From NCBI RefSeq assembly GCF_900188025.1, contig NZ_FZNO01000003.1:186001-250000 (forward strand): 64,000 nucleotides of DNA, in the 5' to 3' direction. The position numbers and the translations under genes were made by a program. This DNA is from Blastococcus mobilis. Its GTDB lineage: Bacteria > Actinomycetota > Actinomycetes > Mycobacteriales > Geodermatophilaceae. Shown one piece after another: positions 1 to 64,000 of the stretch. Within the stretch, counting starts at the first letter, position 1, and each line of letters begins with the position of its first letter. Under the pieces are notes generated by a model. The model saw only the letters and a program-made list of their open reading frames with translations. It was not told where the DNA came from and ran no database searches.

Positions 1-1
1 C

Positions 2-259
2 ATGCACGTGGAGATGGGCGTGGCCAGCATGTTCGCCTTCCGGCCTACCCCGGCGCTCTCCGGCTACCGGGTCCCCGGCCTCCCCGGGCTCTACCTGGCC
101 GGCGCGTCGACCCATCCCGGCGGTGGCGTGTCGGGCAACTCCGGGCGGACGGCGGCACGGGTGCTGCTGGCCGACCGGCGCGGGTTGCCGCGCGCCCGGG
201 CGAGCGCGGGCCGTGCGGTCCGCCGGATGGCCGCGCGGCTGCGGCGGACACCGGCATGA
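2..259 (+). CDS. CrtI/CrtD-like FAD-dependent desaturase, C-terminal fragment
   Basis: Only the last 85 codons are in the window; the 5' part lies to the left. The segment [17 protein letters not shown] followed by a GRTAARVLL helix is the C-terminal FAD-contact region of the phytoene desaturase/COG1233 oxidoreductase family. These membrane-associated flavoproteins desaturate or isomerise carotenoid-type polyenes. The stop overlaps the start of the CruF-like gene (ATGA), so the two are translationally coupled, which favours a carotenoid-tailoring desaturase such as a 3,4-desaturase. The exact substrate cannot be read from the fragment. A second, complete desaturase (crtI) lies at 11695. Confidence 0.8.
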
Positions 260-1074
260 CGGCCGCCGTCATCGCGCGGCAGGGGTCACCCACGGCCGCG
301 CGGGCGCTGCCGCTGCTCCTGGCCGGTGCACTGGTGCTCACCGCGATCGCCTATCCGCTCAGTTCAGGGTCGGCTCGTGACACGGTCAGCTGGACCATCG
401 TCGTGCTGGGCTCGCTGCTCTCCGTCGTGCACGCCGCACTGAGCCGGGGAGCCCGGACGGGGGCCGCCCTGCTCGTCCTGGTCACCCTCACCGCGATCGC
501 GTTCGAGGCGGTCGGGCTCGCCACCGGCTTCCCGTACGGGAGCTACCGGTACAGCGACGTCCTGGGCCCCACCCTGCTCGGCGTGCCGTTCCTCGTCCCG
601 CTGGCCTGGCTGATGATGGCCTGGCCGAGTTGGGTGCTCGCCGAGCACCTGACCCGGACGGCACGGCCCGGCCGCCGGCGCGCCGCGCGCATCGCAGCCG
701 CCGCCTACGTCTTCGCCGGCTGGGACGTCGTCCTGGATCCTCAGATGGTGCAGGCCGGGTACTGGACCTGGGCTCATCCGGACCCGGGACTGCCCGGCAT
801 CGATACCGTCCCGCTCACCAATCTCGCCGGCTGGCTGCTCGCCGGGCTCGTGCTCATGGCGCTGCTCGATCTGCTGGTCGCCCGCACCGCAGTCCCCGGG
901 CCGCCCCGGATCGGCGCCACGGCCCCGCTGCTGGCCCTCGGGTGGATGACCCTCGGCGGCGCGCTCGCGCACTCGGGGTGGCTGGGCCTGCCCGGGTCCG
1001 CCGCCTGGGGGGTCGCCCTGGCCGTCCCCGTGCTGCTGGTCCTGGCCGTCCGGGCCACCGCGCGACGCCGATGA
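256..1074 (+). CDS. cruF: CruF-like carotenoid 1,2-hydratase (carotenoid biosynthesis protein)
   Basis: A 272-residue integral membrane protein with about seven hydrophobic segments. It matches the carotenoid biosynthesis/CruF family (DUF422), members of which add water across the terminal 1,2 double bond of acyclic carotenoid ends. Family-like stretches include [19 protein letters not shown] near residues 77-95 and a [15 protein letters not shown] segment near 155-170. It starts on the ATG that overlaps the upstream stop and ends in an ATGA overlap with the glycosyltransferase, so three genes form one operon. A hydratase followed by a glycosyltransferase suggests formation and then glycosylation of a 1'-hydroxy group. 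Family is confident; the precise substrate is inferred. Confidence 0.85.
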
Positions 1075-2219
1075 GCGGTCGGCTGGTCCGGGCGCTCGCC
1101 GGGCTCTCCGTCGCGGGCGCCGTCCATGCGGCGCTCAACGTGGCACTGCTCCGCCGTCCGCCGGCCGACCCGCCGGCCGTGCGCCGGCCGGTGACGGTGG
1201 TCGTCCCCGCCCGCGACGAGGAGGAGCAGATCGGCGGCTGCCTGGCCGCCCTGCTCGACCAGCGGAGGGTTTCCGACCTCCGGGTCGTCGTGGTGGACGA
1301 CGGCTCGACGGACGGGACGGCGGCGGCGGTGCGCGCGGTGACCGACCCGCGGGTGCGGCTGGTCCGTGCCGACCCTCCCCCGGCCGGCTGGCTGGGCAAG
1401 CCGCATGCCTGCGTCACCGGAGCGGCCACGGTCCAGGACGACGACGCCCTGCTCGTCTTCGTGGACGCCGACGTCCGGCTGTTCCCCGACGCGATCGCCG
1501 GCGCCGTGGCCGTGCTGGAGCGGCACGACCTGGATCTGGTCTCGCCCTGGCCGCGCCCCGTGGCGCACGGAGCGGCCGAGCGGCTCGTGCAGCCCCTGGC
1601 GCCGTGGCTCTGGGCGACGACGCTGCCGCTGCGGGTGGCCGAGCGCTCCCGCCGGCCGTCCCTGGCGGCGGCCAACGGGCAGTTCCTGATGGTCGGCCGG
1701 CGTGCCTACGAGCGGGCCGGCGGACATGCGGCGGTACGGGGCGAGGTCCTCGAGGACATCGCCCTCCTCCGGGCGGTGAAGCGCGCCGGCGGTCGGGGTG
1801 TCCCGATCGACGGATCACGGCTGGCCGTCTGCCGGATGTACGACGGGTGGCCCGCGCTCCGGGACGGGTATGCGAAGTCGCTGTGGGCGGCGGTCGGTGG
1901 ACGTCCCTGGGCCGGCCTCGCCGGGGCGGCCGTCCTGACCGCCGTATGGGTGCTCCCGCCGCTCGCGGCGCTGCGCGGCTCGCGCGCCGGGCTGGTCGGC
2001 TGGCTCTCCGGGGCCGCCGGCCGGGCGGTCGTCGCCGCCGCGACGGGCAGTCGCGTCTGGCCGGATGTGCTGGCACACCCGGTGTCGATCCTGCTGCTCG
2101 ACGTCCTGATGGTGCGGTCGGTCGTCGGGCACCGGCGGGGCACGCTCACCTGGCGCGACCGTCCCGTCTCGGCCCCGCCACGGTCGTCACGACGCGCTCC
2201 GGCGAGGATGGACGGGTGA
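1071..2219 (+). CDS. Family 2 glycosyltransferase, probably carotenoid-modifying (CruG/CruC-like)
   Basis: A 382-residue GT-A glycosyltransferase. A short N-terminal hydrophobic segment precedes VVVPARDEEEQIGG (about residues 43-56). The nucleotide-sugar motif DDGSTDGT lies near 76-83, and the metal-binding FVDADV near 130. A later LEDIALLRAVKRAG segment corresponds to the catalytic ED region. The C-terminal third is hydrophobic, giving probable membrane anchoring. The start ATG overlaps the CruF-like stop. CruF followed by a GT2 enzyme is a known arrangement in carotenoid-glycoside pathways, so the acceptor is probably a hydroxycarotenoid. Sugar and acceptor are not determinable from sequence. 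Confidence 0.82.
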   Translation: MSGRLVRALAGLSVAGAVHAALNVALLRRPPADPPAVRRPVTVVVPARDEEEQIGGCLAALLDQRRVSDLRVVVVDDGSTDGTAAAVRAVTDPRVRLVRADPPPAGWLGKPHACVTGAATVQDDDALLVFVDADVRLFPDAIAGAVAVLERHDLDLVSPWPRPVAHGAAERLVQPLAPWLWATTLPLRVAERSRRPSLAAANGQFLMVGRRAYERAGGHAAVRGEVLEDIALLRAVKRAGGRGVPIDGSRLAVCRMYDGWPALRDGYAKSLWAAVGGRPWAGLAGAAVLTAVWVLPPLAALRGSRAGLVGWLSGAAGRAVVAAATGSRVWPDVLAHPVSILLLDVLMVRSVVGHRRGTLTWRDRPVSAPPRSSRRAPARMDG

Positions 2220-2866
2220 CCGACCCCACCGACCGTGTGCTCTTCGACCCCGCCGAGATGGAGACGCGGGCGTTCTACCGCGTGCTGAACTCCGTCGTCG
2301 TCCCCCGGCCGATCGCCTGGGTGTGCAGCCGCTCGGCGGAGGGGGTGGTGAACCTGGCGCCGCACTCCTTCTACACCGTGGCCTGCGTGGATCCGCCGGT
2401 CGTCCAGTTCACCTCGGTGGGCCGCAAGGACTCGCTGCGCAACGTCGAGGCGACCGGAGAATTCACCGTCAGCCTGACGCCGGAGTCGCTCTTCGAGCAG
2501 ATCAACGCCACGGGCACCGACTTCCCCGCCGGCGTGAGCGAGGCCGAGGAGGTCGGCGTCCGGCTGGAGGACAGCGATCGGGTGAGCGTGCCCCGGGTCG
2601 CCGAGTCACCGGTGTCGGCGGAGTGCACGCTGCACTCCACCGTGCGCCTGGGCGACAGCACGGTCGTGTTCGGCCGCGTGCAGCTGATCAGCGTCCGGGA
2701 GAGCGCGGTTCGCGACGGGCGCCCCCGCATCGAGCACCTGCAGCCGCTGGCCCGGCTCGGTGGCAACGAGTGGTCGACGATCGGCGAGGTCAAGGAGATC
2801 CCCCGGATCCCCTACCGCAGCTGGGCCGAGGACCCGAGCATCGGCGAGCGCGTCAAAGGCGAATAG
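2216..2866 (+). CDS. Flavin reductase-like (FMN-binding) family protein
   Basis: A 216-residue protein of the flavin reductase/DIM6-NTAB split-barrel family. It carries the typical N-terminal VVVPRPIAWV strand, an NLAPHSFYTVACVDPPVVQF core and a C-terminal HLQPLARLGGNEW segment (residues about 170-185). Such proteins bind FMN and act as flavin reductases or oxygenase partners. The GTG start forms a GTGA overlap with the glycosyltransferase stop and has a GAGGATGG purine tract upstream. It therefore appears co-transcribed with the carotenoid-tailoring genes, though a role in that pathway is not implied by the family. Confidence 0.8.
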   Translation: MTDPTDRVLFDPAEMETRAFYRVLNSVVVPRPIAWVCSRSAEGVVNLAPHSFYTVACVDPPVVQFTSVGRKDSLRNVEATGEFTVSLTPESLFEQINATGTDFPAGVSEAEEVGVRLEDSDRVSVPRVAESPVSAECTLHSTVRLGDSTVVFGRVQLISVRESAVRDGRPRIEHLQPLARLGGNEWSTIGEVKEIPRIPYRSWAEDPSIGERVKGE

Positions 2867-2901
2867 AACCGCCGGCTCTCAGCTGGCGGACCGCTCGGGC
2901 T

Positions 2902-3155
2902 CACGGTGGACCCGGCGCGGGGCCGGAGGCTCCCGCCGGGGACACACGGACACGCTCGTCGCCGCAGGGATAAGGCTCCTGGCGGCGGTGTCGGCCGGTA
3001 GGCCGACAGTGTCACGGTGCACCCGGCGCGGGGCCGGAGGCTCCCGCCGGGGACACACGCGGGGCTCGTCGCCGCTGGGTTACGACTCCTGGCCGCGGTG
3101 TCGTCCGGAGGACGACCGTGTCATGGCGGTGTCGGCCGGTAGGCCGACCATGTCA
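2902..3155. repeat. Repeat family A: two 111-bp tandem copies plus one extra palindromic unit
   Basis: This fills the space between the flavin reductase stop and the adoK stop. Two direct copies with a 111-bp period (2902-3012 and 3013-3123) each begin CACGGTGSACCCGGCGCG, contain GGCCGGAGGCTCCCGCC, and end in a palindromic unit (2985-3014; 3095-3123). A third palindrome stands at 3126-3155. Arms are TCGGCC/GGCCGA in units 1 and 3 but TCGTCC/GGACGA in unit 2, so both arms changed together. Each unit ends in TGTCA. The last TGTCA, read on the minus strand, supplies the adoK stop codon. A transcription-terminating or REP-like role is inferred. Confidence 0.85.
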
Positions 3156-4127
3156 CGGCAGGTGGGCGGCGACCTCGTCGGCGGCGTCGGCGCCGAACGC
3201 GTCCGCGAAGCGGGCGAGGAAGCTCTCCCGGGGCAGCTCGTACTCCTGGGTGCCGATGACCTCGACGGCAGCGGTGGCCACGGCGGACCCGAGCTGGGTG
3301 GCCCGCTCCAGGCTGAGACCCCACATGCGGCCGGCGATGAAGCCGGCGCGCAGGGCATCGCCGCCGCCGGTGGGCTCGACCGGCTTGGTCTCGGGGACCG
3401 CGATCACCGCGATCGGTTCGGCGTCGGCCTGACGGACCAGAACCCCGTCGGCGGCGAGGGTGGTCACCCAGGTCCCCACCCGGGCGAGCACCTCGTTCTC
3501 GTTCCAGCCGGTCTTCTGCTGGAGGAGGTGGGACTCGTACTCGTTGGTGAACAGCAGATCCGCGCCGTCGACCAGGTCACGGATCATCTCGCCGTCGGCC
3601 CAGGCCAGCTGCTGGCTGGGGTCGGCGGCGAACCGGTAACCGCGCTGCCGGCACTCCTGCGTGTGGCGCACCATGGCCTTCGGGTCGTTCGGGCCGACCA
3701 CCACCAGGTCGAACCCACCGACGCGCTCGGCGACGGGGCCCAACTCGATGTCGGCCGCCTCCGACATGGCGCCCGAGTAGAACGAGGCGATCTGGTTGTT
3801 GACGATGTCGGTCGTGCAGACGAACCGGGCGGTGTGCTTGAGCTCCGACCAGTGCACGCTCTGGGTGTCCACCCCGTGCCGGGTCAGCCACGCGTCGTAG
3901 TCGGCGAAGTCGTTGCCGACCGCGCCCACGAGGACGGGCCGCAGGCCGAGCAGTCCCAGCCCGTAGGCCATGTTCGCGCCGGCGCCGCCACGGTGCTGCA
4001 CGAGGTCGTCGACGAGGAAGGACAGGGAGACGTTCTCCATCTGGCCCTCGACGAACTGCTCGGTGAACTTCCCCGGGAAGGTCATCAGGTGGTCGGTGGC
4101 GATGGAGCCGGTGACGGCGACGGGCAC
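3153..4127 (-). CDS. adoK: Adenosine kinase, PfkB family (Rv2202c type)
   Basis: A 324-residue PfkB-family kinase that follows the M. tuberculosis adenosine kinase (Rv2202c) closely in length and motifs. It starts VAVTGSIATDHLM, with a substrate-loop RGGAGANMA near residue 47, GAMSEA near 119 and the catalytic EPTGGGDALRAGF with Asp257. It would phosphorylate adenosine to AMP in purine salvage. The GTG start at 4127 is chosen for the AGGGAG ribosome site 6 nt upstream. The stop codon TGA is the first triplet of a family A palindromic repeat. In M. tuberculosis this gene follows asnB; here asnB is 58 kb away. Confidence 0.88.
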   Translation of the reverse strand: MPVAVTGSIATDHLMTFPGKFTEQFVEGQMENVSLSFLVDDLVQHRGGAGANMAYGLGLLGLRPVLVGAVGNDFADYDAWLTRHGVDTQSVHWSELKHTARFVCTTDIVNNQIASFYSGAMSEAADIELGPVAERVGGFDLVVVGPNDPKAMVRHTQECRQRGYRFAADPSQQLAWADGEMIRDLVDGADLLFTNEYESHLLQQKTGWNENEVLARVGTWVTTLAADGVLVRQADAEPIAVIAVPETKPVEPTGGGDALRAGFIAGRMWGLSLERATQLGSAVATAAVEVIGTQEYELPRESFLARFADAFGADAADEVAAHLP

Positions 4128-4205
4128 GGAACGCTCCCTGGGTGCTGGATCGGCGGAACGGCCGCACGATGTCGGGCGCCCTGCCGCTGAGCAGGGCACC
4201 CGCAC

Positions 4206-4211
4206 ACCTTA
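4206..4211 (-). promoter_or_regulatory. Candidate -10 box (TAAGGT) for adoK
   Basis: TAAGGT on the minus strand lies about 78 nt before the adoK GTG. A 7-bp hairpin (GCCCTGC/GCAGGGC, 4178-4197) would sit in the leader. Assignment rests only on the TANNNT pattern. Confidence 0.3.
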
Positions 4212-4242
4212 GGAGCCGCGCCCCGCGTGTGGGTCGTCGGCG

Positions 4243-4896
4243 TCAATCGGTCAGCATCCGGCGCAGGGAGTTCCCGAGCTGGACGACGCCGACAGCGCCG
4301 AGCAGGGCTCCCACAGCGGCGCCCGAGGTGACCACCGGGCCGGCGAATCCGAACCCCGCGACGACCCCCGCGCCGACCAGCGTCATCCCGGTCATCGCGA
4401 TCCGGGTCGGGCGTTCCCACACCGACAGGGCGCCGGTCTCGGCCACCCCGGCCTGTCCGGCTCGAGCCCGCAGGTAGTCGGGCAGCCAGCAGAGCGCACC
4501 GAAGGCGACGGCCAGCCAGCCGGGCGCGCCGCCCACCCACAGGGCCGCGGCGTACGCGGCCTCGGTCAGCCGGTCGACCACGGAGTCGAGGACGAAGCCG
4601 CGGCGAGATGCGCGTCCGGTGCCGATGGCGAGCGCACCGTCCAGGGAGTCCAGCAGACCGGACAGCGCGACGAGGATCCCGGCGGCGATCAGCCAGTGGC
4701 CTCCGGCGGCGGCCGGCCCGACCGCGGCGAGCGCCACCAACAGGCCGAGCGCGGTGGCGGCCAGCGGCGGCAGCCCCGCCAGCGGCCGGGCGAGGGTCCA
4801 GGCGATCGTCAGCCAGCCTCGCACGAGCGGGCGGTCGGTGGGCGTGTCGCCGTGCCAGCGCGACCAGGCCGCCAGGTACTCGTCCCGGCTCAGCAC
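4243..4896 (-). CDS. CDP-alcohol phosphatidyltransferase family membrane protein
   Basis: A 217-residue protein with several transmembrane segments and a CDP-alcohol phosphotransferase active-site motif near residues 90-115: DGALAIGTGRASRRG followed by FVLDSVVD. The four Asp/Gly metal-binding positions of the DGxxAR-x8-Gx3Dx3D signature are visible, but the Arg after the first Ala is Ile here. The family transfers a phosphoalcohol from CDP-linked donors in phospholipid or polar-head synthesis. The specific product is unknown. The GTG start at 4896 is chosen because GGAGGAG lies 5-6 nt upstream. It is divergent from the lipase gene. Confidence 0.75.
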   Translation of the reverse strand: MLSRDEYLAAWSRWHGDTPTDRPLVRGWLTIAWTLARPLAGLPPLAATALGLLVALAAVGPAAAGGHWLIAAGILVALSGLLDSLDGALAIGTGRASRRGFVLDSVVDRLTEAAYAAALWVGGAPGWLAVAFGALCWLPDYLRARAGQAGVAETGALSVWERPTRIAMTGMTLVGAGVVAGFGFAGPVVTSGAAVGALLGAVGVVQLGNSLRRMLTD

Positions 4897-4964
4897 GCCC
4901 ACTCCTCCACCCGCGCAGTCCACCAAACGGTGGCGCGAGCAGCGACAGGAGGGACAGTGAGAGG

Positions 4965-5762
4965 GTGCTCGCCGGCCTCGCCCCCGCTCGCCGACGCGTC
5001 GTCCTCACGCTGCTGGTCCTGGTCATCGCCGTGGCCGCTGCCCTCACGACCGCGCTGGTCGGCCGTCGGCCGGCTCAGGTGGACGGGCCGGTGCCCCAGA
5101 CCCGCCCGGGACCGGTCCTGCTGGTCCCCGGGTACGGAGGCGCGACCGGCTCCCTGCAGTCCCTGGCCGACCGGCTGACCGCCGCAGGCCGCGACGCCAC
5201 CGTGGTCGCGCTGCCGGGAGACGGGACGGGGGATCTCCACGCCGCCGCCGACGCGCTCGACGCCGCCGTGTCCGACGCCCTGGCACGCACCGGGGAGGCG
5301 ACCGTCGACGTGATCGGGTACTCGGCGGGCGGGATCGTGGCCCGCCTGTGGGTGGCCGACGGCAACGCCGGCGTCGTGCGCCGGGTGCTGACGCTGGGGT
5401 CGCCGCACCACGGCACCTCGCTGGCGGATCTGGCCGGGAGCGTCGCGTCGTGCCCGGTGGGCTGCCGGCAGCTGGGCACCGGCAGTGAGGTGCTGGCGGT
5501 CCTCAACGCCGGCGACGAGACACCCGACGGCCCCACCTGGGTCTCGGTCTGGACCGCTCAGGACGAGACCGTGACGCCGCCGGACTCGGCCCGACTGGAC
5601 GGCGCGCTCAACCTGACCGTGCAGTCGGTGTGCCCCGACGCCAGGGTCGGTCACGGAGACCTGCCACGCAGCCCGCTCGTGCAGCGGATCGTCCTCGCCG
5701 AGCTCGCCGCCGGGGAGCCGGTGGCACTGGGCCCCGCCGACTGCGCACGGCTCAGCGGCTGA
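4965..5762 (+). CDS. Secreted or membrane-anchored alpha/beta-hydrolase (lipase/esterase)
   Basis: A 265-residue protein with an N-terminal hydrophobic segment (residues about 12-32), probably a signal anchor or signal peptide. A lipase fold follows. The oxyanion region VLLVPGYGG is near 51-59 and the nucleophile elbow GYSAGG has Ser120. An acidic residue lies in AQDETVTP and a His in GHGDLP near the C-terminus, completing a plausible triad. Four cysteines in the second half suggest disulfides outside the cell. The GTG start has AGGAGGG 11 nt upstream. It converges with the ABC permease gene, leaving one base between stops. Substrate unknown. Confidence 0.78.
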   Translation: MLAGLAPARRRVVLTLLVLVIAVAAALTTALVGRRPAQVDGPVPQTRPGPVLLVPGYGGATGSLQSLADRLTAAGRDATVVALPGDGTGDLHAAADALDAAVSDALARTGEATVDVIGYSAGGIVARLWVADGNAGVVRRVLTLGSPHHGTSLADLAGSVASCPVGCRQLGTGSEVLAVLNAGDETPDGPTWVSVWTAQDETVTPPDSARLDGALNLTVQSVCPDARVGHGDLPRSPLVQRIVLAELAAGEPVALGPADCARLSG

Positions 5763-5763
5763 C

Positions 5764-6576
5764 TCAGCTGGTGACGTCCTTGGTGGTGAAGTTCGCCCAG
5801 GCCGCGACGAGCAGAACCCCGACGTAGACGCCCTGCAGCGCGAGCCCGCGGGTGATGTCCCGCCAGAGGATCGGGTCGCGGAAGAGGTCGACGAACGCCA
5901 GCCAGTAGCGCGTCGGGAGGTAGGGCGCGATCGGTGACGCGGCATCGAGGGTGAACAGCAGCGAGGAGGCGACCAGCACGGCGAGCGCACCCATGGTGGC
6001 GCCCAGAGGCGAGTCGGTGAGCGTGGAGAAGAAGAGCGCGAAGGCCGCGACACCGAGCATCGACACCGCCACGTAACCGATGGCGAGCAGGGTCCGGCCG
6101 CTGATCTCGTCCGGCGTCAAGGACGTGCCGGACACCGAGGTCCCACCGGCGACCGGCTGGGCGTCGAACATCGTCGTCCCGACGACGTAGCCGACGGCGG
6201 CGACGACGACCACGGTCACCAGCACGAACGCCAGGACGGCCACCAGCTTGGCCACAAGGAGCCGGGTGCGCCCGACCGGGCGGGCCAGCAGGTAGCGCAG
6301 CGTGCCGGCCTGCGCCTCGCCCGCGACGGAGTCCCCCGCGACGACCGCGACGGCGATGGGCAGGAACAGCGGCAGCACGATGGCCAGTGCCGCCAGCGGG
6401 TAGAGCGCGCCGTTGCTCAGGACGGCGGACAGGAACGGCGGGCCCTCGCCCGGCCGGGGCGCGAGGTCGGTGAGCACGAGGAGTACCGCCACGAGCACCG
6501 GCAAGGAATTGAGGACGGTGATCGTGGCCCACGTCCGCGGCCGCCGGAACATCTTGCGCAGTTCGACGAGGATCAT
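5764..6576 (-). CDS. ABC-2 type transporter permease
   Basis: A 270-residue membrane protein with about six hydrophobic segments. It opens with the cytoplasmic ELRKMFRRPRTW segment typical of ABC-2 permeases. The ARPVGRTRLLVAKL segment that joins TM2 and TM3 in this family is visible near residues 95-110. Its ATG overlaps the stop of the ATPase gene (ATGA), so it forms a two-component exporter with that ATPase. The exported substrate cannot be inferred; an RseB-like protein is encoded first in the same operon. Confidence 0.82.
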   Translation of the reverse strand: MILVELRKMFRRPRTWATITVLNSLPVLVAVLLVLTDLAPRPGEGPPFLSAVLSNGALYPLAALAIVLPLFLPIAVAVVAGDSVAGEAQAGTLRYLLARPVGRTRLLVAKLVAVLAFVLVTVVVVAAVGYVVGTTMFDAQPVAGGTSVSGTSLTPDEISGRTLLAIGYVAVSMLGVAAFALFFSTLTDSPLGATMGALAVLVASSLLFTLDAASPIAPYLPTRYWLAFVDLFRDPILWRDITRGLALQGVYVGVLLVAAWANFTTKDVTS

Positions 6577-7493
6577 CGGCGGACGTCCACCCGGTCGGGG
6601 CTGGCGCCTGCCGCGGCCAGCACGACCGCCTCGAGGCTCGGCCGCTCGAGGGCCAGGCCGTGCACGGGGACCCCCGCCGCCACCAGCCGGGCGTTGACCT
6701 CGGCCGGGTCGTCTCCCCGCACGATGACCCGCTCCCCCTCGACCGAGGTGACCCGCCCGTCGAGGGCGGCCCGGACCCGGTCGGGATCCGAGGTGTGGAC
6801 CACCGTCGACCCGGTCGGCGCGGTCAGCGTGGCCAGCCGGTCCTGGAGCACGAGTCGGCCCCGGTCCAGCACCCCGACGCGGGTGCACAGCTGCTCGACC
6901 TCGGCCAGCAGGTGACTGGAGAGGAAGACCGTCGTGCCGTCGCGGTGCAGGTCCAGCAGCAGTTCGCGGACCTCCGAGATGCCCTGCGGGTCCAGACCGT
7001 TGGTGGGCTCGTCGAGCACCAGCAGCTCCGGACGGCGCAGGAGCGCGCCCGCGAGCCCCAGCCGCTGGCGCATGCCCATCGAGTAGGCCTTGACCGGCCG
7101 GCGGCCCACCCCACCGAGCCCGACCTGCTCGAGCGCGGCGGCCACCCGCCGGGACCGGGTCCGCCAGGATCCACCGCGGCCGGACGCGTCGAGCAGCGAC
7201 AGGTTCTCCCGCCCCGACAGGTGCCCGTAGTGGGCCGGGCCCTCGATCAGCGCCCCCACCCGGTGCAGCACCCGTCGGCCGGCGCGCGGCATCCGCTCCC
7301 CCAGCAGCTCGATCTCACCGCTCGTGGGCAGGACCAGGCCCAGCAGCATGCGGACGGTGGTCGTCTTCCCGGAGCCGTTGGCGCCGAGGAAGCCGTAGAT
7401 GTCGCCCTGCTGGACGCCCAGGTCGATTCCGTCGACCGCACGCACCCTGCCGTAGCGCTTGACGAGTCCGGACGTGGCGATGACCGTGGTCAC
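6573..7493 (-). CDS. ABC transporter ATP-binding protein (exporter type)
   Basis: A 306-residue nucleotide-binding subunit. Walker A is GANGSGKTT near residues 38-46. The family signature region is YSMGMRQRLGLAG and Walker B is LLVLDEPTNGLDPQG, followed by a SSHLLAEVEQLC switch. The C-terminal hundred residues form the extra domain common in ABC-2 exporter ATPases of the CcmA/NatA type. The GTG start overlaps the RseB-like stop (GTGA), and the ATG of the permease overlaps its own stop. All three genes are therefore probably co-translated. Confidence 0.88.
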   Translation of the reverse strand: MTTVIATSGLVKRYGRVRAVDGIDLGVQQGDIYGFLGANGSGKTTTVRMLLGLVLPTSGEIELLGERMPRAGRRVLHRVGALIEGPAHYGHLSGRENLSLLDASGRGGSWRTRSRRVAAALEQVGLGGVGRRPVKAYSMGMRQRLGLAGALLRRPELLVLDEPTNGLDPQGISEVRELLLDLHRDGTTVFLSSHLLAEVEQLCTRVGVLDRGRLVLQDRLATLTAPTGSTVVHTSDPDRVRAALDGRVTSVEGERVIVRGDDPAEVNARLVAAGVPVHGLALERPSLEAVVLAAAGASPDRVDVRR

Positions 7494-8623
7494 GGGCGCC
7501 CCCCGAGCTCGGGCATCTCCGCTGCCGCGGCGGCCAGCGCGTCGAGGGTCACCGAACCCGTGAGCACGTAGGCGCGCCCGCCCGGCCGGTCGACGACCAT
7601 GAGGCCCAGCGGGCCGATCGATGCCCGGACCCCGAGCTCGTCCACGACCGCACCGGGAGACGCGCCGAGGGCGCGCCGCAGCTCCTCGGTCAGGCGGCCG
7701 GGAGCCGGCACGACCGCGAGCAGGGTCACGCCTCTGCCGTACACCCCGAGCCCGCGGGGAAGCCCCTCCATCGGACGCCGGTCGAGACCGGCCAGCGTCA
7801 AGGGCAGTCCGGGACCGGTGACCTGCTGGGCGGCCTCCACGAGGTCGACCCCCCGGTCCTCCCGCACGACCGCCCCCGCCGGCGGCGAGAAGGCGGTGAC
7901 CTCGGGCCCGGGAGCGGCGAGCTCCAGGTCGAGGAAGCGGGTGTCCAGGGCGGGCCGGCGAGCGTCCTCTCCGTACACCTGCACCTGCAGCGGCACCCCG
8001 CTGTCGCCGTCCACCCAGACGTCCACCCGGCTCACCGAGGACGCCTGGTCGACGGGCGACAGCCGCAGCCCGAGACCGTCGCGCCCGGCCACGCGGCGGG
8101 CGCCGATGCGGGACAGCTCGCCATCGGCGGCCTCCGACAGCAGCCGCCGCCCGAGCGCGCTGGGCAGCAGATCGAGGGGCGCGGGCAGCTCGAGCGGGCC
8201 CAGCGCGCCGCGGGTCGCGGTCGCGCTCTCGTACTCCCACGTCCAGGTGCCGGTCGCGTCGCGGTGCGTGCTGATCTCCCCGGTGGGGGTGACGACATCC
8301 ACCCGGTTGTCGGCCGGGCCCCGCCACCAGACGCGCATCAGGGTCCGGTCGCTGAAGAGGTCGGCCACCGAGGCCAGCTGGTCGGTGACCGGCAGGGCCA
8401 GCCCGCCGGCCGATTCGGCGTATCCGGAGAACGCCACCATGTCACTGGCCAGGACGGCGCTCCGCAGGTCGGCCGCGGGGACATCGCGATCCGACGCGGG
8501 GATCGCCCCGATCAGGGACGGGAGACCGGCGAGGAGCGCGACCAGCCCGGCCACGACCGCCCACCGCCGGCGGGCTCCGAAACCCGGCGAGACCACGGCA
8601 GACACGGTACGTGTGGAGGGCAC
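7490..8623 (-). CDS. RseB/MucB-like exported protein
   Basis: A 377-residue protein with an N-terminal membrane segment (WAVVAGLVALLAGLPSLIGA, about residues 21-40) and a beta-rich exterior region. It contains the MRVWWRGPADNRVDVVTPTGE and DVWVDGDSGVPLQVQVYGE patterns seen in the LolA/RseB-like fold. In other bacteria such proteins bind lipids or act on anti-sigma factors; here there is no adjacent sigma factor. It is the first gene of an operon with an ABC exporter, linked by a GTGA overlap. A role sensing or delivering a lipid-like substrate is an inference. The start is uncertain: GTG 8623 was used, GTG 8602 is possible. Confidence 0.6.
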   Translation of the reverse strand: MPSTRTVSAVVSPGFGARRRWAVVAGLVALLAGLPSLIGAIPASDRDVPAADLRSAVLASDMVAFSGYAESAGGLALPVTDQLASVADLFSDRTLMRVWWRGPADNRVDVVTPTGEISTHRDATGTWTWEYESATATRGALGPLELPAPLDLLPSALGRRLLSEAADGELSRIGARRVAGRDGLGLRLSPVDQASSVSRVDVWVDGDSGVPLQVQVYGEDARRPALDTRFLDLELAAPGPEVTAFSPPAGAVVREDRGVDLVEAAQQVTGPGLPLTLAGLDRRPMEGLPRGLGVYGRGVTLLAVVPAPGRLTEELRRALGASPGAVVDELGVRASIGPLGLMVVDRPGGRAYVLTGSVTLDALAAAAAEMPELGGRP

Positions 8624-8754
8624 GCAGCCACCGGCGTCCGAGCGTCCGCCCTCGGCGGTGTGCCGATCCCGCCGCCGGCCGTCGACCACCACCTCGTCGG
8701 CACCGGTCTCCCGGCCTGGCACAACCGCGACCTGCGATGCGGCGGCCGGGCCCC

Positions 8755-8760
8755 TACCGT
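8755..8760 (+). promoter_or_regulatory. -10 box (TACCGT) for leaderless gene at 8768
   Basis: TACCGT ends 7 nt before the GTG at 8768, and there is no ribosome-binding site. Transcription would begin at the start codon. Confidence 0.5.
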
Positions 8761-8767
8761 CGGGTCC

Positions 8768-9406
8768 GTGACCCCTCCGATCAGTGACGCCGTGGTCGTC
8801 GACGTCCTCCGCCGGGTCGACCGGTCGACCGCCTCCCTCGTGCGGCGGCTCGGTCGCCCGCCGGCCCTCCCGGCGGCGGAGCGCACCGCGTGGTGGGCCC
8901 ATCGCGTCTCGCGCGTGGCGGCCGGGGTCTCCGCGGCACCCCGCCTCGCCGGCAAGCTCGCCGACCTGCTGCCGCTGCAGAACACCGTGGGGACGGCGGT
9001 CCAGTCGGTCGTCGTCCTCGGCGTGGCGTCCGAGCACGGCATCGAGGAGCCGGCCGCACGGATCTCGCTGCTGACCCGCGTGCTCCTCCGGCGCGATCTC
9101 ACGCCCGAGCAGGTGGAGCCGCTCCTCGAGCGGGCGAAGGGCACCTACACCGAGGAGGCGCTGGGGGCCAGGGAGGAGCGCAACGGGGTCCGCGGCAACG
9201 CCCGCACCCTGTGGCGGGTCGCCCGGCTGCTCGGCCGGATCGACGACGCCCTCGATGCCCGCCCCAAGGGCAAGCTGCGCCATCGGGCGCTGGCCAACCT
9301 GCCGGTCGTCGGCGTCTTCGGTGGCTACGCCGCCGAGCGCGAGGGCCTGCGGCGCGCCGCGGCCGAGGCCGCCGCGGTCCTGGAGGAGCGCCCGGTCAGC
9401 GAGTAG
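8768..9406 (+). CDS. Hypothetical protein, possibly membrane-associated
   Basis: A 212-residue protein I do not recognise. It is rich in Ala, Arg and Leu and mostly predicted helical. A moderately hydrophobic central stretch ([20 protein letters not shown], residues about 67-86) could associate with a membrane; a Gly-rich GVFGGYAAE segment lies near the C-terminus. The GTG start is leaderless-type. Its last 11 bp overlap the 3' end of metF on the opposite strand. Codon use matches the neighbours, so it is probably a real gene. Confidence 0.65.
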
Positions 9407-10304
9407 CCGGCAGCTGCGCCAGGTTCGCGTAGACCTCACGCGTCGCCGTGGAGCGGTTCATGGTGATGAAGTGGATGCCCGGGGCCCCCTCGGCCAGCAG
9501 CGTGCGGCACAGCTCGGTGGCCACCTCGACGCCGAAGGCCCGGACGGCCGCCTTGTCCTCGGGCCGGTCCCCGTCCAGTGCGGCGAAGCGCTCGGCGAGG
9601 TCGGCCGGGAACGCCTGGCCGGACAGCTGCACGATGCGGGTGATCTGGCGGGCGTTGGTCACCGGCATCACGCCGGCGATGATCGGCACGTCGCAGCCCC
9701 GCCCGGCCACGCGGTCCCGCAGTCGCAGGTAGTCCTCGGCCCGGAAGAACATCTGCGTGATCGCGAAGTCCGCGCCGGCCCGGCACTTGTCGACGAACCG
9801 GGCGACGTCGGTCTCGAAGTCCGGCGAGCGAGGATGCCGCTCGGGAAAGGCGGCCACGCCCACGGAGAAGTCCCCCATCGACTTGATCAGCTCGACCAGT
9901 TCGGCGGCGTAGTTGAGCCCCTGGGGATGGGCCACCCACTCGGCCTGGGGGTCGGCGCCAGGAGGGTCACCGCGCAACGCCAGCAGGTTGCGCACTCCGG
10001 CCGCGGCCAGCCGGCTGACCAGATGCCGTAGCTCGGCGACGCTGTGGTCGACGGCGGTCAGGTGGGCCAGGGGCGTCATCGTCGTGTCGCTGGCGATCCG
10101 CTCGGTCACCGAGACGGTGCCCTCCCGCGTCGAGCCGCCGGCGCCGTAGGTGACGGAGACGAACGAGGGCCGCAGGCGCTCCAGCTCGCGCAGCGCCGTC
10201 CAGAGCTGCGGCTCGGCCTCCGGTGTCTTCGGAGGGAAGAACTCGAACGACCACGTCGGCCCGTCGGCGGCGAGGAGTTCACGCACGGTCCCGGTCACGG
10301 GCAT
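9396..10304 (-). CDS. metF: Methylenetetrahydrofolate reductase
   Basis: A 302-residue FAD-binding TIM barrel matching MTHFR in length. It reduces 5,10-methylenetetrahydrofolate to 5-methyltetrahydrofolate for methionine synthesis. The N-terminal catalytic motif [12 protein letters not shown] carries the conserved Glu. [20 protein letters not shown] (near 110-120) and [12 protein letters not shown] follow the family. The ATG at 10304 is the start in front of the conserved FEFFPPK region. In M. tuberculosis Rv2172c, a MetF-related gene, occupies the same position beside idsA2, so this is the start of the conserved block. Confidence 0.92.
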
Positions 10305-10382
10305 CGAGAGTACGGACGGTTCCGCGCGGGCGGCCGTGCGCCGGAGCACGACATTTCTCACGATCTTTTCTCCGGGCCGCAT

Positions 10383-10398
10383 CCACCCGCGCGGGTGG
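10383..10398. promoter_or_regulatory. Perfect 16-bp palindrome between metF and crtE
   Basis: CCACCCGCGCGGGTGG is a perfect inverted repeat in the 194-bp divergent region. It lies next to an unusually AT-rich stretch for this genome (10349-10372). It could be an operator for either gene. No regulator is identified. Confidence 0.35.
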
Positions 10399-10498
10399 GG
10401 CGGAAGTGGAGGCAGCGGTTCGAGCCGTGACCAGGGGCGTGCGACGGACGTCGCCGCCGACGACCGTCGCGCGACGGCGCGAGGAGGGTGGAGAGACG

Positions 10499-11695
10499 AT
10501 GAACCGGAGCCCGGGTCCTGCCCTGTTGCGGCGGTCGCGCACCATCGGGTTGGGCAATACTGGGCGGGTGACCGCCGAGACCCAGAGCCGTGAGTCGGTG
10601 GTCGGATCCGGCGCCCCACCGCTCGCGGCGGCGGAACTCGACCGGCTCCGGGCGGCGGTCAGTGCAGCGCTGACGGAGTTCCTCGACCGTCAGCGGGAGA
10701 CCCTCGCCGCGATGGACCCGACCCTCGTCCCGGTCGTCGACGAGGTGTGCGCCCTGGCCGTGGGCGGCAAACGCCTGCGCCCCGCCTTCGCCTACTGGGG
10801 CTGGCGCGGTGCACGTGACACGGCTTCGCCCGAGGACGAAGCGGCCGTGCTGAGGGCCGTCACGGCGCTGGAGTTCGTCCACGCCAGCGCCCTCGTGCAC
10901 GACGACGTCATGGACGGCGCGCACACCCGGCGGGGGCGGCCGGCCACCCACGTCGGGTTCGCGTCCCGCCACACGGTCGAGGAGCTCAACGGCGACCGGC
11001 ACCTCTTCGGGACCGGCGCGGCGATCCTGGTCGGCGACCTGGCCCTGGTCTGGTCCGACGAGCTCCTGCGCCGCTCCGGCATCTCCCCCGCCGCGCTCAC
11101 CCGGGCACGGGCGGTCTGGGACACGATGCGCACCGAGGTCACCGCCGGCCAGTACCTGGACCTGCTGCGGGCGGCCGGCGGCCTGCCCGGCCCCGACGGC
11201 GCCCTCACGGTGGCCCGCTACAAGAGCGCCGGTTACACCGTCCAGCGCCCCCTCCAGCTGGGTGCGTCGATCGCCGACGCGGGTCCGGAGGTCGCCGAGG
11301 CGTACACCGCGATCGGGCTCCCCCTCGGGGAGGCCTTCCAGCTGCGCGACGACGTCCTGGGGGTGTTCGGCGACCCCGCCGTGACCGGCAAGTCCGCCGA
11401 CGACGACCTGCGCGAGGGCAAGCAGACGCTGCTCATCGCCCTCGCCGAAGAGGAGGCCGACGAGGCCGGCCGGCGGCTGCTGGCCGCATCGCTGGGAAAC
11501 GCCGACGCGGGTCCGGAGGAGTTCGACGCGCTGCGCGGGCTCCTGGAGTCCACCGGCGCGCGCGCTCGCGTCGAGGAGCGGATCACCGGGCAGACCGCGC
11601 GGGCGCGCTCGGCGATCGCGACCGCCCCCATCGCCGAGGACGCGCGCGCCGCTCTGGACGCCCTCGCCGTGGCGGCGACGTCGCGCACCGCCTGA
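10499..11695 (+). CDS. crtE: Geranylgeranyl diphosphate synthase (polyprenyl synthetase)
   Basis: A trans-prenyltransferase that makes the C20 precursor for carotenoids. The first Asp-rich motif is [13 protein letters not shown] and the second is [11 protein letters not shown], both characteristic of the family. [11 protein letters not shown] and a [14 protein letters not shown] segment bind diphosphate. The ATG at 10499 has a GAGGAGGG tract about 10 nt upstream (398 residues). A GTG at 10568 would give a 375-residue protein nearer the usual length, so the start is open. The stop overlaps the crtI start (TGATG). M. tuberculosis has idsA2 at this locus. Confidence 0.9.
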
Positions 11696-13191
11696 TGCTC
11701 CGCACCGTCCCGGGCCGCGCCGAGCGGGTCGTCGTCGTGGGCGCCGGCCTCGCCGGGCTGGCCGCCGCCCTGCGCCTGCGCGGCGCCGGCCGGGAGGTCA
11801 CCGTGGTGGAGCGGGCGGCCGGCCCCGGTGGGCGAGCCGGGCGCATCGAGCGCGGCGGGTACGCCCTCGACACGGGACCGTCCGTCTTCACCGCCCCGGA
11901 GATCCTGGCCGACACCCTCGCCGCGGTCGGCGACAAGCTGGAGGACCGGCTCACCCTCGTCCCGCTCGAGACCACCTACCGGGCGCAGTACGGCGACGGG
12001 TCCCACCTCGACGTGCACGCCGACCCGGGCGCCTTCGCCGCCGAGGTCGCTGCGCTGTGCGGGCCCGCCGAGGCCGATGCGCTGCGCAGGTACCTGGCCG
12101 ACCTCGCCGAGCTGTACCGGCTGCAGCTGGCGACGTTCATCGACCGCAACCTGGACTCGCCCCTGGACCTGCTCGTCCCCGAGCTGATCACGCTCGCGCG
12201 CCGTGGTGGCTTCGGCCGGCTGTCCCGGCACGTGGAGAAGTACTTCACCGACGACCGGCTGCGGCGGCTGTTCAGCTTCCAGGCGCTCTACGCGGGGGTG
12301 TCCCCCTTCCGGGCCATCGCCGCCTACGCCGTCATCGCCCAGCTCGACATCGGCGCCGGGGTCTGGCACCCCATGGGCGGGATCGCCGCCGTTCCCGACG
12401 CCCTGGCTGCCGCGGCGACCGACGCCGGCGTCACCTTCCGGTACTCGGCGACGGTCGCAGAGCTCGAGACGTCCGGACGACGGGTCGCTGCGGTGCGCCT
12501 GGCCGACGGCGACCGGCTGCCCTGCGACGCCGTCGTCGTCACCACCGACCAGCCGTGGCGGCTGGTCCCCGGGCTGCGCGGGCCACGGCGGCCGGTGTGG
12601 TCCCCCTCGTGCGTGGCGCTGCACGTCGGCGTCCGCACCGAGCTGCCCGGGCAGGGGCACCACACGATCAGCTTCGGGCAGTCGTGGCGCGGAGTGTTCG
12701 ACGAGCTGACGCGCCACGGGCGACCGATGAGCGACCCGAGCCTGCTCGTCAGCATGCCCTCGCGCACCGACCGCAGCCTCGCGCCGGAGGGGGGTCAGGT
12801 GCTGAGCATCGTCGCCCCGACTCCCAACCTGGACCGCCGCAGCGGCGGCAATCCCGACCTGGACTGGACGACGCTGGGCCCGCGGTACCGCGACGAGCTG
12901 CTCACGACCCTGGAGGCCCGGGGCTGGACGGGGCTGACCGGCGCGGTCGAGGTCGAGGAGATGGCCACGCCGCTGGACTGGGCCGCCCAGGGCATGGCCG
13001 CGGGCACGCCCTTCGCGCTGGCGCACACCTTCGGGCAGACCGGGCCGTTCCGCCCCTCGACCCTTCCCCGGCGCGGCCCGGAGAACGTCGTCCTCGCGGG
13101 CTCGTCGGTGCAGCCCGGCGTCGGCGTGCCCATGGTGCTGATCAGCGGCCGGCTCGCCGCGGAGCGGATCACCGGGCCGGTGCCCCGGTGA
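11695..13191 (+). CDS. crtI: Phytoene desaturase
   Basis: A 498-residue CrtI-type FAD enzyme. The N-terminal dinucleotide-binding motif VVVVGAGLAGLAAALRL is followed by VVERAAGPGGRAG. DTGPSVFTAPE and the FSFQALYAGVSPF segment (near residues 195-207) are typical of bacterial phytoene desaturases. The C-terminal segment ending in AGSSVQPGVGVPMVLISGR is the second FAD-contact region. It converts phytoene to lycopene at the membrane. It overlaps crtE by one base and crtB by four bases (GTGA), giving a crtE-crtI-crtB operon. Confidence 0.93.
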   Translation: MLRTVPGRAERVVVVGAGLAGLAAALRLRGAGREVTVVERAAGPGGRAGRIERGGYALDTGPSVFTAPEILADTLAAVGDKLEDRLTLVPLETTYRAQYGDGSHLDVHADPGAFAAEVAALCGPAEADALRRYLADLAELYRLQLATFIDRNLDSPLDLLVPELITLARRGGFGRLSRHVEKYFTDDRLRRLFSFQALYAGVSPFRAIAAYAVIAQLDIGAGVWHPMGGIAAVPDALAAAATDAGVTFRYSATVAELETSGRRVAAVRLADGDRLPCDAVVVTTDQPWRLVPGLRGPRRPVWSPSCVALHVGVRTELPGQGHHTISFGQSWRGVFDELTRHGRPMSDPSLLVSMPSRTDRSLAPEGGQVLSIVAPTPNLDRRSGGNPDLDWTTLGPRYRDELLTTLEARGWTGLTGAVEVEEMATPLDWAAQGMAAGTPFALAHTFGQTGPFRPSTLPRRGPENVVLAGSSVQPGVGVPMVLISGRLAAERITGPVPR

Positions 13192-14123
13192 CGACCGACA
13201 CCGGGCGGCAGGAGCAGCTCGACGCGGCCTACCGGCACTGCGCGCAGGTCGCCGCCCGGCACGGCAAGAGCTACCACCTGGCGACCCGGCTCCTGACCCC
13301 GGACCGGAGGCCGGCCGTGCACGCCCTGTACACCGCGGCCCGCACCGCCGACGACCTGGTCGACGTGCCCGGCGCCGATCCCGCCGGTGACCTCGCCGAG
13401 TGGTCGCGAGCGGTGCTCGCGGAGCTGGACGCCGGCTGGTCCGACGACCCGGTCCGACTGGCCCTGGTCGACACCTACCGTCGCCACGACATCCCCGTCG
13501 AGCACCTCGTCGACTTCCTGGCCGCGATGACCAGCGACCTCTCCGTCGACTCCTACGCCGACCTCGCCGCCCTCGACCGGTACATGTGGGGGTCGGCCGC
13601 GGTCATCGGCCTGCAGGTGCTGCCGGTGCTGGGCACCGCGCCGGGGGTCGCGCGGCGGGATGCCGAGCCGTACGCGATCGCTCTGGGCGAGGCCTTCCAG
13701 CTGACCAACTTCCTGCGCGACGTCGCCGAGGACGCCGACCGGGGCCGGGTCTACCTGCCTGCCGACGCCATGGCCGCGCACGGCGTCACCCGGGAGCAGC
13801 TGGCGCAGCGGCGCCACGACGCCCGGTTCGCGGCGCTGATGCGGGAGATGGTGGCCCTCGTCCGCCGCCGTTACGACGACGCCGCCCCGGGCACCCGGCT
13901 GCTGGCACCGGAGTCCCGGGACTGCGTCCGGGCGGCCACCGCCCTCTACGGCGGCATCCTCACCGAGATCGAGCGGGCGGACTACCGGGTGCTCGACGGA
14001 CGGGTGTCGGTGTCCAAGCCGCGCCGCCTCGCGGTGTTCGCCCGCCGGTTGACCGCGGCCCAGCTGGCCAGGGTGAGGGTGACCATGGCGAAGCCGAAGA
14101 GCAGGTCCTCGACCGGGGCGTAG
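13188..14123 (+). CDS. crtB: Phytoene synthase
   Basis: A 311-residue squalene/phytoene synthase that joins two geranylgeranyl diphosphates head-to-head. The first Asp-rich motif TADDLVD is near residues 50-56. The second, FLRDVAEDADRGRVYLP, is near 180-196; ESRDC and YGGILTEIE lie toward the C-terminus. The last 47 codons lie antisense to crtYd. The usual family end (VSKPRRLAVFARR) is followed by about 20 unusual residues that are the complement of conserved crtYd codons. Confidence 0.92.
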   Translation: MTTDTGRQEQLDAAYRHCAQVAARHGKSYHLATRLLTPDRRPAVHALYTAARTADDLVDVPGADPAGDLAEWSRAVLAELDAGWSDDPVRLALVDTYRRHDIPVEHLVDFLAAMTSDLSVDSYADLAALDRYMWGSAAVIGLQVLPVLGTAPGVARRDAEPYAIALGEAFQLTNFLRDVAEDADRGRVYLPADAMAAHGVTREQLAQRRHDARFAALMREMVALVRRRYDDAAPGTRLLAPESRDCVRAATALYGGILTEIERADYRVLDGRVSVSKPRRLAVFARRLTAAQLARVRVTMAKPKSRSSTGA

Positions 14124-14329
14124 GCGATCCGCGGTCCCCAGATCGTGTCCGGGTCGTAGGTGACCACGTCCAGTCCCGTGAGGACGCCGTTCATCAGCAG
14201 CTGGAACGTCACGATGATCGCGTAGGCGGTCCAGAACACCGGCCGCGTCACCATCCGGGTGCGGTAGACGGCCAGGTCCACCACCAGCACACCGACGACG
14301 GCCACCACCGCCAGGGCCGAGTAGCTCAT
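13982..14329 (-). CDS. crtYd: Lycopene cyclase subunit, CrtYd-type
   Basis: A 115-residue membrane protein of the heterodimeric lycopene cyclase family. Three hydrophobic segments are present, and the catalytic-type motif APVEDLLFGFAMV is near residues 74-86. It partners CrtYc to form the beta-ionone ring of gamma- or beta-carotene. Its ATG overlaps the crtYc stop (ATGA). The 3' end overlaps crtB by 142 bp on the opposite strand, and its final 22 residues (Arg-rich NRRANTARRR and onward) are antisense to conserved crtB codons. Confidence 0.87.
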   Translation of the reverse strand: MSYSALAVVAVVGVLVVDLAVYRTRMVTRPVFWTAYAIIVTFQLLMNGVLTGLDVVTYDPDTIWGPRIAYAPVEDLLFGFAMVTLTLASWAAVNRRANTARRRGLDTDTRPSSTR

Positions 14330-14670
14330 GCGTCGGCCTCCTCGGCTGGATAGCCGGCGTCCCACCCCGTGACCCGACGCACCGCCTCCAGCGCCAGCAC
14401 CGAGCAGAGCGGGACGACGAGGAAGAACAGCACCTCCTCGACCGGGATGCCCCCGGGCAGCCGAACCCCCAGGGTCCGGTCGGCGCTGTAGTCCCAGTGC
14501 CCCTGCGCGATCGCGTAGAGCACCCACCCGACGAACACCACGAACTCGGGGACGACGGCGAGCAGCAGCCGCCGCCAGCGGGCGTAGACGCGCACCCGCA
14601 GCACCAGCTCCAGCGGGGCGGTCACGACCAGGCAGCCGACGAGCAGGCCGAGGTAGGTCAGCTGCTCCAC
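14326..14670 (-). CDS. crtYc: Lycopene cyclase subunit, CrtYc-type
   Basis: A 114-residue membrane protein with three hydrophobic segments and the family motif GGIPVEEVLFFLVVP near residues 73-87. It is the first half of the two-component lycopene cyclase and is followed directly by crtYd on an ATGA overlap. The start is GTG (14670), placed immediately before the first transmembrane helix. The two cyclase genes converge on the crtE-crtI-crtB operon rather than being part of it. Confidence 0.87.
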   Translation of the reverse strand: MEQLTYLGLLVGCLVVTAPLELVLRVRVYARWRRLLLAVVPEFVVFVGWVLYAIAQGHWDYSADRTLGVRLPGGIPVEEVLFFLVVPLCSVLALEAVRRVTGWDAGYPAEEADA

Positions 14671-14713
14671 GGCACGAGCTTCGGCGGGGACGCGCCGTCC
14701 GGATGCACCGCGG

Positions 14714-15037
14714 TCAGAACGCCAGGGCCTGGGCCCGGCGGGTGACCTCGGTGTGCCGGTCGTCGCGGAGCGCCTGCACCGGCGTCCCGGGGAGCGACTC
14801 GTCCTCCCGGAACAGCCAGTCGAAGGCCTCCTCGTCGCTGAAACCGCCGTCCTTGAGGACGGTCAGCAGGCCGGGCAGGTGCTTGAGGACCGCGCCGTCC
14901 TGCAGGAAGTCCGCGGGGATCTTGCCGTTCCCGCTACCGGGGACCGCCATGAGCTTGCGGTCGCGCAGGAGCTGGCGAACTCGGTTGGGCGAGGTGCCCA
15001 GGATCTGGGCCGCCTCCGCGGGGGTCAGCGTGTCCAT
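14714..15037 (-). CDS. Rv2175c-type helix-turn-helix DNA-binding protein
   Basis: A 107-residue protein matching the Rv2175c family. An N-terminal winged helix contains TPAEAAQILGTSPNRVRQLL, then IPADFLQDG, KHLPGLLTVLKDGGFSDEEAFDWLF and a C-terminal VTRRAQALAF. In M. tuberculosis this DNA-binding protein is a substrate of the kinase PknL, encoded next to it. Here a PknL-position kinase lies at 17940. The ATG at 15037 is preferred because a TAGGCT box lies 8 nt upstream, giving a leaderless start; an in-frame ATG at 15061 is less likely. Confidence 0.82.
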   Translation of the reverse strand: MDTLTPAEAAQILGTSPNRVRQLLRDRKLMAVPGSGNGKIPADFLQDGAVLKHLPGLLTVLKDGGFSDEEAFDWLFREDESLPGTPVQALRDDRHTEVTRRAQALAF

Positions 15038-15045
15038 AGAGTGCC

Positions 15046-15051
15046 AGCCTA
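15046..15051 (-). promoter_or_regulatory. -10 box (TAGGCT) for the Rv2175c-like gene
   Basis: TAGGCT on the minus strand, 8 nt before ATG 15037, is consistent with a leaderless transcript. It overlaps the first base of the divergent oxidase start codon. Confidence 0.5.
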
Positions 15052-16184
15052 TGGCGACCATCGGAGCACCCGACAGCGCGGTGCCGGGGCAGCCGCCGCG
15101 CCTCCCCGGCGAGGAGACCCCCGAGGACCCGGGCCAGGAGCCCCCGTACCTGGACCTCGATCGGCTGGAGGCGCGGGCCCGCGAACAGCTGCCGGCCTCG
15201 GTCTACGACTACTACGCCGGCGGCGCCGAGACCGAGACGACGATGGCCGAGGCCCCGGCGTCCTGGCGGTCGTGGCGGCTGCGGCCCCGCGTGCTGCGCG
15301 GGACCGCGCGGGTGCGCCTCGGCACCGAGCTGCTCGGCACTCCCGTGCGGACGCCGATCGGCATCGCGCCGTGGGCCTACCAGGGCATGGCGCATCCCGA
15401 CGGCGAGCTGGCCACCGCCCGGGGCGCGGCCGCGAGGGGCGCCCTGATGACCGTCTCGACCAGCGCGACCCACACCCTCGAGGAGGTGGCCGCGGCAGCC
15501 GACGGCCCGCAGTGGTTCCAGCTCTACCGGCTGCACTCCAACCGCCACACCGACGACCTCGCCCGGCGGGCCGGCGACGCCGGCTACCGCGCCCTGGTGC
15601 TCACCGTCGACGTGCCCCTGCTGGGACGCCGGCGCCGCGACCTGCGCCACCGCTTCGCGCTGCCGGCCGGCCTGCGGATGGCCAACCACCCACCCGAGGG
15701 TGACCAACCGACCCTGTCGGACCTGGCGACGGCGACCTGGACCTTCGACGACATCGCCCGGTTCGGGGAGCTCTCCGGGCTGCCGGTGATCGTCAAGGGG
15801 GTGCTGCGCGGCGACGACGCCGCCCGGTGCGTGCAGGCCGGCGCCTCGGCCGTCTGGGTGTCCACGCACGGCGGCCGACAGGTCGACCCTGCGATCGCCA
15901 GCGCGCACGCCCTGCCCGAGGTGGTGGAGGCCGTCGGGGCGGACGTCGAGATCTATGCCGACGGCGGGATCCGCACCGGCTCGGACGTGCTCACCGCGCT
16001 GGCGCTCGGCGCTTCGGCGGTCTTCCTCGGCCGCCCCTGCGTCTGGGGGCTGGCGACCGGGGGCGCCGACGGCGTGGCCGGCGTCCTGGCCGGTCTGGGC
16101 GAGGAGCTGACGCACACGATGGCGCTCTGCGGCCTCGACGACGTCCGCTCGGTGCCCCGCGACACGATCACGCCGGCGCGATAA
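15051..16184 (+). CDS. FMN-dependent alpha-hydroxy-acid oxidase/dehydrogenase
   Basis: A 377-residue member of the lactate/glycolate oxidase TIM-barrel family, which oxidises 2-hydroxyacids through FMN. The N-terminal YDYYAGGAETE segment, IGIAPWAYQGMAHPDGE and LTVDVPLLGRRRRDLRHRF are family features. The conserved Lys lies in VIVKGVL (near residue 248), with catalytic His and Arg in STHGGRQVD (near 270). DGGIRTGSDV and GRPCVWG form the phosphate site. The usual Asn of SNHGGRQ is Thr here. The ATG at 15051 is preferred but no clear ribosome site precedes it. Lactate is the likely but unproven substrate. Confidence 0.85.
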   Translation: MATIGAPDSAVPGQPPRLPGEETPEDPGQEPPYLDLDRLEARAREQLPASVYDYYAGGAETETTMAEAPASWRSWRLRPRVLRGTARVRLGTELLGTPVRTPIGIAPWAYQGMAHPDGELATARGAAARGALMTVSTSATHTLEEVAAAADGPQWFQLYRLHSNRHTDDLARRAGDAGYRALVLTVDVPLLGRRRRDLRHRFALPAGLRMANHPPEGDQPTLSDLATATWTFDDIARFGELSGLPVIVKGVLRGDDAARCVQAGASAVWVSTHGGRQVDPAIASAHALPEVVEAVGADVEIYADGGIRTGSDVLTALALGASAVFLGRPCVWGLATGGADGVAGVLAGLGEELTHTMALCGLDDVRSVPRDTITPAR

Positions 16185-16189
16185 CCTGC

Positions 16190-16267
16190 GCGCGGGCCGT
16201 GACTGGCGCATCGAGGTGGACCACCACCGGGGAGCGGCCTGCACCGTCCCGCCGTGCGCCTGGGCAC
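16190..16267 (+). ncRNA. ZTP riboswitch (pfl motif) upstream of glyA
   Basis: The leader carries the conserved pieces of the pfl/ZTP aptamer in order. First GGGCCGTGACTGGCG (16194-16208), then a GTGG/CCAC hairpin running into CACCGGGGAGCG, then a downstream GCGCCTGGGCA (16256-16266). It ends about 30 nt before the glyA start. ZTP/ZMP accumulates when 10-formyltetrahydrofolate is scarce, and this aptamer class controls one-carbon and purine genes, commonly including glyA. Whether control is at transcription or translation is not clear from the sequence. Confidence 0.85.
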
Positions 16268-16295
16268 TCTCCCGACGTCACGTGCAGGAGCCTTC

Positions 16296-17795
16296 ATGAC
16301 CGCCTCGCCCACCGCCCGCACCACTGCGTCGGGGACCGCTGCCGCAACGGGCGCGGGCTTCGACGGCACCGCGGCGTCGGCCGCCTACCGCAACGCACTG
16401 CAGGTCATCGGTGCCGTCGAGCCCCGGATCGCCGAGGCGATCGGCGCCGAGCTGGCCGACCAGCGGGCCTCGCTCAAGCTGATCGCGAGCGAGAACTACG
16501 CCAGCCCCGCGGTGCTGCTGACGATGGGCAACTGGCTCAGCGACAAGTACGCCGAGGGCACCGTCGGGCACCGCTTCTACGCCGGCTGCCAGAACGTCGA
16601 CACCGTCGAGGCGCTCGCCGCCGAGCACGCCCGCGAGCTGTTCGGAGCGCCGTACGCCTACGTCCAGCCGCACTCGGGCATCGACGCCAACCTTGTCGCC
16701 TTCTGGGCCGTGCTCGCCCAGAAGGTGGAGCTGCCGGCGCTGGAGCAGGCCGGGGTCCGGCACGTCAACGAGCTGACCGACGCCGACTGGGCGACGCTGC
16801 GCCGGGCCCTGGGCGACCAGCGGATGCTGGGCATGTCCCTGGATGCCGGCGGGCACCTCACCCACGGCTTCCGGCCCAACATCAGCGGCAAGATGTTCGA
16901 GCAGTCCTCCTACGGCACCGATCCGCGGACCGGCCTGCTCGACTACGCCGCCGTCCGCGCCCGCGCGAAGGAGTTCCGCCCGCTGATCCTCATGGCCGGG
17001 TACTCCGCCTACCCCCGGCGTGTCGACTTCGCCGCGATGCGGGAGATCGCCGACGAGGTCGGCGCCACGCTCGTGGTCGACATGGCGCACTTCGCCGGCC
17101 TGGTCGCCGGCAAGGTCTTCACCGGCGACTTCGACCCGGTGCCGCACGCCCACGTCGTCACCAGCACCAGCCACAAGTCCCTCCGCGGGCCCCGGGGCGG
17201 CTTCGTGCTCGCCCAGCCGGAGTTCGCCGACGCCGTCGACCGCGGCTGCCCCATGGTACTGGGTGGCCCGCTCCCCCAGGTGATGGCGGCCAAGGCGGTC
17301 GCCTTCGCCGAGGCTCGCCGACCGGCCTTCGCCGCGTACGCGCAGGCCGTCGTGGACAACGCGGTGGCCCTGGCCGACGGCCTGCGCCGGCGGGGCGTGC
17401 GGCTGGTCACCGACGGCACCGACAACCACCTGGTGCTCCTGGACGTCAGCGGCTTCGGCCTCACCGGCCGGCAGGCCGAGTCGGCGCTCCTGGACGCCGG
17501 GATCGTGACCAACCGCAACGCCGTCCCGGCCGACCCCCAGGGCGCCTGGTACACCTCCGGCGTCCGCATCGGGACACCCGCGCTCACCACCCGCGGCTTC
17601 GGCGCCGCGGAGTTCGACCGCGTCGCGGAGCTCATCGCCGGGGTCCTCGGCGGCACCACGCCGACGACGACGTCCTCCGGAGAGCCCTCCCGCGCGAAGT
17701 ACACGCTGGCCGACGGCCTGGCCGACCGCACCCGGGCCGCCGCCGCCGAGCTCGTGGCCGCGCACCCGCTCTACCCGGGTCTCGACCTCGGCTGA
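16296..17795 (+). CDS. glyA: Serine hydroxymethyltransferase
   Basis: A 499-residue PLP enzyme that interconverts serine and glycine with tetrahydrofolate, feeding one-carbon units to purines and methionine. [10 protein letters not shown] is near residues 70-80, [14 protein letters not shown] follows, and the PLP lysine lies in [13 protein letters not shown]. It is about 70 residues longer than the common form, with an insertion around NELTDADW to PRTGLLDY (residues about 165-225) typical of a long actinobacterial subtype. CAGGAG stands 5 nt before the ATG. The ZTP riboswitch in its leader ties expression to folate status. A family B repeat follows the stop directly. Confidence 0.92.
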
Positions 17796-17855
17796 GCGGC
17801 CTCCCTGCAGAGTCCCGCCGCGAGTTCGCGAGTGGTGCGGGGCAGGGAGGTCCTT
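17796..17855 (+). repeat. Repeat family B, copy 1 (terminator-like hairpin)
   Basis: It begins on the base after the glyA stop. The outer arms GGCCTCCCTGC and GCAGGGAGGTCC enclose an inner GCGAGTTCGCGA hairpin, and the copy ends in GGTCCTT. It shares layout and sequence with copies at 44191, 46692 (minus) and 52752. Probable transcription terminator. Confidence 0.75.
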
Positions 17856-17926
17856 GTTCATTCGCACCACGGGCCACGGCGGTCCCCTCTACCGCGTGGT
17901 TGGCCGACCCTCGCCGAAGTCCTACC

Positions 17927-17932
17927 TACACT
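17927..17932 (+). promoter_or_regulatory. -10 box (TACACT) for the PASTA kinase
   Basis: TACACT lies 7 nt before GTG 17940, and no ribosome-binding site is present. This is a leaderless arrangement. Confidence 0.5.
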
Positions 17933-17939
17933 CGGTCGA

Positions 17940-19925
17940 GTGGACACTGCCGTGACCGACCCCGTGGTGGGCGTGGTCCTGGAGGGGCGTTACCGCCTCG
18001 AGGAGCGGCTCGCCCGTGGCGGCATGTCCACCGTCTACGCGGCCACCGACCTCCGCCTGCACAGGACGGTCGCGGTCAAGGTGATGGCCGAGCACCTGGC
18101 GCACGACCCGACCTTCGTCGACCGGTTCACCCGTGAGGCGCGCGCCGCCGCCATGCTGAGCCACCCCAACGTGGTCGGCGTCAGCGACCAGGGCAGCGAC
18201 CAGGGACTGGTGTTCCTGGTCATGGAGCTGGTCCGCGGCCGCACGCTCCGTGACCTGTTGACCGCCCGCGGGCGGCTCACGGTCGCCGAGGCGTTCGCCG
18301 TCCTCGAGCCGACCCTCGCCGGCCTCACCGCCGCGCACCGGGCCGGCATCGTGCACCGCGACATCAAGCCCGAGAACGTGCTCATCGGGGTCGACGGCGT
18401 GGTCAAGGTGGCCGACTTCGGTCTGGCCCGCGCCGTCGTCGGCACCGGTCAGACCAGTCAGACCGGCGGCGTCCTGATCGGCACGGTGGCCTACCTCTCA
18501 CCCGAGCAGCTCGAGCGAGGCCGGGCCGACGCGCGCAGCGACATCTACGCCGCCGGGATCGTCCTGTACGAGATGCTCACGGGCCATCCGCCCTACGGGG
18601 GCGACACACCGCTCGCGGTGGCCTACCAGCACGTCCACCACGACGTCCCCGCGCCGTCCGCGGAGGTCCCCGGGTTGCCATGGGCCGTCGACGAGCTGGT
18701 CGCCCGCACCACCCGCCGCGACCCGGCCGGCCGGCCGCTGGACGCCGGTGCCTTCCTCGCCGAGCTCGGGCACGTGCGCAAGGACCTCGGCATCGAGCCG
18801 GTCCCGGTCCCGACCGGTCGCAGCACCGCCGGCCCGCAGACCCTGCGCCCGACCAACCGGCCCACCCGGCCGCGCCATCCGAGCGACCCCGGCACCGCCG
18901 TGCTGGGCAGCCAGCGCACCGACCGGGCCGGGCGGACCAGCATGCTCCCGGCCATGGGCGCCGGCCCGACGATGAACGTCAACGGCCGCCGCCCCGCGGT
19001 CGAGCGGGTCCGGCCAGGGGTCCCCCAGCACATCCGGCGCCGCAGGGCCCGCCTCGCCGTGGCCCTCGTCGCGCTGCTCACCATCACCATCGGCGCGATC
19101 GGCTGGTGGCTGGGCGAGGGCCGATGGACGACGGTCCCCGAGCTCGTCGGCCAGGACCAGAACGCCGCCATCGACCTGCTCCAGGCGGCCGGGCTCGACC
19201 CCGACTGCTGCGAGAAGGTCTGGAGCGAGGAGTTCCCGGCCGGGGCGGTCATGTCCACCGAGCCCACGGGCGGGGGCGAGGCGATCCGCGGGACCGACAT
19301 CCGCCTGGTCGTCTCGCAGGGCCCCGAGCGCTTCACGGTGCCCACCGACCTGGTGCACCAGCCCGTCACCGACGTCGTCGCCTTCCTCCAGGACGAGCGG
19401 CCGGCGCTGCAGGTGGCCACCGCCGAGGAGTACGACAACGACGTCGACAAGGGTCTCGTCGTCCGCTTCGACCCACCGGCGGGCACCGAGCTGAAGCGCG
19501 ACCAGGTCGTCACGGTGTTCGTCAGCCTCGGCCACGCGCCGGTCGCCGTCCCCGACGTGACCGGGCAGAGCCCGGAGCAGGCGCAGGCGAACCTCGAGTC
19601 GCTGGGCTTCACCGTCACGCGTGGCGAGGACGGCCGCAGCGCCGACGTCGACACGGGCGAGGTCATGGCCGTGAGCCCGGCCCCGGCCGCCGGCCCGGCC
19701 CCGTACGGCAGCGAGGTGACGATCACCGTCTCCGCCGGCCTGCCGCTGGTGACCGTCCCGGACGTCGTCGGGATGACCGAGGACGAGGCACGCGCCGCGC
19801 TCGAGGCCGCGGGGCTGACCGTCGACGCGACCAAGTTCTTCGGCAACAAGGTGCGCCAGCAGCAGCCCGCAGCCGGCGAGTCCGTCGAGCAGGGCACCGG
19901 CGTCAAGATCCTGGTGGCCTTCTAG
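17940..19925 (+). CDS. pknL: PknL/PknB-type Ser/Thr protein kinase with four PASTA domains
   Basis: A 661-residue receptor kinase. The kinase domain (about residues 10-270) shows the Gly-rich loop LARGGMSTVYAA, catalytic HRDIKPENVL near 140 and DFGLA near 160. It also has an activation loop with several Thr and Ser (GQTSQTGGVLIGT). A Pro/Arg-rich juxtamembrane linker leads to one transmembrane helix (LAVALVALLTITIGAIGWW, near 380-398), then four extracellular PASTA repeats begin at TTVPELVG, FTVPTDLV, VAVPDVTG and VTVPDVVG. PASTA domains bind muropeptides. Its position beside an Rv2175c-like gene identifies it as the pknL-locus kinase, although M. tuberculosis PknL lacks PASTA. Confidence 0.88.
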   Translation: MDTAVTDPVVGVVLEGRYRLEERLARGGMSTVYAATDLRLHRTVAVKVMAEHLAHDPTFVDRFTREARAAAMLSHPNVVGVSDQGSDQGLVFLVMELVRGRTLRDLLTARGRLTVAEAFAVLEPTLAGLTAAHRAGIVHRDIKPENVLIGVDGVVKVADFGLARAVVGTGQTSQTGGVLIGTVAYLSPEQLERGRADARSDIYAAGIVLYEMLTGHPPYGGDTPLAVAYQHVHHDVPAPSAEVPGLPWAVDELVARTTRRDPAGRPLDAGAFLAELGHVRKDLGIEPVPVPTGRSTAGPQTLRPTNRPTRPRHPSDPGTAVLGSQRTDRAGRTSMLPAMGAGPTMNVNGRRPAVERVRPGVPQHIRRRRARLAVALVALLTITIGAIGWWLGEGRWTTVPELVGQDQNAAIDLLQAAGLDPDCCEKVWSEEFPAGAVMSTEPTGGGEAIRGTDIRLVVSQGPERFTVPTDLVHQPVTDVVAFLQDERPALQVATAEEYDNDVDKGLVVRFDPPAGTELKRDQVVTVFVSLGHAPVAVPDVTGQSPEQAQANLESLGFTVTRGEDGRSADVDTGEVMAVSPAPAAGPAPYGSEVTITVSAGLPLVTVPDVVGMTEDEARAALEAAGLTVDATKFFGNKVRQQQPAAGESVEQGTGVKILVAF

Positions 19926-19927
19926 CG

Positions 19928-20848
19928 GTGCAGCAGTTCCGTTCCGCGCCCCCGATCGGGGCGCACATTCAGATCAAGGGCGGGCTCGCCAAGGGCGGGC
20001 TGGCCTACACCGACGCCGTCGGCGCGCGGGCCGTGCAGGTGTTCGTGGGCAATCCGCGCGGCTGGAAGCTGACGGCGGGCGACCCCCGCCAGGACGCCCT
20101 GTTCGTCGAGGGCTGCGCCGAGCGGGGCGTTCCCTCGTTCATCCACACGCCGTTCCTGGTCAACGTCGGCTCCCCCACCGAGGCGACCGTCGAGCAGTCG
20201 ATCGCCTCCATCGCGCACAACCTCGCGCGCGGCGCGCAGCTCGGGTGCGCGGGCGTGGTCGTCCACGCCGGGTCCGCCGTCGGTGAGGACCGCTACGAGG
20301 CCGCGCTGCGCCAGCTGCACGAGCGGCTGCTGCCGGTGCTGGACGGGCTGGCGGAGGACGGCCCCCGGCTGCTGATCGAGCCGACCGCCGGGGGTGGCAG
20401 GTCGCTGGCCGCCACCGTCGAGGACCTCGGGCCGTACCTCGCCGCCCTGGAGGGCCACCCGCTGGTCGGCGTCTGCTTCGACACCTGCCACGCCTGGGCC
20501 GCCGGGCACGACCTGTCGGTGCCCGGCGGGATGACGGCGACGCTCGACGCCCTGGAGGCAACCGTCGGCCCGGGTCGGCTCGGGCTGGTGCACGCCAACG
20601 ACTCCCTCGACGAGTGCGGCTCCAAGCGGGACCGGCACACGACGATCGGGGAGGGTTCGATCGGGGCGGCTCCGTTCGCCGAGCTGCTGGCCCATCCCTC
20701 GATGTCCGGCGTCGCCGTGGTGGTGGAGACCCCGAGCGAGCGCGACGGCTCCCCGTCCGCGGGGCACAAGCGGGACATCGACCTGCTCAATGATCTCGCG
20801 GTCCTCCGGACCGCACCGCGGCCAACTGCCGCCCCCCTGGCGAGCTGA
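19928..20848 (+). CDS. nfo: Endonuclease IV (AP endonuclease)
   Basis: A 306-residue Zn-dependent TIM-barrel nuclease that cuts DNA at abasic sites in base-excision repair. Metal ligands are visible in family motifs: VVVHAGS, LLIEPTAGGG (Glu near residue 155), GVCFDTCHAWAAGHD, LVHANDS, RHTTIGEGSIG and VVVETPSERDG. The GTG start comes 2 nt after the kinase stop, so it is probably co-transcribed with pknL. The length is slightly above the E. coli enzyme. Confidence 0.92.
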   Translation: MQQFRSAPPIGAHIQIKGGLAKGGLAYTDAVGARAVQVFVGNPRGWKLTAGDPRQDALFVEGCAERGVPSFIHTPFLVNVGSPTEATVEQSIASIAHNLARGAQLGCAGVVVHAGSAVGEDRYEAALRQLHERLLPVLDGLAEDGPRLLIEPTAGGGRSLAATVEDLGPYLAALEGHPLVGVCFDTCHAWAAGHDLSVPGGMTATLDALEATVGPGRLGLVHANDSLDECGSKRDRHTTIGEGSIGAAPFAELLAHPSMSGVAVVVETPSERDGSPSAGHKRDIDLLNDLAVLRTAPRPTAAPLAS

Positions 20849-20869
20849 GCTGCTGCGTCACCCCTGCGC

Positions 20870-20897
20870 GGACCCCTCCGGGGCACCTCCGGGGTCC
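20870..20897 (+). terminator. Possible hairpin after nfo
   Basis: Arms GGACCCC and GGGGTCC are separated by 14 nt, with no T-run, in the space between nfo and the Nudix gene. Weak evidence only. Confidence 0.3.
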
Positions 20898-20957
20898 ACT
20901 CGGCGCGATTGGAGTCCCCCGCAGCCTGACCGCCGCGGCACAGGAAGAGAGGTCCGG

Positions 20958-21446
20958 ATGCGGTTCCAGGTGGTCCCGGCGGCCTACGTGTTCCTCCGGC
21001 GCAGTGCGGACGGCGTCGACCAGCTGCTGCTGCAGCTGCGCCGGGGCACCGGCTACATGGACGGGCACTGGGCCGCTGCTGCCGCCGGGCACGTCGAGGC
21101 GGGTGAGTCGGTCCTGGACGCCGCCGTCCGGGAGGCCGCCGAGGAGCTCGGCGTCGCGATCGACCGCGCCGACCTGCTCCCCCTCTGCGCGATGCACCGG
21201 ACGGTCGCCCCGCACGGCCCGATCGACGAGCGGGTCGACTTCTTCTTCGAGTGCCGCCGCTGGGCCGGCGAGCCGCGAGTTCTGGAGGCGGATAAGTCCG
21301 CGGACCTGCGGTGGTTCACGCTCGACGCGCTGCCGGAGCCCGTGGTCCCGCACGAGCTGCAGGTGATGACGGCGCTCCGGACCGGGACCCTGGCCCCGAT
21401 CACGACCTTCGGGTTCCACGCGTCGAGCGGTGCGGCAGCCGACTGA
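20958..21446 (+). CDS. Nudix hydrolase
   Basis: A 162-residue protein with a full Nudix box, GHVEAGESVLDAAVREAAEELGV (residues about 40-62, described here by position), carrying the conserved REAAEE core. It hydrolyses a nucleoside-diphosphate-linked substrate using Mg2+ bound by the box glutamates. AAGHVEAGES is followed later by ERVDFFFECRRW, as in the MutT/NUDT-like group acting on nucleotides or dinucleotides. The purine-rich GAAGAGAGG sits 6 nt before the ATG. The specific substrate is unknown. Confidence 0.85.
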   Translation: MRFQVVPAAYVFLRRSADGVDQLLLQLRRGTGYMDGHWAAAAAGHVEAGESVLDAAVREAAEELGVAIDRADLLPLCAMHRTVAPHGPIDERVDFFFECRRWAGEPRVLEADKSADLRWFTLDALPEPVVPHELQVMTALRTGTLAPITTFGFHASSGAAAD

Positions 21447-21656
21447 TCGGTCCTCGCCCACGTCGAGGGTCCGCCCTGGGTCCGCCATGGGCGCTCACGT
21501 GGTGGCCCGTATCGGTGACACGCCGCAACCGACGACGCGCCGGGGCGGCACTCGCGTCCCCGGCGAGGTTGCTTGAAGTGACCGGAGGAGCACGCTTCGC
21601 TACGGGAGCTGCGCTGCCGCTGAGCAGCCAGTGCCCCCGGAGCGAGGAGATCCCAC

Positions 21657-22832
21657 GTGCCCATCCGCAAGAACCTGGCGGCCGCGGCCATCGCGGCGCT
21701 CGCCGCCACCGGTGTCGGTACGACCGCCGGCACCGCAGCCGCCGCACCATCCGTCCCGGCCGCCGGCTCGCCCGTCGGCTCCTACATCGTCAGCCTCGCG
21801 CCAGGCCATGTGCCGGCGGCGGTGGCCGAGCGAGCCGGCCGGCTCGGCGGCCGGATCGACCACGTCTACACAGCGGCACTGAGCGGCTTCGCCGTCACGC
21901 TCCCCACCGCGCTCGCCGACCGGCTGAGCGGCCTGCCGGGGGTCGTCACCGTGGAGCCCGACCAGCCGATCCAGCTGACGACCACCCAGACCGGCGCCAC
22001 CTGGGGCCTGGACCGGACCGACCAACGGGCCCTGCCGCTCAGCAGCTCCTACAGCTACACCGCGACCGGTGCCGGGGTCACCGCTTACGTCATCGACACC
22101 GGCATCCGGTTCTCGCACGTCGACTTCGGTGGCCGGGCGGTGTCCGGCTACGACGCGATCGACGGTGGCACCGCCGACGACTGCAACGGACACGGCACGC
22201 ACGTCGCCGGCACCGTCGGAGGGGCGGCCCACGGTGTGGCCAAGGGGGTTCGGCTGGTCGGTGTCCGCGTGCTCGACTGCGCCGGCAGCGGCAGCACCTC
22301 CGGCGTCATCGCCGGGATCGACTGGGTCACGGCCCACCACCAGGCCGGCCAGCCGGCCGTGGCGAACATGAGCCTGGGCGGCGGACTGAGCACGACGCTG
22401 GACAACGCGGTCGCCCGGTCCATCAGCGACGGCGTCACCTATGCAGTCGCCGCGGGCAACGGCAACAGCTCCGGAGTTCCGCAGGACGCCTGCTACTCCT
22501 CCCCGGCCCGGGTCACCGCCGCTCTGACCGTGGGCGCCAGCGACCGCACCGACGCCCCTGCCTCGTTCAGCAACTACGGCAGCTGCGTGGACCTGTTCGC
22601 CCCCGGCGTGGGCATCACCAGTGACTGGCACACCGGCACGACGGCGACCGCCACGATCAGTGGGACGTCGATGGCCACCCCCCACGTGGCCGGGGTCGCG
22701 GCGCTGTACCTGCAGACCAACACGGGCGCCAGCCCCGCCACGGTGAGCACCGCGATCAAGACCCTCACCACCAAGGACGCGGTGCGGACCACGCGGACGG
22801 CGAACAACGACCTGCTGTTCAGCAACTACTGA
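21657..22832 (+). CDS. Secreted subtilisin-like serine protease (proteinase K/aqualysin type)
   Basis: A 391-residue preproprotein. It has a signal peptide (residues 1 to about 30, Ala-rich ending AAAAPS), an I9 inhibitor-type propeptide (about 40-105, starting GSYIVSLAPGHVP) and an S8 catalytic domain. The triad is Asp147 (VIDTGI), His179 (NGHGTHVAGT) and Ser338 (GTSMATPHVAG); the oxyanion Asn is in AAGNGN near 268. Cysteines at positions matching the aqualysin group suggest disulfides. The GTG start has GAGGAG 6 nt upstream. A strong hairpin follows the stop. Extracellular protein degradation is the likely role. Confidence 0.92.
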   Translation: MPIRKNLAAAAIAALAATGVGTTAGTAAAAPSVPAAGSPVGSYIVSLAPGHVPAAVAERAGRLGGRIDHVYTAALSGFAVTLPTALADRLSGLPGVVTVEPDQPIQLTTTQTGATWGLDRTDQRALPLSSSYSYTATGAGVTAYVIDTGIRFSHVDFGGRAVSGYDAIDGGTADDCNGHGTHVAGTVGGAAHGVAKGVRLVGVRVLDCAGSGSTSGVIAGIDWVTAHHQAGQPAVANMSLGGGLSTTLDNAVARSISDGVTYAVAAGNGNSSGVPQDACYSSPARVTAALTVGASDRTDAPASFSNYGSCVDLFAPGVGITSDWHTGTTATATISGTSMATPHVAGVAALYLQTNTGASPATVSTAIKTLTTKDAVRTTRTANNDLLFSNY

Positions 22833-22840
22833 CCGCGTCG

Positions 22841-22869
22841 GGCCGGGTCGCCGTTGCGGCGACCCGGCC
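22841..22869 (+). terminator. Terminator hairpin after the subtilase
   Basis: A perfect 13-bp stem (GGCCGGGTCGCCG with its complement) and 3-nt loop start 9 nt after the stop. Confidence 0.75.
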
Positions 22870-22948
22870 GATGCGATCCGTCACCCGTTCGGGTGGGCGG
22901 GCAGCTTGCCGAGTCAAGGCACTACCGGAACGGGCCGACCCAATCAGG

Positions 22949-23455
22949 GTGAAGACGCTGTTCCTCCTGCTCAAGGCGCACACCGCGGCTACGGCGATCA
23001 CCGCAGGTGTCGCGGTCGCCGGAGCCACCGGTGCGGTCGTCACCGTGGCCGGAGACGAGCCCCTCGTCCAGGTCGAGACCGTGGACACCGGACGGCCGGC
23101 GGCGGCCGACACCGCCGCACCCGACGAGCCCACCGAGACCCCGGAGGGCACCGCCGTCGCCGAGAGCACGCCCGCGCCGGCACCCACCCCGGCTCCGGCT
23201 CCGGCACCGGCCCCGGCCCCGGTTCCGGCACCGGTCGCGCCTCCGGCGCCCAAGCCCGCCCCGAAGCCGGCTCCCGCGCCCGCGCCGGCTCCGAAGCCGG
23301 CTCCCGTGCCCGCACCGGCTCCGCCCGTGCAGCAGCAGGAGCCCGGCGTCACCTACATTCCGGGGGACGGCACGGTGCTCTACAACCCGACGCAGGAGCA
23401 GATCGACGCGGAGAAGGACAAGTACATGCCGCCCGGCTTCACGCCGATCGGCTGA
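22949..23455 (+). CDS. Pro/Ala-rich exported protein of unknown function
   Basis: A 168-residue protein with an N-terminal hydrophobic segment (AATAITAGVAVAGATGAVVTV, about residues 13-33) acting as signal peptide or anchor. An acidic Thr/Glu/Ala region follows, then about 60 residues of Ala-Pro and Lys-Pro-Ala-Pro repeats (residues about 75-135). The C-terminus is short (YIPGDGTVLYNPTQEQIDAE). Pro-Ala tracts of this kind usually span the cell wall as an extended rod. The GTG at 22949 is the start nearest the signal sequence; the ribosome site is weak. No enzymatic domain is visible. Confidence 0.65.
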   Translation: MKTLFLLLKAHTAATAITAGVAVAGATGAVVTVAGDEPLVQVETVDTGRPAAADTAAPDEPTETPEGTAVAESTPAPAPTPAPAPAPAPAPVPAPVAPPAPKPAPKPAPAPAPAPKPAPVPAPAPPVQQQEPGVTYIPGDGTVLYNPTQEQIDAEKDKYMPPGFTPIG

Positions 23456-23464
23456 TCCGGCGCG

Positions 23465-26859
<3,395 letters not shown>

Positions 26860-26936
26860 GCTGTGCCTCCGGGAAGGAGTCCGGGTCTCACGGGGTTGGA
26901 TGGCGTCATGATGCCGCAGGTGAGGTCCGTAGGCGC

Positions 26937-27836
26937 GTGAGCCGGGTCGTCGCGGTCACAGGAGCCACAGGCGCTCTGGGTCGCCGGGTTCTCCAGCGGC
27001 TGTCGGCGGCCGAGCCCGACGACGTCTCCCTGCGGCTGATCGTGCGCGACCCCGCCCGTGCGCCGCACGTCCGCGGCGCGTCGCCGGTCGTCGTCGCCAA
27101 CCCCGGGGGCTACCGCGACGGCGAGGGTCTGCGGGAGGCCCTGCGGGGCGTGCACACCCTGTACCTGGTGTCGGCGTCCGAGACCGAGGACCGGGTGCGG
27201 CAGCACCTCACGGCGGTCGCCGCCGCGGCGGCGGCCGGTGTGCAGCGCATCGTCTACACGTCGTTCGTGGGTGCCGACCGCCCTGAGCCGACGTTCACGC
27301 TGGCGCGCCACCACGCGGCGACCGAGGCCGCGATCCGGAGCATCGGCCTGCGGCACACCTTCCTCCGGCACTCCATGTACGCCGACTTCGTGCCGTTCCT
27401 CGCCACGCTGGAGGACGGCGGCGCCGTCATCGCGGCCCCGGCCGGGAAGGGCCGGACCGGCTTCGTCTCCCGGGACGACCTGGCCGACGTCGCCACCGCC
27501 GTGCTCCTGCGCGACGACGGGACGCTCGACGGCCAGGCGCTGGACGTGACCGGTCCCGAGGCGCTGACGCTGGCTGAGGCCGCCCGGGTGCTCGCCGACG
27601 TCACCGGCATCCCGGCCGAGTACCGGCCGCAGACCGTCGAGGAGGCCTGGGCCACCCGCCGTCCGTCCGGCCACCCCGACTGGGAGATCGAGGGCTGGGT
27701 GACCAGCTATCTGGCCATCGCCGCCGGGGAGCTCGCCACCGTCACCGACGTCGTCCCGCGGCTGACGGGGCACGCGGCCCGCACCGTCGGCGAGCACCTG
27801 CGTGCCCACCCGGAGGACTGGGCGCACCTGCGTTAG
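26937..27836 (+). CDS. NmrA-like NAD(P)-binding oxidoreductase (atypical SDR)
   Basis: A 299-residue Rossmann-fold protein with [19 protein letters not shown] at the N-terminus. The middle segment [16 protein letters not shown] is typical of NmrA/QOR2-like atypical short-chain dehydrogenases, which include quinone reductases and redox sensors. [13 protein letters not shown] lies in the C-terminal half. The canonical YxxxK of classical SDRs is absent, as usual in the NmrA branch. GTG 26937 is the start, divergent from pfkA across 77 bp. Substrate unknown. Its last 4 bp overlap the DinB-like gene. Confidence 0.8.
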
Positions 27837-28338
27837 ACCCCCGTGACGCCGTCCAGGCCCTCGCGCAGCAGGTCCGCGTGGCCGTTGTGCCGCGCGTACT
27901 CCTGGATGACGTGCAGCATGACCAGGCGCAGCGAATAGGCGGTCCCGTCCATGCGGTCGACCCCGGTGACGTCGAGGGACGGTGCGGCCCGCTCGATCCG
28001 CCGGGCGTGGGCGATCTCGCCCTCCCACGCCGCGAACGCCTCCGCCCGATCGATGCCGTCCGCGTCGTAGGCGACCTGGAAGTCGCCGTCGGCCGACCAC
28101 ACCAGCGGGACGTCCTGGCCGTCGACCACCCGGCGGAACCACGAGCGCTCGACCTCGGCCATGTGCCGCACCAGTCCGAGCAGCGACAGGCGGGACGGCG
28201 GCATCGACCGGCGGCGCAGGTCGTCGTCGGAGAGCCCTGCGCACTTGAGCGCGAGCGTGGCCCGGTGCCAGTCCAGATAGGCGCGCAGGTCTCCCGCTCG
28301 CCCCCTGTGAGCGGTGGCTCGATGCGTCCGTCGGTCAT
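27833..28338 (-). pseudogene. DinB/DUF664 family protein, single-base frameshift near the N-terminus
   Basis: The ATG at 28338, behind an AGGATGGGCTG tract, reads [16 protein letters not shown]. The family continuation [20 protein letters not shown] then occurs in a different frame. The junction near 28290 reads GAGACCTG where GAGGACCTG would keep the frame, so one G appears to be missing. The rest of the reading frame is intact and ends [20 protein letters not shown], the metal-binding C-terminal region of the DinB-fold (thiol-dependent transferase-like) family. No alternative start exists in the downstream frame close to the junction. It may be a real lesion or a sequence error. Confidence 0.7.
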
Positions 28339-28474
28339 CAGCCCATCCTGTCGCCCTCGCGTACCCGGTGACGGTCCGGTCACGAATCCCGCGTCGCGTA
28401 CCGGTGCCCTCCGAGGCTGCCGAGGAACGGAACGACAGCAGCACGCGACGCTGCAGACGACACGAAGGACGAAC

Positions 28475-30625
28475 ATGCGCTGGAAGACGATGCCCGCCTG
28501 GGCCCGCCCCGACGGCTGGGGCATCAGGACCAAGGTGGTGGCGCTGGCGGTGACCAGCGTGGCCGTGACGGGTGTGGCGATGGGCGGTGTGAGCGGCTGG
28601 CAGAGCAGCCGGTTCGCCGACGACGCCAAGACCGACGTCCGGGCCCTGGTCGAGGAGGACATCTCGCGCACGGCGGGCGGCGTCTACGACGTCGTCTCCA
28701 CCCAGGGCGCGTCCACGGCGGCGAAGGTGGACTCCGACCTCGCCGTCGCCCAGTACGTCCTCGCCCGGGCCGGCGGGTTCGCCATCGACGACCCCCGCAG
28801 GGGCACGGTGACCTGGGAGGCGAAGAACCAGCTGTCGGGCGAGGTGACCCCTGTCGCCCTCCCCCGGGTGCTCGCGGGGACCACCTGGCTGGGCAAGAAC
28901 AGCGACGTCGCCGTCCCCACGCCGGTGGTCGACGAGATCAAGGCCATGGTCGGCGGCACCGCGACCATCTTCCAGAAGACCCCGGACGGCAACTTCCTGC
29001 GCGTGGCGACCAACGTGCAGGCGGCCTCCGGTGCCCGCGCGATCGGGACCTACATCCCCGCGATCAACCCCGACGGCACGCCCAACCCCGTCGCGTCGGC
29101 CGTCAGCAGCGGACAGGTCTACCGCGGCAACGCGTTCGTCGTCGACTCCTGGTACGTCTCGGCCTACGCCCCGCTGACCGGGCCGGGCGGCGACGTCGTC
29201 GGCATGCTCTACGTCGGCCAGAAGCAGGAGAACCTGCCCGCGCTCCGGGAGAGCCTGAACCGCACCACGGTGGGCACCTCGGGCCACATCGAGGTCTTCG
29301 GCGGCACGGGCGACCGCGCCGGCACCGTTCTCATCAGCCCGGACGGAGCGCGGGACGGGGAGAACCTGCTCGAGGCGACCGACGCCGAGGGCACCCCCTA
29401 CGTGCAGCAGATGATCGACACCGCCGTCACGCTGCAGGACGGCGAGCAGGCCACCGTCCACTACGTCGATCCCGACGCCGGTCCGACCACTGTGCGGCTG
29501 TCCTACTACGCCCCCTGGGACTGGGTGATCGCCACCGTCGCCCGCGACGGCGACTTCTCCGGCCCCGTGGACTCGTTGGAGGACGGCCGCTCCTCGATGA
29601 TCTGGGCCCTGGTCGTGGCCGCCCTGCTCATCGCCGTCGTCGGAGCGGTCCTCTCCTCCTGGGTCGGCCGTCGCCTCACCGCTCCGCTGGAGCGGCTCCG
29701 CGACCGGATGGCCGAGGTCGCCGACGGCGAGGGCGACCTCACCCAGCGGATGGACGACTCTCGGTCCGACGAGGTCGGCCAGCTGTCGGGAGCGTTCAAC
29801 CGGTTCGTCGACAAGGTGGCCGGCACGGTCCGCGACATCGGCCGGTGCGCCCAGGAGGTCGCGGCCTCCGCGGCCGGCGTGTCCACGGTCGCCGACGGGC
29901 TCGCCGAGCGTGCCGCGCGCAGCCGCGACCAGGCGCAGGGTGCCCACCACTCCGCAGCCGAGATCAGCACGAGCGTCTCCTCGGCCGCTGCAGGCGCGGA
30001 GGAGATGGGCGTCTCCATCTCCGAGATCGCCCGGAGCGCGACCGAGGCGGCGGAGGTCGGCCGGCAGGCGGCCGACCTGGCCGCGCGGACCGAGACCACC
30101 ATCGCCGCCCTGGGTTCCAGCTCGGCCGAGATCGGGGACGTGGTCAAGGTGATCTCCGGCGTCGCCGAGCAGACCAACCTGCTCGCCCTCAACGCCACCA
30201 TCGAGGCGGCGCGGGCCGGTGACGCGGGCAAGGGCTTCGCCGTCGTCGCCAACGAGGTCAAGGAGCTCGCGCAGGAAGCGGGCAAGGCCAGCGAGGAGAT
30301 CGCCCAGCGGGTCCAGGGCATCCAGGCCGAGACCTCCGCCGCGGTGCGCGCCATCGCCCAGATCGCCGAGGTGGTCCGCACGATCAACGACCACCAGACG
30401 ACGATCGCCAGCGCCGTCGAGGAGCAGACCGCGACGACCGGTGAGCTGACCCGCAGCGTGGCCGCCGCGGCCGAGGGGGCGGGCGCCGTGACGACGACGC
30501 TGACGGCGGTGAGCCGCGACGCCGACGACAGTGCTGCCGATGTCGACCGGGCCCGCACCGCCGCACGGGAGCTCGACGCCCTCTCCGGCGAGCTGAACCG
30601 CCTCCTGGGCGTCTTCACCGTCTGA
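28475..30625 (+). CDS. Methyl-accepting chemotaxis protein with extracellular Cache domain
   Basis: A 716-residue transmembrane chemoreceptor. TM1 (about residues 20-42) is followed by a large periplasm-facing sensor (about 45-370) with the YISAYAPL-like pattern [24 protein letters not shown] of single-Cache domains (given by its position near 225-248). TM2 is near 374-395, then a HAMP domain beginning [11 protein letters not shown], and a signalling domain with [18 protein letters not shown] near 565-582. It would bind a small ligand outside and control a CheA/CheW complex. No other chemotaxis gene is in the window. Its presence suggests a motile life stage. Confidence 0.92.
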
Positions 30626-30626
30626 A

Positions 30627-30658
30627 GAAGGACCCCCTCCGGGCGGAGGGGGTCCTTC
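30627..30658. terminator. Bidirectional terminator between chemoreceptor and exoribonuclease
   Basis: A perfect 14-bp stem (GAAGGACCCCCTCC and complement) with loop GGGC starts 2 nt after the chemoreceptor stop. It lies between two convergent genes and ends in TTC in both directions. Confidence 0.8.
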
Positions 30659-30676
30659 GGAGGCTGCCCGCGGGGA

Positions 30677-31162
30677 TCACCTGCGGGCAGCCTCCATCGC
30701 GTGCCAGCGCTCCAGGTTGTAGCGGGCGTCGACCAGCGCGTCGTGGGTCCCCGCCGGCTTGGGCGGCAGCGCCGGCTGCCCCAGGTCGTCCCACCGCTGC
30801 CGCAATTCCCGGGTGAATCGCGGGATCGGGCGCGGCAGTGCCGGCATCGCGCCCCACAACTGGCAGAGGGCGACGTGGTCGTAGGCGCCGAACCACGCCC
30901 AGAGCTCGATCTCCTCACCCGGCCCGGTGAGGAACGCCAGCAGGTCCTCGCGGATCCGCTCGCGGCTGCGCCATGCCTTGTCGGCGGGAGGCGGCAGCTG
31001 GTCGAGCACGTTGCGCCGCACCCACGGGATCGCCTTGTCCGGGTCGAACTGGGTGCTCACCGCGTAGAACTCCCGGCCGGTCTCGTCGACGACGCCGATG
31101 GAGACGAGGTCGATGGTGGTGCCGTCCTCGATGAACTCGGTGTCGTAGAAGAACCGCCGCAT
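30677..31162 (-). CDS. 3'-5' exoribonuclease, Rv2179c type
   Basis: A 161-residue DEDDh-fold nuclease nearly collinear with M. tuberculosis Rv2179c, a 3'-5' exoribonuclease. The first catalytic acids are in FFYDTEFIEDG (near residue 7). YAVSTQFDPDKA, LWAWFGAYDHVALCQLWG (third acid) and GTHDALVDARYNLERW (His and last Asp) follow. It probably trims RNA 3' ends. The ATG at 31162 directly precedes the conserved RRFFYDTEF. Rv2179c adjoins aroG in M. tuberculosis. Confidence 0.88.
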   Translation of the reverse strand: MRRFFYDTEFIEDGTTIDLVSIGVVDETGREFYAVSTQFDPDKAIPWVRRNVLDQLPPPADKAWRSRERIREDLLAFLTGPGEEIELWAWFGAYDHVALCQLWGAMPALPRPIPRFTRELRQRWDDLGQPALPPKPAGTHDALVDARYNLERWHAMEAARR

Positions 31163-31218
31163 TCGCACCACCGTAGGCGCGAGTCGGGTTCCTGGTCCCA
31201 CCGGTGCGTCCAGGGCGG

Positions 31219-32139
31219 TCAGGCGGCGGGATCGACCTTCGCCCGCGCGTTGACGGAGTTCTTGCCGAACTCCTGGCCGTTCAGTGCCCGGATGTCGCGC
31301 TCGAGCTGCGGCACCCGCTCGGCCGACACCCTCATCGCCACCTTCTCCGCGACGACACCGGTGACCAGCTGGCGCAGCGCGGAGACCACACCCACCGACC
31401 CGGGTACGAATACCCGCCGGCCACGGGTCTCCAGGTTCTCGACGAGCGCGTCGGCGCAGGCCTCGACCGACGTGCAGGCGCCCAGCGGACCTGGCAGCTG
31501 CTTGCGGGTGGCCGCGAAGGTGGGCAGCGCAGCCTCCGTGTCGCGGACCAGGTCGGTGTCGATCCAGGTCGGGTGCGCGCTGCCCACGGTCACCCCGCGG
31601 TGGGCCACCTCCAGCCGCAGCGCGTCGCCGAACCGCTCCACACCGGCCTTCGCCGCGCAGTAGGCGCTCATCCCCGGCAGCACGGTGAACGCCGCTGCGG
31701 AGCTGATCAGCAGGACGTGGCCCCGGCCCTTGGCGATCTCCGGCAGCGCGGCGTGCGTGGTGAGCATCGCGCCGATCAGGTTCACCTCGATCGTGCGTGC
31801 CAGGGCATGCGCCGAACTGGTCATCACCGTGGTCAGCGGGGCGATCCCGGCGTTGGCGACGACGATGTCGAGTCCGCCGAAGGTGTCCACGGTCTGCTGG
31901 ACTGCGGCCGCCAGGGCGTCGGCGTCGGTGACGTCGGCCTCCGCCCACAGGTGCTCGGGCCCCAGCTCGGCGGCGACCCGGGCCAGCTGCTCCGGCTCCA
32001 GACCGACCAGAGCGACCCGGGCGCCCCGGGTGGCGGCGCGGCGGGCCAGTTCGGCACCGATGCCCCGGGCCGCGCCGGTGATCAGGACCGTCCGGCCGGA
32101 AAGGGGTGTGCGAGGACGCTGCCGCCGAAGAGTCGCCAT
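31219..32139 (-). CDS. Short-chain dehydrogenase/reductase
   Basis: A 306-residue classical SDR. The cofactor motif VLITGAARGIGAELARR is near residues 18-34, NAG is in VVANAGIAPL, Ser in LLISSAAAF, and the catalytic pair in YCAAK near 163-167. The extended C-terminal region (residues 220-306) is typical of actinobacterial SDRs found beside monooxygenases. AAGGAG lies 6 nt before the ATG. It is divergent from the monooxygenase across a region with two palindromic sites, suggesting shared control by the TetR protein at 34741. Probable alcohol-to-ketone step. Confidence 0.87.
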   Translation of the reverse strand: MATLRRQRPRTPLSGRTVLITGAARGIGAELARRAATRGARVALVGLEPEQLARVAAELGPEHLWAEADVTDADALAAAVQQTVDTFGGLDIVVANAGIAPLTTVMTSSAHALARTIEVNLIGAMLTTHAALPEIAKGRGHVLLISSAAAFTVLPGMSAYCAAKAGVERFGDALRLEVAHRGVTVGSAHPTWIDTDLVRDTEAALPTFAATRKQLPGPLGACTSVEACADALVENLETRGRRVFVPGSVGVVSALRQLVTGVVAEKVAMRVSAERVPQLERDIRALNGQEFGKNSVNARAKVDPAA

Positions 32140-32165
32140 GGGTGCTCCTTGTCCGTGCGCTCGGT

Positions 32166-32178
32166 TGAGCACTGCTCG
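32166..32178. promoter_or_regulatory. Palindromic operator candidate 1
   Basis: TGAGCACTGCTCG: half-sites TGAGCA/TGCTCG around one base, between the divergent SDR and monooxygenase genes. Its centre is 31 bp from a second copy at 32197. The likely ligand is the TetR regulator encoded at 34741. Confidence 0.55.
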
Positions 32179-32196
32179 ACAGCCGTTGTAGCTTGT

Positions 32197-32209
32197 TGAG
32201 CGTTGCTCA
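32197..32209. promoter_or_regulatory. Palindromic operator candidate 2
   Basis: TGAGCGTTGCTCA, the same inverted repeat as at 32166, one base between half-sites. It lies 29 bp upstream of the monooxygenase ATG, and so near its promoter. Confidence 0.6.
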
Positions 32210-32238
32210 GCAGGCCGGAGGGAAGGAGCCAGTCAGCG

Positions 32239-33777
32239 ATGACCGGCACGCTCGAGACCCAGCCCGCCCCCGCCGCGGCGGCCACCGGCACCACCCGCGA
32301 TGTGGGGATCGCGATCATCGGCTCGGGATTCGCCGGCCTCGGCATGGCGATCACCCTGAAGCGCCGCGGGGAGGAGGACTTCGTCCTCCTGGAGCGGGCC
32401 GGCGACGTCGGCGGTACCTGGCGGGACAACACCTATCCGGGGGCCGCCTGCGACGTGCAGTCCAACCTCTACTCGTTCTCCTTCGCACCGAACCCCGACT
32501 GGGGGCGCTCCTACTCCGAGCAGCCGGAGATCCAGGCCTACCTGCAGGCCGCCGCCGACCGGTTCGACGTCCGCCGGCACTGCGTCTTCGGCGCCGACGT
32601 CACCTCCGCACGGTGGGACGACGCCGCGCAGCGGTGGCTGGTCTCCACCGCCGTCGGCGAGTTCCGCGTCCGCGTGCTGGTGTCCGCGGCCGGTGCCCTG
32701 GCCGACCCCACGTACCCCGACATCCCCGGCCTGGGCTCCTTCGCCGGCACCGTCATGCACACGGCCCGCTGGGACGCCGAGCACGACCTCACCGGCGAGC
32801 GCGTCGCGGTCATCGGCACCGGCGCCTCGGCGATCCAGGTGGTGCCGGCCATCCAGCCGGTCGTCGGCAGCATCGCGGTCTACCAGCGCACTCCGTCGTG
32901 GGTGGTCCCGCGCACCGATCATCCGGTGAAGCCCTGGATGCGGCGGCTCTATCGCTTCGAGCCCGGCCTGCAGAAGGCGATCCGTGCGGCGCTCTACCTA
33001 CTCCGCGAGTTCCTCGTCATCGGCATGGCCAAGCAGCCCCGCTTCCTCCGTCCGGTCGCCAGGCTGGCGAAGGCACACCTGCACCGGCAGGTCCGCGACC
33101 CGAAACTGCGCGCCGCCCTCACGCCGGACTACACGATCGGCTGCAAGCGGATCCTGATCAGCAACGACTACTTTCCGGCGATCGCGGCCCCCAACGCCGA
33201 ACTGGTGACGGCGGGTATCGCCGAGATCCGGCCGCACTCGATCATCACGAAGGACGGCGTCGAGCGCCCGACCGACACCATCGTGCTGGCGACCGGCTTC
33301 CACGTGACCGATCTGCCGATCGCGGGGAAGATCCGCGGCCGCGCGGGGCGCACCCTGGCCGAGGTCTGGGCCGACGGCATGGTGAGCAACCGCAGCGCCA
33401 CGGTCGCCGGCTTCCCGAACCTGTTCCTGCTGGTCGGCCCCAACGTGGGGGTCGGGCACACCTCGATGGTGTACATGATCGAGTCCCAGCTGGCCTACGT
33501 CGACGACGCCCTGCAGACCATGGACGCCGAGGGCCTGGCCGTGCTCGAGACGAAACCCGAGGCACAGGAGGCCTACCGGGAGCTGATCGCGGAGAAGTCG
33601 AGGGGCACCGTGTGGCTGGCCGGTGGCTGCGCGAGCTGGTACCTCGACGAGCACGGCCACAACACGACGCTGTGGCCGGACTTCACGTTCCGGTTCCGCA
33701 AACTCATGAAGAAGCTCGACCGTGAGAACTACGTCGGCATCCCCGCCGGCACCGACCGCACGGAGGTGGCGGCGTGA
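32239..33777 (+). CDS. Flavin-containing Baeyer-Villiger-type monooxygenase
   Basis: A 512-residue class B flavoprotein monooxygenase. The FAD motif is IAIIGSGFAGLGMA near residues 24-37, with GGTWRDNTYPGAACDV typical of the family. The Baeyer-Villiger fingerprint is FAGTVMHTARWD near 166-177. NADPH binds at VIGTGASAIQ, and a late ATGFHVTD completes the core. It inserts oxygen into ketones to give esters or lactones. GGAAGGAG sits 10 nt before the ATG. The GTGA overlap with an alpha/beta-hydrolase gene suggests immediate ester cleavage. Confidence 0.9.
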   Translation: MTGTLETQPAPAAAATGTTRDVGIAIIGSGFAGLGMAITLKRRGEEDFVLLERAGDVGGTWRDNTYPGAACDVQSNLYSFSFAPNPDWGRSYSEQPEIQAYLQAAADRFDVRRHCVFGADVTSARWDDAAQRWLVSTAVGEFRVRVLVSAAGALADPTYPDIPGLGSFAGTVMHTARWDAEHDLTGERVAVIGTGASAIQVVPAIQPVVGSIAVYQRTPSWVVPRTDHPVKPWMRRLYRFEPGLQKAIRAALYLLREFLVIGMAKQPRFLRPVARLAKAHLHRQVRDPKLRAALTPDYTIGCKRILISNDYFPAIAAPNAELVTAGIAEIRPHSIITKDGVERPTDTIVLATGFHVTDLPIAGKIRGRAGRTLAEVWADGMVSNRSATVAGFPNLFLLVGPNVGVGHTSMVYMIESQLAYVDDALQTMDAEGLAVLETKPEAQEAYRELIAEKSRGTVWLAGGCASWYLDEHGHNTTLWPDFTFRFRKLMKKLDRENYVGIPAGTDRTEVAA

Positions 33778-34724
33778 CCGGCCGCACCGTCCTCCGCCGG
33801 GTCGCGGCCGTTCCCACGCCGGACGGCGCGCAGCTGCACGCGGTCGTCGACGGGTCCGACGACGCGCCGGTCACTCTCGTGCTGGCGCACGGCTGGACCC
33901 TGGCCCAGGCGGCCTGGGACGACGTCGCGGCCCTCCTCGCGCCGCGGATCGCCGACGGGGAACTGCGGCTGATCCGCTACGACCAGCGCGGCCACGGCCG
34001 GTCCACCTGGGGCCGGTACGCGAACGACGTCGCCGAGCTCTCCATCGACCAGCTCGGTGCCGACCTCGGCGTCCTCCTCGACGAGCTGGTCCCCACCGGC
34101 CCGGTGGTGCTGGCCGGCCACTCCATGGGCGGCATGACCATCATGTGCCTGGCCGCGGCGCGGCCGGAGCTGTTCGGCGACCGGGTCCGCGGCGTCGCGC
34201 TGGTCTCGACCTCCGCCGGCGATCTCGCCCCCGCGGGCGAGACGCTCGCCGAGAGGCTCCAGCTGAAGCTGGCGCCGGGACTGGTCACGGTCGCGATCGG
34301 GGGCGCGCGTGCCCTCGAGCGGGTGCGGCAACTGCTGCCGCCATCGCACCCGCGCCACCAGAAGATGGTGCGCGAGCTGCTCTACGGCGCCGACGCCACC
34401 GACCGGATGGTCGTCGCCGGGGCCGAGATCATGCACGCGTCGACGGTGCGCGCGTTCGCGGCCTTCTACCCGGCGCTGGGCGACCACGACAAGCGCACGG
34501 AGCTGGATGCTCTGCGTGCGGTCCAGGTCGAGATCCTGGTCGGCGACAGCGACAAGCTGACCCCGCAGCGGCACAGCCGCCAGCTTGCTCAGGCCCTACC
34601 CGATGCCGGCCTGCACCTGGCGGAACGCACCGGCCACATGCTGCCCCAGGAGCGCCCGCAGCTCGTCAGCGACGTGCTCGAGCGACTGATCGCGGCGGCG
34701 GTCGAGGACCGGGCGGCCGCATGA
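33774..34724 (+). CDS. Alpha/beta-fold hydrolase (probable esterase)
   Basis: A 316-residue hydrolase. The oxyanion region VLAHGWTLAQAAW is near residue 37, DQRGHGRS near 72, and the nucleophile elbow AGHSMGGMT near 118. The acid lies in LVGDSDKLTP and the His in ERTGHMLPQE near the C-terminus. The GTG start overlaps the monooxygenase stop (GTGA), so the two are coupled. The most economical reading is that it hydrolyses the ester formed by the monooxygenase. Confidence 0.86.
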   Translation: MTGRTVLRRVAAVPTPDGAQLHAVVDGSDDAPVTLVLAHGWTLAQAAWDDVAALLAPRIADGELRLIRYDQRGHGRSTWGRYANDVAELSIDQLGADLGVLLDELVPTGPVVLAGHSMGGMTIMCLAAARPELFGDRVRGVALVSTSAGDLAPAGETLAERLQLKLAPGLVTVAIGGARALERVRQLLPPSHPRHQKMVRELLYGADATDRMVVAGAEIMHASTVRAFAAFYPALGDHDKRTELDALRAVQVEILVGDSDKLTPQRHSRQLAQALPDAGLHLAERTGHMLPQERPQLVSDVLERLIAAAVEDRAAA

Positions 34725-34740
34725 GGGCACCATCGAGAGT

Positions 34741-35328
34741 GTGACGGCGTCCAGCGCTCCCCGCCCACCCCGGCTGCGTCGCTCAGCGGGCGACCGCCGG
34801 GCCCAGCTGGTTCAGATCGGCCTGGAGCTGCTGCCCACCACGCCGGTGCAGGAACTCACCATCGACGAGGTGGCACGGCGGGCCGGCATCAGCCGCAGTC
34901 TGCTGTTCCACTATTTCGCCACCAAGCGGGAGTACTACACCGCGGTCACCCGCGCGGCGGCCGACCTGCTCTGGGAGCACCTCCTCCCGCCGCCGGGCAC
35001 CTCGCCGCAGGAGCAGGTCAGCGGGATGCTCGACCGCTTCGTCGGTTGGGTGGAGACGTACCGGGAGACCCATCTGGCGTTCGTCCGCGGCGCCGCCGGC
35101 GGCGACCCGTGGGTGTCGGAGGTCTACGAGGAGACTCGCGGTCGCCTCGTGGAGGTCGCACTGACCGCCCTCGGCCTCCCCGACGACCTGCGACGCCGTC
35201 AGCTCGTCCTGGCCTGGTTCGCCTTCACCGAGGATCTCGTCGGTCAGTGGGTGGAGGAGCCCACGATGTCCCGCCCGGAGCTGCTGGACCTGCTGCACGA
35301 CGTCCTCGACCGCCTGACCGCCCGCTGA
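34741..35328 (+). CDS. TetR family transcriptional regulator
   Basis: A 195-residue repressor-type protein. The N-terminal helix-turn-helix reads LTIDEVARRAGISRSLLFHYF (residues about 40-60, given by position), followed by ATKREYYTAV as in TetR proteins. The C-terminal helical domain has several Trp and Glu residues that could line a ligand pocket. It follows the hydrolase by 16 bp and is probably in the same transcript. It likely binds the paired palindromes at 32166 and 32197. Ligand unknown; a ketone, ester or acyl compound would fit. Confidence 0.86.
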   Translation: MTASSAPRPPRLRRSAGDRRAQLVQIGLELLPTTPVQELTIDEVARRAGISRSLLFHYFATKREYYTAVTRAAADLLWEHLLPPPGTSPQEQVSGMLDRFVGWVETYRETHLAFVRGAAGGDPWVSEVYEETRGRLVEVALTALGLPDDLRRRQLVLAWFAFTEDLVGQWVEEPTMSRPELLDLLHDVLDRLTAR

Positions 35329-35361
35329 CCCAGCTTTCGGTACAGAAAGCTGGGGCGTCAG
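35325..35361. terminator. Bidirectional terminator containing both stop codons
   Basis: Stem CTGAC-CCAGCTTTC pairs with GAAAGCTGG-GTCAG (2-nt bulge). Loop GGTACA. The stop codons of the TetR gene and of the convergent acyltransferase lie inside the two arms. Confidence 0.8.
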
Positions 35362-36119
35362 CCGGCGAGGGAGGTGGGGGCGCGGTCGCCCGCCTCGTCC
35401 GGCGGCGGCTGCAGCCGGGCGACGACGTCGGGTGCGCTGGCTCCAGTGGCGTCCATGGACTTCTTGACCGTCGCGCCGTAGACGTCGACGTACTCCTGAC
35501 CCGACAGTTGCATGATCTCGTACATGATCTCGTCGGTGATCGACCGCTCGACGAAGCGGTCGCCCGACATGCCCTCGTACCGGGAGAAGTCCAGCGGGGC
35601 GCCGAACCTCACGCGCACGCGCATGAGGGACTTGCCGAACGGCAGCTTCCGCTTGCTGTAGATCATCGCGACCGGGACGACCGGGGCGCCGGTCTCCAGC
35701 GCCATCCGCGCGACGCCGGTCTTGCCGCGGAAGAGCCGCCCGTCCGGGGAGCGCGTGCCCTCCGGGTAGATCCCGAGGACTTTGCCCTCGCGCAGGATGC
35801 GCAGGCCGGTCTGGATCGCGTTCTCCGCGGCGGAGGCGCTGGAGCGGTCGATCGGCACCTGACCGGCGCCGGAGAAGAACGCGCGCTGCGCCGCACCCTT
35901 GAGGCCCTTGCCGGTGAAGTACTCCGCCTTGGCGAGGAAGGTCACCCGCCGCTTGAGCTGGAGAGGCATGAAGATCCAGTCGGCGGCGGAGAGGTGGTTG
36001 CTCGCCAGGATCACCGCCCCAGTCGCCGGGACGTGCTCCGCGCCTTCAGCGCGCGGACGGAAGACGGCGTGCACCAGCGGGCCGATCCCGACGAACTTGA
36101 GGAACCAGTAGAACAACAC
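35358..36119 (-). CDS. plsC: 1-acylglycerol-3-phosphate acyltransferase family protein (Rv2182c type)
   Basis: A 253-residue PlsC-family acyltransferase. An N-terminal membrane segment precedes the catalytic block SNHLSAADW (HX4D, near residues 42-50). FLAKAEYFTG, GQVPIDRSSAS and the substrate-binding YPEGTRSPDGRLFRGKTG follow. A late MQLSGQEYVDVYGA matches Rv2182c of M. tuberculosis, which sits at the equivalent position. It would transfer a fatty acyl group in phospholipid synthesis. The GTG at 36119 is adjacent to GAGGGAGG, and TTG 36116 would give better spacing, so the start could be one codon later. Confidence 0.85.
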   Translation of the reverse strand: MLFYWFLKFVGIGPLVHAVFRPRAEGAEHVPATGAVILASNHLSAADWIFMPLQLKRRVTFLAKAEYFTGKGLKGAAQRAFFSGAGQVPIDRSSASAAENAIQTGLRILREGKVLGIYPEGTRSPDGRLFRGKTGVARMALETGAPVVPVAMIYSKRKLPFGKSLMRVRVRFGAPLDFSRYEGMSGDRFVERSITDEIMYEIMQLSGQEYVDVYGATVKKSMDATGASAPDVVARLQPPPDEAGDRAPTSLAG

Positions 36120-36243
36120 GCCTCCCTCGTGAGCTGCCAGACTAAGGAGCCGGAGGGCCGAATCACAATCGGTCGCCGGTGTGAGATACCCGTGCACCCG
36201 TAACGCCGGTCGGCGTCGCCGCCGGACGCCGAGGAGGACCCCC

Positions 36244-37071
36244 GTGTCTGGAGCGACCGTGCCCCACGACGTGATGCCCGGCGCCGAACCGTTCGCCTTC
36301 CCCGGCGGGGACGGTCCCGACGGCCGCACGGGCGTCCTGCTGGTGCACGGTTTCACCGGCACCCCGATGAGCATGCGGCCGTGGGGCGAGCACCTGGCGA
36401 CGGAAGGTTTCGCCGTCCGGTGCCCCCTGCTCCCCGGTCACGGAACCCGCTGGCAGGACTGCAACGCCAGCACGCACGATCAGTGGACGACGACGGTCGA
36501 GCACGCCTTCGACGAGCTCGCCGCCGTGTGCGACCGGGTGTTCGTCGCCGGCCTGTCGATGGGCGGCACCCTGGCGACCCGGCTGGCCGAGGTGCGGCCC
36601 GACGACGTCGCCGGACTGCTGCTGGTGAACCCGGCGCTGCTCACCCAGCGGCTGGACGCCAAGCTGCTGCCCGTGCTCGCCCGGTTCACCCCGAGCTGGG
36701 CTCCGATCGCCAGCGACATCAAGAAGCCCGGCGTCACCGAGCTGGCCTATCCCAAGCTGCCGACCAGGGCGATGATGCAGCTGCGTGGGCTCTGGGCGGC
36801 CACCCGCGCGGAGCTGGGGCGGGTGACCGCGCCGGTGATCGTCTTCCACAGCGTGGAGGACCACGTCGTCGAGCCGGTCAACAGCACGATCCTGCTGGCC
36901 GGCGTCGGTAGTACCGACACCACCGAAGTGCTCCTCGAGGACAGCTACCACGTCGCCACCCTCGACAACGACGCCCCGCGCATCTTCGCCGGTTCGGTGG
37001 ACTGGATCCGCGAGCGCGTGGGCGCCGGCGAGAGCCCAGGCGCTGGGAGTCCCGCGGCGGGGACCCGGTGA
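36244..37071 (+). CDS. Carboxylesterase/monoacylglycerol-lipase-like hydrolase (Est30 type)
   Basis: A 275-residue alpha/beta-hydrolase close in pattern to Est30-type carboxylesterases. VLLVHGFTGTPMSMRPW is near residues 30-46, LLPGHGTRWQD near 63, and the nucleophile GLSMGGTLATRLA near 100. The acid lies in HSVEDHVVEP and the His in DSYHVATLDND near the end. GAGGAGG lies about 8 nt before GTG 36244. It is divergent from the acyltransferase gene and overlaps the following small gene by GTGA. A role in lipid turnover is plausible given the context. Confidence 0.85.
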   Translation: MSGATVPHDVMPGAEPFAFPGGDGPDGRTGVLLVHGFTGTPMSMRPWGEHLATEGFAVRCPLLPGHGTRWQDCNASTHDQWTTTVEHAFDELAAVCDRVFVAGLSMGGTLATRLAEVRPDDVAGLLLVNPALLTQRLDAKLLPVLARFTPSWAPIASDIKKPGVTELAYPKLPTRAMMQLRGLWAATRAELGRVTAPVIVFHSVEDHVVEPVNSTILLAGVGSTDTTEVLLEDSYHVATLDNDAPRIFAGSVDWIRERVGAGESPGAGSPAAGTR

Positions 37072-37757
37072 GTTACCGCCGCGGACGCGGCCGCCGCGAC
37101 AACGGCCTGGAAGCGGCCCTCTGGAGCCCGCTGCGCGACGTCGACCCGCGGATCGGTGAACACCTGCTCGACCTGCTCTCCGCCGTGGGCATCGCCGCGT
37201 ACCTCGAGCCGTCGGCCGACGTGGAGCCCTACACACGGTCGGTCAGCCTGCCCAGCCCGCCGGCGGACCGGCTCTTCGTCGACCGGTCCCGGCGAGCGGA
37301 GGCACGCACGGTCGTCGACGAGTACGCGCCGGAGGCGGGAGAAACACCGACGACGCAGCTCGGCTCCCGGCCGCCCGCCTCCCGTCATGACCTCGACGAG
37401 GACGCCGAGTGGTCACGGATCGTGTCGGCGTTCGAGGCCGAGCACGGCCGCACCGTCGTCGACGAGCCGTCGGACGCGCCACCGCCCCCGCCGCACGAGC
37501 TGCCCGTCCTCGACCGACCCGACGACCACTACGAACCCCCTGCCCCTCCCCCGATCCCGGCGCCGGCGCCGGCGTCGCTCTACGCGGTCCTGCTCGTGGC
37601 TGCCGGCGTCCTCCTCGTCGGAGCACCCGGCCTCTTGAACCTCTCCCCCGACCTGGGGCTCGTCGTCGGGGTGGCGGCCATCGCCGGCGGCGCCGTCATG
37701 CTGGTCTCGCGCATGCGGGACCGGTCCGACGACGACGACGACGGCGCGGTGGTCTAG
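37068..37757 (+). CDS. Hypothetical protein with C-terminal membrane hairpin
   Basis: A 229-residue protein of unknown function. The N-terminal 65 residues (RIGEHLLDLLSAVGIAAYLE and following) look like a small folded domain. Then comes a long acidic, Pro-rich linker, and two C-terminal transmembrane segments (YAVLLVAAGVLLVGAPGLL and LGLVVGVAAIAGGAVMLVS). The last residues are an Asp run. The GTG start overlaps the esterase stop. Similar small proteins are common beside this locus in actinobacteria, but I cannot name a family with confidence. Confidence 0.7.
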   Translation: MSYRRGRGRRDNGLEAALWSPLRDVDPRIGEHLLDLLSAVGIAAYLEPSADVEPYTRSVSLPSPPADRLFVDRSRRAEARTVVDEYAPEAGETPTTQLGSRPPASRHDLDEDAEWSRIVSAFEAEHGRTVVDEPSDAPPPPPHELPVLDRPDDHYEPPAPPPIPAPAPASLYAVLLVAAGVLLVGAPGLLNLSPDLGLVVGVAAIAGGAVMLVSRMRDRSDDDDDGAVV

Positions 37758-37772
37758 CAGGACATCGAAGGC

Positions 37773-37913
37773 AGCCGTCGCGAGTGGGACCCGGAGGGTT
37801 CCGCGTAGCGACGACGAAGCGGCTCGTCGCCGCCGGAGGACGGCACGTGGCCGCGGTGTCGTCCGGAAGGACGACAGTGTCACGGCTGTGTCGTCCGGAG
37901 GACGACAGTGTCA
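37773..37913. repeat. Repeat family A: leader module plus two palindromic units
   Basis: Module CGCGAGTGGGACCCGGAGGG ... GACGAAGCGGCTCGTCGCC (37773-37852) is followed by palindromic units 37853-37882 and 37885-37913, each TCGTCC/GGACGA ending in TGTCA. It sits between two plus-strand genes. The same module appears in reverse at the right end of the window. Confidence 0.85.
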
Positions 37914-37925
37914 TGACAGTTGATC

Positions 37926-37931
37926 TAGCGT
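37926..37931 (+). promoter_or_regulatory. -10 box (TAGCGT) for the TIGR00300 gene
   Basis: TAGCGT lies 6 nt before GTG 37938, and there is no ribosome site. The box is only 12 bp after the last palindromic repeat. Confidence 0.5.
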
Positions 37932-37937
37932 GCGGCT

Positions 37938-39182
37938 GTGACTCACACCGCCGCGCACTCCGCCACCGTCACCGTCATCGGCCATCTCATGGACACCGGA
38001 ATCCTGGCCCGCGTACTCGACGACGTCCTCGAGTACGGCGGGGACTACCGGATCGAGAGCCTGGACCTGGGCCGCCAGCACGAGGACGAGTCGCGGGCGC
38101 TGGTGGAGATCCAGGCGGACGAGGCCGACCGCCTGGACCGGATCCTCATGCGGGTGCAGATCCACGGCGCGAACACCGTGGACCCGGGGACGGCGCTGAC
38201 CCGGCCCGCCCCCGCCGACGGGGTCTTCCCCGACGACTTCTACTCGACGACCAACCTGGAGACGCTCGTCCGGCTCGACCGCGACTGGCTCCGGGTGCGG
38301 CAGCCGGAGATGGACTGCGGGCTGGTGGTCACCGACGAGGGCGGGCAGCCCGTCGTCCGGACCGTCCCCGTCAGCGACGTGAAGGCCGGCGACACCGTCG
38401 TCTGCGGCGCGCACGGCGTGCGCGTGGAGCTCCCCCCGCAGGCGCCGCGGGGCGAGGAGGACGACTTCGGGTTCATGTCCTCGGCCGTGTCCAGCGAGAA
38501 GCCGCAGGCACTGCTGGTCCGCCAGATCGCCGAGCGGATGCGCGAGGTGAAGGCCGCCGGTCAGCGGATCCTCTGGGTGGGCGGCCCGGCGGTCGTGCAC
38601 ACCGGCGCCTCTCCGGCCATGGTCCGGCTGGTCCGCGCCGGCTACGTCGACGTCCTGTTCGCCGGGAACGCGCTGGCCACCCACGACATCGAGTCGGCAC
38701 TCTTCGGCACCTCCCTCGGTGTGGACCTGGCCAAGGGCTCGGGCGTGCCCCACGGGCACGAGCACCACATCCGGGCCATCAACACCATCCGCGCCGCCGG
38801 CTCCATCGCCGCCGCCGTGGAGTCCGGCGTCCTCACCGGAGGCGTGATGCACGCGATGGTGCAGGCGGAGAAGCCCTTCGTCCTGGTGGGATCGGTGCGC
38901 GACGACGGCCCGCTGCCCGACGTCTACACCGACGTGATCGAGGGGCAGCGGGCGATGCGCGCCCAGCTGCCCGACGTGGGTTTCGCGATCATGGTGGCGA
39001 CGATGCTGCACTCGATCGCGACCGGGAACATCCTGCCGGCGTCGATCCCTCTGGTCAGCGTCGACATCAACCCGGCCACCGTCACCAAGCTCGCCGACCG
39101 CGGCAGCGCTCAGGCGATGGGCATCATCACCGACATCGGTCTGTTCCTCGAGCAGCTGGCCCGCGAGCTCGCCCCTGAGTGA
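37938..39182 (+). CDS. LOR/SDH-region protein, TIGR00300 family (ornithine cyclodeaminase-like)
   Basis: A 414-residue protein of the TIGR00300 family. The N-terminal part (HLMDTGILARVLDDVLEYGGDYRIESLDLG, residues about 16-45, given by position) is the LOR/SDH-associated domain. The C-terminal part has a nucleotide-binding ILWVGGPAVVHTGASPAMVRL and a VDVLFAGNALATHDIESALFGTSLG core. Archaeal members and the cyanobacterial AgrE C-terminal domain have been linked to ornithine cyclodeamination to proline. That activity is suggested, not shown, here. No arginine-catabolism gene is adjacent. The start is leaderless GTG. Confidence 0.78.
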   Translation: MTHTAAHSATVTVIGHLMDTGILARVLDDVLEYGGDYRIESLDLGRQHEDESRALVEIQADEADRLDRILMRVQIHGANTVDPGTALTRPAPADGVFPDDFYSTTNLETLVRLDRDWLRVRQPEMDCGLVVTDEGGQPVVRTVPVSDVKAGDTVVCGAHGVRVELPPQAPRGEEDDFGFMSSAVSSEKPQALLVRQIAERMREVKAAGQRILWVGGPAVVHTGASPAMVRLVRAGYVDVLFAGNALATHDIESALFGTSLGVDLAKGSGVPHGHEHHIRAINTIRAAGSIAAAVESGVLTGGVMHAMVQAEKPFVLVGSVRDDGPLPDVYTDVIEGQRAMRAQLPDVGFAIMVATMLHSIATGNILPASIPLVSVDINPATVTKLADRGSAQAMGIITDIGLFLEQLARELAPE

Positions 39183-39187
39183 CGTCG

Positions 39188-39350
39188 TGACGAGCGGGCG
39201 CCGGAGGCTCCCCGAGGAACGGCGGGTGGCCGCCCTGCGAGGCGGTCCGACGAAGGGGGACCGGAGGTCTCCCTGAGGAGGGCCGGCACCGGCTCAGCAC
39301 AACGAGATCAGCTACTTGGCCGCGGTGCGGTCCGTAGGACCGCGATGTCC
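39188..39350. repeat. Repeat family A: diverged module plus one palindromic unit overlapping a gene
   Basis: The diverged module (GACGAGCGGGCGCCGGAGG, then GACGAAGGGGGACCGGAGG) runs from the TIGR00300 stop to the ROK stop. The palindromic unit 39322-39350 has CGGTCC/GGACCG arms. This unit lies inside the ROK kinase reading frame and encodes its last residues. Confidence 0.75.
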
Positions 39351-40319
39351 CAGAGCGGCAAGGTCCTGTCGCACCAGGTCCGCGGCGCCCACCAGCCCCG
39401 CCTGGGGTCCGAGCTCGGCGGCGGCGATGCGGGGGCCGGGACGGAACCCGCGCCCGGGGAGGGCCCGGTCCAGCCGCTCCCGCGCCGGGGCGAGCACCAT
39501 CTCGCCCAGCTTGCTGACCCCGCCGCCGATCACCACGACCTCGGGGTCGAGGACGGCGGCCAGGTCGGCGATCCCCTGGCCCAGCCAGATGCCGACCTCC
39601 GTGACCAGTTCCAGGGCCAGCGGGTCGCCCTCGGCGGCGGCGCGGGCGACGTCCTCACCGGTGAGCCGGTCGGGCTCGTGGTCCACCCGTTCCAGCAGCC
39701 CCGCGGCGGCGGCCGGAGACGTGCGGGCGACCTCGCGGGCGGTCTGCCCGAGGGCCGTGCCGCTGGCGTACTGCTCCCAGCAGCCGCGGTTGCCGCAGGC
39801 GCACAGCCGACCGTCGGGGACGACGCGCATGTGCCCCCACTCCCCCGCCACACCGTGCGAGCCGCGCCGCAGCCGGCCGTCCAGGACGATCCCGCCGCCG
39901 ATACCGGTGCCGAGCGTGATCATCAGCGCCAGGTCGGCGCCCCGTGCGGCGCCGTACCGGTACTCGGCCCACGCCGCGGCGTCGGCGTCGTTGCCCACCC
40001 AGAGCGGGCGCTGCAGCCGGGCGGCGAGGTCCTTGCGCAGCGTCGAGTTGCGCCAGGCCAGGTGCGGGCTGAACAGCACCGTGTCACCGGTGCTGTCGAA
40101 CCATCCGGCGGCGCCCACGCCGACGCCCACCAGCTCGCCGTCGTGACAGGCGGCGAGCTCCTCGACAACGGCGACGATCGCGTCCTCGGTGTCGGTGACC
40201 GAAGCACCCGGGGTGGCGCGGCGCGCGATGGCGACCACGGTGCCGTCGGCGGCCACGATGCCGCCCGCGACCTTCGTGCCGCCGACGTCGATGCCGAGCG
40301 CGGCAGGCCCGGCCGTCAT
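39312..40319 (-). CDS. ROK family glucokinase
   Basis: A 335-residue ROK-family sugar kinase. The ATP site is LGIDVGGTKVAGG (residues 8-20), the sugar site GNDADAAAWAEYRYG near 109, and TLGTGIGGGIVLDG near 133. The ROK zinc motif CACGNRGCWEQYASG is near 176 with all Cys present. VVIGGGVSKLGE lies near the C-terminus. It phosphorylates glucose or a related sugar. The final 12 residues (GHRGPTDRTAAK) are encoded by a family A repeat unit; the TGA found there in asnB and adoK is GGA here. The ATG overlaps the upstream stop. Confidence 0.88.
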   Translation of the reverse strand: MTAGPAALGIDVGGTKVAGGIVAADGTVVAIARRATPGASVTDTEDAIVAVVEELAACHDGELVGVGVGAAGWFDSTGDTVLFSPHLAWRNSTLRKDLAARLQRPLWVGNDADAAAWAEYRYGAARGADLALMITLGTGIGGGIVLDGRLRRGSHGVAGEWGHMRVVPDGRLCACGNRGCWEQYASGTALGQTAREVARTSPAAAAGLLERVDHEPDRLTGEDVARAAAEGDPLALELVTEVGIWLGQGIADLAAVLDPEVVVIGGGVSKLGEMVLAPARERLDRALPGRGFRPGPRIAAAELGPQAGLVGAADLVRQDLAALGHRGPTDRTAAK

Positions 40320-40648
40320 GCGATGTCGATCTGCTGGACCGGCGGGGGCGGCGGGCTCTCCTGAGCGCCCGCGTCGGTCTCCCTCACCGGCACGTCCGGT
40401 CGCCCGGCGGCAGCCACGGTGCGCAGAGCGGTGGCGGCCGCGGTGAGCACGTCGGCCAGCGCCTCGGTCACCTCCGGCCGCTCGCCGCGGACGACGGCCG
40501 CCACCTGGCAGATCGGGCACCACCAGCATTCCTCGGCGTGCCCGTCACCGGCGGCCCCGTCAGCGGCGGGCGATGCGCCGACGGGCCCGCCGCGCAGGGC
40601 CTCGACGAGGCGCTGCGCCTGGTCGATCCAATCCGTTCCGGGTGTCAT
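40316..40648 (-). CDS. Small protein with a Cys-rich (zinc-ribbon-like) motif
   Basis: A 110-residue protein with the motif ECWWCPICQ (residues about 40-48), three closely spaced Cys that could bind a metal. Helices surround it (WIDQAQRLVEALRGG; TEALADVLTAAATALRTVA), and the tail is Pro-rich. Linked by ATGA overlaps to both the ArsA-like gene upstream and the ROK gene downstream. Similar small proteins accompany ArsA-like genes in actinobacteria. Function unknown; a partner of the ArsA-like protein is possible. Confidence 0.7.
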   Translation of the reverse strand: MTPGTDWIDQAQRLVEALRGGPVGASPAADGAAGDGHAEECWWCPICQVAAVVRGERPEVTEALADVLTAAATALRTVAAAGRPDVPVRETDAGAQESPPPPPVQQIDIA

Positions 40649-41790
40649 GGGGTCCTTTTCTCGGCGCTGAGGAGGTCGGCGGGCCACAGCTGCGGATCGG
40701 GGCGGAAACCCACCACGAGGCGGGCGGTGGCCGTAGCGGGATCGAGGAGCCGGCCGCCGGTCACCTCGCACCGGCGCAGCAGCGGATCGAGCCGCAACGA
40801 CCGGCGGGCCCCTCCCACGGTGAGCACGAGATCGTCCACCCAGCGGGTCAGCTGCACCGCCTCTCGCTCGGCGAACGGCAGCGGCACGGTGAGCTGCCAG
40901 GCCCCCTCGTGCCGCTCCGGCCCGGGCACGGGGAATCCGGTGACCTCGGGAAGGAGGCCGTCCAGGAGCCCGGCGAGCTCGTCGGCATCCCCGGGAGCCA
41001 CGGCGAGCTCGGGAACGCGGTGGACCGGCGCGACCTCGGCCAGAGCGGTGAGGACGGCGTCCTGCTCCGCGGCGCGGCGCCTCGTCCACTCGTCGTCGCC
41101 GCCCAGCGGGAGCACGCGGCTGAGCACCGCGCCGGTCCGCAGGCCGTGCAGGCCCAGGACGGTCGCCACCGAGCGCAGCGCCGGCCCGGCGGATGTCCGC
41201 GGCGCTGCCACCAGGACGACGCCTGTGTCGACCGGATCGGCCAGGCGGTCGCGGGCGAGCAGCGCCTCCACGGCCGGGACGGCGGACAGCGCGGCATCCA
41301 CCGGGCCGCGACGGGCGGCCCCGGCCGCCACCGCGGCGGTCCGGACGGCGCCGAGCGCCCGCATCCCGGGGGGCATCAGCTGATCCAGCCACCAGCGCAG
41401 GGCGGCGGACAGGCCGACCAGCGTCGTCGCGGACTCGACGGGTCCGGCGTCGACGACCACGAGATCGGCCTCCACCCGCCCGAGGTGGGCGAACAGGCCG
41501 AGGTCCGCGGTCCCGGGCATCGGGACCACCGAGGTAGCGGGCGGCAAGGTCAGCTGCGGCAGCACGGCCGCGAGCGCGTCCGCAGTCCCCGTCCACAGGT
41601 TCTCGAGGGCATCCTGCGGATCCACGGTGGTCACCGTCAGGCCCGGTTCGGCGTCCAGCCCCCTGACGCGGACGCCCTGCCTGCAGAGGAGCACGGTGTG
41701 CCGCCCGGCTCGGGCGGCGTGGACGGCGGCGGAGGTGGCCAGCGTCGAGGTCCCCGCCCCGCCCGGACCGGTGAAGAGCAAAGTTCGCAT
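40645..41790 (-). CDS. ArsA/MinD-like P-loop protein (Rv2184c position), degenerate Walker A
   Basis: A 381-residue protein laid out like ArsA-type ATPases. It opens MRTLLFTGPGGAGTSTLATS, has a VVVDAGPVESATTLVGLSAAL segment (Walker B/switch region near residues 110-130) and a C-terminal beta-rich ArsA-HSP20-like part (WQLTVPLPFAEREAVQLTRW). Both lysines expected in the KGGxGKT loop are missing (Pro9 and Thr14), so nucleotide hydrolysis is doubtful. The M. tuberculosis counterpart position is Rv2184c. The start at ATG 41790 matches the family N-terminus; ATG 41814, overlapping the SRPBCC stop, is possible. Confidence 0.75.
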   Translation of the reverse strand: MRTLLFTGPGGAGTSTLATSAAVHAARAGRHTVLLCRQGVRVRGLDAEPGLTVTTVDPQDALENLWTGTADALAAVLPQLTLPPATSVVPMPGTADLGLFAHLGRVEADLVVVDAGPVESATTLVGLSAALRWWLDQLMPPGMRALGAVRTAAVAAGAARRGPVDAALSAVPAVEALLARDRLADPVDTGVVLVAAPRTSAGPALRSVATVLGLHGLRTGAVLSRVLPLGGDDEWTRRRAAEQDAVLTALAEVAPVHRVPELAVAPGDADELAGLLDGLLPEVTGFPVPGPERHEGAWQLTVPLPFAEREAVQLTRWVDDLVLTVGGARRSLRLDPLLRRCEVTGGRLLDPATATARLVVGFRPDPQLWPADLLSAEKRTP

Positions 41791-41810
41791 GGCACGCCCC
41801 GCTGGGGACA

Positions 41811-42242
41811 TCAGCCCTCGACGCGCTTCTTGAGCTCCTTGAGAGCCGTGTCGAGGATGACCTTCTCGGCCTTGCGCTTGATCATGCCGAGCATCGGGAT
41901 CGAGAGGTCGATGGCGATGGCGTAGGTGACCTCGGTGGCGCCGTCCCGCTCGGTGAGCGTGTAGCTGCCCTCCTGGCGCCGCTGCATCTGGCCCTTGACG
42001 AGGTTCCAGGACACCGCGCGGTCGCCGTCCCAGGTGTAGTCGAGGACGTAGTCGTCCTTGACCGCGCCGGCATCGAGCACGAAGTGCACCCGCTGCGCGC
42101 GCCCGTCGGGCCCCGTCTCGAGGACCTCGACCTTCTTCGCCGCGGCGACCCACTGCGGGTAGGAGGCGAAATCGGCGATGACCGCCATGACATCGGCCGC
42201 AGGCGCATCGACGACGATCGACTGGGTGGACTGGTCGGCCAT
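41811..42242 (-). CDS. SRPBCC (START-like) family protein, Rv2185c position
   Basis: A 143-residue helix-grip protein of the polyketide cyclase/coenzyme Q-binding SRPBCC family. It begins with TQSIVVDAPAADVMAVIADF and PQWVAAAKKVEVLE, with VLDYTWDGDRAVSWNLVKG in the middle and an amphipathic C-terminal helix containing KELKKRVEG. Such proteins bind hydrophobic ligands. It is divergent from the fadD gene and precedes the ArsA-like gene. The order SRPBCC-ArsA beside fadD15 is that of Rv2185c-Rv2184c-Rv2187. Ligand unknown. Confidence 0.8.
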   Translation of the reverse strand: MADQSTQSIVVDAPAADVMAVIADFASYPQWVAAAKKVEVLETGPDGRAQRVHFVLDAGAVKDDYVLDYTWDGDRAVSWNLVKGQMQRRQEGSYTLTERDGATEVTYAIAIDLSIPMLGMIKRKAEKVILDTALKELKKRVEG

Positions 42243-42295
42243 GGGCAGCAGGCTAGCCGTTTCCGCCGTTCAGCGAGCCGGTGGCCCGACGCTGC

Positions 42296-42311
42296 CCTAC
42301 TCATGGGTAGG
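42296..42311. promoter_or_regulatory. Operator-like inverted repeat upstream of fadD
   Basis: CCTACTCATGGGTAGG, an 8-bp inverted repeat with one mismatch, sits in the divergent SRPBCC/fadD region just before a TAGATT box (42321-42326). Its position suits a repressor site. Regulator not identified. Confidence 0.45.
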
Positions 42312-42320
42312 AATTCCGGC

Positions 42321-42326
42321 TAGATT
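42321..42326 (+). promoter_or_regulatory. Candidate -10 box (TAGATT) for fadD
   Basis: TAGATT lies about 70 nt before the fadD GTG, and 10 bp after the inverted repeat at 42296. Confidence 0.4.
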
Positions 42327-42395
42327 CGACGCGACGTCCCTGGCCGGGGCCGCGGGCGACGGCGCCCCCGGACGGCGGGGAGGAGAGGACCAGGC

Positions 42396-44189
42396 GTGCG
42401 CGAGTTCAGCGTTCCTGCGATCACCGAGGTGGGTCCGGACGAGGCCCTGACCGACATGCTTGCCACCAACGTCGCCGAGCACGGCGACGAGGTAGGCCTC
42501 CGCGTGCGGCGCAACGGGCAGTGGCAGGACGTCACCTGGAAGGAGTTCGGCGCCCAGGTTGCCGGGGTCGCCAAGGGCCTCGTGGCCGCGGGCGTCGCAC
42601 CCGGTGACCGGGTGGCCCTGCAGGCGAAGACCCGCTACGAGTGGACGGTCCTCGACTACGCCATCTGGACCGCCGGCGCCGCCGTCGTCCCCATCTACGA
42701 GACGTCCAGCCCCGATCAGGTGGCCTGGATCCTGTCCGACTCGGGCGCGACCGCCGTGGTCGTCGAGCGCGACGAGCACGCCGCGGCCGTCGAGTCCGTC
42801 CGTGACCAGACACCCAATCTGCGGTCGGTCTACGTCATCGACGACGGCGCGGTCGACCAGCTAGTCCAGGCGGGCAAGGACGTCCCCGACAGCGAGCTCG
42901 AGGCCCGCCGTGCCACGCTCTCGGCCGACAGCCTGGCCACCCTGATCTACACCAGCGGCACCACGGGCCGCCCCAAGGGCTGCGAGCTCACCCACTCGAA
43001 CTTCTTGTTCGAGATCGGCAACGCGATGAACCTGCTGGGCCGGTTCATGAACGTGCAGGGCTCCCTCCTGCTGTTCATCCCGCTGGCCCACGTGCTCGCC
43101 CGCGTCATGCAGGTCGGCGCCGTCAAGACGCGCACGGTCATCGGCCACACCCCCGACGTCTCGAACCTCGTCCAGGACCTCGGCGAGTTCAAGCCGACCT
43201 TCGTCCTGGCCGTCCCGCGTGTCTTCGAGAAGGTCTTCAACAGCGCCAAGGCCAAGGCCGAGGGCGACGGCAAGGGCAAGATCTTCGACAAGGCCGCCCA
43301 GGTCGCCATCGCCTGGTCCCGCGCGCAGGACACGGGTGGGGCCGGGCTGGCCCTGAAGGCGCAGCACGCGCTCTTCGACAAGCTGGTCTACGGCAAGCTC
43401 CGGGCCGCGCTCGGCGGTCGCTGCCTCGGCGCGATCTCCGGTGGCGCACCCCTGGGCGAGCGGCTCGGCCACTTCTTCCGCGGCATCGGCGTCACCGTCT
43501 ACGAAGGTTACGGCCTGACCGAGACGACGGCCGCCGCGTCGGTGAACCACGACGACGCGCTGCGCATCGGCACCGTCGGGCGGCCGCTTCCCGGTGTGGA
43601 GTTCCGCATCGCCGACGACGGCGAGGTCCTCATCCGTGGCGGCATCGTCATGCGCGGCTACTGGCGCAACGAGGAGGCCACCAAGGAAGCAATCGACTCC
43701 GAGGGCTGGTTCCACAGCGGCGACATCGGCGAGCTCGACCGGGACGGTTTCCTGAAGATCACCGGGCGCAAGAAGGAGATCCTGGTGACCGCCGGCGGCA
43801 AGAACGTCGCCCCCGCGGTGCTGGAGGACCGGCTGCGCGCTCACCGTCTGGTGAGCCAGTGCATCGTCGTCGGCGACCAGCGTCCGTTCATCGCCGCGCT
43901 GATCACCCTGGACCAGGAGGCGCTCCCCGCCTGGCTGGAGTCCAAGGGCAAGCCGGCGGGTCACACCGCCGACCAGCTGTGGGAGGACCCCGAGCTCCTG
44001 GCCGAGATCGACGCAGCGGTCAAGGACGCCAACAAGGCGGTCTCCCAGGCCGAGGCGATCAAGAAGTTCAAGATTCTCGGCACCGACTTCACCGAGGACA
44101 ACGGCATGCTCACCCCGAGCCTGAAGCTCAAGCGCACCGTCGTCATGAAGGAGTTCGGCACCGAGGTCGAGGACCTGTACGCCGGCTGA
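42396..44189 (+). CDS. fadD15: Long-chain acyl-CoA ligase (FadD15-like)
   Basis: A 597-residue adenylate-forming enzyme activating fatty acids to acyl-CoA. The P-loop is TLIYTSGTTGRPKGCELTHSN near residues 185-205 (core YTSGTTGRPKG). The linker region YEGYGLTETTAAAS is near 368, the ribose-binding FHSGDIGELDRDGFLKITGRKKE near 445, and the final catalytic Lys is in the SLKLKR segment. GGGGAGGAGAGG precedes the GTG start. It is the counterpart of M. tuberculosis Rv2187 in both position and strand. A family B repeat follows its stop. Confidence 0.92.
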   Translation: MREFSVPAITEVGPDEALTDMLATNVAEHGDEVGLRVRRNGQWQDVTWKEFGAQVAGVAKGLVAAGVAPGDRVALQAKTRYEWTVLDYAIWTAGAAVVPIYETSSPDQVAWILSDSGATAVVVERDEHAAAVESVRDQTPNLRSVYVIDDGAVDQLVQAGKDVPDSELEARRATLSADSLATLIYTSGTTGRPKGCELTHSNFLFEIGNAMNLLGRFMNVQGSLLLFIPLAHVLARVMQVGAVKTRTVIGHTPDVSNLVQDLGEFKPTFVLAVPRVFEKVFNSAKAKAEGDGKGKIFDKAAQVAIAWSRAQDTGGAGLALKAQHALFDKLVYGKLRAALGGRCLGAISGGAPLGERLGHFFRGIGVTVYEGYGLTETTAAASVNHDDALRIGTVGRPLPGVEFRIADDGEVLIRGGIVMRGYWRNEEATKEAIDSEGWFHSGDIGELDRDGFLKITGRKKEILVTAGGKNVAPAVLEDRLRAHRLVSQCIVVGDQRPFIAALITLDQEALPAWLESKGKPAGHTADQLWEDPELLAEIDAAVKDANKAVSQAEAIKKFKILGTDFTEDNGMLTPSLKLKRTVVMKEFGTEVEDLYAG

Positions 44190-44190
44190 G

Positions 44191-44248
44191 GCGGCCCCCT
44201 CCAGGGAACCGCCCCGAGCTTGCGAGGGGTGGGGAGGAGGAGGTCCTT
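44191..44248 (+). repeat. Repeat family B, copy 2
   Basis: Starts 1 nt after the fadD stop codon's following base: GCGGCCCCCTCC ... CCCCGAGCTTGCGAGGGG ... GGAGGTCCTT. Same architecture and 3' end as the copy after glyA. Probable terminator. Confidence 0.75.
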
Positions 44249-44276
44249 CCGCCGTCCCGCAGTCGTGGGGCGGGGC

Positions 44277-45413
44277 TCAGTGCTGTGCGGCCCCGGGTTC
44301 GAGCAGCTCGGCGAAGGTGGCAGCGATCGTCGTCCACGACCACCGCTGCTCCACCCAGGCCCGGCCGGCCTCGCCCATGGCCCGCGCACGGCGCGCGTCG
44401 GACAGCAGGCCGGCGATCGCGTCGGCCACCGCGCTGGGTGAGCGCGGATCGATGACGTGCCCCGTGACGCCGTCGCGCACCGCCTCCGGGGCACCGCCGG
44501 AGGTGCCGGCGACGACCGGGCGGGCACAGGCGGCGGCCTCCAGGAACACCATGCCCAGGCCCTCGACGTCCAGCCCCGCACGGCGGGTCCGGCACGGCAT
44601 GGCGAAGACGTCTCCTGCCGCGTAGTAGCCGGGAAGCCGGGCCGCCTCGACCGGGCCGGTGAAGGCGACCGAGTCCTGCAGACCGCGCGCCACGACCGCC
44701 CGGCGGAGGGTGGCCTCCGCCGGGCCGCCTCCGACCAGGAGCAGCCGCGCGGAGGGGTGCCGGTCGAGGACGCTCGGCCAGCCGGCCACCAGGACGTCCT
44801 GCCCCTTGCGTGCGACCAGCCGGGACACGCAGACCACGACCGGCGCGTCGCCGAGACCGTGCCGCCGCCGGACGGCCGAGCCGTCCACCTCCGGGTTGAA
44901 GAGGTCGACGTCGACCCCCGGTGACAACTGGGCCAGCCGGGTGCGCCCACTGAGGGCCGGCGCGAGCCGGTCCCGGGTGTAGTCGCTGATGTAGGTGACC
45001 ACATCCAGGCCGGAGGCGATGCGCCGCATGAGCTGCCGGCTCCCCGGCAACGCCACCCAGCCGGTCTCGTGGCCGTGGGTGGCGCCCACCAGATGGCGAA
45101 CGCCGGCGTCGCGCAGCGCCGGCGCCATCAGCCCCAGGGGCGCGGCCGCGCCGAAGAAGGCGCTGTCGCAGCCGTGCCGCTGGGCGAGCTGGACGGCGGC
45201 GCGGGTGGCGCCGGGGGTGGGCAGGAGCATGCCGGTGGGCTGCCGGACCACCGGATAGGGCAGCCCCGTGTCGTGATCGGCCGACCCGGGGGCGTCGGAG
45301 GCCAGGACGACGACGGAGTCCGGCGGTCGGCGGGCCAGCAGGGCCGCGACGAACGTCTGGATGCCGCCCTGGCGCGGTGGGAAGTCGTTGGTCACGACCA
45401 GCGTGCGGGTCAT
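44277..45413 (-). CDS. pimB: GT4 mannosyltransferase, PimB'-like (Rv2188c type)
   Basis: A 378-residue GT-B family 4 glycosyltransferase. The N-terminus MTRTLVVTNDFPPRQGGIQTF contains the acceptor Gly-Gly loop. GATHGHETGWVALPG and YISDYTRDRL follow. The donor-binding domain shows SRLVARKGQDVL (Arg/Lys contacts) near residue 205 and EGLGMVFLEAAAC near 285. Rv2188c adds the second mannose to phosphatidylinositol mannosides. Sequence pattern and gene order support the same role here. It overlaps the M48 gene stop by ATGA. Confidence 0.87.
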   Translation of the reverse strand: MTRTLVVTNDFPPRQGGIQTFVAALLARRPPDSVVVLASDAPGSADHDTGLPYPVVRQPTGMLLPTPGATRAAVQLAQRHGCDSAFFGAAAPLGLMAPALRDAGVRHLVGATHGHETGWVALPGSRQLMRRIASGLDVVTYISDYTRDRLAPALSGRTRLAQLSPGVDVDLFNPEVDGSAVRRRHGLGDAPVVVCVSRLVARKGQDVLVAGWPSVLDRHPSARLLLVGGGPAEATLRRAVVARGLQDSVAFTGPVEAARLPGYYAAGDVFAMPCRTRRAGLDVEGLGMVFLEAAACARPVVAGTSGGAPEAVRDGVTGHVIDPRSPSAVADAIAGLLSDARRARAMGEAGRAWVEQRWSWTTIAATFAELLEPGAAQH

Positions 45414-46675
45414 GGACGGTTCAGCTCCGCCCAGTCGGCAGCCAGCGCCAGCCGCTGCGCGACGGTCGGGTGCGAACCGAAGAACCAGTGCCACACGCCC
45501 GGCGGGTCGGGGTCGGAGAGATTGGACGCGGCGAGGTCCTGCTGCATGGCGACGAACGCCTCCGGGTCGTCCGTGAGGTCGAGGGCGTGCACGTCCGCCC
45601 GCGCCTCGACGTGGCGGGACACCCCGTTCTGCACCGGCGCGGACAGCAGCGTGCCCACGGTGATCAGGAAGAGCGCCAGCGGAACCACACGGGGATCTCC
45701 CGGACCCTCCGCGCCGGCCCGGCGCAGCAGCGTCGGCGACGAGAGCAGCCAGCCCAGCGCGGCCACGCCGGCGCCCGCCCCCAGCGCGCCCATCAGGGTG
45801 CCGGTGAGGACGTCGTCGTTGGCGACGTGGCCCAGCTCGTGGGCCACGATCGACTCGATCTGCTCGTCGGGCAGCCGCTCGAGGACGGTGTCGTAGACGA
45901 CGACGCGGCGGGTGGTGCCGAACCCGGAGACGTAGGCGTTCAGCGCCGTCGTCCGGCGCGAGGCGTCCGACACCAGCACGTCCTGCACCGGCGTGCCGTT
46001 CTCCTCCGCCAGCTGGAGCAGGTCACTGCGCAGCCGGCCCTCTGCCAGCGGCTGGAAACGGTTGAAGGCCGGTTCGATGAGCACCGGCCAGAGGAAGGAC
46101 CCCACGACCACGAAAGCGGCGGCCCCCGCTCCGGCCCACGCCCACCACGTCCGCGGCGCCCGGCGGGCCAACCAGACCAGGGCGAGCAGGCCGAGCGCGG
46201 TCAGCCCGGCATCGATGGCCGTGGAGACCGCGACGTCGCGCAGCCAGAGCCCCCAGCTCCGGGTGGACAGCCCGTAACGGTGCCGCACGACCTCGCCGTA
46301 GGCCGCCAGGGGCAGCGTGGCCAGCCGTCCGATGACGGCGAGGGCGAGGACGCCGAGCAGGACCTGCCAGACCCATCCCCCGCCCAGCGGCCTGGCGACC
46401 GCCCGCACGAGCCGGGCACCGGCCCGCGTCAGGCCCAGGACCGCCGAGACGGTCAGGCCGAGCAGCAGGGAGATCAACGAGGCGGGGCGGAGGGCCGCCG
46501 CGAAAGACTCGGCACGGTTCAGCTGCGCCTCGGAGAGACCTGCGGTGGGGTCGACCGGGGTGCGTCCGCCGACCGGATCCGGCAGCGGCACCCAGGGGGT
46601 GCGGACGGCGATGACGACGGCGAACGCGATGCCGAGGACGACCGCGGCGGCCAGCGCGGCCCGACGGGCAGTCAC
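45410..46675 (-). CDS. M48 family membrane metalloprotease (Ste24-like)
   Basis: A 421-residue protein with an N-terminal signal anchor and about five to six further membrane segments. The zinc motif is ESIVAHELGHVANDD (HExxH near residue 275), with the third ligand in SRHVEARADVHAL near 350. The preceding YVSGFGTTRRVVVYDTVLERLPDEQ is typical of CAAX-protease/HtpX relatives. It would degrade membrane or lipidated proteins. The GTG start follows a family B repeat and a hairpin that separate it from the NlpC gene; its stop overlaps the mannosyltransferase start. Confidence 0.87.
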   Translation of the reverse strand: MTARRAALAAAVVLGIAFAVVIAVRTPWVPLPDPVGGRTPVDPTAGLSEAQLNRAESFAAALRPASLISLLLGLTVSAVLGLTRAGARLVRAVARPLGGGWVWQVLLGVLALAVIGRLATLPLAAYGEVVRHRYGLSTRSWGLWLRDVAVSTAIDAGLTALGLLALVWLARRAPRTWWAWAGAGAAAFVVVGSFLWPVLIEPAFNRFQPLAEGRLRSDLLQLAEENGTPVQDVLVSDASRRTTALNAYVSGFGTTRRVVVYDTVLERLPDEQIESIVAHELGHVANDDVLTGTLMGALGAGAGVAALGWLLSSPTLLRRAGAEGPGDPRVVPLALFLITVGTLLSAPVQNGVSRHVEARADVHALDLTDDPEAFVAMQQDLAASNLSDPDPPGVWHWFFGSHPTVAQRLALAADWAELNRP

Positions 46676-46691
46676 CCGGCCGATCCTAGAG

Positions 46692-46750
46692 AAAGGACCC
46701 CCCTGCCCCCCGCCACTCGCAAGCTCGCGTCGGGACCCTGCAGGAGGGCC
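46692..46750 (-). repeat. Repeat family B, copy 3
   Basis: Read on the minus strand: GGCCCTCCTGCAGGGTCCCG, then GCGAGCTTGCGAGTGGC, ending GGGGGGTCCTT. It follows the NlpC stop in the same orientation as that gene, after another hairpin. It lies just before the M48 gene. Confidence 0.75.
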
Positions 46751-46760
46751 ACCCGACGAG

Positions 46761-46790
46761 GGCCGGTGACCCCTTGTGGGGTCACCGGCC
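46761..46790 (-). terminator. Terminator hairpin after the NlpC/P60 gene
   Basis: Perfect 13-bp stem (GGCCGGTGACCCC and complement), 4-nt loop, 21 nt past the NlpC stop. Confidence 0.75.
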
Positions 46791-46811
46791 CTGGCCGAGG
46801 CGGTGCGGAGG

Positions 46812-47900
46812 TCAGCCGGCGATGCGGCGGGCGTGGGTGAACCCGCTCATCGAGTTGAAGTCGACCACCATGACCGGCTTGCTCGACGTCGACGCGTGGA
46901 CCATCTTGCCGTTGCCGACGTACATCGCCACGTGGCTGGTCGGGCTGTAGTAGAAGAGCAGGTCACCCGGCTGCAGGTCACCGACGGAGACCGGCGTGCC
47001 CATCTGCGACTGGCTCTTGCTCGAGTGCGGCAGGCTGACGCCGGCCGCCGAGTAGGCGTACTGGGTCAGGCCGGAGCAGTCGAAGGAGTTCGGCCCGCCG
47101 GCACCCCAGACGTAGGGGTCGCCGACCTGGGCCAGGGCCGTGTCGACCGCCACCTGCGCCGCACCGCTGGGGGCGACCACGCCGCTGGGGACGACCTGCG
47201 CCTCCGTGCCACCGTGCGCCTGGGCGACTGCTTCCTGCTGCGGAGGAGTGAGCGCCGCGAACTGCCGCTGGTAGTCGGCGATCTGCGCCTCGAGGTCCTT
47301 CTGCTGTTCGGCGATCTCGTCGACCGCCCGCTGCGCCTCGGCCTGGGCCTTGTCGGCCTCCGCCTGCGCCTGCTCGGCCGTGTCGGCGGCGTCGCCGACC
47401 AGTGCGACCTGCTGGTTGGTGTGCCCGGCAATGGCATCGAGCGTGCCCAGCTGGTGCACGAGCTCATCGGCCGAGTCGCTGGTCAGCAGGACGTCCAGTC
47501 GCGAGAAGCCCTCGGTGGTGTACGCCGACCGCGCCAGCTGACGGACCTGACCGTCGAGCGCATCCAGCTGTGCCTGCGCGTCGGCCGCGGCCTGCTGGGC
47601 GCTCGCGACGGCCGCCTGCTGCTTCTCGAGCTGCACCTTCGCTTCGTTGAGCTGCTCGGTGACCACCTCGAGTTCGTGCTCGGCGTCGGCGACGAGGCGG
47701 GTGATCTGCGCCGGATCGGTCACCTCGTCGGGCTCGGCGCTCGCGGTGCCCGGGAGGACGGTGAAGGTGAGGGCTGCGGTGACTCCGAGGAGGAGACCCG
47801 AGCGGAGCCAACCGGCGTGACCAGCCCGCGTGTCAGCGGACGGCCGGGCGGTGGCGGAGTGTTCGAGGGCGTGCGGCAGTACGGCGTGTGGGGTCGCCAC
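46812..47900 (-). CDS. NlpC/P60 peptidoglycan endopeptidase (Rv2190c position)
   Basis: A 362-residue secreted cell-wall hydrolase. The signal sequence (LRSGLLLGVTAALTFTVLPG, about residues 32-51, ending at ASAEP) is followed by a long coiled coil (about 65-220). The C40 domain has catalytic Cys275 in NSFDCSGLTQYAY, His in SHVAMYVGNGKMVH and a late third polar residue. It cleaves stem peptides during growth or division. The GTG at 47900 follows GGAGAG and lies after a c-di-AMP riboswitch, which ties wall hydrolysis to osmotic/c-di-AMP state. Rv2190c occupies this position in M. tuberculosis. Confidence 0.9.
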   Translation of the reverse strand: MATPHAVLPHALEHSATARPSADTRAGHAGWLRSGLLLGVTAALTFTVLPGTASAEPDEVTDPAQITRLVADAEHELEVVTEQLNEAKVQLEKQQAAVASAQQAAADAQAQLDALDGQVRQLARSAYTTEGFSRLDVLLTSDSADELVHQLGTLDAIAGHTNQQVALVGDAADTAEQAQAEADKAQAEAQRAVDEIAEQQKDLEAQIADYQRQFAALTPPQQEAVAQAHGGTEAQVVPSGVVAPSGAAQVAVDTALAQVGDPYVWGAGGPNSFDCSGLTQYAYSAAGVSLPHSSKSQSQMGTPVSVGDLQPGDLLFYYSPTSHVAMYVGNGKMVHASTSSKPVMVVDFNSMSGFTHARRIAG

Positions 47901-47930
47901 GAGCGGCGGCTCTCCGTTTCTTCCTCTGCA

Positions 47931-48090
47931 ACCGCCTACCGAGTTAGCTGACGGGTTCGGGCTGGGAAGACTGGCCCTATCCCCTGCGCACCGGCGAACC
48001 GGCCCTACAGGAGAACTCACCCCAGGACTGCGGTGGGTCCCCGGCTCGCCGTCGAGCACCTCTGCAGGCGCCGTCAGGCGATTAGGCGGT
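47931..48090 (-). ncRNA. c-di-AMP riboswitch (ydaO/yuaA class)
   Basis: On the minus strand the leader shows the class hallmarks in order. The closing arm CACCGCCTAATCGCCTGACGG is at the 5' end (given by position; core ACCGCCTAATCG). GAGCCGGGGACCCACCGCA follows, then GGGGTGAGTTCTCC. The strongly conserved 3' part CCCAGCCCGAACCCGTCAGC runs into TAACTCGGTAGGCGG, which re-pairs with the 5' arm. The class commonly precedes wall hydrolase genes in actinobacteria. The rest of the 386-bp space to 48286 holds its promoter and nothing else recognised. Confidence 0.85.
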
Positions 48091-48143
48091 GCCCGTCCGA
48101 GGTCACCCCTCTGCGGGTGACGACCACTCGGTCGGACCGGCAG

Positions 48144-48173
48144 ACCCTAACGACCGTGATGTTGATGTGACAA
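48144..48173 (-). promoter_or_regulatory. Promoter of the riboswitch-NlpC transcript
   Basis: On the minus strand: TTGTCA (48173-48168), an 18-bp spacer, then TAGGGT (48149-48144). This predicts a start near 48137, about 47 nt before the aptamer. Confidence 0.5.
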
Positions 48174-48286
48174 CCGGAAGCTACTGGGACGGGCGTGACG
48201 AAGATCTCGATCGAGGCAGTTCCCGCTGCTCAGGTGGCCGTCGGCACTGCCATGGCACGTGCGGCGGACCGTTCCGTCCGGACTCC

Positions 48287-48610
48287 TCAACCGGTCCGCC
48301 GTTCCCCGTCGGGGCCCTCCTCCTCCGCGTTCCGGTGCCGCAGCGGCGGCACGAGACCGACGTCGGCAAGGGCACGGACGGCCCGGCGCTCGACGTCGTC
48401 GAACTCCACGACCACCCCGTCGGGCGGAACCACGGCGTCCTCGGCCGTGATGCCCGCCGCGCCGGTGTCCGATGTCCGGGCGCGCCCGGGCAACGCGACG
48501 ACCACCGGGTCGGTGGTCTGCCAGCCCGGCGGCGCACCCAGCAGGACGGTGACGACGCAGTCGGCGCACCCGATGGGTCGGGCGGTGCAGGTGTCGCAGT
48601 CGATCAGCAT
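48287..48610 (-). CDS. Small conserved protein with two CxxC-type pairs
   Basis: A 107-residue protein with MLIDCDTCTARPIGCADC at the N-terminus: Cys5, Cys8, Cys15 and Cys18, giving two CxxC pairs that could hold zinc or an iron-sulfur cluster. The rest contains an acidic FDDVERRAVRALADVGL segment. GGAGGAGAG stands 5 nt before the ATG, a strong ribosome site for this window. Located between two wall-hydrolase genes on the same strand. Function unknown. Confidence 0.72.
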   Translation of the reverse strand: MLIDCDTCTARPIGCADCVVTVLLGAPPGWQTTDPVVVALPGRARTSDTGAAGITAEDAVVPPDGVVVEFDDVERRAVRALADVGLVPPLRHRNAEEEGPDGERRTG

Positions 48611-48675
48611 GGGTCTCTCCTCCGTGAGTTGTCCGCACGGTAGGAGTGGCCACCGACATTTCCGCCGGATGCGCC

Positions 48676-50415
48676 TCAGCTGCCGGCGTACTCCCAGTGC
48701 CATGGCTCCTCGCGCCCGTTGCCGGGCTCGGCCCAGTCGGGGTGGAGGAAACCGAAGCGACCGGCGTTGGCCTTCATCCAGTCGTACTGCGGCGTGCCGA
48801 AGCGCTCGATCCCACCGCAGAGGTCCACGGCCAGGCCCCAGCCGTGGTTGCTCGTCCCCGGGACCGCGGCCAACGCCGGCTTCTGCCCGTAGAGCCGCAC
48901 CTGGCTGGCATAGGTGCGGTAGGAGTCGGTGATGCAGAGCGGCGTCCCGAAGGCCCCCGCGTAGGCGACCGACATGGCCCGGTACGCCGCGGCAGCGTCG
49001 CAACGCAGCCTGTGGCCCGCTGCGCCCAGGGGGCACATGGCGCTGGGCGGGATGAGCCCGTTCGGATAGCCGCCCCAGGCCCGGGCACCGCCGTAGCTGG
49101 ACGGGTAGACGGTGTTCCCGCACTCCACCCGGAGGGCGCCGCCGGTGGGCCCGGGCACGGGGGACGGCGACCGCTGGCCGAGACTCGGGCGGCCGATGCC
49201 GAGGACCTGGTCCGCGGGCAGCGTGCGGACGACGACCGCCCCGGCCCGCGCGTCAGCGGCCAGCATCGTCTTCGGATCCAGGGCGATGCCGACGTGGCCC
49301 AGACCGGACTCACCGGTCCCCAGGAAGACGAGGTCACCGGGCAGCACGTCGGCCGGGGCGACCGGCACGGTGACGGCGTAGAGGTCGGCCTGGTTCCCTG
49401 GCAGGGAGACACCGGCGGCCGCGTAGACCGACTGCACCAGCGATCCGCAGTCCCAGGACTCGGGGCCCGCGGTACCTGGGGCGTAGGGCAGCCCCAGGGC
49501 GTCCATCGCCGCGGTGACCGCGGTCAGCGTCTCCGCCGGGAGCACGAGCAGCGAGGTCGGTTGCCGGGGCAGCTGCGCCGCGCCGCGCTGGGCTCCGCCG
49601 CCGCCGGCGCCGACCGGCACCAGGCCGGCCGGCAGACCGGCGGGCGGGTCCAGCAGCGCCGAGGCGGGCGGGGCGGTGATCCCGGCCGCGGCGAGCTCCT
49701 CCACGTAGGCCCGCCAGTTGGCCGCGGTCCGGTCGTTGACCTCCAGCTGCTCCTGCTGCAGCTGCGCCAGCTGACGGTCCACGACGCCGAGCGCCTCGTC
49801 CAGCTCGTCGGTGACCCTGGCCGCCGCGGCCTCCAGCTCGGCCACCCGGCCGGCGACGGCGTCCGCCCGCTCCCGCGCCTGCGCGAGCGCAGCCGATGCC
49901 TGCCGCTGCTGCTCCAGGGCGGCCTGTCGCAGCTGCTCGGCAGCGCCGATGACCTCGGCGGCGTGCGCGTCGACGATCTCCAGGAACCCCATCGCTGCGA
50001 CGACGTCCCCCGGATCCCCACCGGAGAGCAGGAGCGTCAGTGGGGTGAGAGCGCCCCCGTCCCGGTACACGGCGGCCGCGTAGCCGGCCACCTCCGCCTG
50101 GTGGACGGCGAGCTCGCCCGCGGCGTCGGACACGACCGCCTCCGCCGCGACGACGGCCTGCTCGGCCTCTGCCAGCTCCTCCCGGGCGGCGGTCACCTCC
50201 GACGCCTGCTCCTGCAGCCCGGTCTGCACCTCGGCGGCCCGCTGCTGCAACTCGTCCAGGGCACGGCTGTCGAGGACCGCCGAGGTACCGCCTGGCTGAT
50301 CACTCGGCGCGGCCGCCGCCGGCTGGGCCGCGGCCGCGAGCGCGGCGACCGCGAGCACCGTGATCGCTGTCCGCGCGGCCGTCCCACGAGTGCGCCACCG
50401 GGAGCGCGCGAGCAT
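48676..50415 (-). CDS. Cell-wall hydrolase fusing coiled coil, NlpC/P60-like and M15 (VanY-like) domains
   Basis: A 579-residue secreted protein. A signal peptide (about residues 1-35) precedes a long coiled coil (about 45-235). A C40 NlpC/P60-like domain follows, with Cys323 in ESWDCGSLVQSVY (usual DCSG order changed to DCGS) and His in GLGHVGIALD. The C-terminal M15 D-Ala-D-Ala carboxypeptidase domain has SNHGWGLAVDL near 521, HPDWAEPG, and EPWHWEY near 573 carrying the zinc His and catalytic residues. Two different peptide-cleaving activities on one chain are predicted. ATG 50415 follows AGAGGTGG; ATG 50457 is possible. Confidence 0.85.
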   Translation of the reverse strand: MLARSRWRTRGTAARTAITVLAVAALAAAAQPAAAAPSDQPGGTSAVLDSRALDELQQRAAEVQTGLQEQASEVTAAREELAEAEQAVVAAEAVVSDAAGELAVHQAEVAGYAAAVYRDGGALTPLTLLLSGGDPGDVVAAMGFLEIVDAHAAEVIGAAEQLRQAALEQQRQASAALAQARERADAVAGRVAELEAAAARVTDELDEALGVVDRQLAQLQQEQLEVNDRTAANWRAYVEELAAAGITAPPASALLDPPAGLPAGLVPVGAGGGGAQRGAAQLPRQPTSLLVLPAETLTAVTAAMDALGLPYAPGTAGPESWDCGSLVQSVYAAAGVSLPGNQADLYAVTVPVAPADVLPGDLVFLGTGESGLGHVGIALDPKTMLAADARAGAVVVRTLPADQVLGIGRPSLGQRSPSPVPGPTGGALRVECGNTVYPSSYGGARAWGGYPNGLIPPSAMCPLGAAGHRLRCDAAAAYRAMSVAYAGAFGTPLCITDSYRTYASQVRLYGQKPALAAVPGTSNHGWGLAVDLCGGIERFGTPQYDWMKANAGRFGFLHPDWAEPGNGREEPWHWEYAGS

Positions 50416-50622
50416 CAGTCCACCTCTGCGTGTGCGGGGCCGCCACAGCGTTGCCATGGCTCCATCCGGGGTGATGCTGTCCTGATCATCGGCATTTCGC
50501 CAGGTGAGCGCGCCGACGGCCCCTCTCCCGGGCTACGCCCATGACCTGTGGGGCCGGTCCTGCGACGCCGCGCGCCGGTGGACGGACCGGCGCGGCATCA
50601 CAGGAGTGTCATTACCCCGACC

Positions 50623-50628
50623 TACCGT
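50623..50628 (+). promoter_or_regulatory. -10 box (TACCGT) for the exonuclease-UvrC fusion
   Basis: TACCGT ends 6 nt before GTG 50635; leaderless arrangement. Confidence 0.5.
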
Positions 50629-50634
50629 CCGCCC

Positions 50635-52467
50635 GTGCCCTCCTCCCCCGCTCCACCACACCGGACGAGCCAGCGGTACGAGCAGGTCACGATCGACGAG
50701 CTCGGCACGCCGCTGTCCGACGTCACCTTCGTCGTGGTGGACCTGGAGACGACCGGCGGCTCGCCGAAGGACAGCGCGATCACCGAGATCGGGGCGGTCA
50801 AGGTCCGCGGCGGGGTCGTGCTCGGCGAGTTCCAGACCCTGGTCGATCCGGACCGGGAGATCCCGCCCTACATCAGCGTGCTCACCGGAATCACCTCGAT
50901 GATGGTGGCCGCGGCCCCCCGCATCGGCACCGTGCTGCCCTCGTTCCTCGAGTTCGCCCGCGGCGCGGTCCTGGTCGCCCACAACGCCCCCTTCGACATC
51001 GGCTTCCTCAAGGCGGCGTGCGCCGAGAACGGCCTCGCCTGGCCGGCCGCGGCATCGGTGGACACCGCCGTGCTGGCCCGCCGGCTGCTGACCCGCGACG
51101 AGGTGCCCAACTGCAAGCTGGCCACGCTGGCGCCCTACTTCTCCGCCACCACCTCGCCGACCCACCGCGCCCTGGACGACGCCCGGGCCACCGTCGACGT
51201 GCTGCATGGCCTCTTCGAACGGCTGGGCCCACTCGGCATCACCTCTTTCGAGGAGCTGACCGGCCTGACCCGCCAGGTGGACCCCGAGCGGCTGCGCAAG
51301 CGCCACCTCGCCGACGGCGTCCCGCGCGGGCCGGGTGTCTACCTGTTCCGCGGACCCCGCGACGAGCCGCTCTACGTCGGGACGTCCAGCGACCTGCGCA
51401 GCCGGGTGCGCAGCTACTTCTCCGCCAGCGAGCAGCGCAGCCGGATCACCGAGATGGTGGCGCTGTCCCAGCGGGTCGACACGATCCCGTGCGCGCACGA
51501 CCTCGAGGCCGCCATCCGGGAGCTGCGGCTGATCGCGGAGCACAAGCCGAGGTACAACCGCCGCTCCCGGTTCCCGGAACGGGCGCTGTGGGTGCGGCTC
51601 ACCGAGGAACCGTTCCCGCGACTGTCGGTCGTCCGACGGGTACGGCCCGGCGCCGGCGTGTTCCTCGGGCCCTTCCCGGACCGGCGGGCCGCCGACGCGG
51701 CGGTCGCCGCCGTCCACGAGGCCCTGCCGCTACGGCAGTGCACGACCCGGATCTCGCCACGGGTGGCGGGCTCGGCGTGCGCACTGGCCGGCATGGGCCG
51801 GTGCGGGGCCCCGTGCACCGGTGCTCAGTCGGTGGAGGAGTACGCCGCCATCGCGTCGGTCTTCCAGGCGGCCGTCGACCACGACCCACGCGCGCTGGTG
51901 GCGCCGCTGCTGGCACGGGTCGACCGGCTCGCCGCCGAGGAGCGTTACGAGGACGCTGCTGTGCTCCGGGACCGCGTCGCCGTCCTCGTGCGGGCCGTGC
52001 GCCGCCGACAGCGGCTCCAGTCGCTGGCCGCCGTCCCCGAGCTCGTGCTGGCCCGCGCCGACGGCTCCGGCGGCTGGCATCTCTCGCTCGTCCGCCGCGG
52101 TCGGCTGGTCGCCGCGGGCGGAGCGCCACAGGGGACGTCGGTCCGCGGCATGCTCCCGGGCCTGCTCGCCACTGCCGAGACGCCGACGGCGCCGGACGAC
52201 GAACTCGCCGCCACGGTCGACGAGACCGAGCTGATCATGCGCTGGATGGAGAAGCCCGGCACCCGCCTCGTCGAGCTCACCGGCACCCTCGCCAGCGCGG
52301 CGCCGGGCACGGGGCCCTTCAGCTCCTTCCTGGCCCGCGTGGAGACCGGCCGCACCGGCCGCGACCCCTTCGCCGACGACCGGTCGCTCGGCACCCGGGC
52401 ACGACCCGACCGCGTGAGCGCCGGCGCGGGCGGCCGGGTGCGGTCCCCGCTAGGCTCGCCGGCGTGA
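50635..52467 (+). CDS. DEDDh exonuclease fused to UvrC-like GIY-YIG domain (Rv2191 type)
   Basis: A 610-residue fusion. The N-terminal DnaQ-like 3'-5' exonuclease begins FVVVDLETTGGSPKDSAITEIG (first acids near residues 38-40; core DLETTGG), with VAHNAPFDIGFL near 115 and THRALDDARATVDVL near 178. The second part is the UvrC N-terminal GIY-YIG nuclease: GPGVYLFRGPRDEPLYVGTS near 233-252, then the RSRVRSYF and HKPRYNRR segments. UvrB-interaction-like residues follow. The C-terminal half of UvrC is absent. Same fusion and place as Rv2191, linked to DNA repair in mycobacteria. Leaderless GTG start. Confidence 0.9.
   Translation: MPSSPAPPHRTSQRYEQVTIDELGTPLSDVTFVVVDLETTGGSPKDSAITEIGAVKVRGGVVLGEFQTLVDPDREIPPYISVLTGITSMMVAAAPRIGTVLPSFLEFARGAVLVAHNAPFDIGFLKAACAENGLAWPAAASVDTAVLARRLLTRDEVPNCKLATLAPYFSATTSPTHRALDDARATVDVLHGLFERLGPLGITSFEELTGLTRQVDPERLRKRHLADGVPRGPGVYLFRGPRDEPLYVGTSSDLRSRVRSYFSASEQRSRITEMVALSQRVDTIPCAHDLEAAIRELRLIAEHKPRYNRRSRFPERALWVRLTEEPFPRLSVVRRVRPGAGVFLGPFPDRRAADAAVAAVHEALPLRQCTTRISPRVAGSACALAGMGRCGAPCTGAQSVEEYAAIASVFQAAVDHDPRALVAPLLARVDRLAAEERYEDAAVLRDRVAVLVRAVRRRQRLQSLAAVPELVLARADGSGGWHLSLVRRGRLVAAGGAPQGTSVRGMLPGLLATAETPTAPDDELAATVDETELIMRWMEKPGTRLVELTGTLASAAPGTGPFSSFLARVETGRTGRDPFADDRSLGTRARPDRVSAGAGGRVRSPLGSPA
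52451..52456 (+). promoter_or_regulatory. -10 box (TAGGCT) within the fusion gene, for the AsnC-type gene
   Basis: TAGGCT ends 7 nt before GTG 52464 and lies inside the last codons of the upstream gene. The small gene may have its own leaderless transcript. Confidence 0.5.
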
Positions 52468-52751
52468 TCACCGCCATCGTGATGATCGACGCTGCCACCG
52501 ATGCGATCCCCGAGGTGGCGGCGGCCATCGCCGACCTCGACGGGGTCAGCGAGGTCTACTCGACCGCCGGAGAGGTCGACCTCATCGCCCTCGTGCGGGT
52601 GCGTGAGTTCGACCAGGTCGCCGAGGTCATCGCGGGGCGGATCAACAAGGTGCCCGGCGTGCTGGAGACGGAGACGCACATCGCGTTCCGCGCCTACTCC
52701 CGGCACGACCTCGAAGCGGCCTTCGCGATCGGCTTCGAGACCGCCGACTGA
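52464..52751 (+). CDS. Stand-alone Lrp/AsnC-type ligand-binding (RAM) domain protein
   Basis: A 95-residue protein consisting only of the AsnC/Lrp C-terminal ligand domain: ITAIVMIDAATDAIPEVAAA, GVSEVYSTAGEVDLIALV and GVLETETHIAFRAYSR. The helix-turn-helix part is absent, so it probably does not bind DNA itself. It may bind amino acids or modulate another regulator as an oligomer. The GTG overlaps the stop of the upstream fusion gene. A family B repeat follows directly after the stop. Confidence 0.85.
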   Translation: MITAIVMIDAATDAIPEVAAAIADLDGVSEVYSTAGEVDLIALVRVREFDQVAEVIAGRINKVPGVLETETHIAFRAYSRHDLEAAFAIGFETAD

Positions 52752-52807
52752 AGCCCCGCTGCTGGTCCCGCCCCGAGCCCGCGAGGGGTAGGGGCAGCGG
52801 AGTTCTT
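52752..52807 (+). repeat. Repeat family B, copy 4
   Basis: AGCCCCGCTGCTGGTCCCGC then CCGAGCCCGCGAGGGG, ending GCAGCGGAGTTCTT. It starts on the base after the AsnC-type stop. A partial inverted relative (52808-52843) abuts the convergent trpD stop, so the space is filled by hairpin-forming DNA. Confidence 0.65.
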
Positions 52808-52843
52808 CACCGCTCGGGGCGAGCCTCGGGACGGGGTGCTTCT

Positions 52844-53896
52844 TCAGCCTCGGGCGGCTTGGCTGACCGACACCCACCGCTCCAGCTGCGCGGCAGCCCG
52901 GCCGTCGTCGATCGCCGCCGTGGCTCGCGCCATACCGGCCGCGATCGCGTCGTGCAGCCGGGCCGACCGCTCGTCGTAAGCGGCCAGGGCAGCGGCCGCG
53001 TTCAGCACCACCGCGTCGCGGACGGGCCCCTGCTCACCGCCCAGCACCCGTCGGAAGACGTCGGCGTTGAACGCCGGAGACCCTCCGCGGAGCGCGTCCG
53101 GTGGGGAGGCGGGGATGCCCAGCGCCGCGGGGTCGAGCCGGTCGGGTTCCACCTCGCCGTCGCGCACGACCCACACCGACGACGTCGTCGCCGTCGTCAG
53201 CTCGTCCAGGCCGTCGTCGCCGCGGAACACCAGCGCGCGACCACCCCGCGCGGCGAGCACGTCGGCCATCACCGGGGCCATCCGTGCATTGGCGCAGCCG
53301 ATGGCGGCGGCCACGGGCCGGGCGGGGTTGGTCAGCGGGCCGAGGAAGTTGAAGACCGTGCCGATCCCCATCTCGCGCCGCGGCGCCGCCGCGTGCCGCA
53401 TGCCCGGATGGAACACCGGCGCGAAGAAGAAACCGATGCCGGCTTCCTGAACGCAGCGCGCGACGGCCGGCGCGGACAGGTCGATGGCCACACCGAGCGC
53501 TTCCAGCACGTCTGCCGCACCGGAGGAGGACGACGCGGCGCGGCCACCGTGCTTGGCGACCGGCGCCCCGGCCGCGGCGGTGACGACCGCCGCCATCGTG
53601 GAGATGTTCACCGTGTGGGCGCCGTCGCCACCGGTGCCGACGATGTCGACGCAGTCGAGCGACAGCTGCACCGGGGTTGCCTGGGCGAGCATCTCGGCGG
53701 CCAGGCCGGCGACCTCCTCGGCAGACTCACCCTTCGCGCGGAGCGCGACGGCGAAGGCTGCCACCTGGACCGGCGTGGCCTCGCCGGTCATCACCTCCCG
53801 CATCGCCCAGGAGGTGTCGGCCGCCGCGAGGTCCTCGCGGGCGAGCAGACGATTGAGGAGAGCCGGCCAGGTCGGATGCCCGGCGGCCGCACTCAT
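52844..53896 (-). CDS. trpD: Anthranilate phosphoribosyltransferase
   Basis: A 350-residue enzyme of tryptophan synthesis that attaches phosphoribose to anthranilate. The PRPP-binding [19 protein letters not shown] is near residues 83-101. [21 protein letters not shown] carries the conserved KHGNR region with Arg in place of Asn (KHGGRAAS). [13 protein letters not shown] and [20 protein letters not shown] complete the active site. The ATG at 53896 follows a purine-rich GGTGAGG. Same position as Rv2192c. No other trp genes are nearby. Confidence 0.92.
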
Positions 53897-53903
53897 CGGC
53901 GCC

Positions 53904-54344
53904 TCACCGGCGGACGACGGGACGCCGCGCGTGGGCGCGCAGCAGGTCCGCCACCATGCCGGGCGCGGTGAGCGGGTCGATCGGCAGCGGAAGCGTCCCC
54001 TCCGCGCGGGACCAGTGCGCGAGCCAGCGGTCGGGCTGCCGGGCGATGAGCAGGCACACGGCAGGCCGGTCGGGGACCTCCTGCTCCAGCTGACGAGCCA
54101 GCGCAAGGCCGCCGGTGGGCTGCGCCTCGCCGTCCAGGATGCACAGGTCCACGCCGCCGGAGTCGACCGCGGCGACGACCTCGTCACCGGTTGCGCACTC
54201 CAGCCAGGTCAAGGGACCGACGTCGGCTGCGGGGCGGCGCCCCACCGCCGTCCGGACGGCGTCCCGGACCTCGGGGCGGTGGCTGTAGACCAGCACGGTG
54301 GCCGGAATCGAGTCGGCCTGGGTGGCGTCGGAGGCGGGGCTCAC
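53904..54344 (-). CDS. Receiver-like domain protein, probably degenerate
   Basis: A 146-residue protein that resembles a response-regulator receiver alone. The first strand reads [16 protein letters not shown], where the usual acidic pair is Ser-His. The phospho-acceptor position is [21 protein letters not shown] (Asp in ILDGE). The usual Lys near the C-terminus is Ile in [10 protein letters not shown]. Without the acidic pocket and Lys it is unlikely to be phosphorylated in the normal way. Leaderless GTG start, probably co-transcribed with trpD 7 bp downstream. Function unknown. Confidence 0.65.
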
Positions 54345-54351
54345 CCCGCCG

Positions 54352-54357
54352 AGCCTA
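54352..54357 (-). promoter_or_regulatory. -10 box (TAGGCT) for the receiver-like/trpD transcript
   Basis: TAGGCT on the minus strand, 7 nt before GTG 54344. Confidence 0.5.
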
Positions 54358-54463
54358 GTGCCAGGCCAGGACACTTCTCCGGCAGGCGGCGACGTCGGTA
54401 AAGAGCAGATCACTTTGCCGCGACGCCAGCGCACCCGCGGTCGTGACGACCCCCTGCCGATGC

Positions 54464-54469
54464 CATGAT
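54464..54469 (+). promoter_or_regulatory. -10 box (CATGAT) for ctaE
   Basis: CATGAT lies 7 nt before GTG 54477, the same distance as other leaderless genes here. If used, the ATGs at 54465 and 54468 cannot be starts. Confidence 0.4.
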
Positions 54470-54476
54470 GACCCTC

Positions 54477-55091
54477 GTGACAACGGCCCCCGTCGCGAGC
54501 AGCACCTTCGACACCTCACGGGTGCACTCCCTGACCAGACCGAACATGGTGAGCGTCGGCACGATCATCTGGCTCTCCAGCGAGCTGATGTTCTTCGCCG
54601 GCCTGTTCGCCATGTACTTCACGGCGCGAGCCCGGGCCACCGAGGGGTGGCCACCGGAGCCGACCGAGCTGAACCTGCCCTACGCCACGGTCTTCACGGT
54701 CATCCTGGTGCTCTCCTCTGTGACGTGCCAGTTCGGCGTGTTCGCCGCCGAGAACGGGAACGTCTACGGCCTGCGGCGCTGGTTCACGATCACGTTCGTG
54801 ATGGGCCTGATCTTCGTGCTCGCACAGGCCAACGAGTACCGCGTGCTGGTCATCGACCACCACACGTCGATCTCGTCGTCGACCTACGGCTCGGTCTTCT
54901 ACATCACGACCGGCTTCCACGCCCTTCACGTCATCGGGGGCCTCGTCGCCTTCGTCTTCTTGCTCATCCGGTCCACCATGGGCCGGTTCACGCCCGCGCA
55001 GGCGACCGCGGCCATCGTGGTCTCCTACTACTGGCACTTCGTCGACGTCGTGTGGGTCGGGCTCTTCGCCACGATCTACCTGATCCGCTAG
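54477..55091 (+). CDS. ctaE: Cytochrome c oxidase (aa3) subunit III
   Basis: A 204-residue membrane protein with five transmembrane helices, the actinobacterial short form of subunit [30 protein letters not shown] is given by position (residues 14-40; core RPNMVSVGT and SSELMFF). [20 protein letters not shown] and [10 protein letters not shown] near the C-terminus are hallmark residues, including the conserved HFVDVVW. It stabilises proton uptake in the aa3 oxidase. First gene of ctaE-qcrC-qcrA-qcrB as in M. tuberculosis Rv2193-2196. GTG 54477 is preferred; ATG 54465 or 54468 would add up to four residues. Confidence 0.93.
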
Positions 55092-55098
55092 GGAACCG

Positions 55099-55962
55099 GT
55101 GTCCACCACGAACCCGCAGTCCGAGGCCATGTTCCCTGAGAACGGGCTCTCCGAAGCCGAGCCCGACGGCAACCCGGCCGGCCGGGCCCGCGCCCGGCGC
55201 CGCTCCAAGCACCGCCGCCGGCTGGCCAACGTCGCCGGCCTGATGACCGCCCTGGTGCTCACCGGCGCTCTCTACTCAGTGTTCGCACCGGCGCAGGCGG
55301 CTGACGACACCTCGGAGTCCGCCGCCGTGGCGGCCGGCCGGGAACTGTACGAGCGCAGCTGCATCACCTGCCACGGCGACAACCTCGAGGGCGTCCCCAA
55401 CCGCGGGCCGTCGCTGATCGGCGTCGGCGAGGCCGCCGTCTACTTCCAGGTGCACACCGGCCGCATGCCGCTGGCGCGCCAGGAGGCGCAGGCCCCGGAC
55501 AAGCCGGCCGTGTTCTCCGACGAGGAGATCGACCAGCTCATGGCCTACGTGCAGGCCAACGGCGGTGGCCCGACCCTCCCGTCGGGCGACCTCCGCGACG
55601 GTGATCTGGCGGAGGGTGGTGAGTTGTTCCGGCTCAACTGCGCCTCGTGCCACAACTTCGTCGGCGAGGGCGGTGCGCTCTCCTCCGGCAAGTACGCCCC
55701 GAGCCTCGACGACGCCAACGACCTCGAGATCTACACGGCGATGCTCACCGGGCCGGAGAACATGCCGGTCTTCGGCGACAACCAGCTGACGCCGGAGGAG
55801 AAGCGCTCGATCATCAACTACGTGCAGACGATCAACCAGCAGCTGGACCCCGGCGGCGCCGGCGTGGGCCGAATGGGCCCGGTGGCCGAAGGCCTGGTCA
55901 TCTGGGTCGTCGGCGTGTCCGCTCTGATGTTCGGCATCTTCTGGATGGGGAGCAAGGCGTGA
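55099..55962 (+). CDS. qcrC: Cytochrome bc1 complex diheme cytochrome c
   Basis: A 287-residue membrane-anchored cytochrome. A basic cytoplasmic N-terminus leads to TM1 (VAGLMTALVLTGALYSVFA, about residues 48-66). Two cytochrome c domains carry haem motifs CITCHG (near 89) and CASCHN (near 185). A C-terminal TM helix (LVIWVVGVSALMFGIFWMG) anchors it. The two-haem form replaces soluble cytochrome c and passes electrons directly from bc1 to aa3 in the actinobacterial supercomplex. It starts 7 bp after the ctaE stop and overlaps qcrA by GTGA. Confidence 0.94.
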   Translation: MSTTNPQSEAMFPENGLSEAEPDGNPAGRARARRRSKHRRRLANVAGLMTALVLTGALYSVFAPAQAADDTSESAAVAAGRELYERSCITCHGDNLEGVPNRGPSLIGVGEAAVYFQVHTGRMPLARQEAQAPDKPAVFSDEEIDQLMAYVQANGGGPTLPSGDLRDGDLAEGGELFRLNCASCHNFVGEGGALSSGKYAPSLDDANDLEIYTAMLTGPENMPVFGDNQLTPEEKRSIINYVQTINQQLDPGGAGVGRMGPVAEGLVIWVVGVSALMFGIFWMGSKA

Positions 55963-57071
55963 GTGCGCGCGATACCCGCCCCGGTTCGACCGGCGGCGCG
56001 GACACCCCCGGACCGCTGCACGGCGGTCCGGACGACGACTACACCCCCGAGCAACTCGCGGCGATGCGCCGCGAGGAGCTCGACCTGCTGGGCGCCCGGT
56101 ACGACGGGGTCGAGGTCCTCCACGTCGAGCCCGGCCCCGAACCGGGTTCGGCGCTGGAGAAGCGGGCGGTGCGGCAGGTCGGCACGGCTTTCACGCTGGC
56201 CGGCGTCTTCGCCTTCCTCTTCGTGGTCGTCTACGTGGGCTCGGGCTGGTTCCTCCCCGACTGGCACTGGGAGATCACCGAGCGCGGGTGGAGCGCCCTG
56301 TTCACCCCGATGCTCGGCCTCTTCATGGGTCTCGCGATGACCATGGTCGGCGTGGGCCTGGTGCTCTACACCAAGAAGCTGCTGCCCCACGAGACCGCAG
56401 TCCAGGACAAGCACGACGGCTCGCACTTCGACCGCGTCACCGCAGGTGCCACGCTGGTCGGCGGCTACCACAACAGCGGACTGGGTCGACGCAAGCTGAT
56501 CACCCGGTCGCTGCTCTTCATGGGTGGGGGCTTGGGCCTCATGCTCCTCATGCCCCTCGGCGGCCTGATCAAGAACCCGAACAAGGGCGACCCCCTGGGG
56601 ACCACCAGCTGGGCCGAGGGCGTCCGCCTGCTCCGGGACGACGGCACCCCCATCCGTCCGGGTGACCAGGAGCCAGGCTCGCTGGAGACGGTCTTCCCGG
56701 CCGTCCCGGGCGGCAACCGCCAGGCCGATGCGGCGACGATGCTCATCCGGCTGCGCCCGGAGCAGGTCGATGCCCTGCGGCCCCGCGAGGGCCACGCGGA
56801 CTTCGCCTACGGCGAGTACGTGGCCTACTCGAAGATCTGCACCCACGCGGGCTGCCCGGTCTCCTTGTACGAGCAGGAGACCAGCCGGATCCTGTGCCCG
56901 TGCCATCAGTCGCAGTTCGACGTGACGCAGGGCGCCAAGCCGGTGTTCGGTCCGGCGACGCGGGCCCTCCCGCAGCTGCCGATCGGGGTGGACGACGAGG
57001 GATTCTTCATCGCGCGCAGCGACTACATTGAGGCCGTAGGCCCCACCTACTGGAACCGGGAGCGCATCTGA
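55959..57071 (+). CDS. qcrA: Cytochrome bc1 complex Rieske iron-sulfur subunit
   Basis: A 370-residue actinobacterial Rieske protein. The N-terminal acidic region is followed by three transmembrane helices (two between residues about 75 and 140, one near 185-205). The C-terminal Rieske domain has [13 protein letters not shown] near 300 and [13 protein letters not shown] near 320, supplying two Cys and two His for the 2Fe-2S cluster, with disulfide Cys present. It oxidises menaquinol at the positive side. It is coupled by overlaps to qcrC (GTGA) and qcrB (TGATG). Confidence 0.94.
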
Positions 57072-58771
57072 TGGCTCGTACCGCCACGGCACCAGGCGCG
57101 CCGACCACCAGGCTGGGCAAGGCAGCGGTCGAGTTCGACGACCGGTTGATCGTCGCCGCCCCACTGCGCCGGACGCTGAACAAGGTCTTTCCCGACCACT
57201 GGTCGTTCCTGCTCGGGGAGATCGCCCTCTACTCGTTCGTCATCCTGCTGCTGTCGGGCACCTACCTGACGTTCTTCTTCGACGCCTCGATGCGTGAGGT
57301 CGTCTACGAAGGCTCGTACGCGCCGCTTCGTGGCGTGGAGATGTCCGCCGCCTACGACTCGACGCTGCAGATGTCCTTCGACGTCCGCGGCGGCCTGTTC
57401 ATGCGACAGCTGCACCACTGGGCGGCACTGCTCTTCGTCGCCTCGATCGTGATGCACCTGCTGCGCATCTTCTTCACCGGCGCCTTCCGCCGGCCACGGG
57501 AGAGCAACTGGCTGATCGGTGTCGTGATGCTGGTGCTGGCGCTGCTCATGGGCGTCACCGGTTACACGCTGCCCGACGACCTGCTCTCGGGCACCGGCCT
57601 TCGCATCATCAGCGCGATCCTGCTGTCGATCCCGGTCATCGGGACGTGGGCCCACTTCGCCGTGTTCAACGGCGACTTCGTCGGCGAGCAGATCATCGGC
57701 CGCTTCTACATCGCGCACGTGCTGCTCTTCCCGGCGATCCTGCTGGCGCTGATCGCGGTCCACCTGCTCGTCCTGGTCAAGCAGAAGCACACCCAGTTCC
57801 CCGGGCCGGGCCGCACCGAGCACAACGTCGTCGGAAACCGGCTCTTCCCGGCCTTCGCCGGGAAGGCGACGGGTCTGCTGTTCGTCGTCTTCGGCGTCTG
57901 CGCGGCGCTGGGCGGGCTGGTGCAGATCAACCCCGTCTGGCTCTGGGGGCCGTACAACCCGGCGCAGGTGTCCTCGGCGTCGCAGCCTGACTGGTACATC
58001 ATGTTCCTCGACGGCTCGACGCGGATCTTCCCGCCGTGGGACATCAACCTCCCCGGCGACTACACGATCCCGGCACTGTTCTGGCCGACAGTCGTGGTCG
58101 CGGGTGCGATGTTCACGGTCCTCGCGCTCTACCCCATGATCGAGCGCAAGCTGACCGGTGACACGGCCTCGCACCACCTGCTGCAGCGGCCGCGCGACGT
58201 CCCCGTGCGGACCTCGCTCGGGGCCATGGCGCTGACCTTCTACGTGTGGCTGCTGCTCGCCGGCGGCAACGACGTCATCGCCGACAAGTTCAACATCAGC
58301 CTGAACGCGATGACCTGGGTCGGCCGGATCGGTGTGATCATCCTGCCGCCCATCGCGTACGCCGTCACCTACCGCATCTGCCTCGGCCTGCAGATGCACG
58401 ACCGTGAGGTGCTCGAGCACGGCATCGAGACCGGTGTCATCCGCCGGCTGCCCAGCGGCGAGTTCATCGAGGTCCACCAGCCGCTCGGCCCGGTGGACGA
58501 GCACGGACACGGCCAGCTCGCCTACGGCGGTGCGCCGGTGCCGAAGCGGATGAACCATGTCGGCGGTGCCCGTCGGGCCATCCGCGGCTTCTTCACCCCG
58601 ATCGAGGAGCCGTCGCAGGTCGAGCTCGAGCAGCGTGCCGAGGGGCGCGGCCTCGCGACCGCCGAGAGCGAGCGCGAGCTGACGTCGTCCGGTCGTCCGT
58701 CCGACGGCGGTCGCCCGTCCGACGGTGGCCGTCCGTCCGACGGTGGCCGTCCGCAGGAGCCGCGCGACTGA
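57071..58771 (+). CDS. qcrB: Cytochrome bc1 complex cytochrome b subunit
   Basis: A 566-residue cytochrome b with about eight or nine transmembrane helices. Haem-ligating His residues are in [13 protein letters not shown] (near 113) and [13 protein letters not shown] (near 216). The Qo-site region is [16 protein letters not shown] followed by [11 protein letters not shown] (the PEWY equivalent reads PDWY). An actinobacterial C-terminal extension ends in three GRPSDG repeats (18-bp tandem DNA repeats, 58691-58744). It forms the quinol-oxidising core of the bc1-aa3 supercomplex. It starts on TGATG with qcrA; a hairpin terminator follows. Confidence 0.95.
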
Positions 58772-58792
58772 GCGCAGCACGACCAGCACGGC

Positions 58793-58828
58793 CAGCAGGG
58801 CCCCGGTGGATTTCACCGGGGCCTGCTG
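58793..58828 (+). terminator. Terminator hairpin after qcrB
   Basis: CAGCAGGGCCCCGGTG pairs with CACCGGGGCC-TGCTG (one bulge), 5-nt loop, 21 nt after the qcrB stop. It ends the ctaE-qcrCAB operon. Confidence 0.78.
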
Positions 58829-59382
58829 CTGTATCCGGAGCGGCCGCCGCAGCGCGGGGACGACCTGCACTCACTCCCCCGCATCGTGGAGCGTTCCGGG
58901 TGCCTCATGAGTTCTGCAGGACACCGGGAGCCGTAGGTCGACCTGAGGAGCCGCCGGCACCGTGCGCCCGCTGGCGCCTCGCCCCTAGCTCGGGCCTCGG
59001 ACCGGACTCCGGCCCGCTCCCCAGCCGGTGGGCTCGGCCGCCGCGACGACACACGTCGCCCCTGTTCCGCCCCGGCGGGGGTGGCTCCGCGTCTCGGGGG
59101 CCCGCGAGGCGGATGCCGGGCGCACGGGACGGCGGGACGCGCGCCAGGAGCCGGGGGCCTTCACTCGCCCCGCGCGCCCCTCCCCCACGCGCGTTCGCGG
59201 GTGCGTCCCCAGGCATTGGTCGTGCTGGTCGTGCATCGCTCGCGGTGCTGCCCCCGCGATGCGCGTACACAACCGGCACCCGGTCCGGCTCCTTCTGGGC
59301 CGTTCCCCTGCTCGAGGCCCGCTGCAGAACTCCAGGAGCGCGAGGGATGCTCCAGGAGCGGGCCGCACGATGCCCTGAACGA
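58829..59382. other. Unexplained 554-bp intergenic segment with nested inverted repeats
   Basis: There is no convincing gene between the two convergent cytochrome operons. Long open frames on both strands are Arg/Pro/Gly-rich and lack family patterns. Two nested inverted repeats bracket most of the segment: GCATCGTG (58880-58887) with CACGATGC (59366-59373), and GAGTTCTGCAG (58908-58918) with CTGCAGAACTC (59322-59332). A short direct repeat CTCCAGGAGCG occurs at 59330 and 59350. It could be a degenerate non-autonomous mobile element or a structured RNA; neither is proven. M. tuberculosis has Rv2197c and mmpS3 here. Confidence 0.5.
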
Positions 59383-59421
59383 CCGAGGGCTCCTCCCGCG
59401 CGTTGCGGGAGGAGCCCTCGG
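59383..59421 (-). terminator. Terminator hairpin after ctaF
   Basis: Perfect 17-bp stem (CCGAGGGCTCCTCCCGC and complement) with 5-nt loop, 16 nt beyond the ctaF stop on the minus strand. Confidence 0.8.
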
Positions 59422-59436
59422 TGGAGCGAGCTCGGA

Positions 59437-59841
59437 TCAGCTCTGCTGGGCGTTCTGCCCCACGTAGTACTCGAAGAGCAGGCCACCGATGGTGATCAGC
59501 AGTGCGGCACCGGCGATGAGGATCAGCCAGGAGTAGAAGAAGGCCAGCGCCAGGCCCATCAGCGCCGCCGAGGCCGCCAGGCCGAGGGGCCAGTAGCTCG
59601 CCGGGGGGAAGAAGCCCAGCTCGCCCGCGCCCTCGGCGATGTCGGCGTCCTTGCGGTCCTCCGGGCGGGCGTCGATGCGGCGGGAGACGAACCAGAAGAA
59701 CCCGCCGATCAGGCCGGTGAGGCCACCGGAGAGGAGGAGCGCCGTGGTCCCGATCGGCTCGCGCGACCACCAGCCGTACACCACGGCGGCGATGACGCAG
59801 AACAGCGCGATGATGTTGAAGATGAGCGCCTCGACCTTCAC
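59437..59841 (-). CDS. ctaF: Cytochrome c oxidase subunit IV (actinobacterial)
   Basis: A 134-residue membrane protein with four hydrophobic segments. It starts MKVEALIFNIIALFCVIAAV and has the family GGLTGLIGGFFWFVSRRIDARPED loop (core WFVSRRIDARPED, near residues 50-62). A second helix pair follows GELGFFPPASYWPLG. It matches the accessory subunit IV of the aa3 oxidase encoded after ctaC in mycobacteria and corynebacteria (Rv2199c). It lies 51 bp downstream of ctaC and ends at a strong hairpin. Confidence 0.9.
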   Translation of the reverse strand: MKVEALIFNIIALFCVIAAVVYGWWSREPIGTTALLLSGGLTGLIGGFFWFVSRRIDARPEDRKDADIAEGAGELGFFPPASYWPLGLAASAALMGLALAFFYSWLILIAGAALLITIGGLLFEYYVGQNAQQS

Positions 59842-59892
59842 GGCCGTGCCTCCTCGTGCGTCGGGACGATCAGGGGCGGGACGGGGCCGAAC

Positions 59893-60777
59893 TCAGCCAC
59901 CGGACTGCTGCTGGTTGATGTTCTTGTTCTGCAGCGCCTCGAACGGGGTGGTCGCCGAGGACAGCCCCGGCTGGCCGATCGCCTCCAGCGCGTCGTACGT
60001 GTCCAGCCCCGACTCACGGGCCTCGAGGTAGGCGTCGTAGTCCTCACCGGACACCGCGCGGACCTCGAAGTTCATGTACGCGTGGTACGTGCCGCACAGC
60101 TCGGCGCAGCGCCCGACGTAGGCGCCCTCCTCCTGGACGGTCACCTCGAAGACGTTGTCCCGGCCGTTCTCGTTGCCGGGGATGACGTCGAGCTTGAAGA
60201 GGAACTCGGGGACCCAGAACGAGTGGATGACGTCTGCGGAGGCCACCTCGAACCGGATGCTCCGGTCGGTCGGCACCACCAGGATCGGGATCTCGGAGCT
60301 GGTGCCGACGGTGTTGACCGGCTCGCCGTCCTCGCCCGTGGTCTCCGGGTACACGAACTGCCAGTTCCACTTGAAGGCGTTGACCGCGATCGTCTCGTCG
60401 GGGTCGTCGCTGCGCTCCATCACCCGGTTCTGCACGACCACCGTGTAGAAGAACAGCCCGGCGATGATCAGGAACGGCAGGATCGTGTAGACGATCTCCA
60501 GCGGCAGGTTGTACGCCGTCTGCTTCGGCAGCTCGTCGCTGCGCTTCCGGTGACGCACCACCGAGTAGAAGATCAGCCCCCAGACGGCGAAGCCGACGAC
60601 GAGTGCCGCGATGACCGAACCGGTCCACAGCTCCCGCATGGACTCGGACCGGTCGGTGATGCCGTCCGGCCAGCCGAACCGCCAGAACTCGTTGTTCGGC
60701 ATCTCACATCCGGTGAGGGTCACGACCCCCAGGAGACCGAGCGCGGCCAGCCGCGCGAGCCTGTTGCCTCGAGCCAC
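59893..60777 (-). CDS. ctaC: Cytochrome c oxidase subunit II
   Basis: A 294-residue lipoprotein-type subunit II. A signal sequence with lipobox LTGC (Cys near residue 24) precedes two transmembrane helices (about 50-70 and 95-115) and an exterior cupredoxin domain. The binuclear CuA site ligands are His in VIHSFWVPEF and the cluster CAELCGTYHAYM near 225-236 (two Cys, His, Met). It accepts electrons from the QcrC haems. The GTG start has GAGGAGG about 9 nt upstream. Same position and strand as Rv2200c. Confidence 0.94.
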   Translation of the reverse strand: MARGNRLARLAALGLLGVVTLTGCEMPNNEFWRFGWPDGITDRSESMRELWTGSVIAALVVGFAVWGLIFYSVVRHRKRSDELPKQTAYNLPLEIVYTILPFLIIAGLFFYTVVVQNRVMERSDDPDETIAVNAFKWNWQFVYPETTGEDGEPVNTVGTSSEIPILVVPTDRSIRFEVASADVIHSFWVPEFLFKLDVIPGNENGRDNVFEVTVQEEGAYVGRCAELCGTYHAYMNFEVRAVSGEDYDAYLEARESGLDTYDALEAIGQPGLSSATTPFEALQNKNINQQQSGG

Positions 60778-61049
60778 TGCTCGCTGCCTCCTCGTCCTCC
60801 GTCCGGCTGCCCGGACGGTCCGTCCAGCGGGGCGCCCGCCGGTTCTGGCGGACGGCATCCTCGCCGATCACAGTGTGGGCCGAGACTAGCCGACACCGCT
60901 CGGCGGCCGAGCACCGGAGACACCGCCCCGGCGGGTCGCAGGGGTGGGAGTCGGCCGGGACCCGATCTGGTCCCGCATGCGACCGGAGGACTGCGCCGGG
61001 CGCCGGCGTGCGGCGGCACGAGGTCGGCCGGCACCCCGCCACCGACGGT

Positions 61050-61055
61050 TACAGT
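61050..61055 (+). promoter_or_regulatory. -10 box (TACAGT) for the gene at 61063
   Basis: TACAGT ends 7 nt before GTG 61063. An AGGAG overlaps the spacer but is too close to the start to act as a ribosome site. Confidence 0.5.
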
Positions 61056-61062
61056 CAGGAGT

Positions 61063-61431
61063 GTGTTCTCCCGGCTGCTGACCCCCAAGTGGGTGCTGCT
61101 GCACCTGCTCGTGGCGGTCCTCTTCGTGGCCACCTTCTTCCTCGGCTACTGGCAGCTGACCAAGGCCGAGGCCGGCGGCGGCGCCGTCAACTGGAGCTAC
61201 GCCCTGCAGTGGCCTCTGTACGGCTTCATGGGCCTGTGGTTCTACCTGCGCATGGTCAAGCTGGAGCTGAACCGCGACCCGGACGAGGACGCCCCCGGGG
61301 CGGCGGTCGTGCTCTACCAGCGCCCCCGCATCGACACGTCAGGAGATCCCGAACTGGCCGCCTACAACGCCTATCTCGCCGAGCTCAACGAGCGCGCCCT
61401 CGGCCAGCGGAGCTCCGGCAATGGCCGGTGA
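61063..61431 (+). CDS. Small membrane protein, conserved in actinobacteria
   Basis: A 122-residue protein with two transmembrane helices: WVLLHLLVAVLFVATFFLGYW (about residues 10-30, given by position) and SYALQWPLYGFMGLWFYLRM. A WQLTKAE segment follows the first helix, and the tail is acidic. The pattern is reminiscent of small proteins encoded beside oxidase genes, so a role in respiratory complex assembly is possible but unproven. Leaderless GTG start. Its 3' end overlaps the DUF3817 gene by 11 bp. Confidence 0.75.
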   Translation: MFSRLLTPKWVLLHLLVAVLFVATFFLGYWQLTKAEAGGGAVNWSYALQWPLYGFMGLWFYLRMVKLELNRDPDEDAPGAAVVLYQRPRIDTSGDPELAAYNAYLAELNERALGQRSSGNGR

Positions 61432-61771
61432 CCGGGTGGCGCCGGCGCGCGACTCCGAGCAGGCGATCGCCGCGGCACTCCAGCGCTATCGCGTCATGGC
61501 CAACGTCGTCGGGGTTCTGCTGATCCTCCTGATCGTCGTCGCCGTCCCGCTGAAGTACCTGGCCGGGATGCCGACACCGGTCACGATCCTCGGCACCGCC
61601 CATGGCTGGCTCTACGCGCTCTTCTTCCTGTCCGCCGTCGACCTGGCGCTTCGGGCGAAGTGGAGCCTCAAGGGATCGATCGTCACGCTGGTCGCCGGAA
61701 CCATCCCGTTCCTCTCCTTCGTCGCCGAGCGCACGGTCACACGCAAGATGCGGGTCGGCGAGCGCGTGTGA
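61421..61771 (+). CDS. DUF3817 family membrane protein
   Basis: A 116-residue protein with three transmembrane helices. It has the family pattern ALQRYRVMANVVGVLLILLI, then LKYLAGMPTPVTILGTAHGWLYALFF (core GTAHGWLYALFF near residue 58-69). The third helix ends in FVAERTVTRKM. DUF3817 proteins are small integral membrane proteins of unknown function, often encoded near glyA- or asnB-type genes in actinobacteria. The ATG lies within the previous gene, so the two are co-translated. Confidence 0.85.
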   Translation: MAGDRVAPARDSEQAIAAALQRYRVMANVVGVLLILLIVVAVPLKYLAGMPTPVTILGTAHGWLYALFFLSAVDLALRAKWSLKGSIVTLVAGTIPFLSFVAERTVTRKMRVGERV

Positions 61772-61864
61772 CGCAGGCCCCGTCCCGGCCGCTGCGTGTC
61801 TCCCCCACCCCTGAGCACCTCCCGAACTCTTGAGCCCCTCCCCGATCCCGAGGACCTGCGCCTG

Positions 61865-63796
61865 ATGTGTGGCCTGCTCGCCTATTTCTCCACCGACGCC
61901 GACCGGGTCGACGACGTCACGGTCGCCGACGTGCGGCAAGCACAGCACTGCATGCGCCACCGCGGCCCTGACGAGAACGAGGCCTGGTGGGACGACCGGG
62001 CGGTCTTCGGATTCAACCGGCTGTCCTTCATCGACATCGAGAACAGCCACCAGCCGATGCCGTACGCGGACGGCCGGTACCGGATCGTCTTCAACGGTGA
62101 GATCTACAACTACCTGGAGCTGCGGGCCGAACTGGCCGCCGCCGGGGCCACGTTCGCGACCGAAGGCGACACCGAGGCGATCGTCGCCGGCTACCACCTG
62201 TGGGGCGAGGACGTCGTCCTGAAGCTGCGTGGCATGTTCGCGTTCGTCATCTGGGACACCCACACACAGACCGTGTTCGGCGCCCGGGACCCCTTCGGCA
62301 TCAAGCCGCTCTTCACCGCTCGCCTCGCCGACGGCGGGATCGTCTTCGGCTCCGAGAAGAAGGCGTTGCTGGAGCTGCTCGGTGGCACCAAGGGCGCCGG
62401 CGGTGTGGATGCCGCGTCACTGCAGCACTACCTGACCCTCCAGTACGTCCCCGAGCCCGCGACGCTGCACGCGGGCATCCGCCGCATCGAGAGCGGGACC
62501 AGCTTCACGGTCGCGGACGGCGAGCTGCGGACGACCCGCTACTTCCATCCCACGTTCCCGATCCGGCCGGTCGCCAAGGACGAGGAGCAGGCGCTCTACG
62601 ACCGGATCGCCGACGTGCTCGACGACTCGGTGCGGATGCACATGCGGGCCGACGTCACGGTGGGCTCGTTCCTGTCCGGCGGCATCGACTCGACCGCCAT
62701 CGCGGCGCTCGCCAAGCGCTACAACCCGAAGCTGCTGACCTTCACGACCGGGTTCGAGCGTGCGGGCTTCTCCGAGATCGACGTCGCGGCCGAGTCCGCG
62801 GCGGCGATCGGCGTCGAGCACATCACCAAGGTGGTGACGCCGGACGAGTTCGCCGACGCCATCCCCCTGGTGGTCTGGTACCTCGACGACCCGGTCGCCG
62901 ACCCCGCGCTCGTGCCGCTGTACTTCATCGCCCGCGAGGCGCGGAAGCACGTGAAGGTCGTGCTGTCGGGTGAGGGCGCCGACGAGCTGTTCGGCGGCTA
63001 CAACATCTACCGCGAGCCACTGTCACTGGCCGCGTTCGAGAAGCTGCCGACCGGCGTCCGCCGCGCTCTCGGCAGGCTCTCCACGCGGCTGCCGGACGGC
63101 ATGCGCGGCAAGGACCTGCTGCGCCGCGGCTCAATCCCGCTGGAGCAGCGGTACTACGGCAACGCGCGGATCTTCCGCGACGACGAGCTGGGCTTCCTGG
63201 AGCGCCGGGATCCGGACCTCTCGCACGTGGCCGTCACCGCCGAGCTCTACCGGCGCACCCGGGCCGCCGGCTACGACGACGTGACGGCGATGCAGTACGT
63301 GGACCTGTTCACCTGGCTGCGGGGGGACATCCTCGTCAAGGCCGACAAGATGACGATGGCGAACTCGCTCGAGCTGCGGGTGCCCTTCCTCGACCCGGAG
63401 GTCTTCAGGGTCGCGAGCACGCTCCCGGTCGACCAGCGGGTGACCAAGGAGACGACGAAGTACGCCCTCCGGCGGGCGCTCGAGCAGATCGTGCCCCCGC
63501 ACGTGCTCAACCGCCGCAAGCTCGGGTTCCCGGTCCCCACCCGTCACTGGCTCGCCGAGCAGCTGCACGACTGGGCCCGGCAGGTCATCGAGGAGAGCCA
63601 GACCGAGGAGTGGCTGGACAAGCAGCAGGTGCTGGCCATGTTGGCCGCGCACCGGGACAACCAGCGCAACGGCTCCGCGGTGGACTACTCGCGCAAGCTC
63701 TGGACGCTGCTCGTCTTCATGGTGTGGCACGGCATCTTCGTCGAGGAGCGGATCAAGCCGGTCATCCCGGAGACGGTCTACCCCGTTCGGCTGTGA
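61865..63796 (+). CDS. asnB: Asparagine synthetase (glutamine-hydrolysing)
   Basis: A 643-residue class II amidotransferase. After removal of Met1 the nucleophile Cys2 (MCGLLAYF) begins the glutaminase domain, with RHRGPDE near residue 36 and FNGEIYNYLELR near 77. The synthetase domain has the ATP-pyrophosphatase loop SFLSGGIDSTAIA near 268-280 and SGEGADELFGGYN near 373. The ATG is fixed by the need for Cys at position 2. Rv2201 occupies this place, and the gene may affect wall-peptide amidation as well as asparagine supply. Its TGA stop opens a four-unit tandem repeat. Confidence 0.94.
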   Translation: MCGLLAYFSTDADRVDDVTVADVRQAQHCMRHRGPDENEAWWDDRAVFGFNRLSFIDIENSHQPMPYADGRYRIVFNGEIYNYLELRAELAAAGATFATEGDTEAIVAGYHLWGEDVVLKLRGMFAFVIWDTHTQTVFGARDPFGIKPLFTARLADGGIVFGSEKKALLELLGGTKGAGGVDAASLQHYLTLQYVPEPATLHAGIRRIESGTSFTVADGELRTTRYFHPTFPIRPVAKDEEQALYDRIADVLDDSVRMHMRADVTVGSFLSGGIDSTAIAALAKRYNPKLLTFTTGFERAGFSEIDVAAESAAAIGVEHITKVVTPDEFADAIPLVVWYLDDPVADPALVPLYFIAREARKHVKVVLSGEGADELFGGYNIYREPLSLAAFEKLPTGVRRALGRLSTRLPDGMRGKDLLRRGSIPLEQRYYGNARIFRDDELGFLERRDPDLSHVAVTAELYRRTRAAGYDDVTAMQYVDLFTWLRGDILVKADKMTMANSLELRVPFLDPEVFRVASTLPVDQRVTKETTKYALRRALEQIVPPHVLNRRKLGFPVPTRHWLAEQLHDWARQVIEESQTEEWLDKQQVLAMLAAHRDNQRNGSAVDYSRKLWTLLVFMVWHGIFVEERIKPVIPETVYPVRL

Positions 63797-64000
63797 CATG
63801 GCGGTCCGCCGGACCGCACCGTCATGACATGGCGGTCCGCCGGACCGCACCGTCATGACATGGCGGTCCGCCGGACCGCACCGTCATGACATGGCGGTCC
63901 TCCGGACCGCACCGCGACCGGTTGCCGTCCCCCTGCCGTGTCGAGCCGCTTCGTCGCTCCTTGCGGAGACCCTCCGGGCTTCCACTCGTCACGACCCCTG
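63794..64000 (-). repeat. Repeat family A: four 31-bp tandem palindromic units plus leader module (reverse orientation)
   Basis: Four units begin at 63794, 63825, 63856 and 63887. Each reads TGACATGGCGGTCC, a 3-nt centre, GGACCGCACCGTCA; the last has TCC as centre and a changed end. The first TGA is the asnB stop codon. Beyond 63918 the sequence, read in reverse, is GTGACGAGTGGAAGCCCGGA ... GACGAAGCGGCTCG, the same module as at 37773. The element is cut by the window end. Confidence 0.88.

Follow-up and report, generated by a model that had tools for sequence, protein, structure and literature searches.

Short palindromes dispersed in many copies, mainly between convergent or same-direction genes and near gene 3' ends, have been described as the GTAG- and CGTC-tagged REP repeats (Di Nocera et al. 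2013, PMC3733652). In the parts of that paper drawn on here, the termini of GTAG REPs often provide a stop codon, and CGTC REPs are without a known transposase and have CGTC (or TGTC, CCTC) at one end, a stem of 8-9 bp starting with A-T, a loop of 4-5 and the tail CCA. Actinobacteria are not among the phyla named in those parts, and the string 'actinobact' does not occur in the main text. The REP repeats described in the excerpts consulted come mainly from Proteobacteria, with RAYT transposases accounting for the GTAG kind. Hairpins with a conserved foot motif, a composite arrangement and dispersal characterize the REP/RAYT systems, BIMEs and REPINs in the portions used of PMC8266576 (see also PMC3116915), and REPINs and BIMEs join copies of a single palindrome in inverted orientation (compare PMC2817692). 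In the sample of PMC6006769, as far as the part consulted goes, subclass 1.1 (TnpA-IS200) is the only one present in Actinobacteridae.

The repeat described here looks like a new relative of REP repeats. It agrees with the general definition of a REP (a palindrome of 20-50 nt in many dispersed, mainly extragenic copies) and with the general REP placement, downstream of genes and near stop codons. As in the excerpted accounts, it shares short dispersed palindromes close to gene 3' ends with the GTAG and CGTC REPs, and a foot-motif hairpin, a composite arrangement and dispersal with REP/RAYT systems, BIMEs and REPINs. It differs from both tagged kinds, as portrayed in the same excerpts, in its flanks GCGGTG and TGTCA, in several alternative arm sequences, and in a second, unrelated hairpin and a linker within the unit. 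GTAG REPs have GTAG or a close variant at the 5' foot, whereas the foot of the present palindrome (hairpin A) ends in GGTG; unlike CGTC REPs, hairpin A has a 7 bp stem with an outermost G-C pair, no CCA tail and TGTC on the 3' side. BIMEs and REPINs differ in that here two different hairpins keep their order and spacing; no pair of opposite-strand model matches in the fetched loci was closer than 201 nt, and same-strand pairs within 150 nt numbered 23 in the own genome and 24 in other genomes. The original prediction knew of no described family; the REP class does have such a placement in the part of PMC3733652 consulted, but the two REP super-families compared do not match. Stop-codon placement is already known for REPs, and what is new is the composite form, the host group and the missing transposase. 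The BOX elements of Streptococcus pneumoniae are likewise modular repeats with a variable number of internal units, and the mycobacterial MIRU is, like the present repeat, an actinobacterial gene-end element overlapping stop codons; both are likened here by description. MIRU differs in lying between same-direction genes, at stop/start overlaps.

The window, i.e. the whole 64-kb stretch of Blastococcus mobilis DNA (NZ_FZNO01000003.1) that was analysed, contains the following features. Genes were called with a codon-score predictor whose training set was 22 window ORFs, not taken from an annotation.

2906..2945, plus strand: B hairpin, variant GTGGACCCGGCG..GGGGACAC, site 1, first composite (ends approximate)
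2946..2984, plus strand: linker, site 1
2985..3014, plus strand: A unit, arm TCGGCC, site 1
3018..3057, plus strand: second B-variant hairpin, site 1 (direct reading; ends approximate)
3095..3123, plus strand: A unit, arm TCGTCC, site 1
3126..3155, plus strand: A unit, arm TCGGCC, site 1; TCA at 3153-3155 is the stop (TGA) of the minus-strand PfkB-family gene
3153..4127, minus strand: PfkB-family kinase gene, stop codon adjoining A (start by gene caller)
about 20789..20821, minus strand: A unit, arm CGGTCC, fifth site, without TGTCA; predicted gene 19928-20848 reads through
20854..20913, minus strand: B hairpin region, fifth site (ends approximate)
37777..37812, plus strand: B hairpin, site 2
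37813..37852, plus strand: linker, site 2
37853..37882, plus strand: A unit, arm TCGTCC, site 2
37885..37913, plus strand: A unit, arm TCGTCC, site 2
39188..39300, plus strand: B-like hairpins, diverged, site 3 (one located by its motif, one visually)
39322..39350 (about 39320-39351), plus strand: A unit, arm CGGTCC, TGTCC replacing TGTCA, site 3; contained in the 3'-terminal part of the ROK-family ORF
39312-40319, minus strand: ROK-family ORF, reading through the site-3 A unit (gene caller)
63794..63917, minus strand: four tandem A units, arm CGGTCC, site 4; 63794-63796 is the stop (TGA) of the asparagine-synthase gene
63918..63990, minus strand: linker and B hairpin, site 4 (ends approximate)
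61865..63796, plus strand: asparagine-synthase gene, stop codon adjoining A (start by gene caller)

All ten A units originally predicted were recovered in place by a scan for GTG and TGTC flanking a perfect 6-bp stem, and their arms (TCGGCC/GGCCGA, TCGTCC/GGACGA, CGGTCC/GGACCG) read as claimed. The scan returned 15 rows: the ten units, three shifted readings of these and two unrelated places on the minus strand (60911 and 23108). For five samples from a third-order Markov model of the window the row counts were 0, 0, 1, 0 and 2. The frame GCGGTG/TGTCA attributed to all ten does not hold at 39322, where TGTCC replaces TGTCA. A fifth site had been overlooked, at about 20789-20913 on the minus strand, with an A unit (covariance-model E 8.5e-06), then linker, then B hairpin; a weak model match at 23082-23117 (E 0.041) was left out of the site count. 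The sites had been called intergenic, which does not hold for two of the five, since predicted genes read through the units at 39322 and at the newly found site. Elements can truncate or extend proteins. In the Rfam search of the window only c-di-AMP and ZTP riboswitches were found, both away from the elements, and in three element loci the one match lay far below its cut-off, so that no element reached a family's gathering score.

The copies are not confined to the window: the covariance model gave 82 matches at E<=1 in the 5.09 Mb genome, which removes the objection that these might be the sole copies. Matches at E<=0.001 were found in 95 of 112 genomes of the soil-bacterial family Geodermatophilaceae, named relatives being Blastococcus, Modestobacter and Geodermatophilus, and in an order-wide sample of 298 genomes all 43 with a match belonged to this family. 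Only 3 of the 59 sites fetched from the own genome lay wholly within a predicted gene.

A typical copy reads hairpin B, conserved linker, then one to four A hairpins, often ending in TGTCA. The hairpins differ in sequence while their order and spacing are kept, with a B-to-A distance of 66-74 nt at 40 of the 59 own sites; among 76 own A units the GCGGTG foot is found in 63 and exact TGTCA in 34. The leader said to precede the palindromes does exist and is hairpin B plus the conserved linker, and at 2902 the supposedly different 111-bp form is a variant of B whose distance from A is unchanged. The shared geometry, the aligned copies and the comparison of orthologous sites bear out the view that the element is composite and not a simple terminator. 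Pairwise identity among 40 own composites has a median of 71% and never rises above 87%, hence there is no sign of recent transposition.

Mapping relative to stop codons, as originally suggested, showed that 33/59 own and 38/64 other-genome sites have an opposing stop no more than 10 nt from their A end, as against 2.5% of random intergenic points. This control counted 0-10 nt outside the gene, whereas the range used for the sites was -10 to +10, so that a fair figure may be about twice as high. The stop lies exactly at the TCA position at 17 own and 21 other-genome sites (12 TGA and 5 TAA or TAG among the 17), and TGTCA supplies the TGA stop of the gene in many cases. No opposing stop lies within 10 nt at 26/59 own and 26/64 other-genome sites. 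Placement is convergent at 32/59 own and 26/64 other sites, compared with 76 of the 329 intergenic regions longer than 60 nt that these loci contain, a set that includes the regions holding the elements.

Orthologous sites are filled or empty depending on the species, and two of these loci are filled in opposite orientations. Among 12 asnB loci, A stands against asnB in G000 and G012, the orientation is opposite in G011 with A against the convergent gene, G005 holds a degenerate element recognised by eye, and eight are empty. In G000 and G012 the asnB stop is followed first by the element and then by a GC-rich terminator-like hairpin; in G011 the element is found beyond such a hairpin. For the gene of L035, 2 of 15 loci are filled in one orientation, 6 in the other and 7 are empty; for pfkB, 5 of 16 loci are filled by the model and a sixth (G014) by eye, G001 is doubtful and 9 are empty. 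Occupancy was read by eye and then checked with the model, which does not report G014 (pfkB) and G005 (asnB). An element follows within 257 nt of the stop of the gene of L063 in 1 of 16 genomes, so it is not needed there.

Co-variation of the arms persists in a larger set. Across 74 distinct own A units, 98.8% of 516 cells are paired, as against 82.2% in shuffles (0/500), and the covariation score is 0.461 versus 0.165. Pairs with two-sided change number 5 versus 3.8 (4/500) and further pair types 8 versus 7.3 (198/500); two of five covariation measures are not or barely above shuffles. The outermost pair of the modelled 7-bp A stem is G-C in 73 of the 74. A paired change at the same place is seen at asnB, with arms GCGGTCC/GGACCGC in G000 and GCGATCC/GGATCGC in G012; arm-class differences between genomes were otherwise left unused, because copies from other genomes had been selected on the score of a model whose training set lacked GATCC arms. 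The original prediction took arm covariation to point to selection for the fold. Pairing is indeed kept, but covariation alone does not prove selection, since hairpin-templated DNA correction would leave the same mark. Mismatches in A stems are G.T in 6 and A.C in 5 of 1099 cells (a few rows being misregistered), and as both are equally rare the A stems give no sign of selection at the RNA level. In the outer arms of B, G.T is found in 30 and A.C in 9 of 424 cells, a count restricted to 53 of 120 motif places, 39 having been dropped for a missing linker and 28 for weak arms, which itself selected for pairing. In all 40 composites the plus strand gives the more stable fold (means -63.8 versus -52.8 kcal/mol), a gap not used as evidence because in the one composite shuffled (z -2.0 plus, -1.2 minus) base composition made up 10 of the 13 kcal/mol. 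The four tandem A units fold far below shuffles (z -4.7), as expected for near-identical palindromes.

A REP-associated tyrosine transposase, which had been proposed as a companion, was not found: Y1 (RAYT/IS200, PF01797) was found in 0/112 family genomes, with 5/14 known genomes detected as positive control, whereas GTAG REP/RAYT systems have a Y1 transposase in the genome or in relatives. RAYT/IS200 was rejected as the spreading enzyme, PF01797 having been found in none of the 112 family genomes searched. An IS91-type Y2 was found in 1/112, a genome without A matches, in a weaker test whose control detected 0/14 known genomes. No transposase is among the 25 of 243 Pfam families listed for genes beside elements (142 of 146 proteins scanned, the others being L015:1109-1360, L021:48-626, L060:2208-2480 and window:21657-22832).

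The reading that we consider probable is a REP-like composite repeat of Geodermatophilaceae, inserted by a non-autonomous route and acting as a 3'-UTR hairpin. Copies would have arisen by such insertion and would be kept where the A hairpin begins about 4 nt after the stop codon. In the mRNA of the A-side gene the element is predicted to form a 3'-UTR hairpin, which by analogy with proposals for Escherichia coli REPs may slow the ribosome as it terminates or keep 3' exonucleases from passing; ribosomes are reported, in the part of PMC12306157 consulted, to stall at stops that have a REP within 15 nt. A bolder version, a lineage-specific two-hairpin mobile module homing to stop codons without Y1 or another recognised enzyme, its compensated stem changes reflecting a hairpin at work in translation termination, is held to be improbable.

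A plain functionless MITE of some transposase is a possible, if doubtful, account, in which hairpin-templated DNA correction would yield the perfect arms, and target preference or the element's own TGA the placement at stops. It suits the patchy occupancy, the opposite orientations, the truncation or extension of proteins and the equal rarity of G.T and A.C in A stems, as a DNA-level process would give; near-identical copies are absent among the 40 own composites, however, linker and geometry are kept at 71% median identity, and at 5 of the 17 own sites with an exactly placed stop the codon is TAA or TAG instead of the element's TGA. The excess of G.T over A.C in B also speaks against it, though G.T is the milder mismatch in single-stranded DNA as well. 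Convergent enrichment would suit a bidirectional intrinsic terminator, B ending one convergent gene and A the other, and GC-rich hairpins directly after stops fit this. By eye, though, the aligned copies show no T run downstream of the A stem, asnB has its separate GC-rich hairpin with or without the element, which may lie on either side of such a hairpin, and many orthologous gene ends lack the element, so that a terminator seems unlikely. A simple terminator is disfavoured by the separate asnB hairpin and the absent T runs. Convergent enrichment also suits a DNA site bound by protein (cruciform, nucleoid or topoisomerase site) and lying between convergent genes. E. coli BIMEs bind gyrase and IHF, which lends this some support by analogy, but nucleotide-level placement at the stop of one gene and the G.T excess in B are left unexplained, and we give it little weight.

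A family-wide composite REP-like repeat in Actinobacteria, with no Y1 found, raises the question of what spreads such repeats. Since orthologous sites are filled, empty or reversed, they provide natural tests of how translation termination and mRNA 3' ends respond to a hairpin placed about 4 nt past the stop.

The composite element consists of a hairpin, B, a conserved linker and one to four further hairpins, the A units, often ending in TGTCA. All ten A units of the original prediction were confirmed in place by direct reading and a stem scan of the window; stem look-alikes numbered 0-2 in each of five Markov samples of the window. All sites named for the palindrome are present, but the list was incomplete, a fifth site having been overlooked. 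Two open reading frames in the window read through an A unit.

Features of the window (coordinates, strand, description)
about 20789-20913, minus, fifth element site (model match and B motif)
39312-40319, minus, ROK gene reading through an A unit, C-terminal end ...GHRGPTDRTAAK
19928-20848, plus, predicted gene reading through an A unit, C-terminal end ...AVLRTAPRPTAAPLAS

The A units encoding the C-terminal tails of these two predicted proteins lack TGTCA. A c-di-AMP riboswitch (47917-48098, minus) and a ZMP/ZTP riboswitch (16189-16272, plus) in the window score above the Rfam cut-off.

The source genome is a 5.09 Mb draft in 88 contigs. A covariance model of the A unit was built from 17 units, and the proposed genome-wide search gave 82 matches at E ≤ 1, more copies than the ten in the window; since scoring covered only 150 of 22,655 candidates, 82 may be an undercount, and the faintest matches are doubtful. 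Fetched stretches of this genome and the window together hold 76 A units at E ≤ 0.02, grouped into 59 sites with one (47 sites), two (8), three (3) or four units (1). Of the 76 units, 63 have GCGGTG at the foot and 34 end in TGTCA. The B motif lies upstream of the first A unit at 47/59 sites, and the B-to-A distance is 66-74 nt at 40/59. Alignment of these 40 regularly spaced sites gave the conserved linker GGCTC ... GGGGACGGCACNTGGCCGCGGTG. In hairpin B the outer stem varies in sequence and the inner one surrounds GGA; a B variant starts with GTGGACC. At five loci (L040, L052, L059, L066, L075) B plus linker is duplicated in tandem, with the junction A hairpin short or missing and a full A unit following. 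Pairwise identity of 40 composites of this genome (median 71%, maximum 87%) indicates no burst of recent copies.

The predicted compensation between arms held in a larger set of 74 distinct A units (516 cells, 500 shuffles), with 98.8% of cells paired versus 82.2% in shuffles, in an alignment that leans towards the structure because it was fitted to the model. Two-sided changes occur in 5/7 A-stem pairs (shuffles 3.8; level reached in 4/500) and in 86 cells (26.9; 0/500), and further pair types number 8 (7.3; 198/500). A MAFFT alignment of 17 units was 100% paired and scored 0.366 versus 0.113; its pairs with two-sided changes (233/500) and pair types (444/500) were unremarkable against shuffles. 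Arms also differ together at the same place across species: at the asparagine-synthase gene asnB (61865-63796, plus) the A arms are GCGGTCC/GGACCGC in genome G000 and GCGATCC/GGATCGC in G012, and B arms are GTCGTTCC/GGAACGAC and GTCGTCCC/GGGACGAC at loci L290 and L292. Selection for pairing and hairpin-templated correction predict such paired changes alike. Of 1099 A-stem cells from this and other genomes, 1073 are Watson-Crick, 6 are G.T and 5 are A.C, counts without an RNA signature. In the B outer arms (53 copies; 363/424 Watson-Crick, 30 G.T, 9 A.C) the counts hint at single-strand folding of the plus strand, as RNA or DNA.

Placement at stop codons was scored with a simple gene caller. 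The stop of an opposing gene is no more than 10 nt from the A end at 33/59 sites of this genome and 38/64 sites of other genomes, versus 2.5% of random intergenic points, or perhaps 5% with an equal window. It coincides exactly with the TCA position of TGTCA at 17/59 sites and, among other-genome sites taken from the best-scoring matches and thus biased for intact TGTCA, at 21/64. The 17 codons are 12 TGA and 5 TAA or TAG (loci L035, L037, L043, L051, L062).

The named genomes best matching an ArgZ-like protein were Blastococcus, Modestobacter and Geodermatophilus, with one record labelled Bacillus and marked unverified; the host family was therefore taken as Geodermatophilaceae. Searching relatives, as had been suggested, placed the element in 95/112 genomes of this family (E ≤ 0.001, with scoring of 64 candidates in each genome). 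Of 298 genomes sampled across the order 43 matched, all of them Geodermatophilaceae (E ≤ 1e-4, 24 candidates in each). Sixteen genomes of other families in the first relatives search gave one match (E = 0.0066), which chance could explain.

Orthologous occupancy was scored by eye and then checked with the covariance model. Among 12 asnB loci, A stands against asnB in G000 and G012, and 8 are empty; G011 has the element reversed, with A against the convergent gene, and G005 a degenerate form seen by eye only. In G000 and G012 the element follows the asnB stop and precedes a GC-rich terminator-like hairpin, whereas in G011 it lies beyond a hairpin of this type; the intergene also has one in the empty genomes read. 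For the L035 gene (15 loci, leaving out a G001 match and two further fragments), A stands against the gene in 2 and against the convergent neighbour in 6, and 7 are empty, several with a different neighbour. The PfkB-family kinase gene (3153-4127, minus) has 16 loci: 5 filled by model, G014 by eye, G001 doubtful and 9 empty. At the L063 gene (16 loci) the element occurs in G000 only. Among 80 loci around the ArgZ-like gene, the model located an element downstream in L083, L098, L106, L115 and L149, and a reversed one in L093 and L117. Copies must have been gained or lost to produce these patterns, and where one intergene is filled in both orientations, separate insertions are the simplest explanation. 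Another palindromic segment, with ends near TTGATCATCGGC / GCCGATGATCAA, lies downstream of the queried gene at L164, L167, L170, L269 and L271; it recurs behind genes in more than one species of the genus and may represent a small inverted-repeat element in its own right. The 3' flanks of genes in several genomes (L086, L110, L168, L057, L072, L061) share yet another repeated segment, near CCCGTCCAGAGGCTCGCC..GCGAGGGGTGAGG..GACGGGGTCCTT.

PMC3733652 describes REPs as lying close to stop codons and in the gaps between convergent genes, with termini supplying stop codons, and the element shares these traits. Ribosome stalling is reported for REPs ≤15 nt from a stop in PMC12306157; together with the REP-type placement this suggests that the element works like a REP. 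By their respective tests it falls outside both the GTAG and the CGTC REP super-families. Unlike REP/RAYT systems, its host family lacks a RAYT: the anticipated REP-associated tyrosine transposase (Y1, PF01797) was found in 0/112 family genomes, and the IS91-type Y2 (PF04986) in one (L297, in G089), a genome without A-element matches. According to PMC6006769, the Actinobacteridae of its sample have subclass 1.1 enzymes only. The open literature searched, including passages of PMC9686282, showed no prior description of the composite element.

The analysis showed a common geometry of the copies, compensated arm changes, placement at stop codons, insertion sites filled in either orientation and, at asnB, a hairpin distinct from the element. 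The element is probably a REP-like composite repeat. A 3'-UTR function within that reading is a tentative proposal, given somewhat less than an even chance. The element would have arrived by insertion and be transcribed as a 3'-UTR hairpin, which may act on ribosomes or exonucleases.
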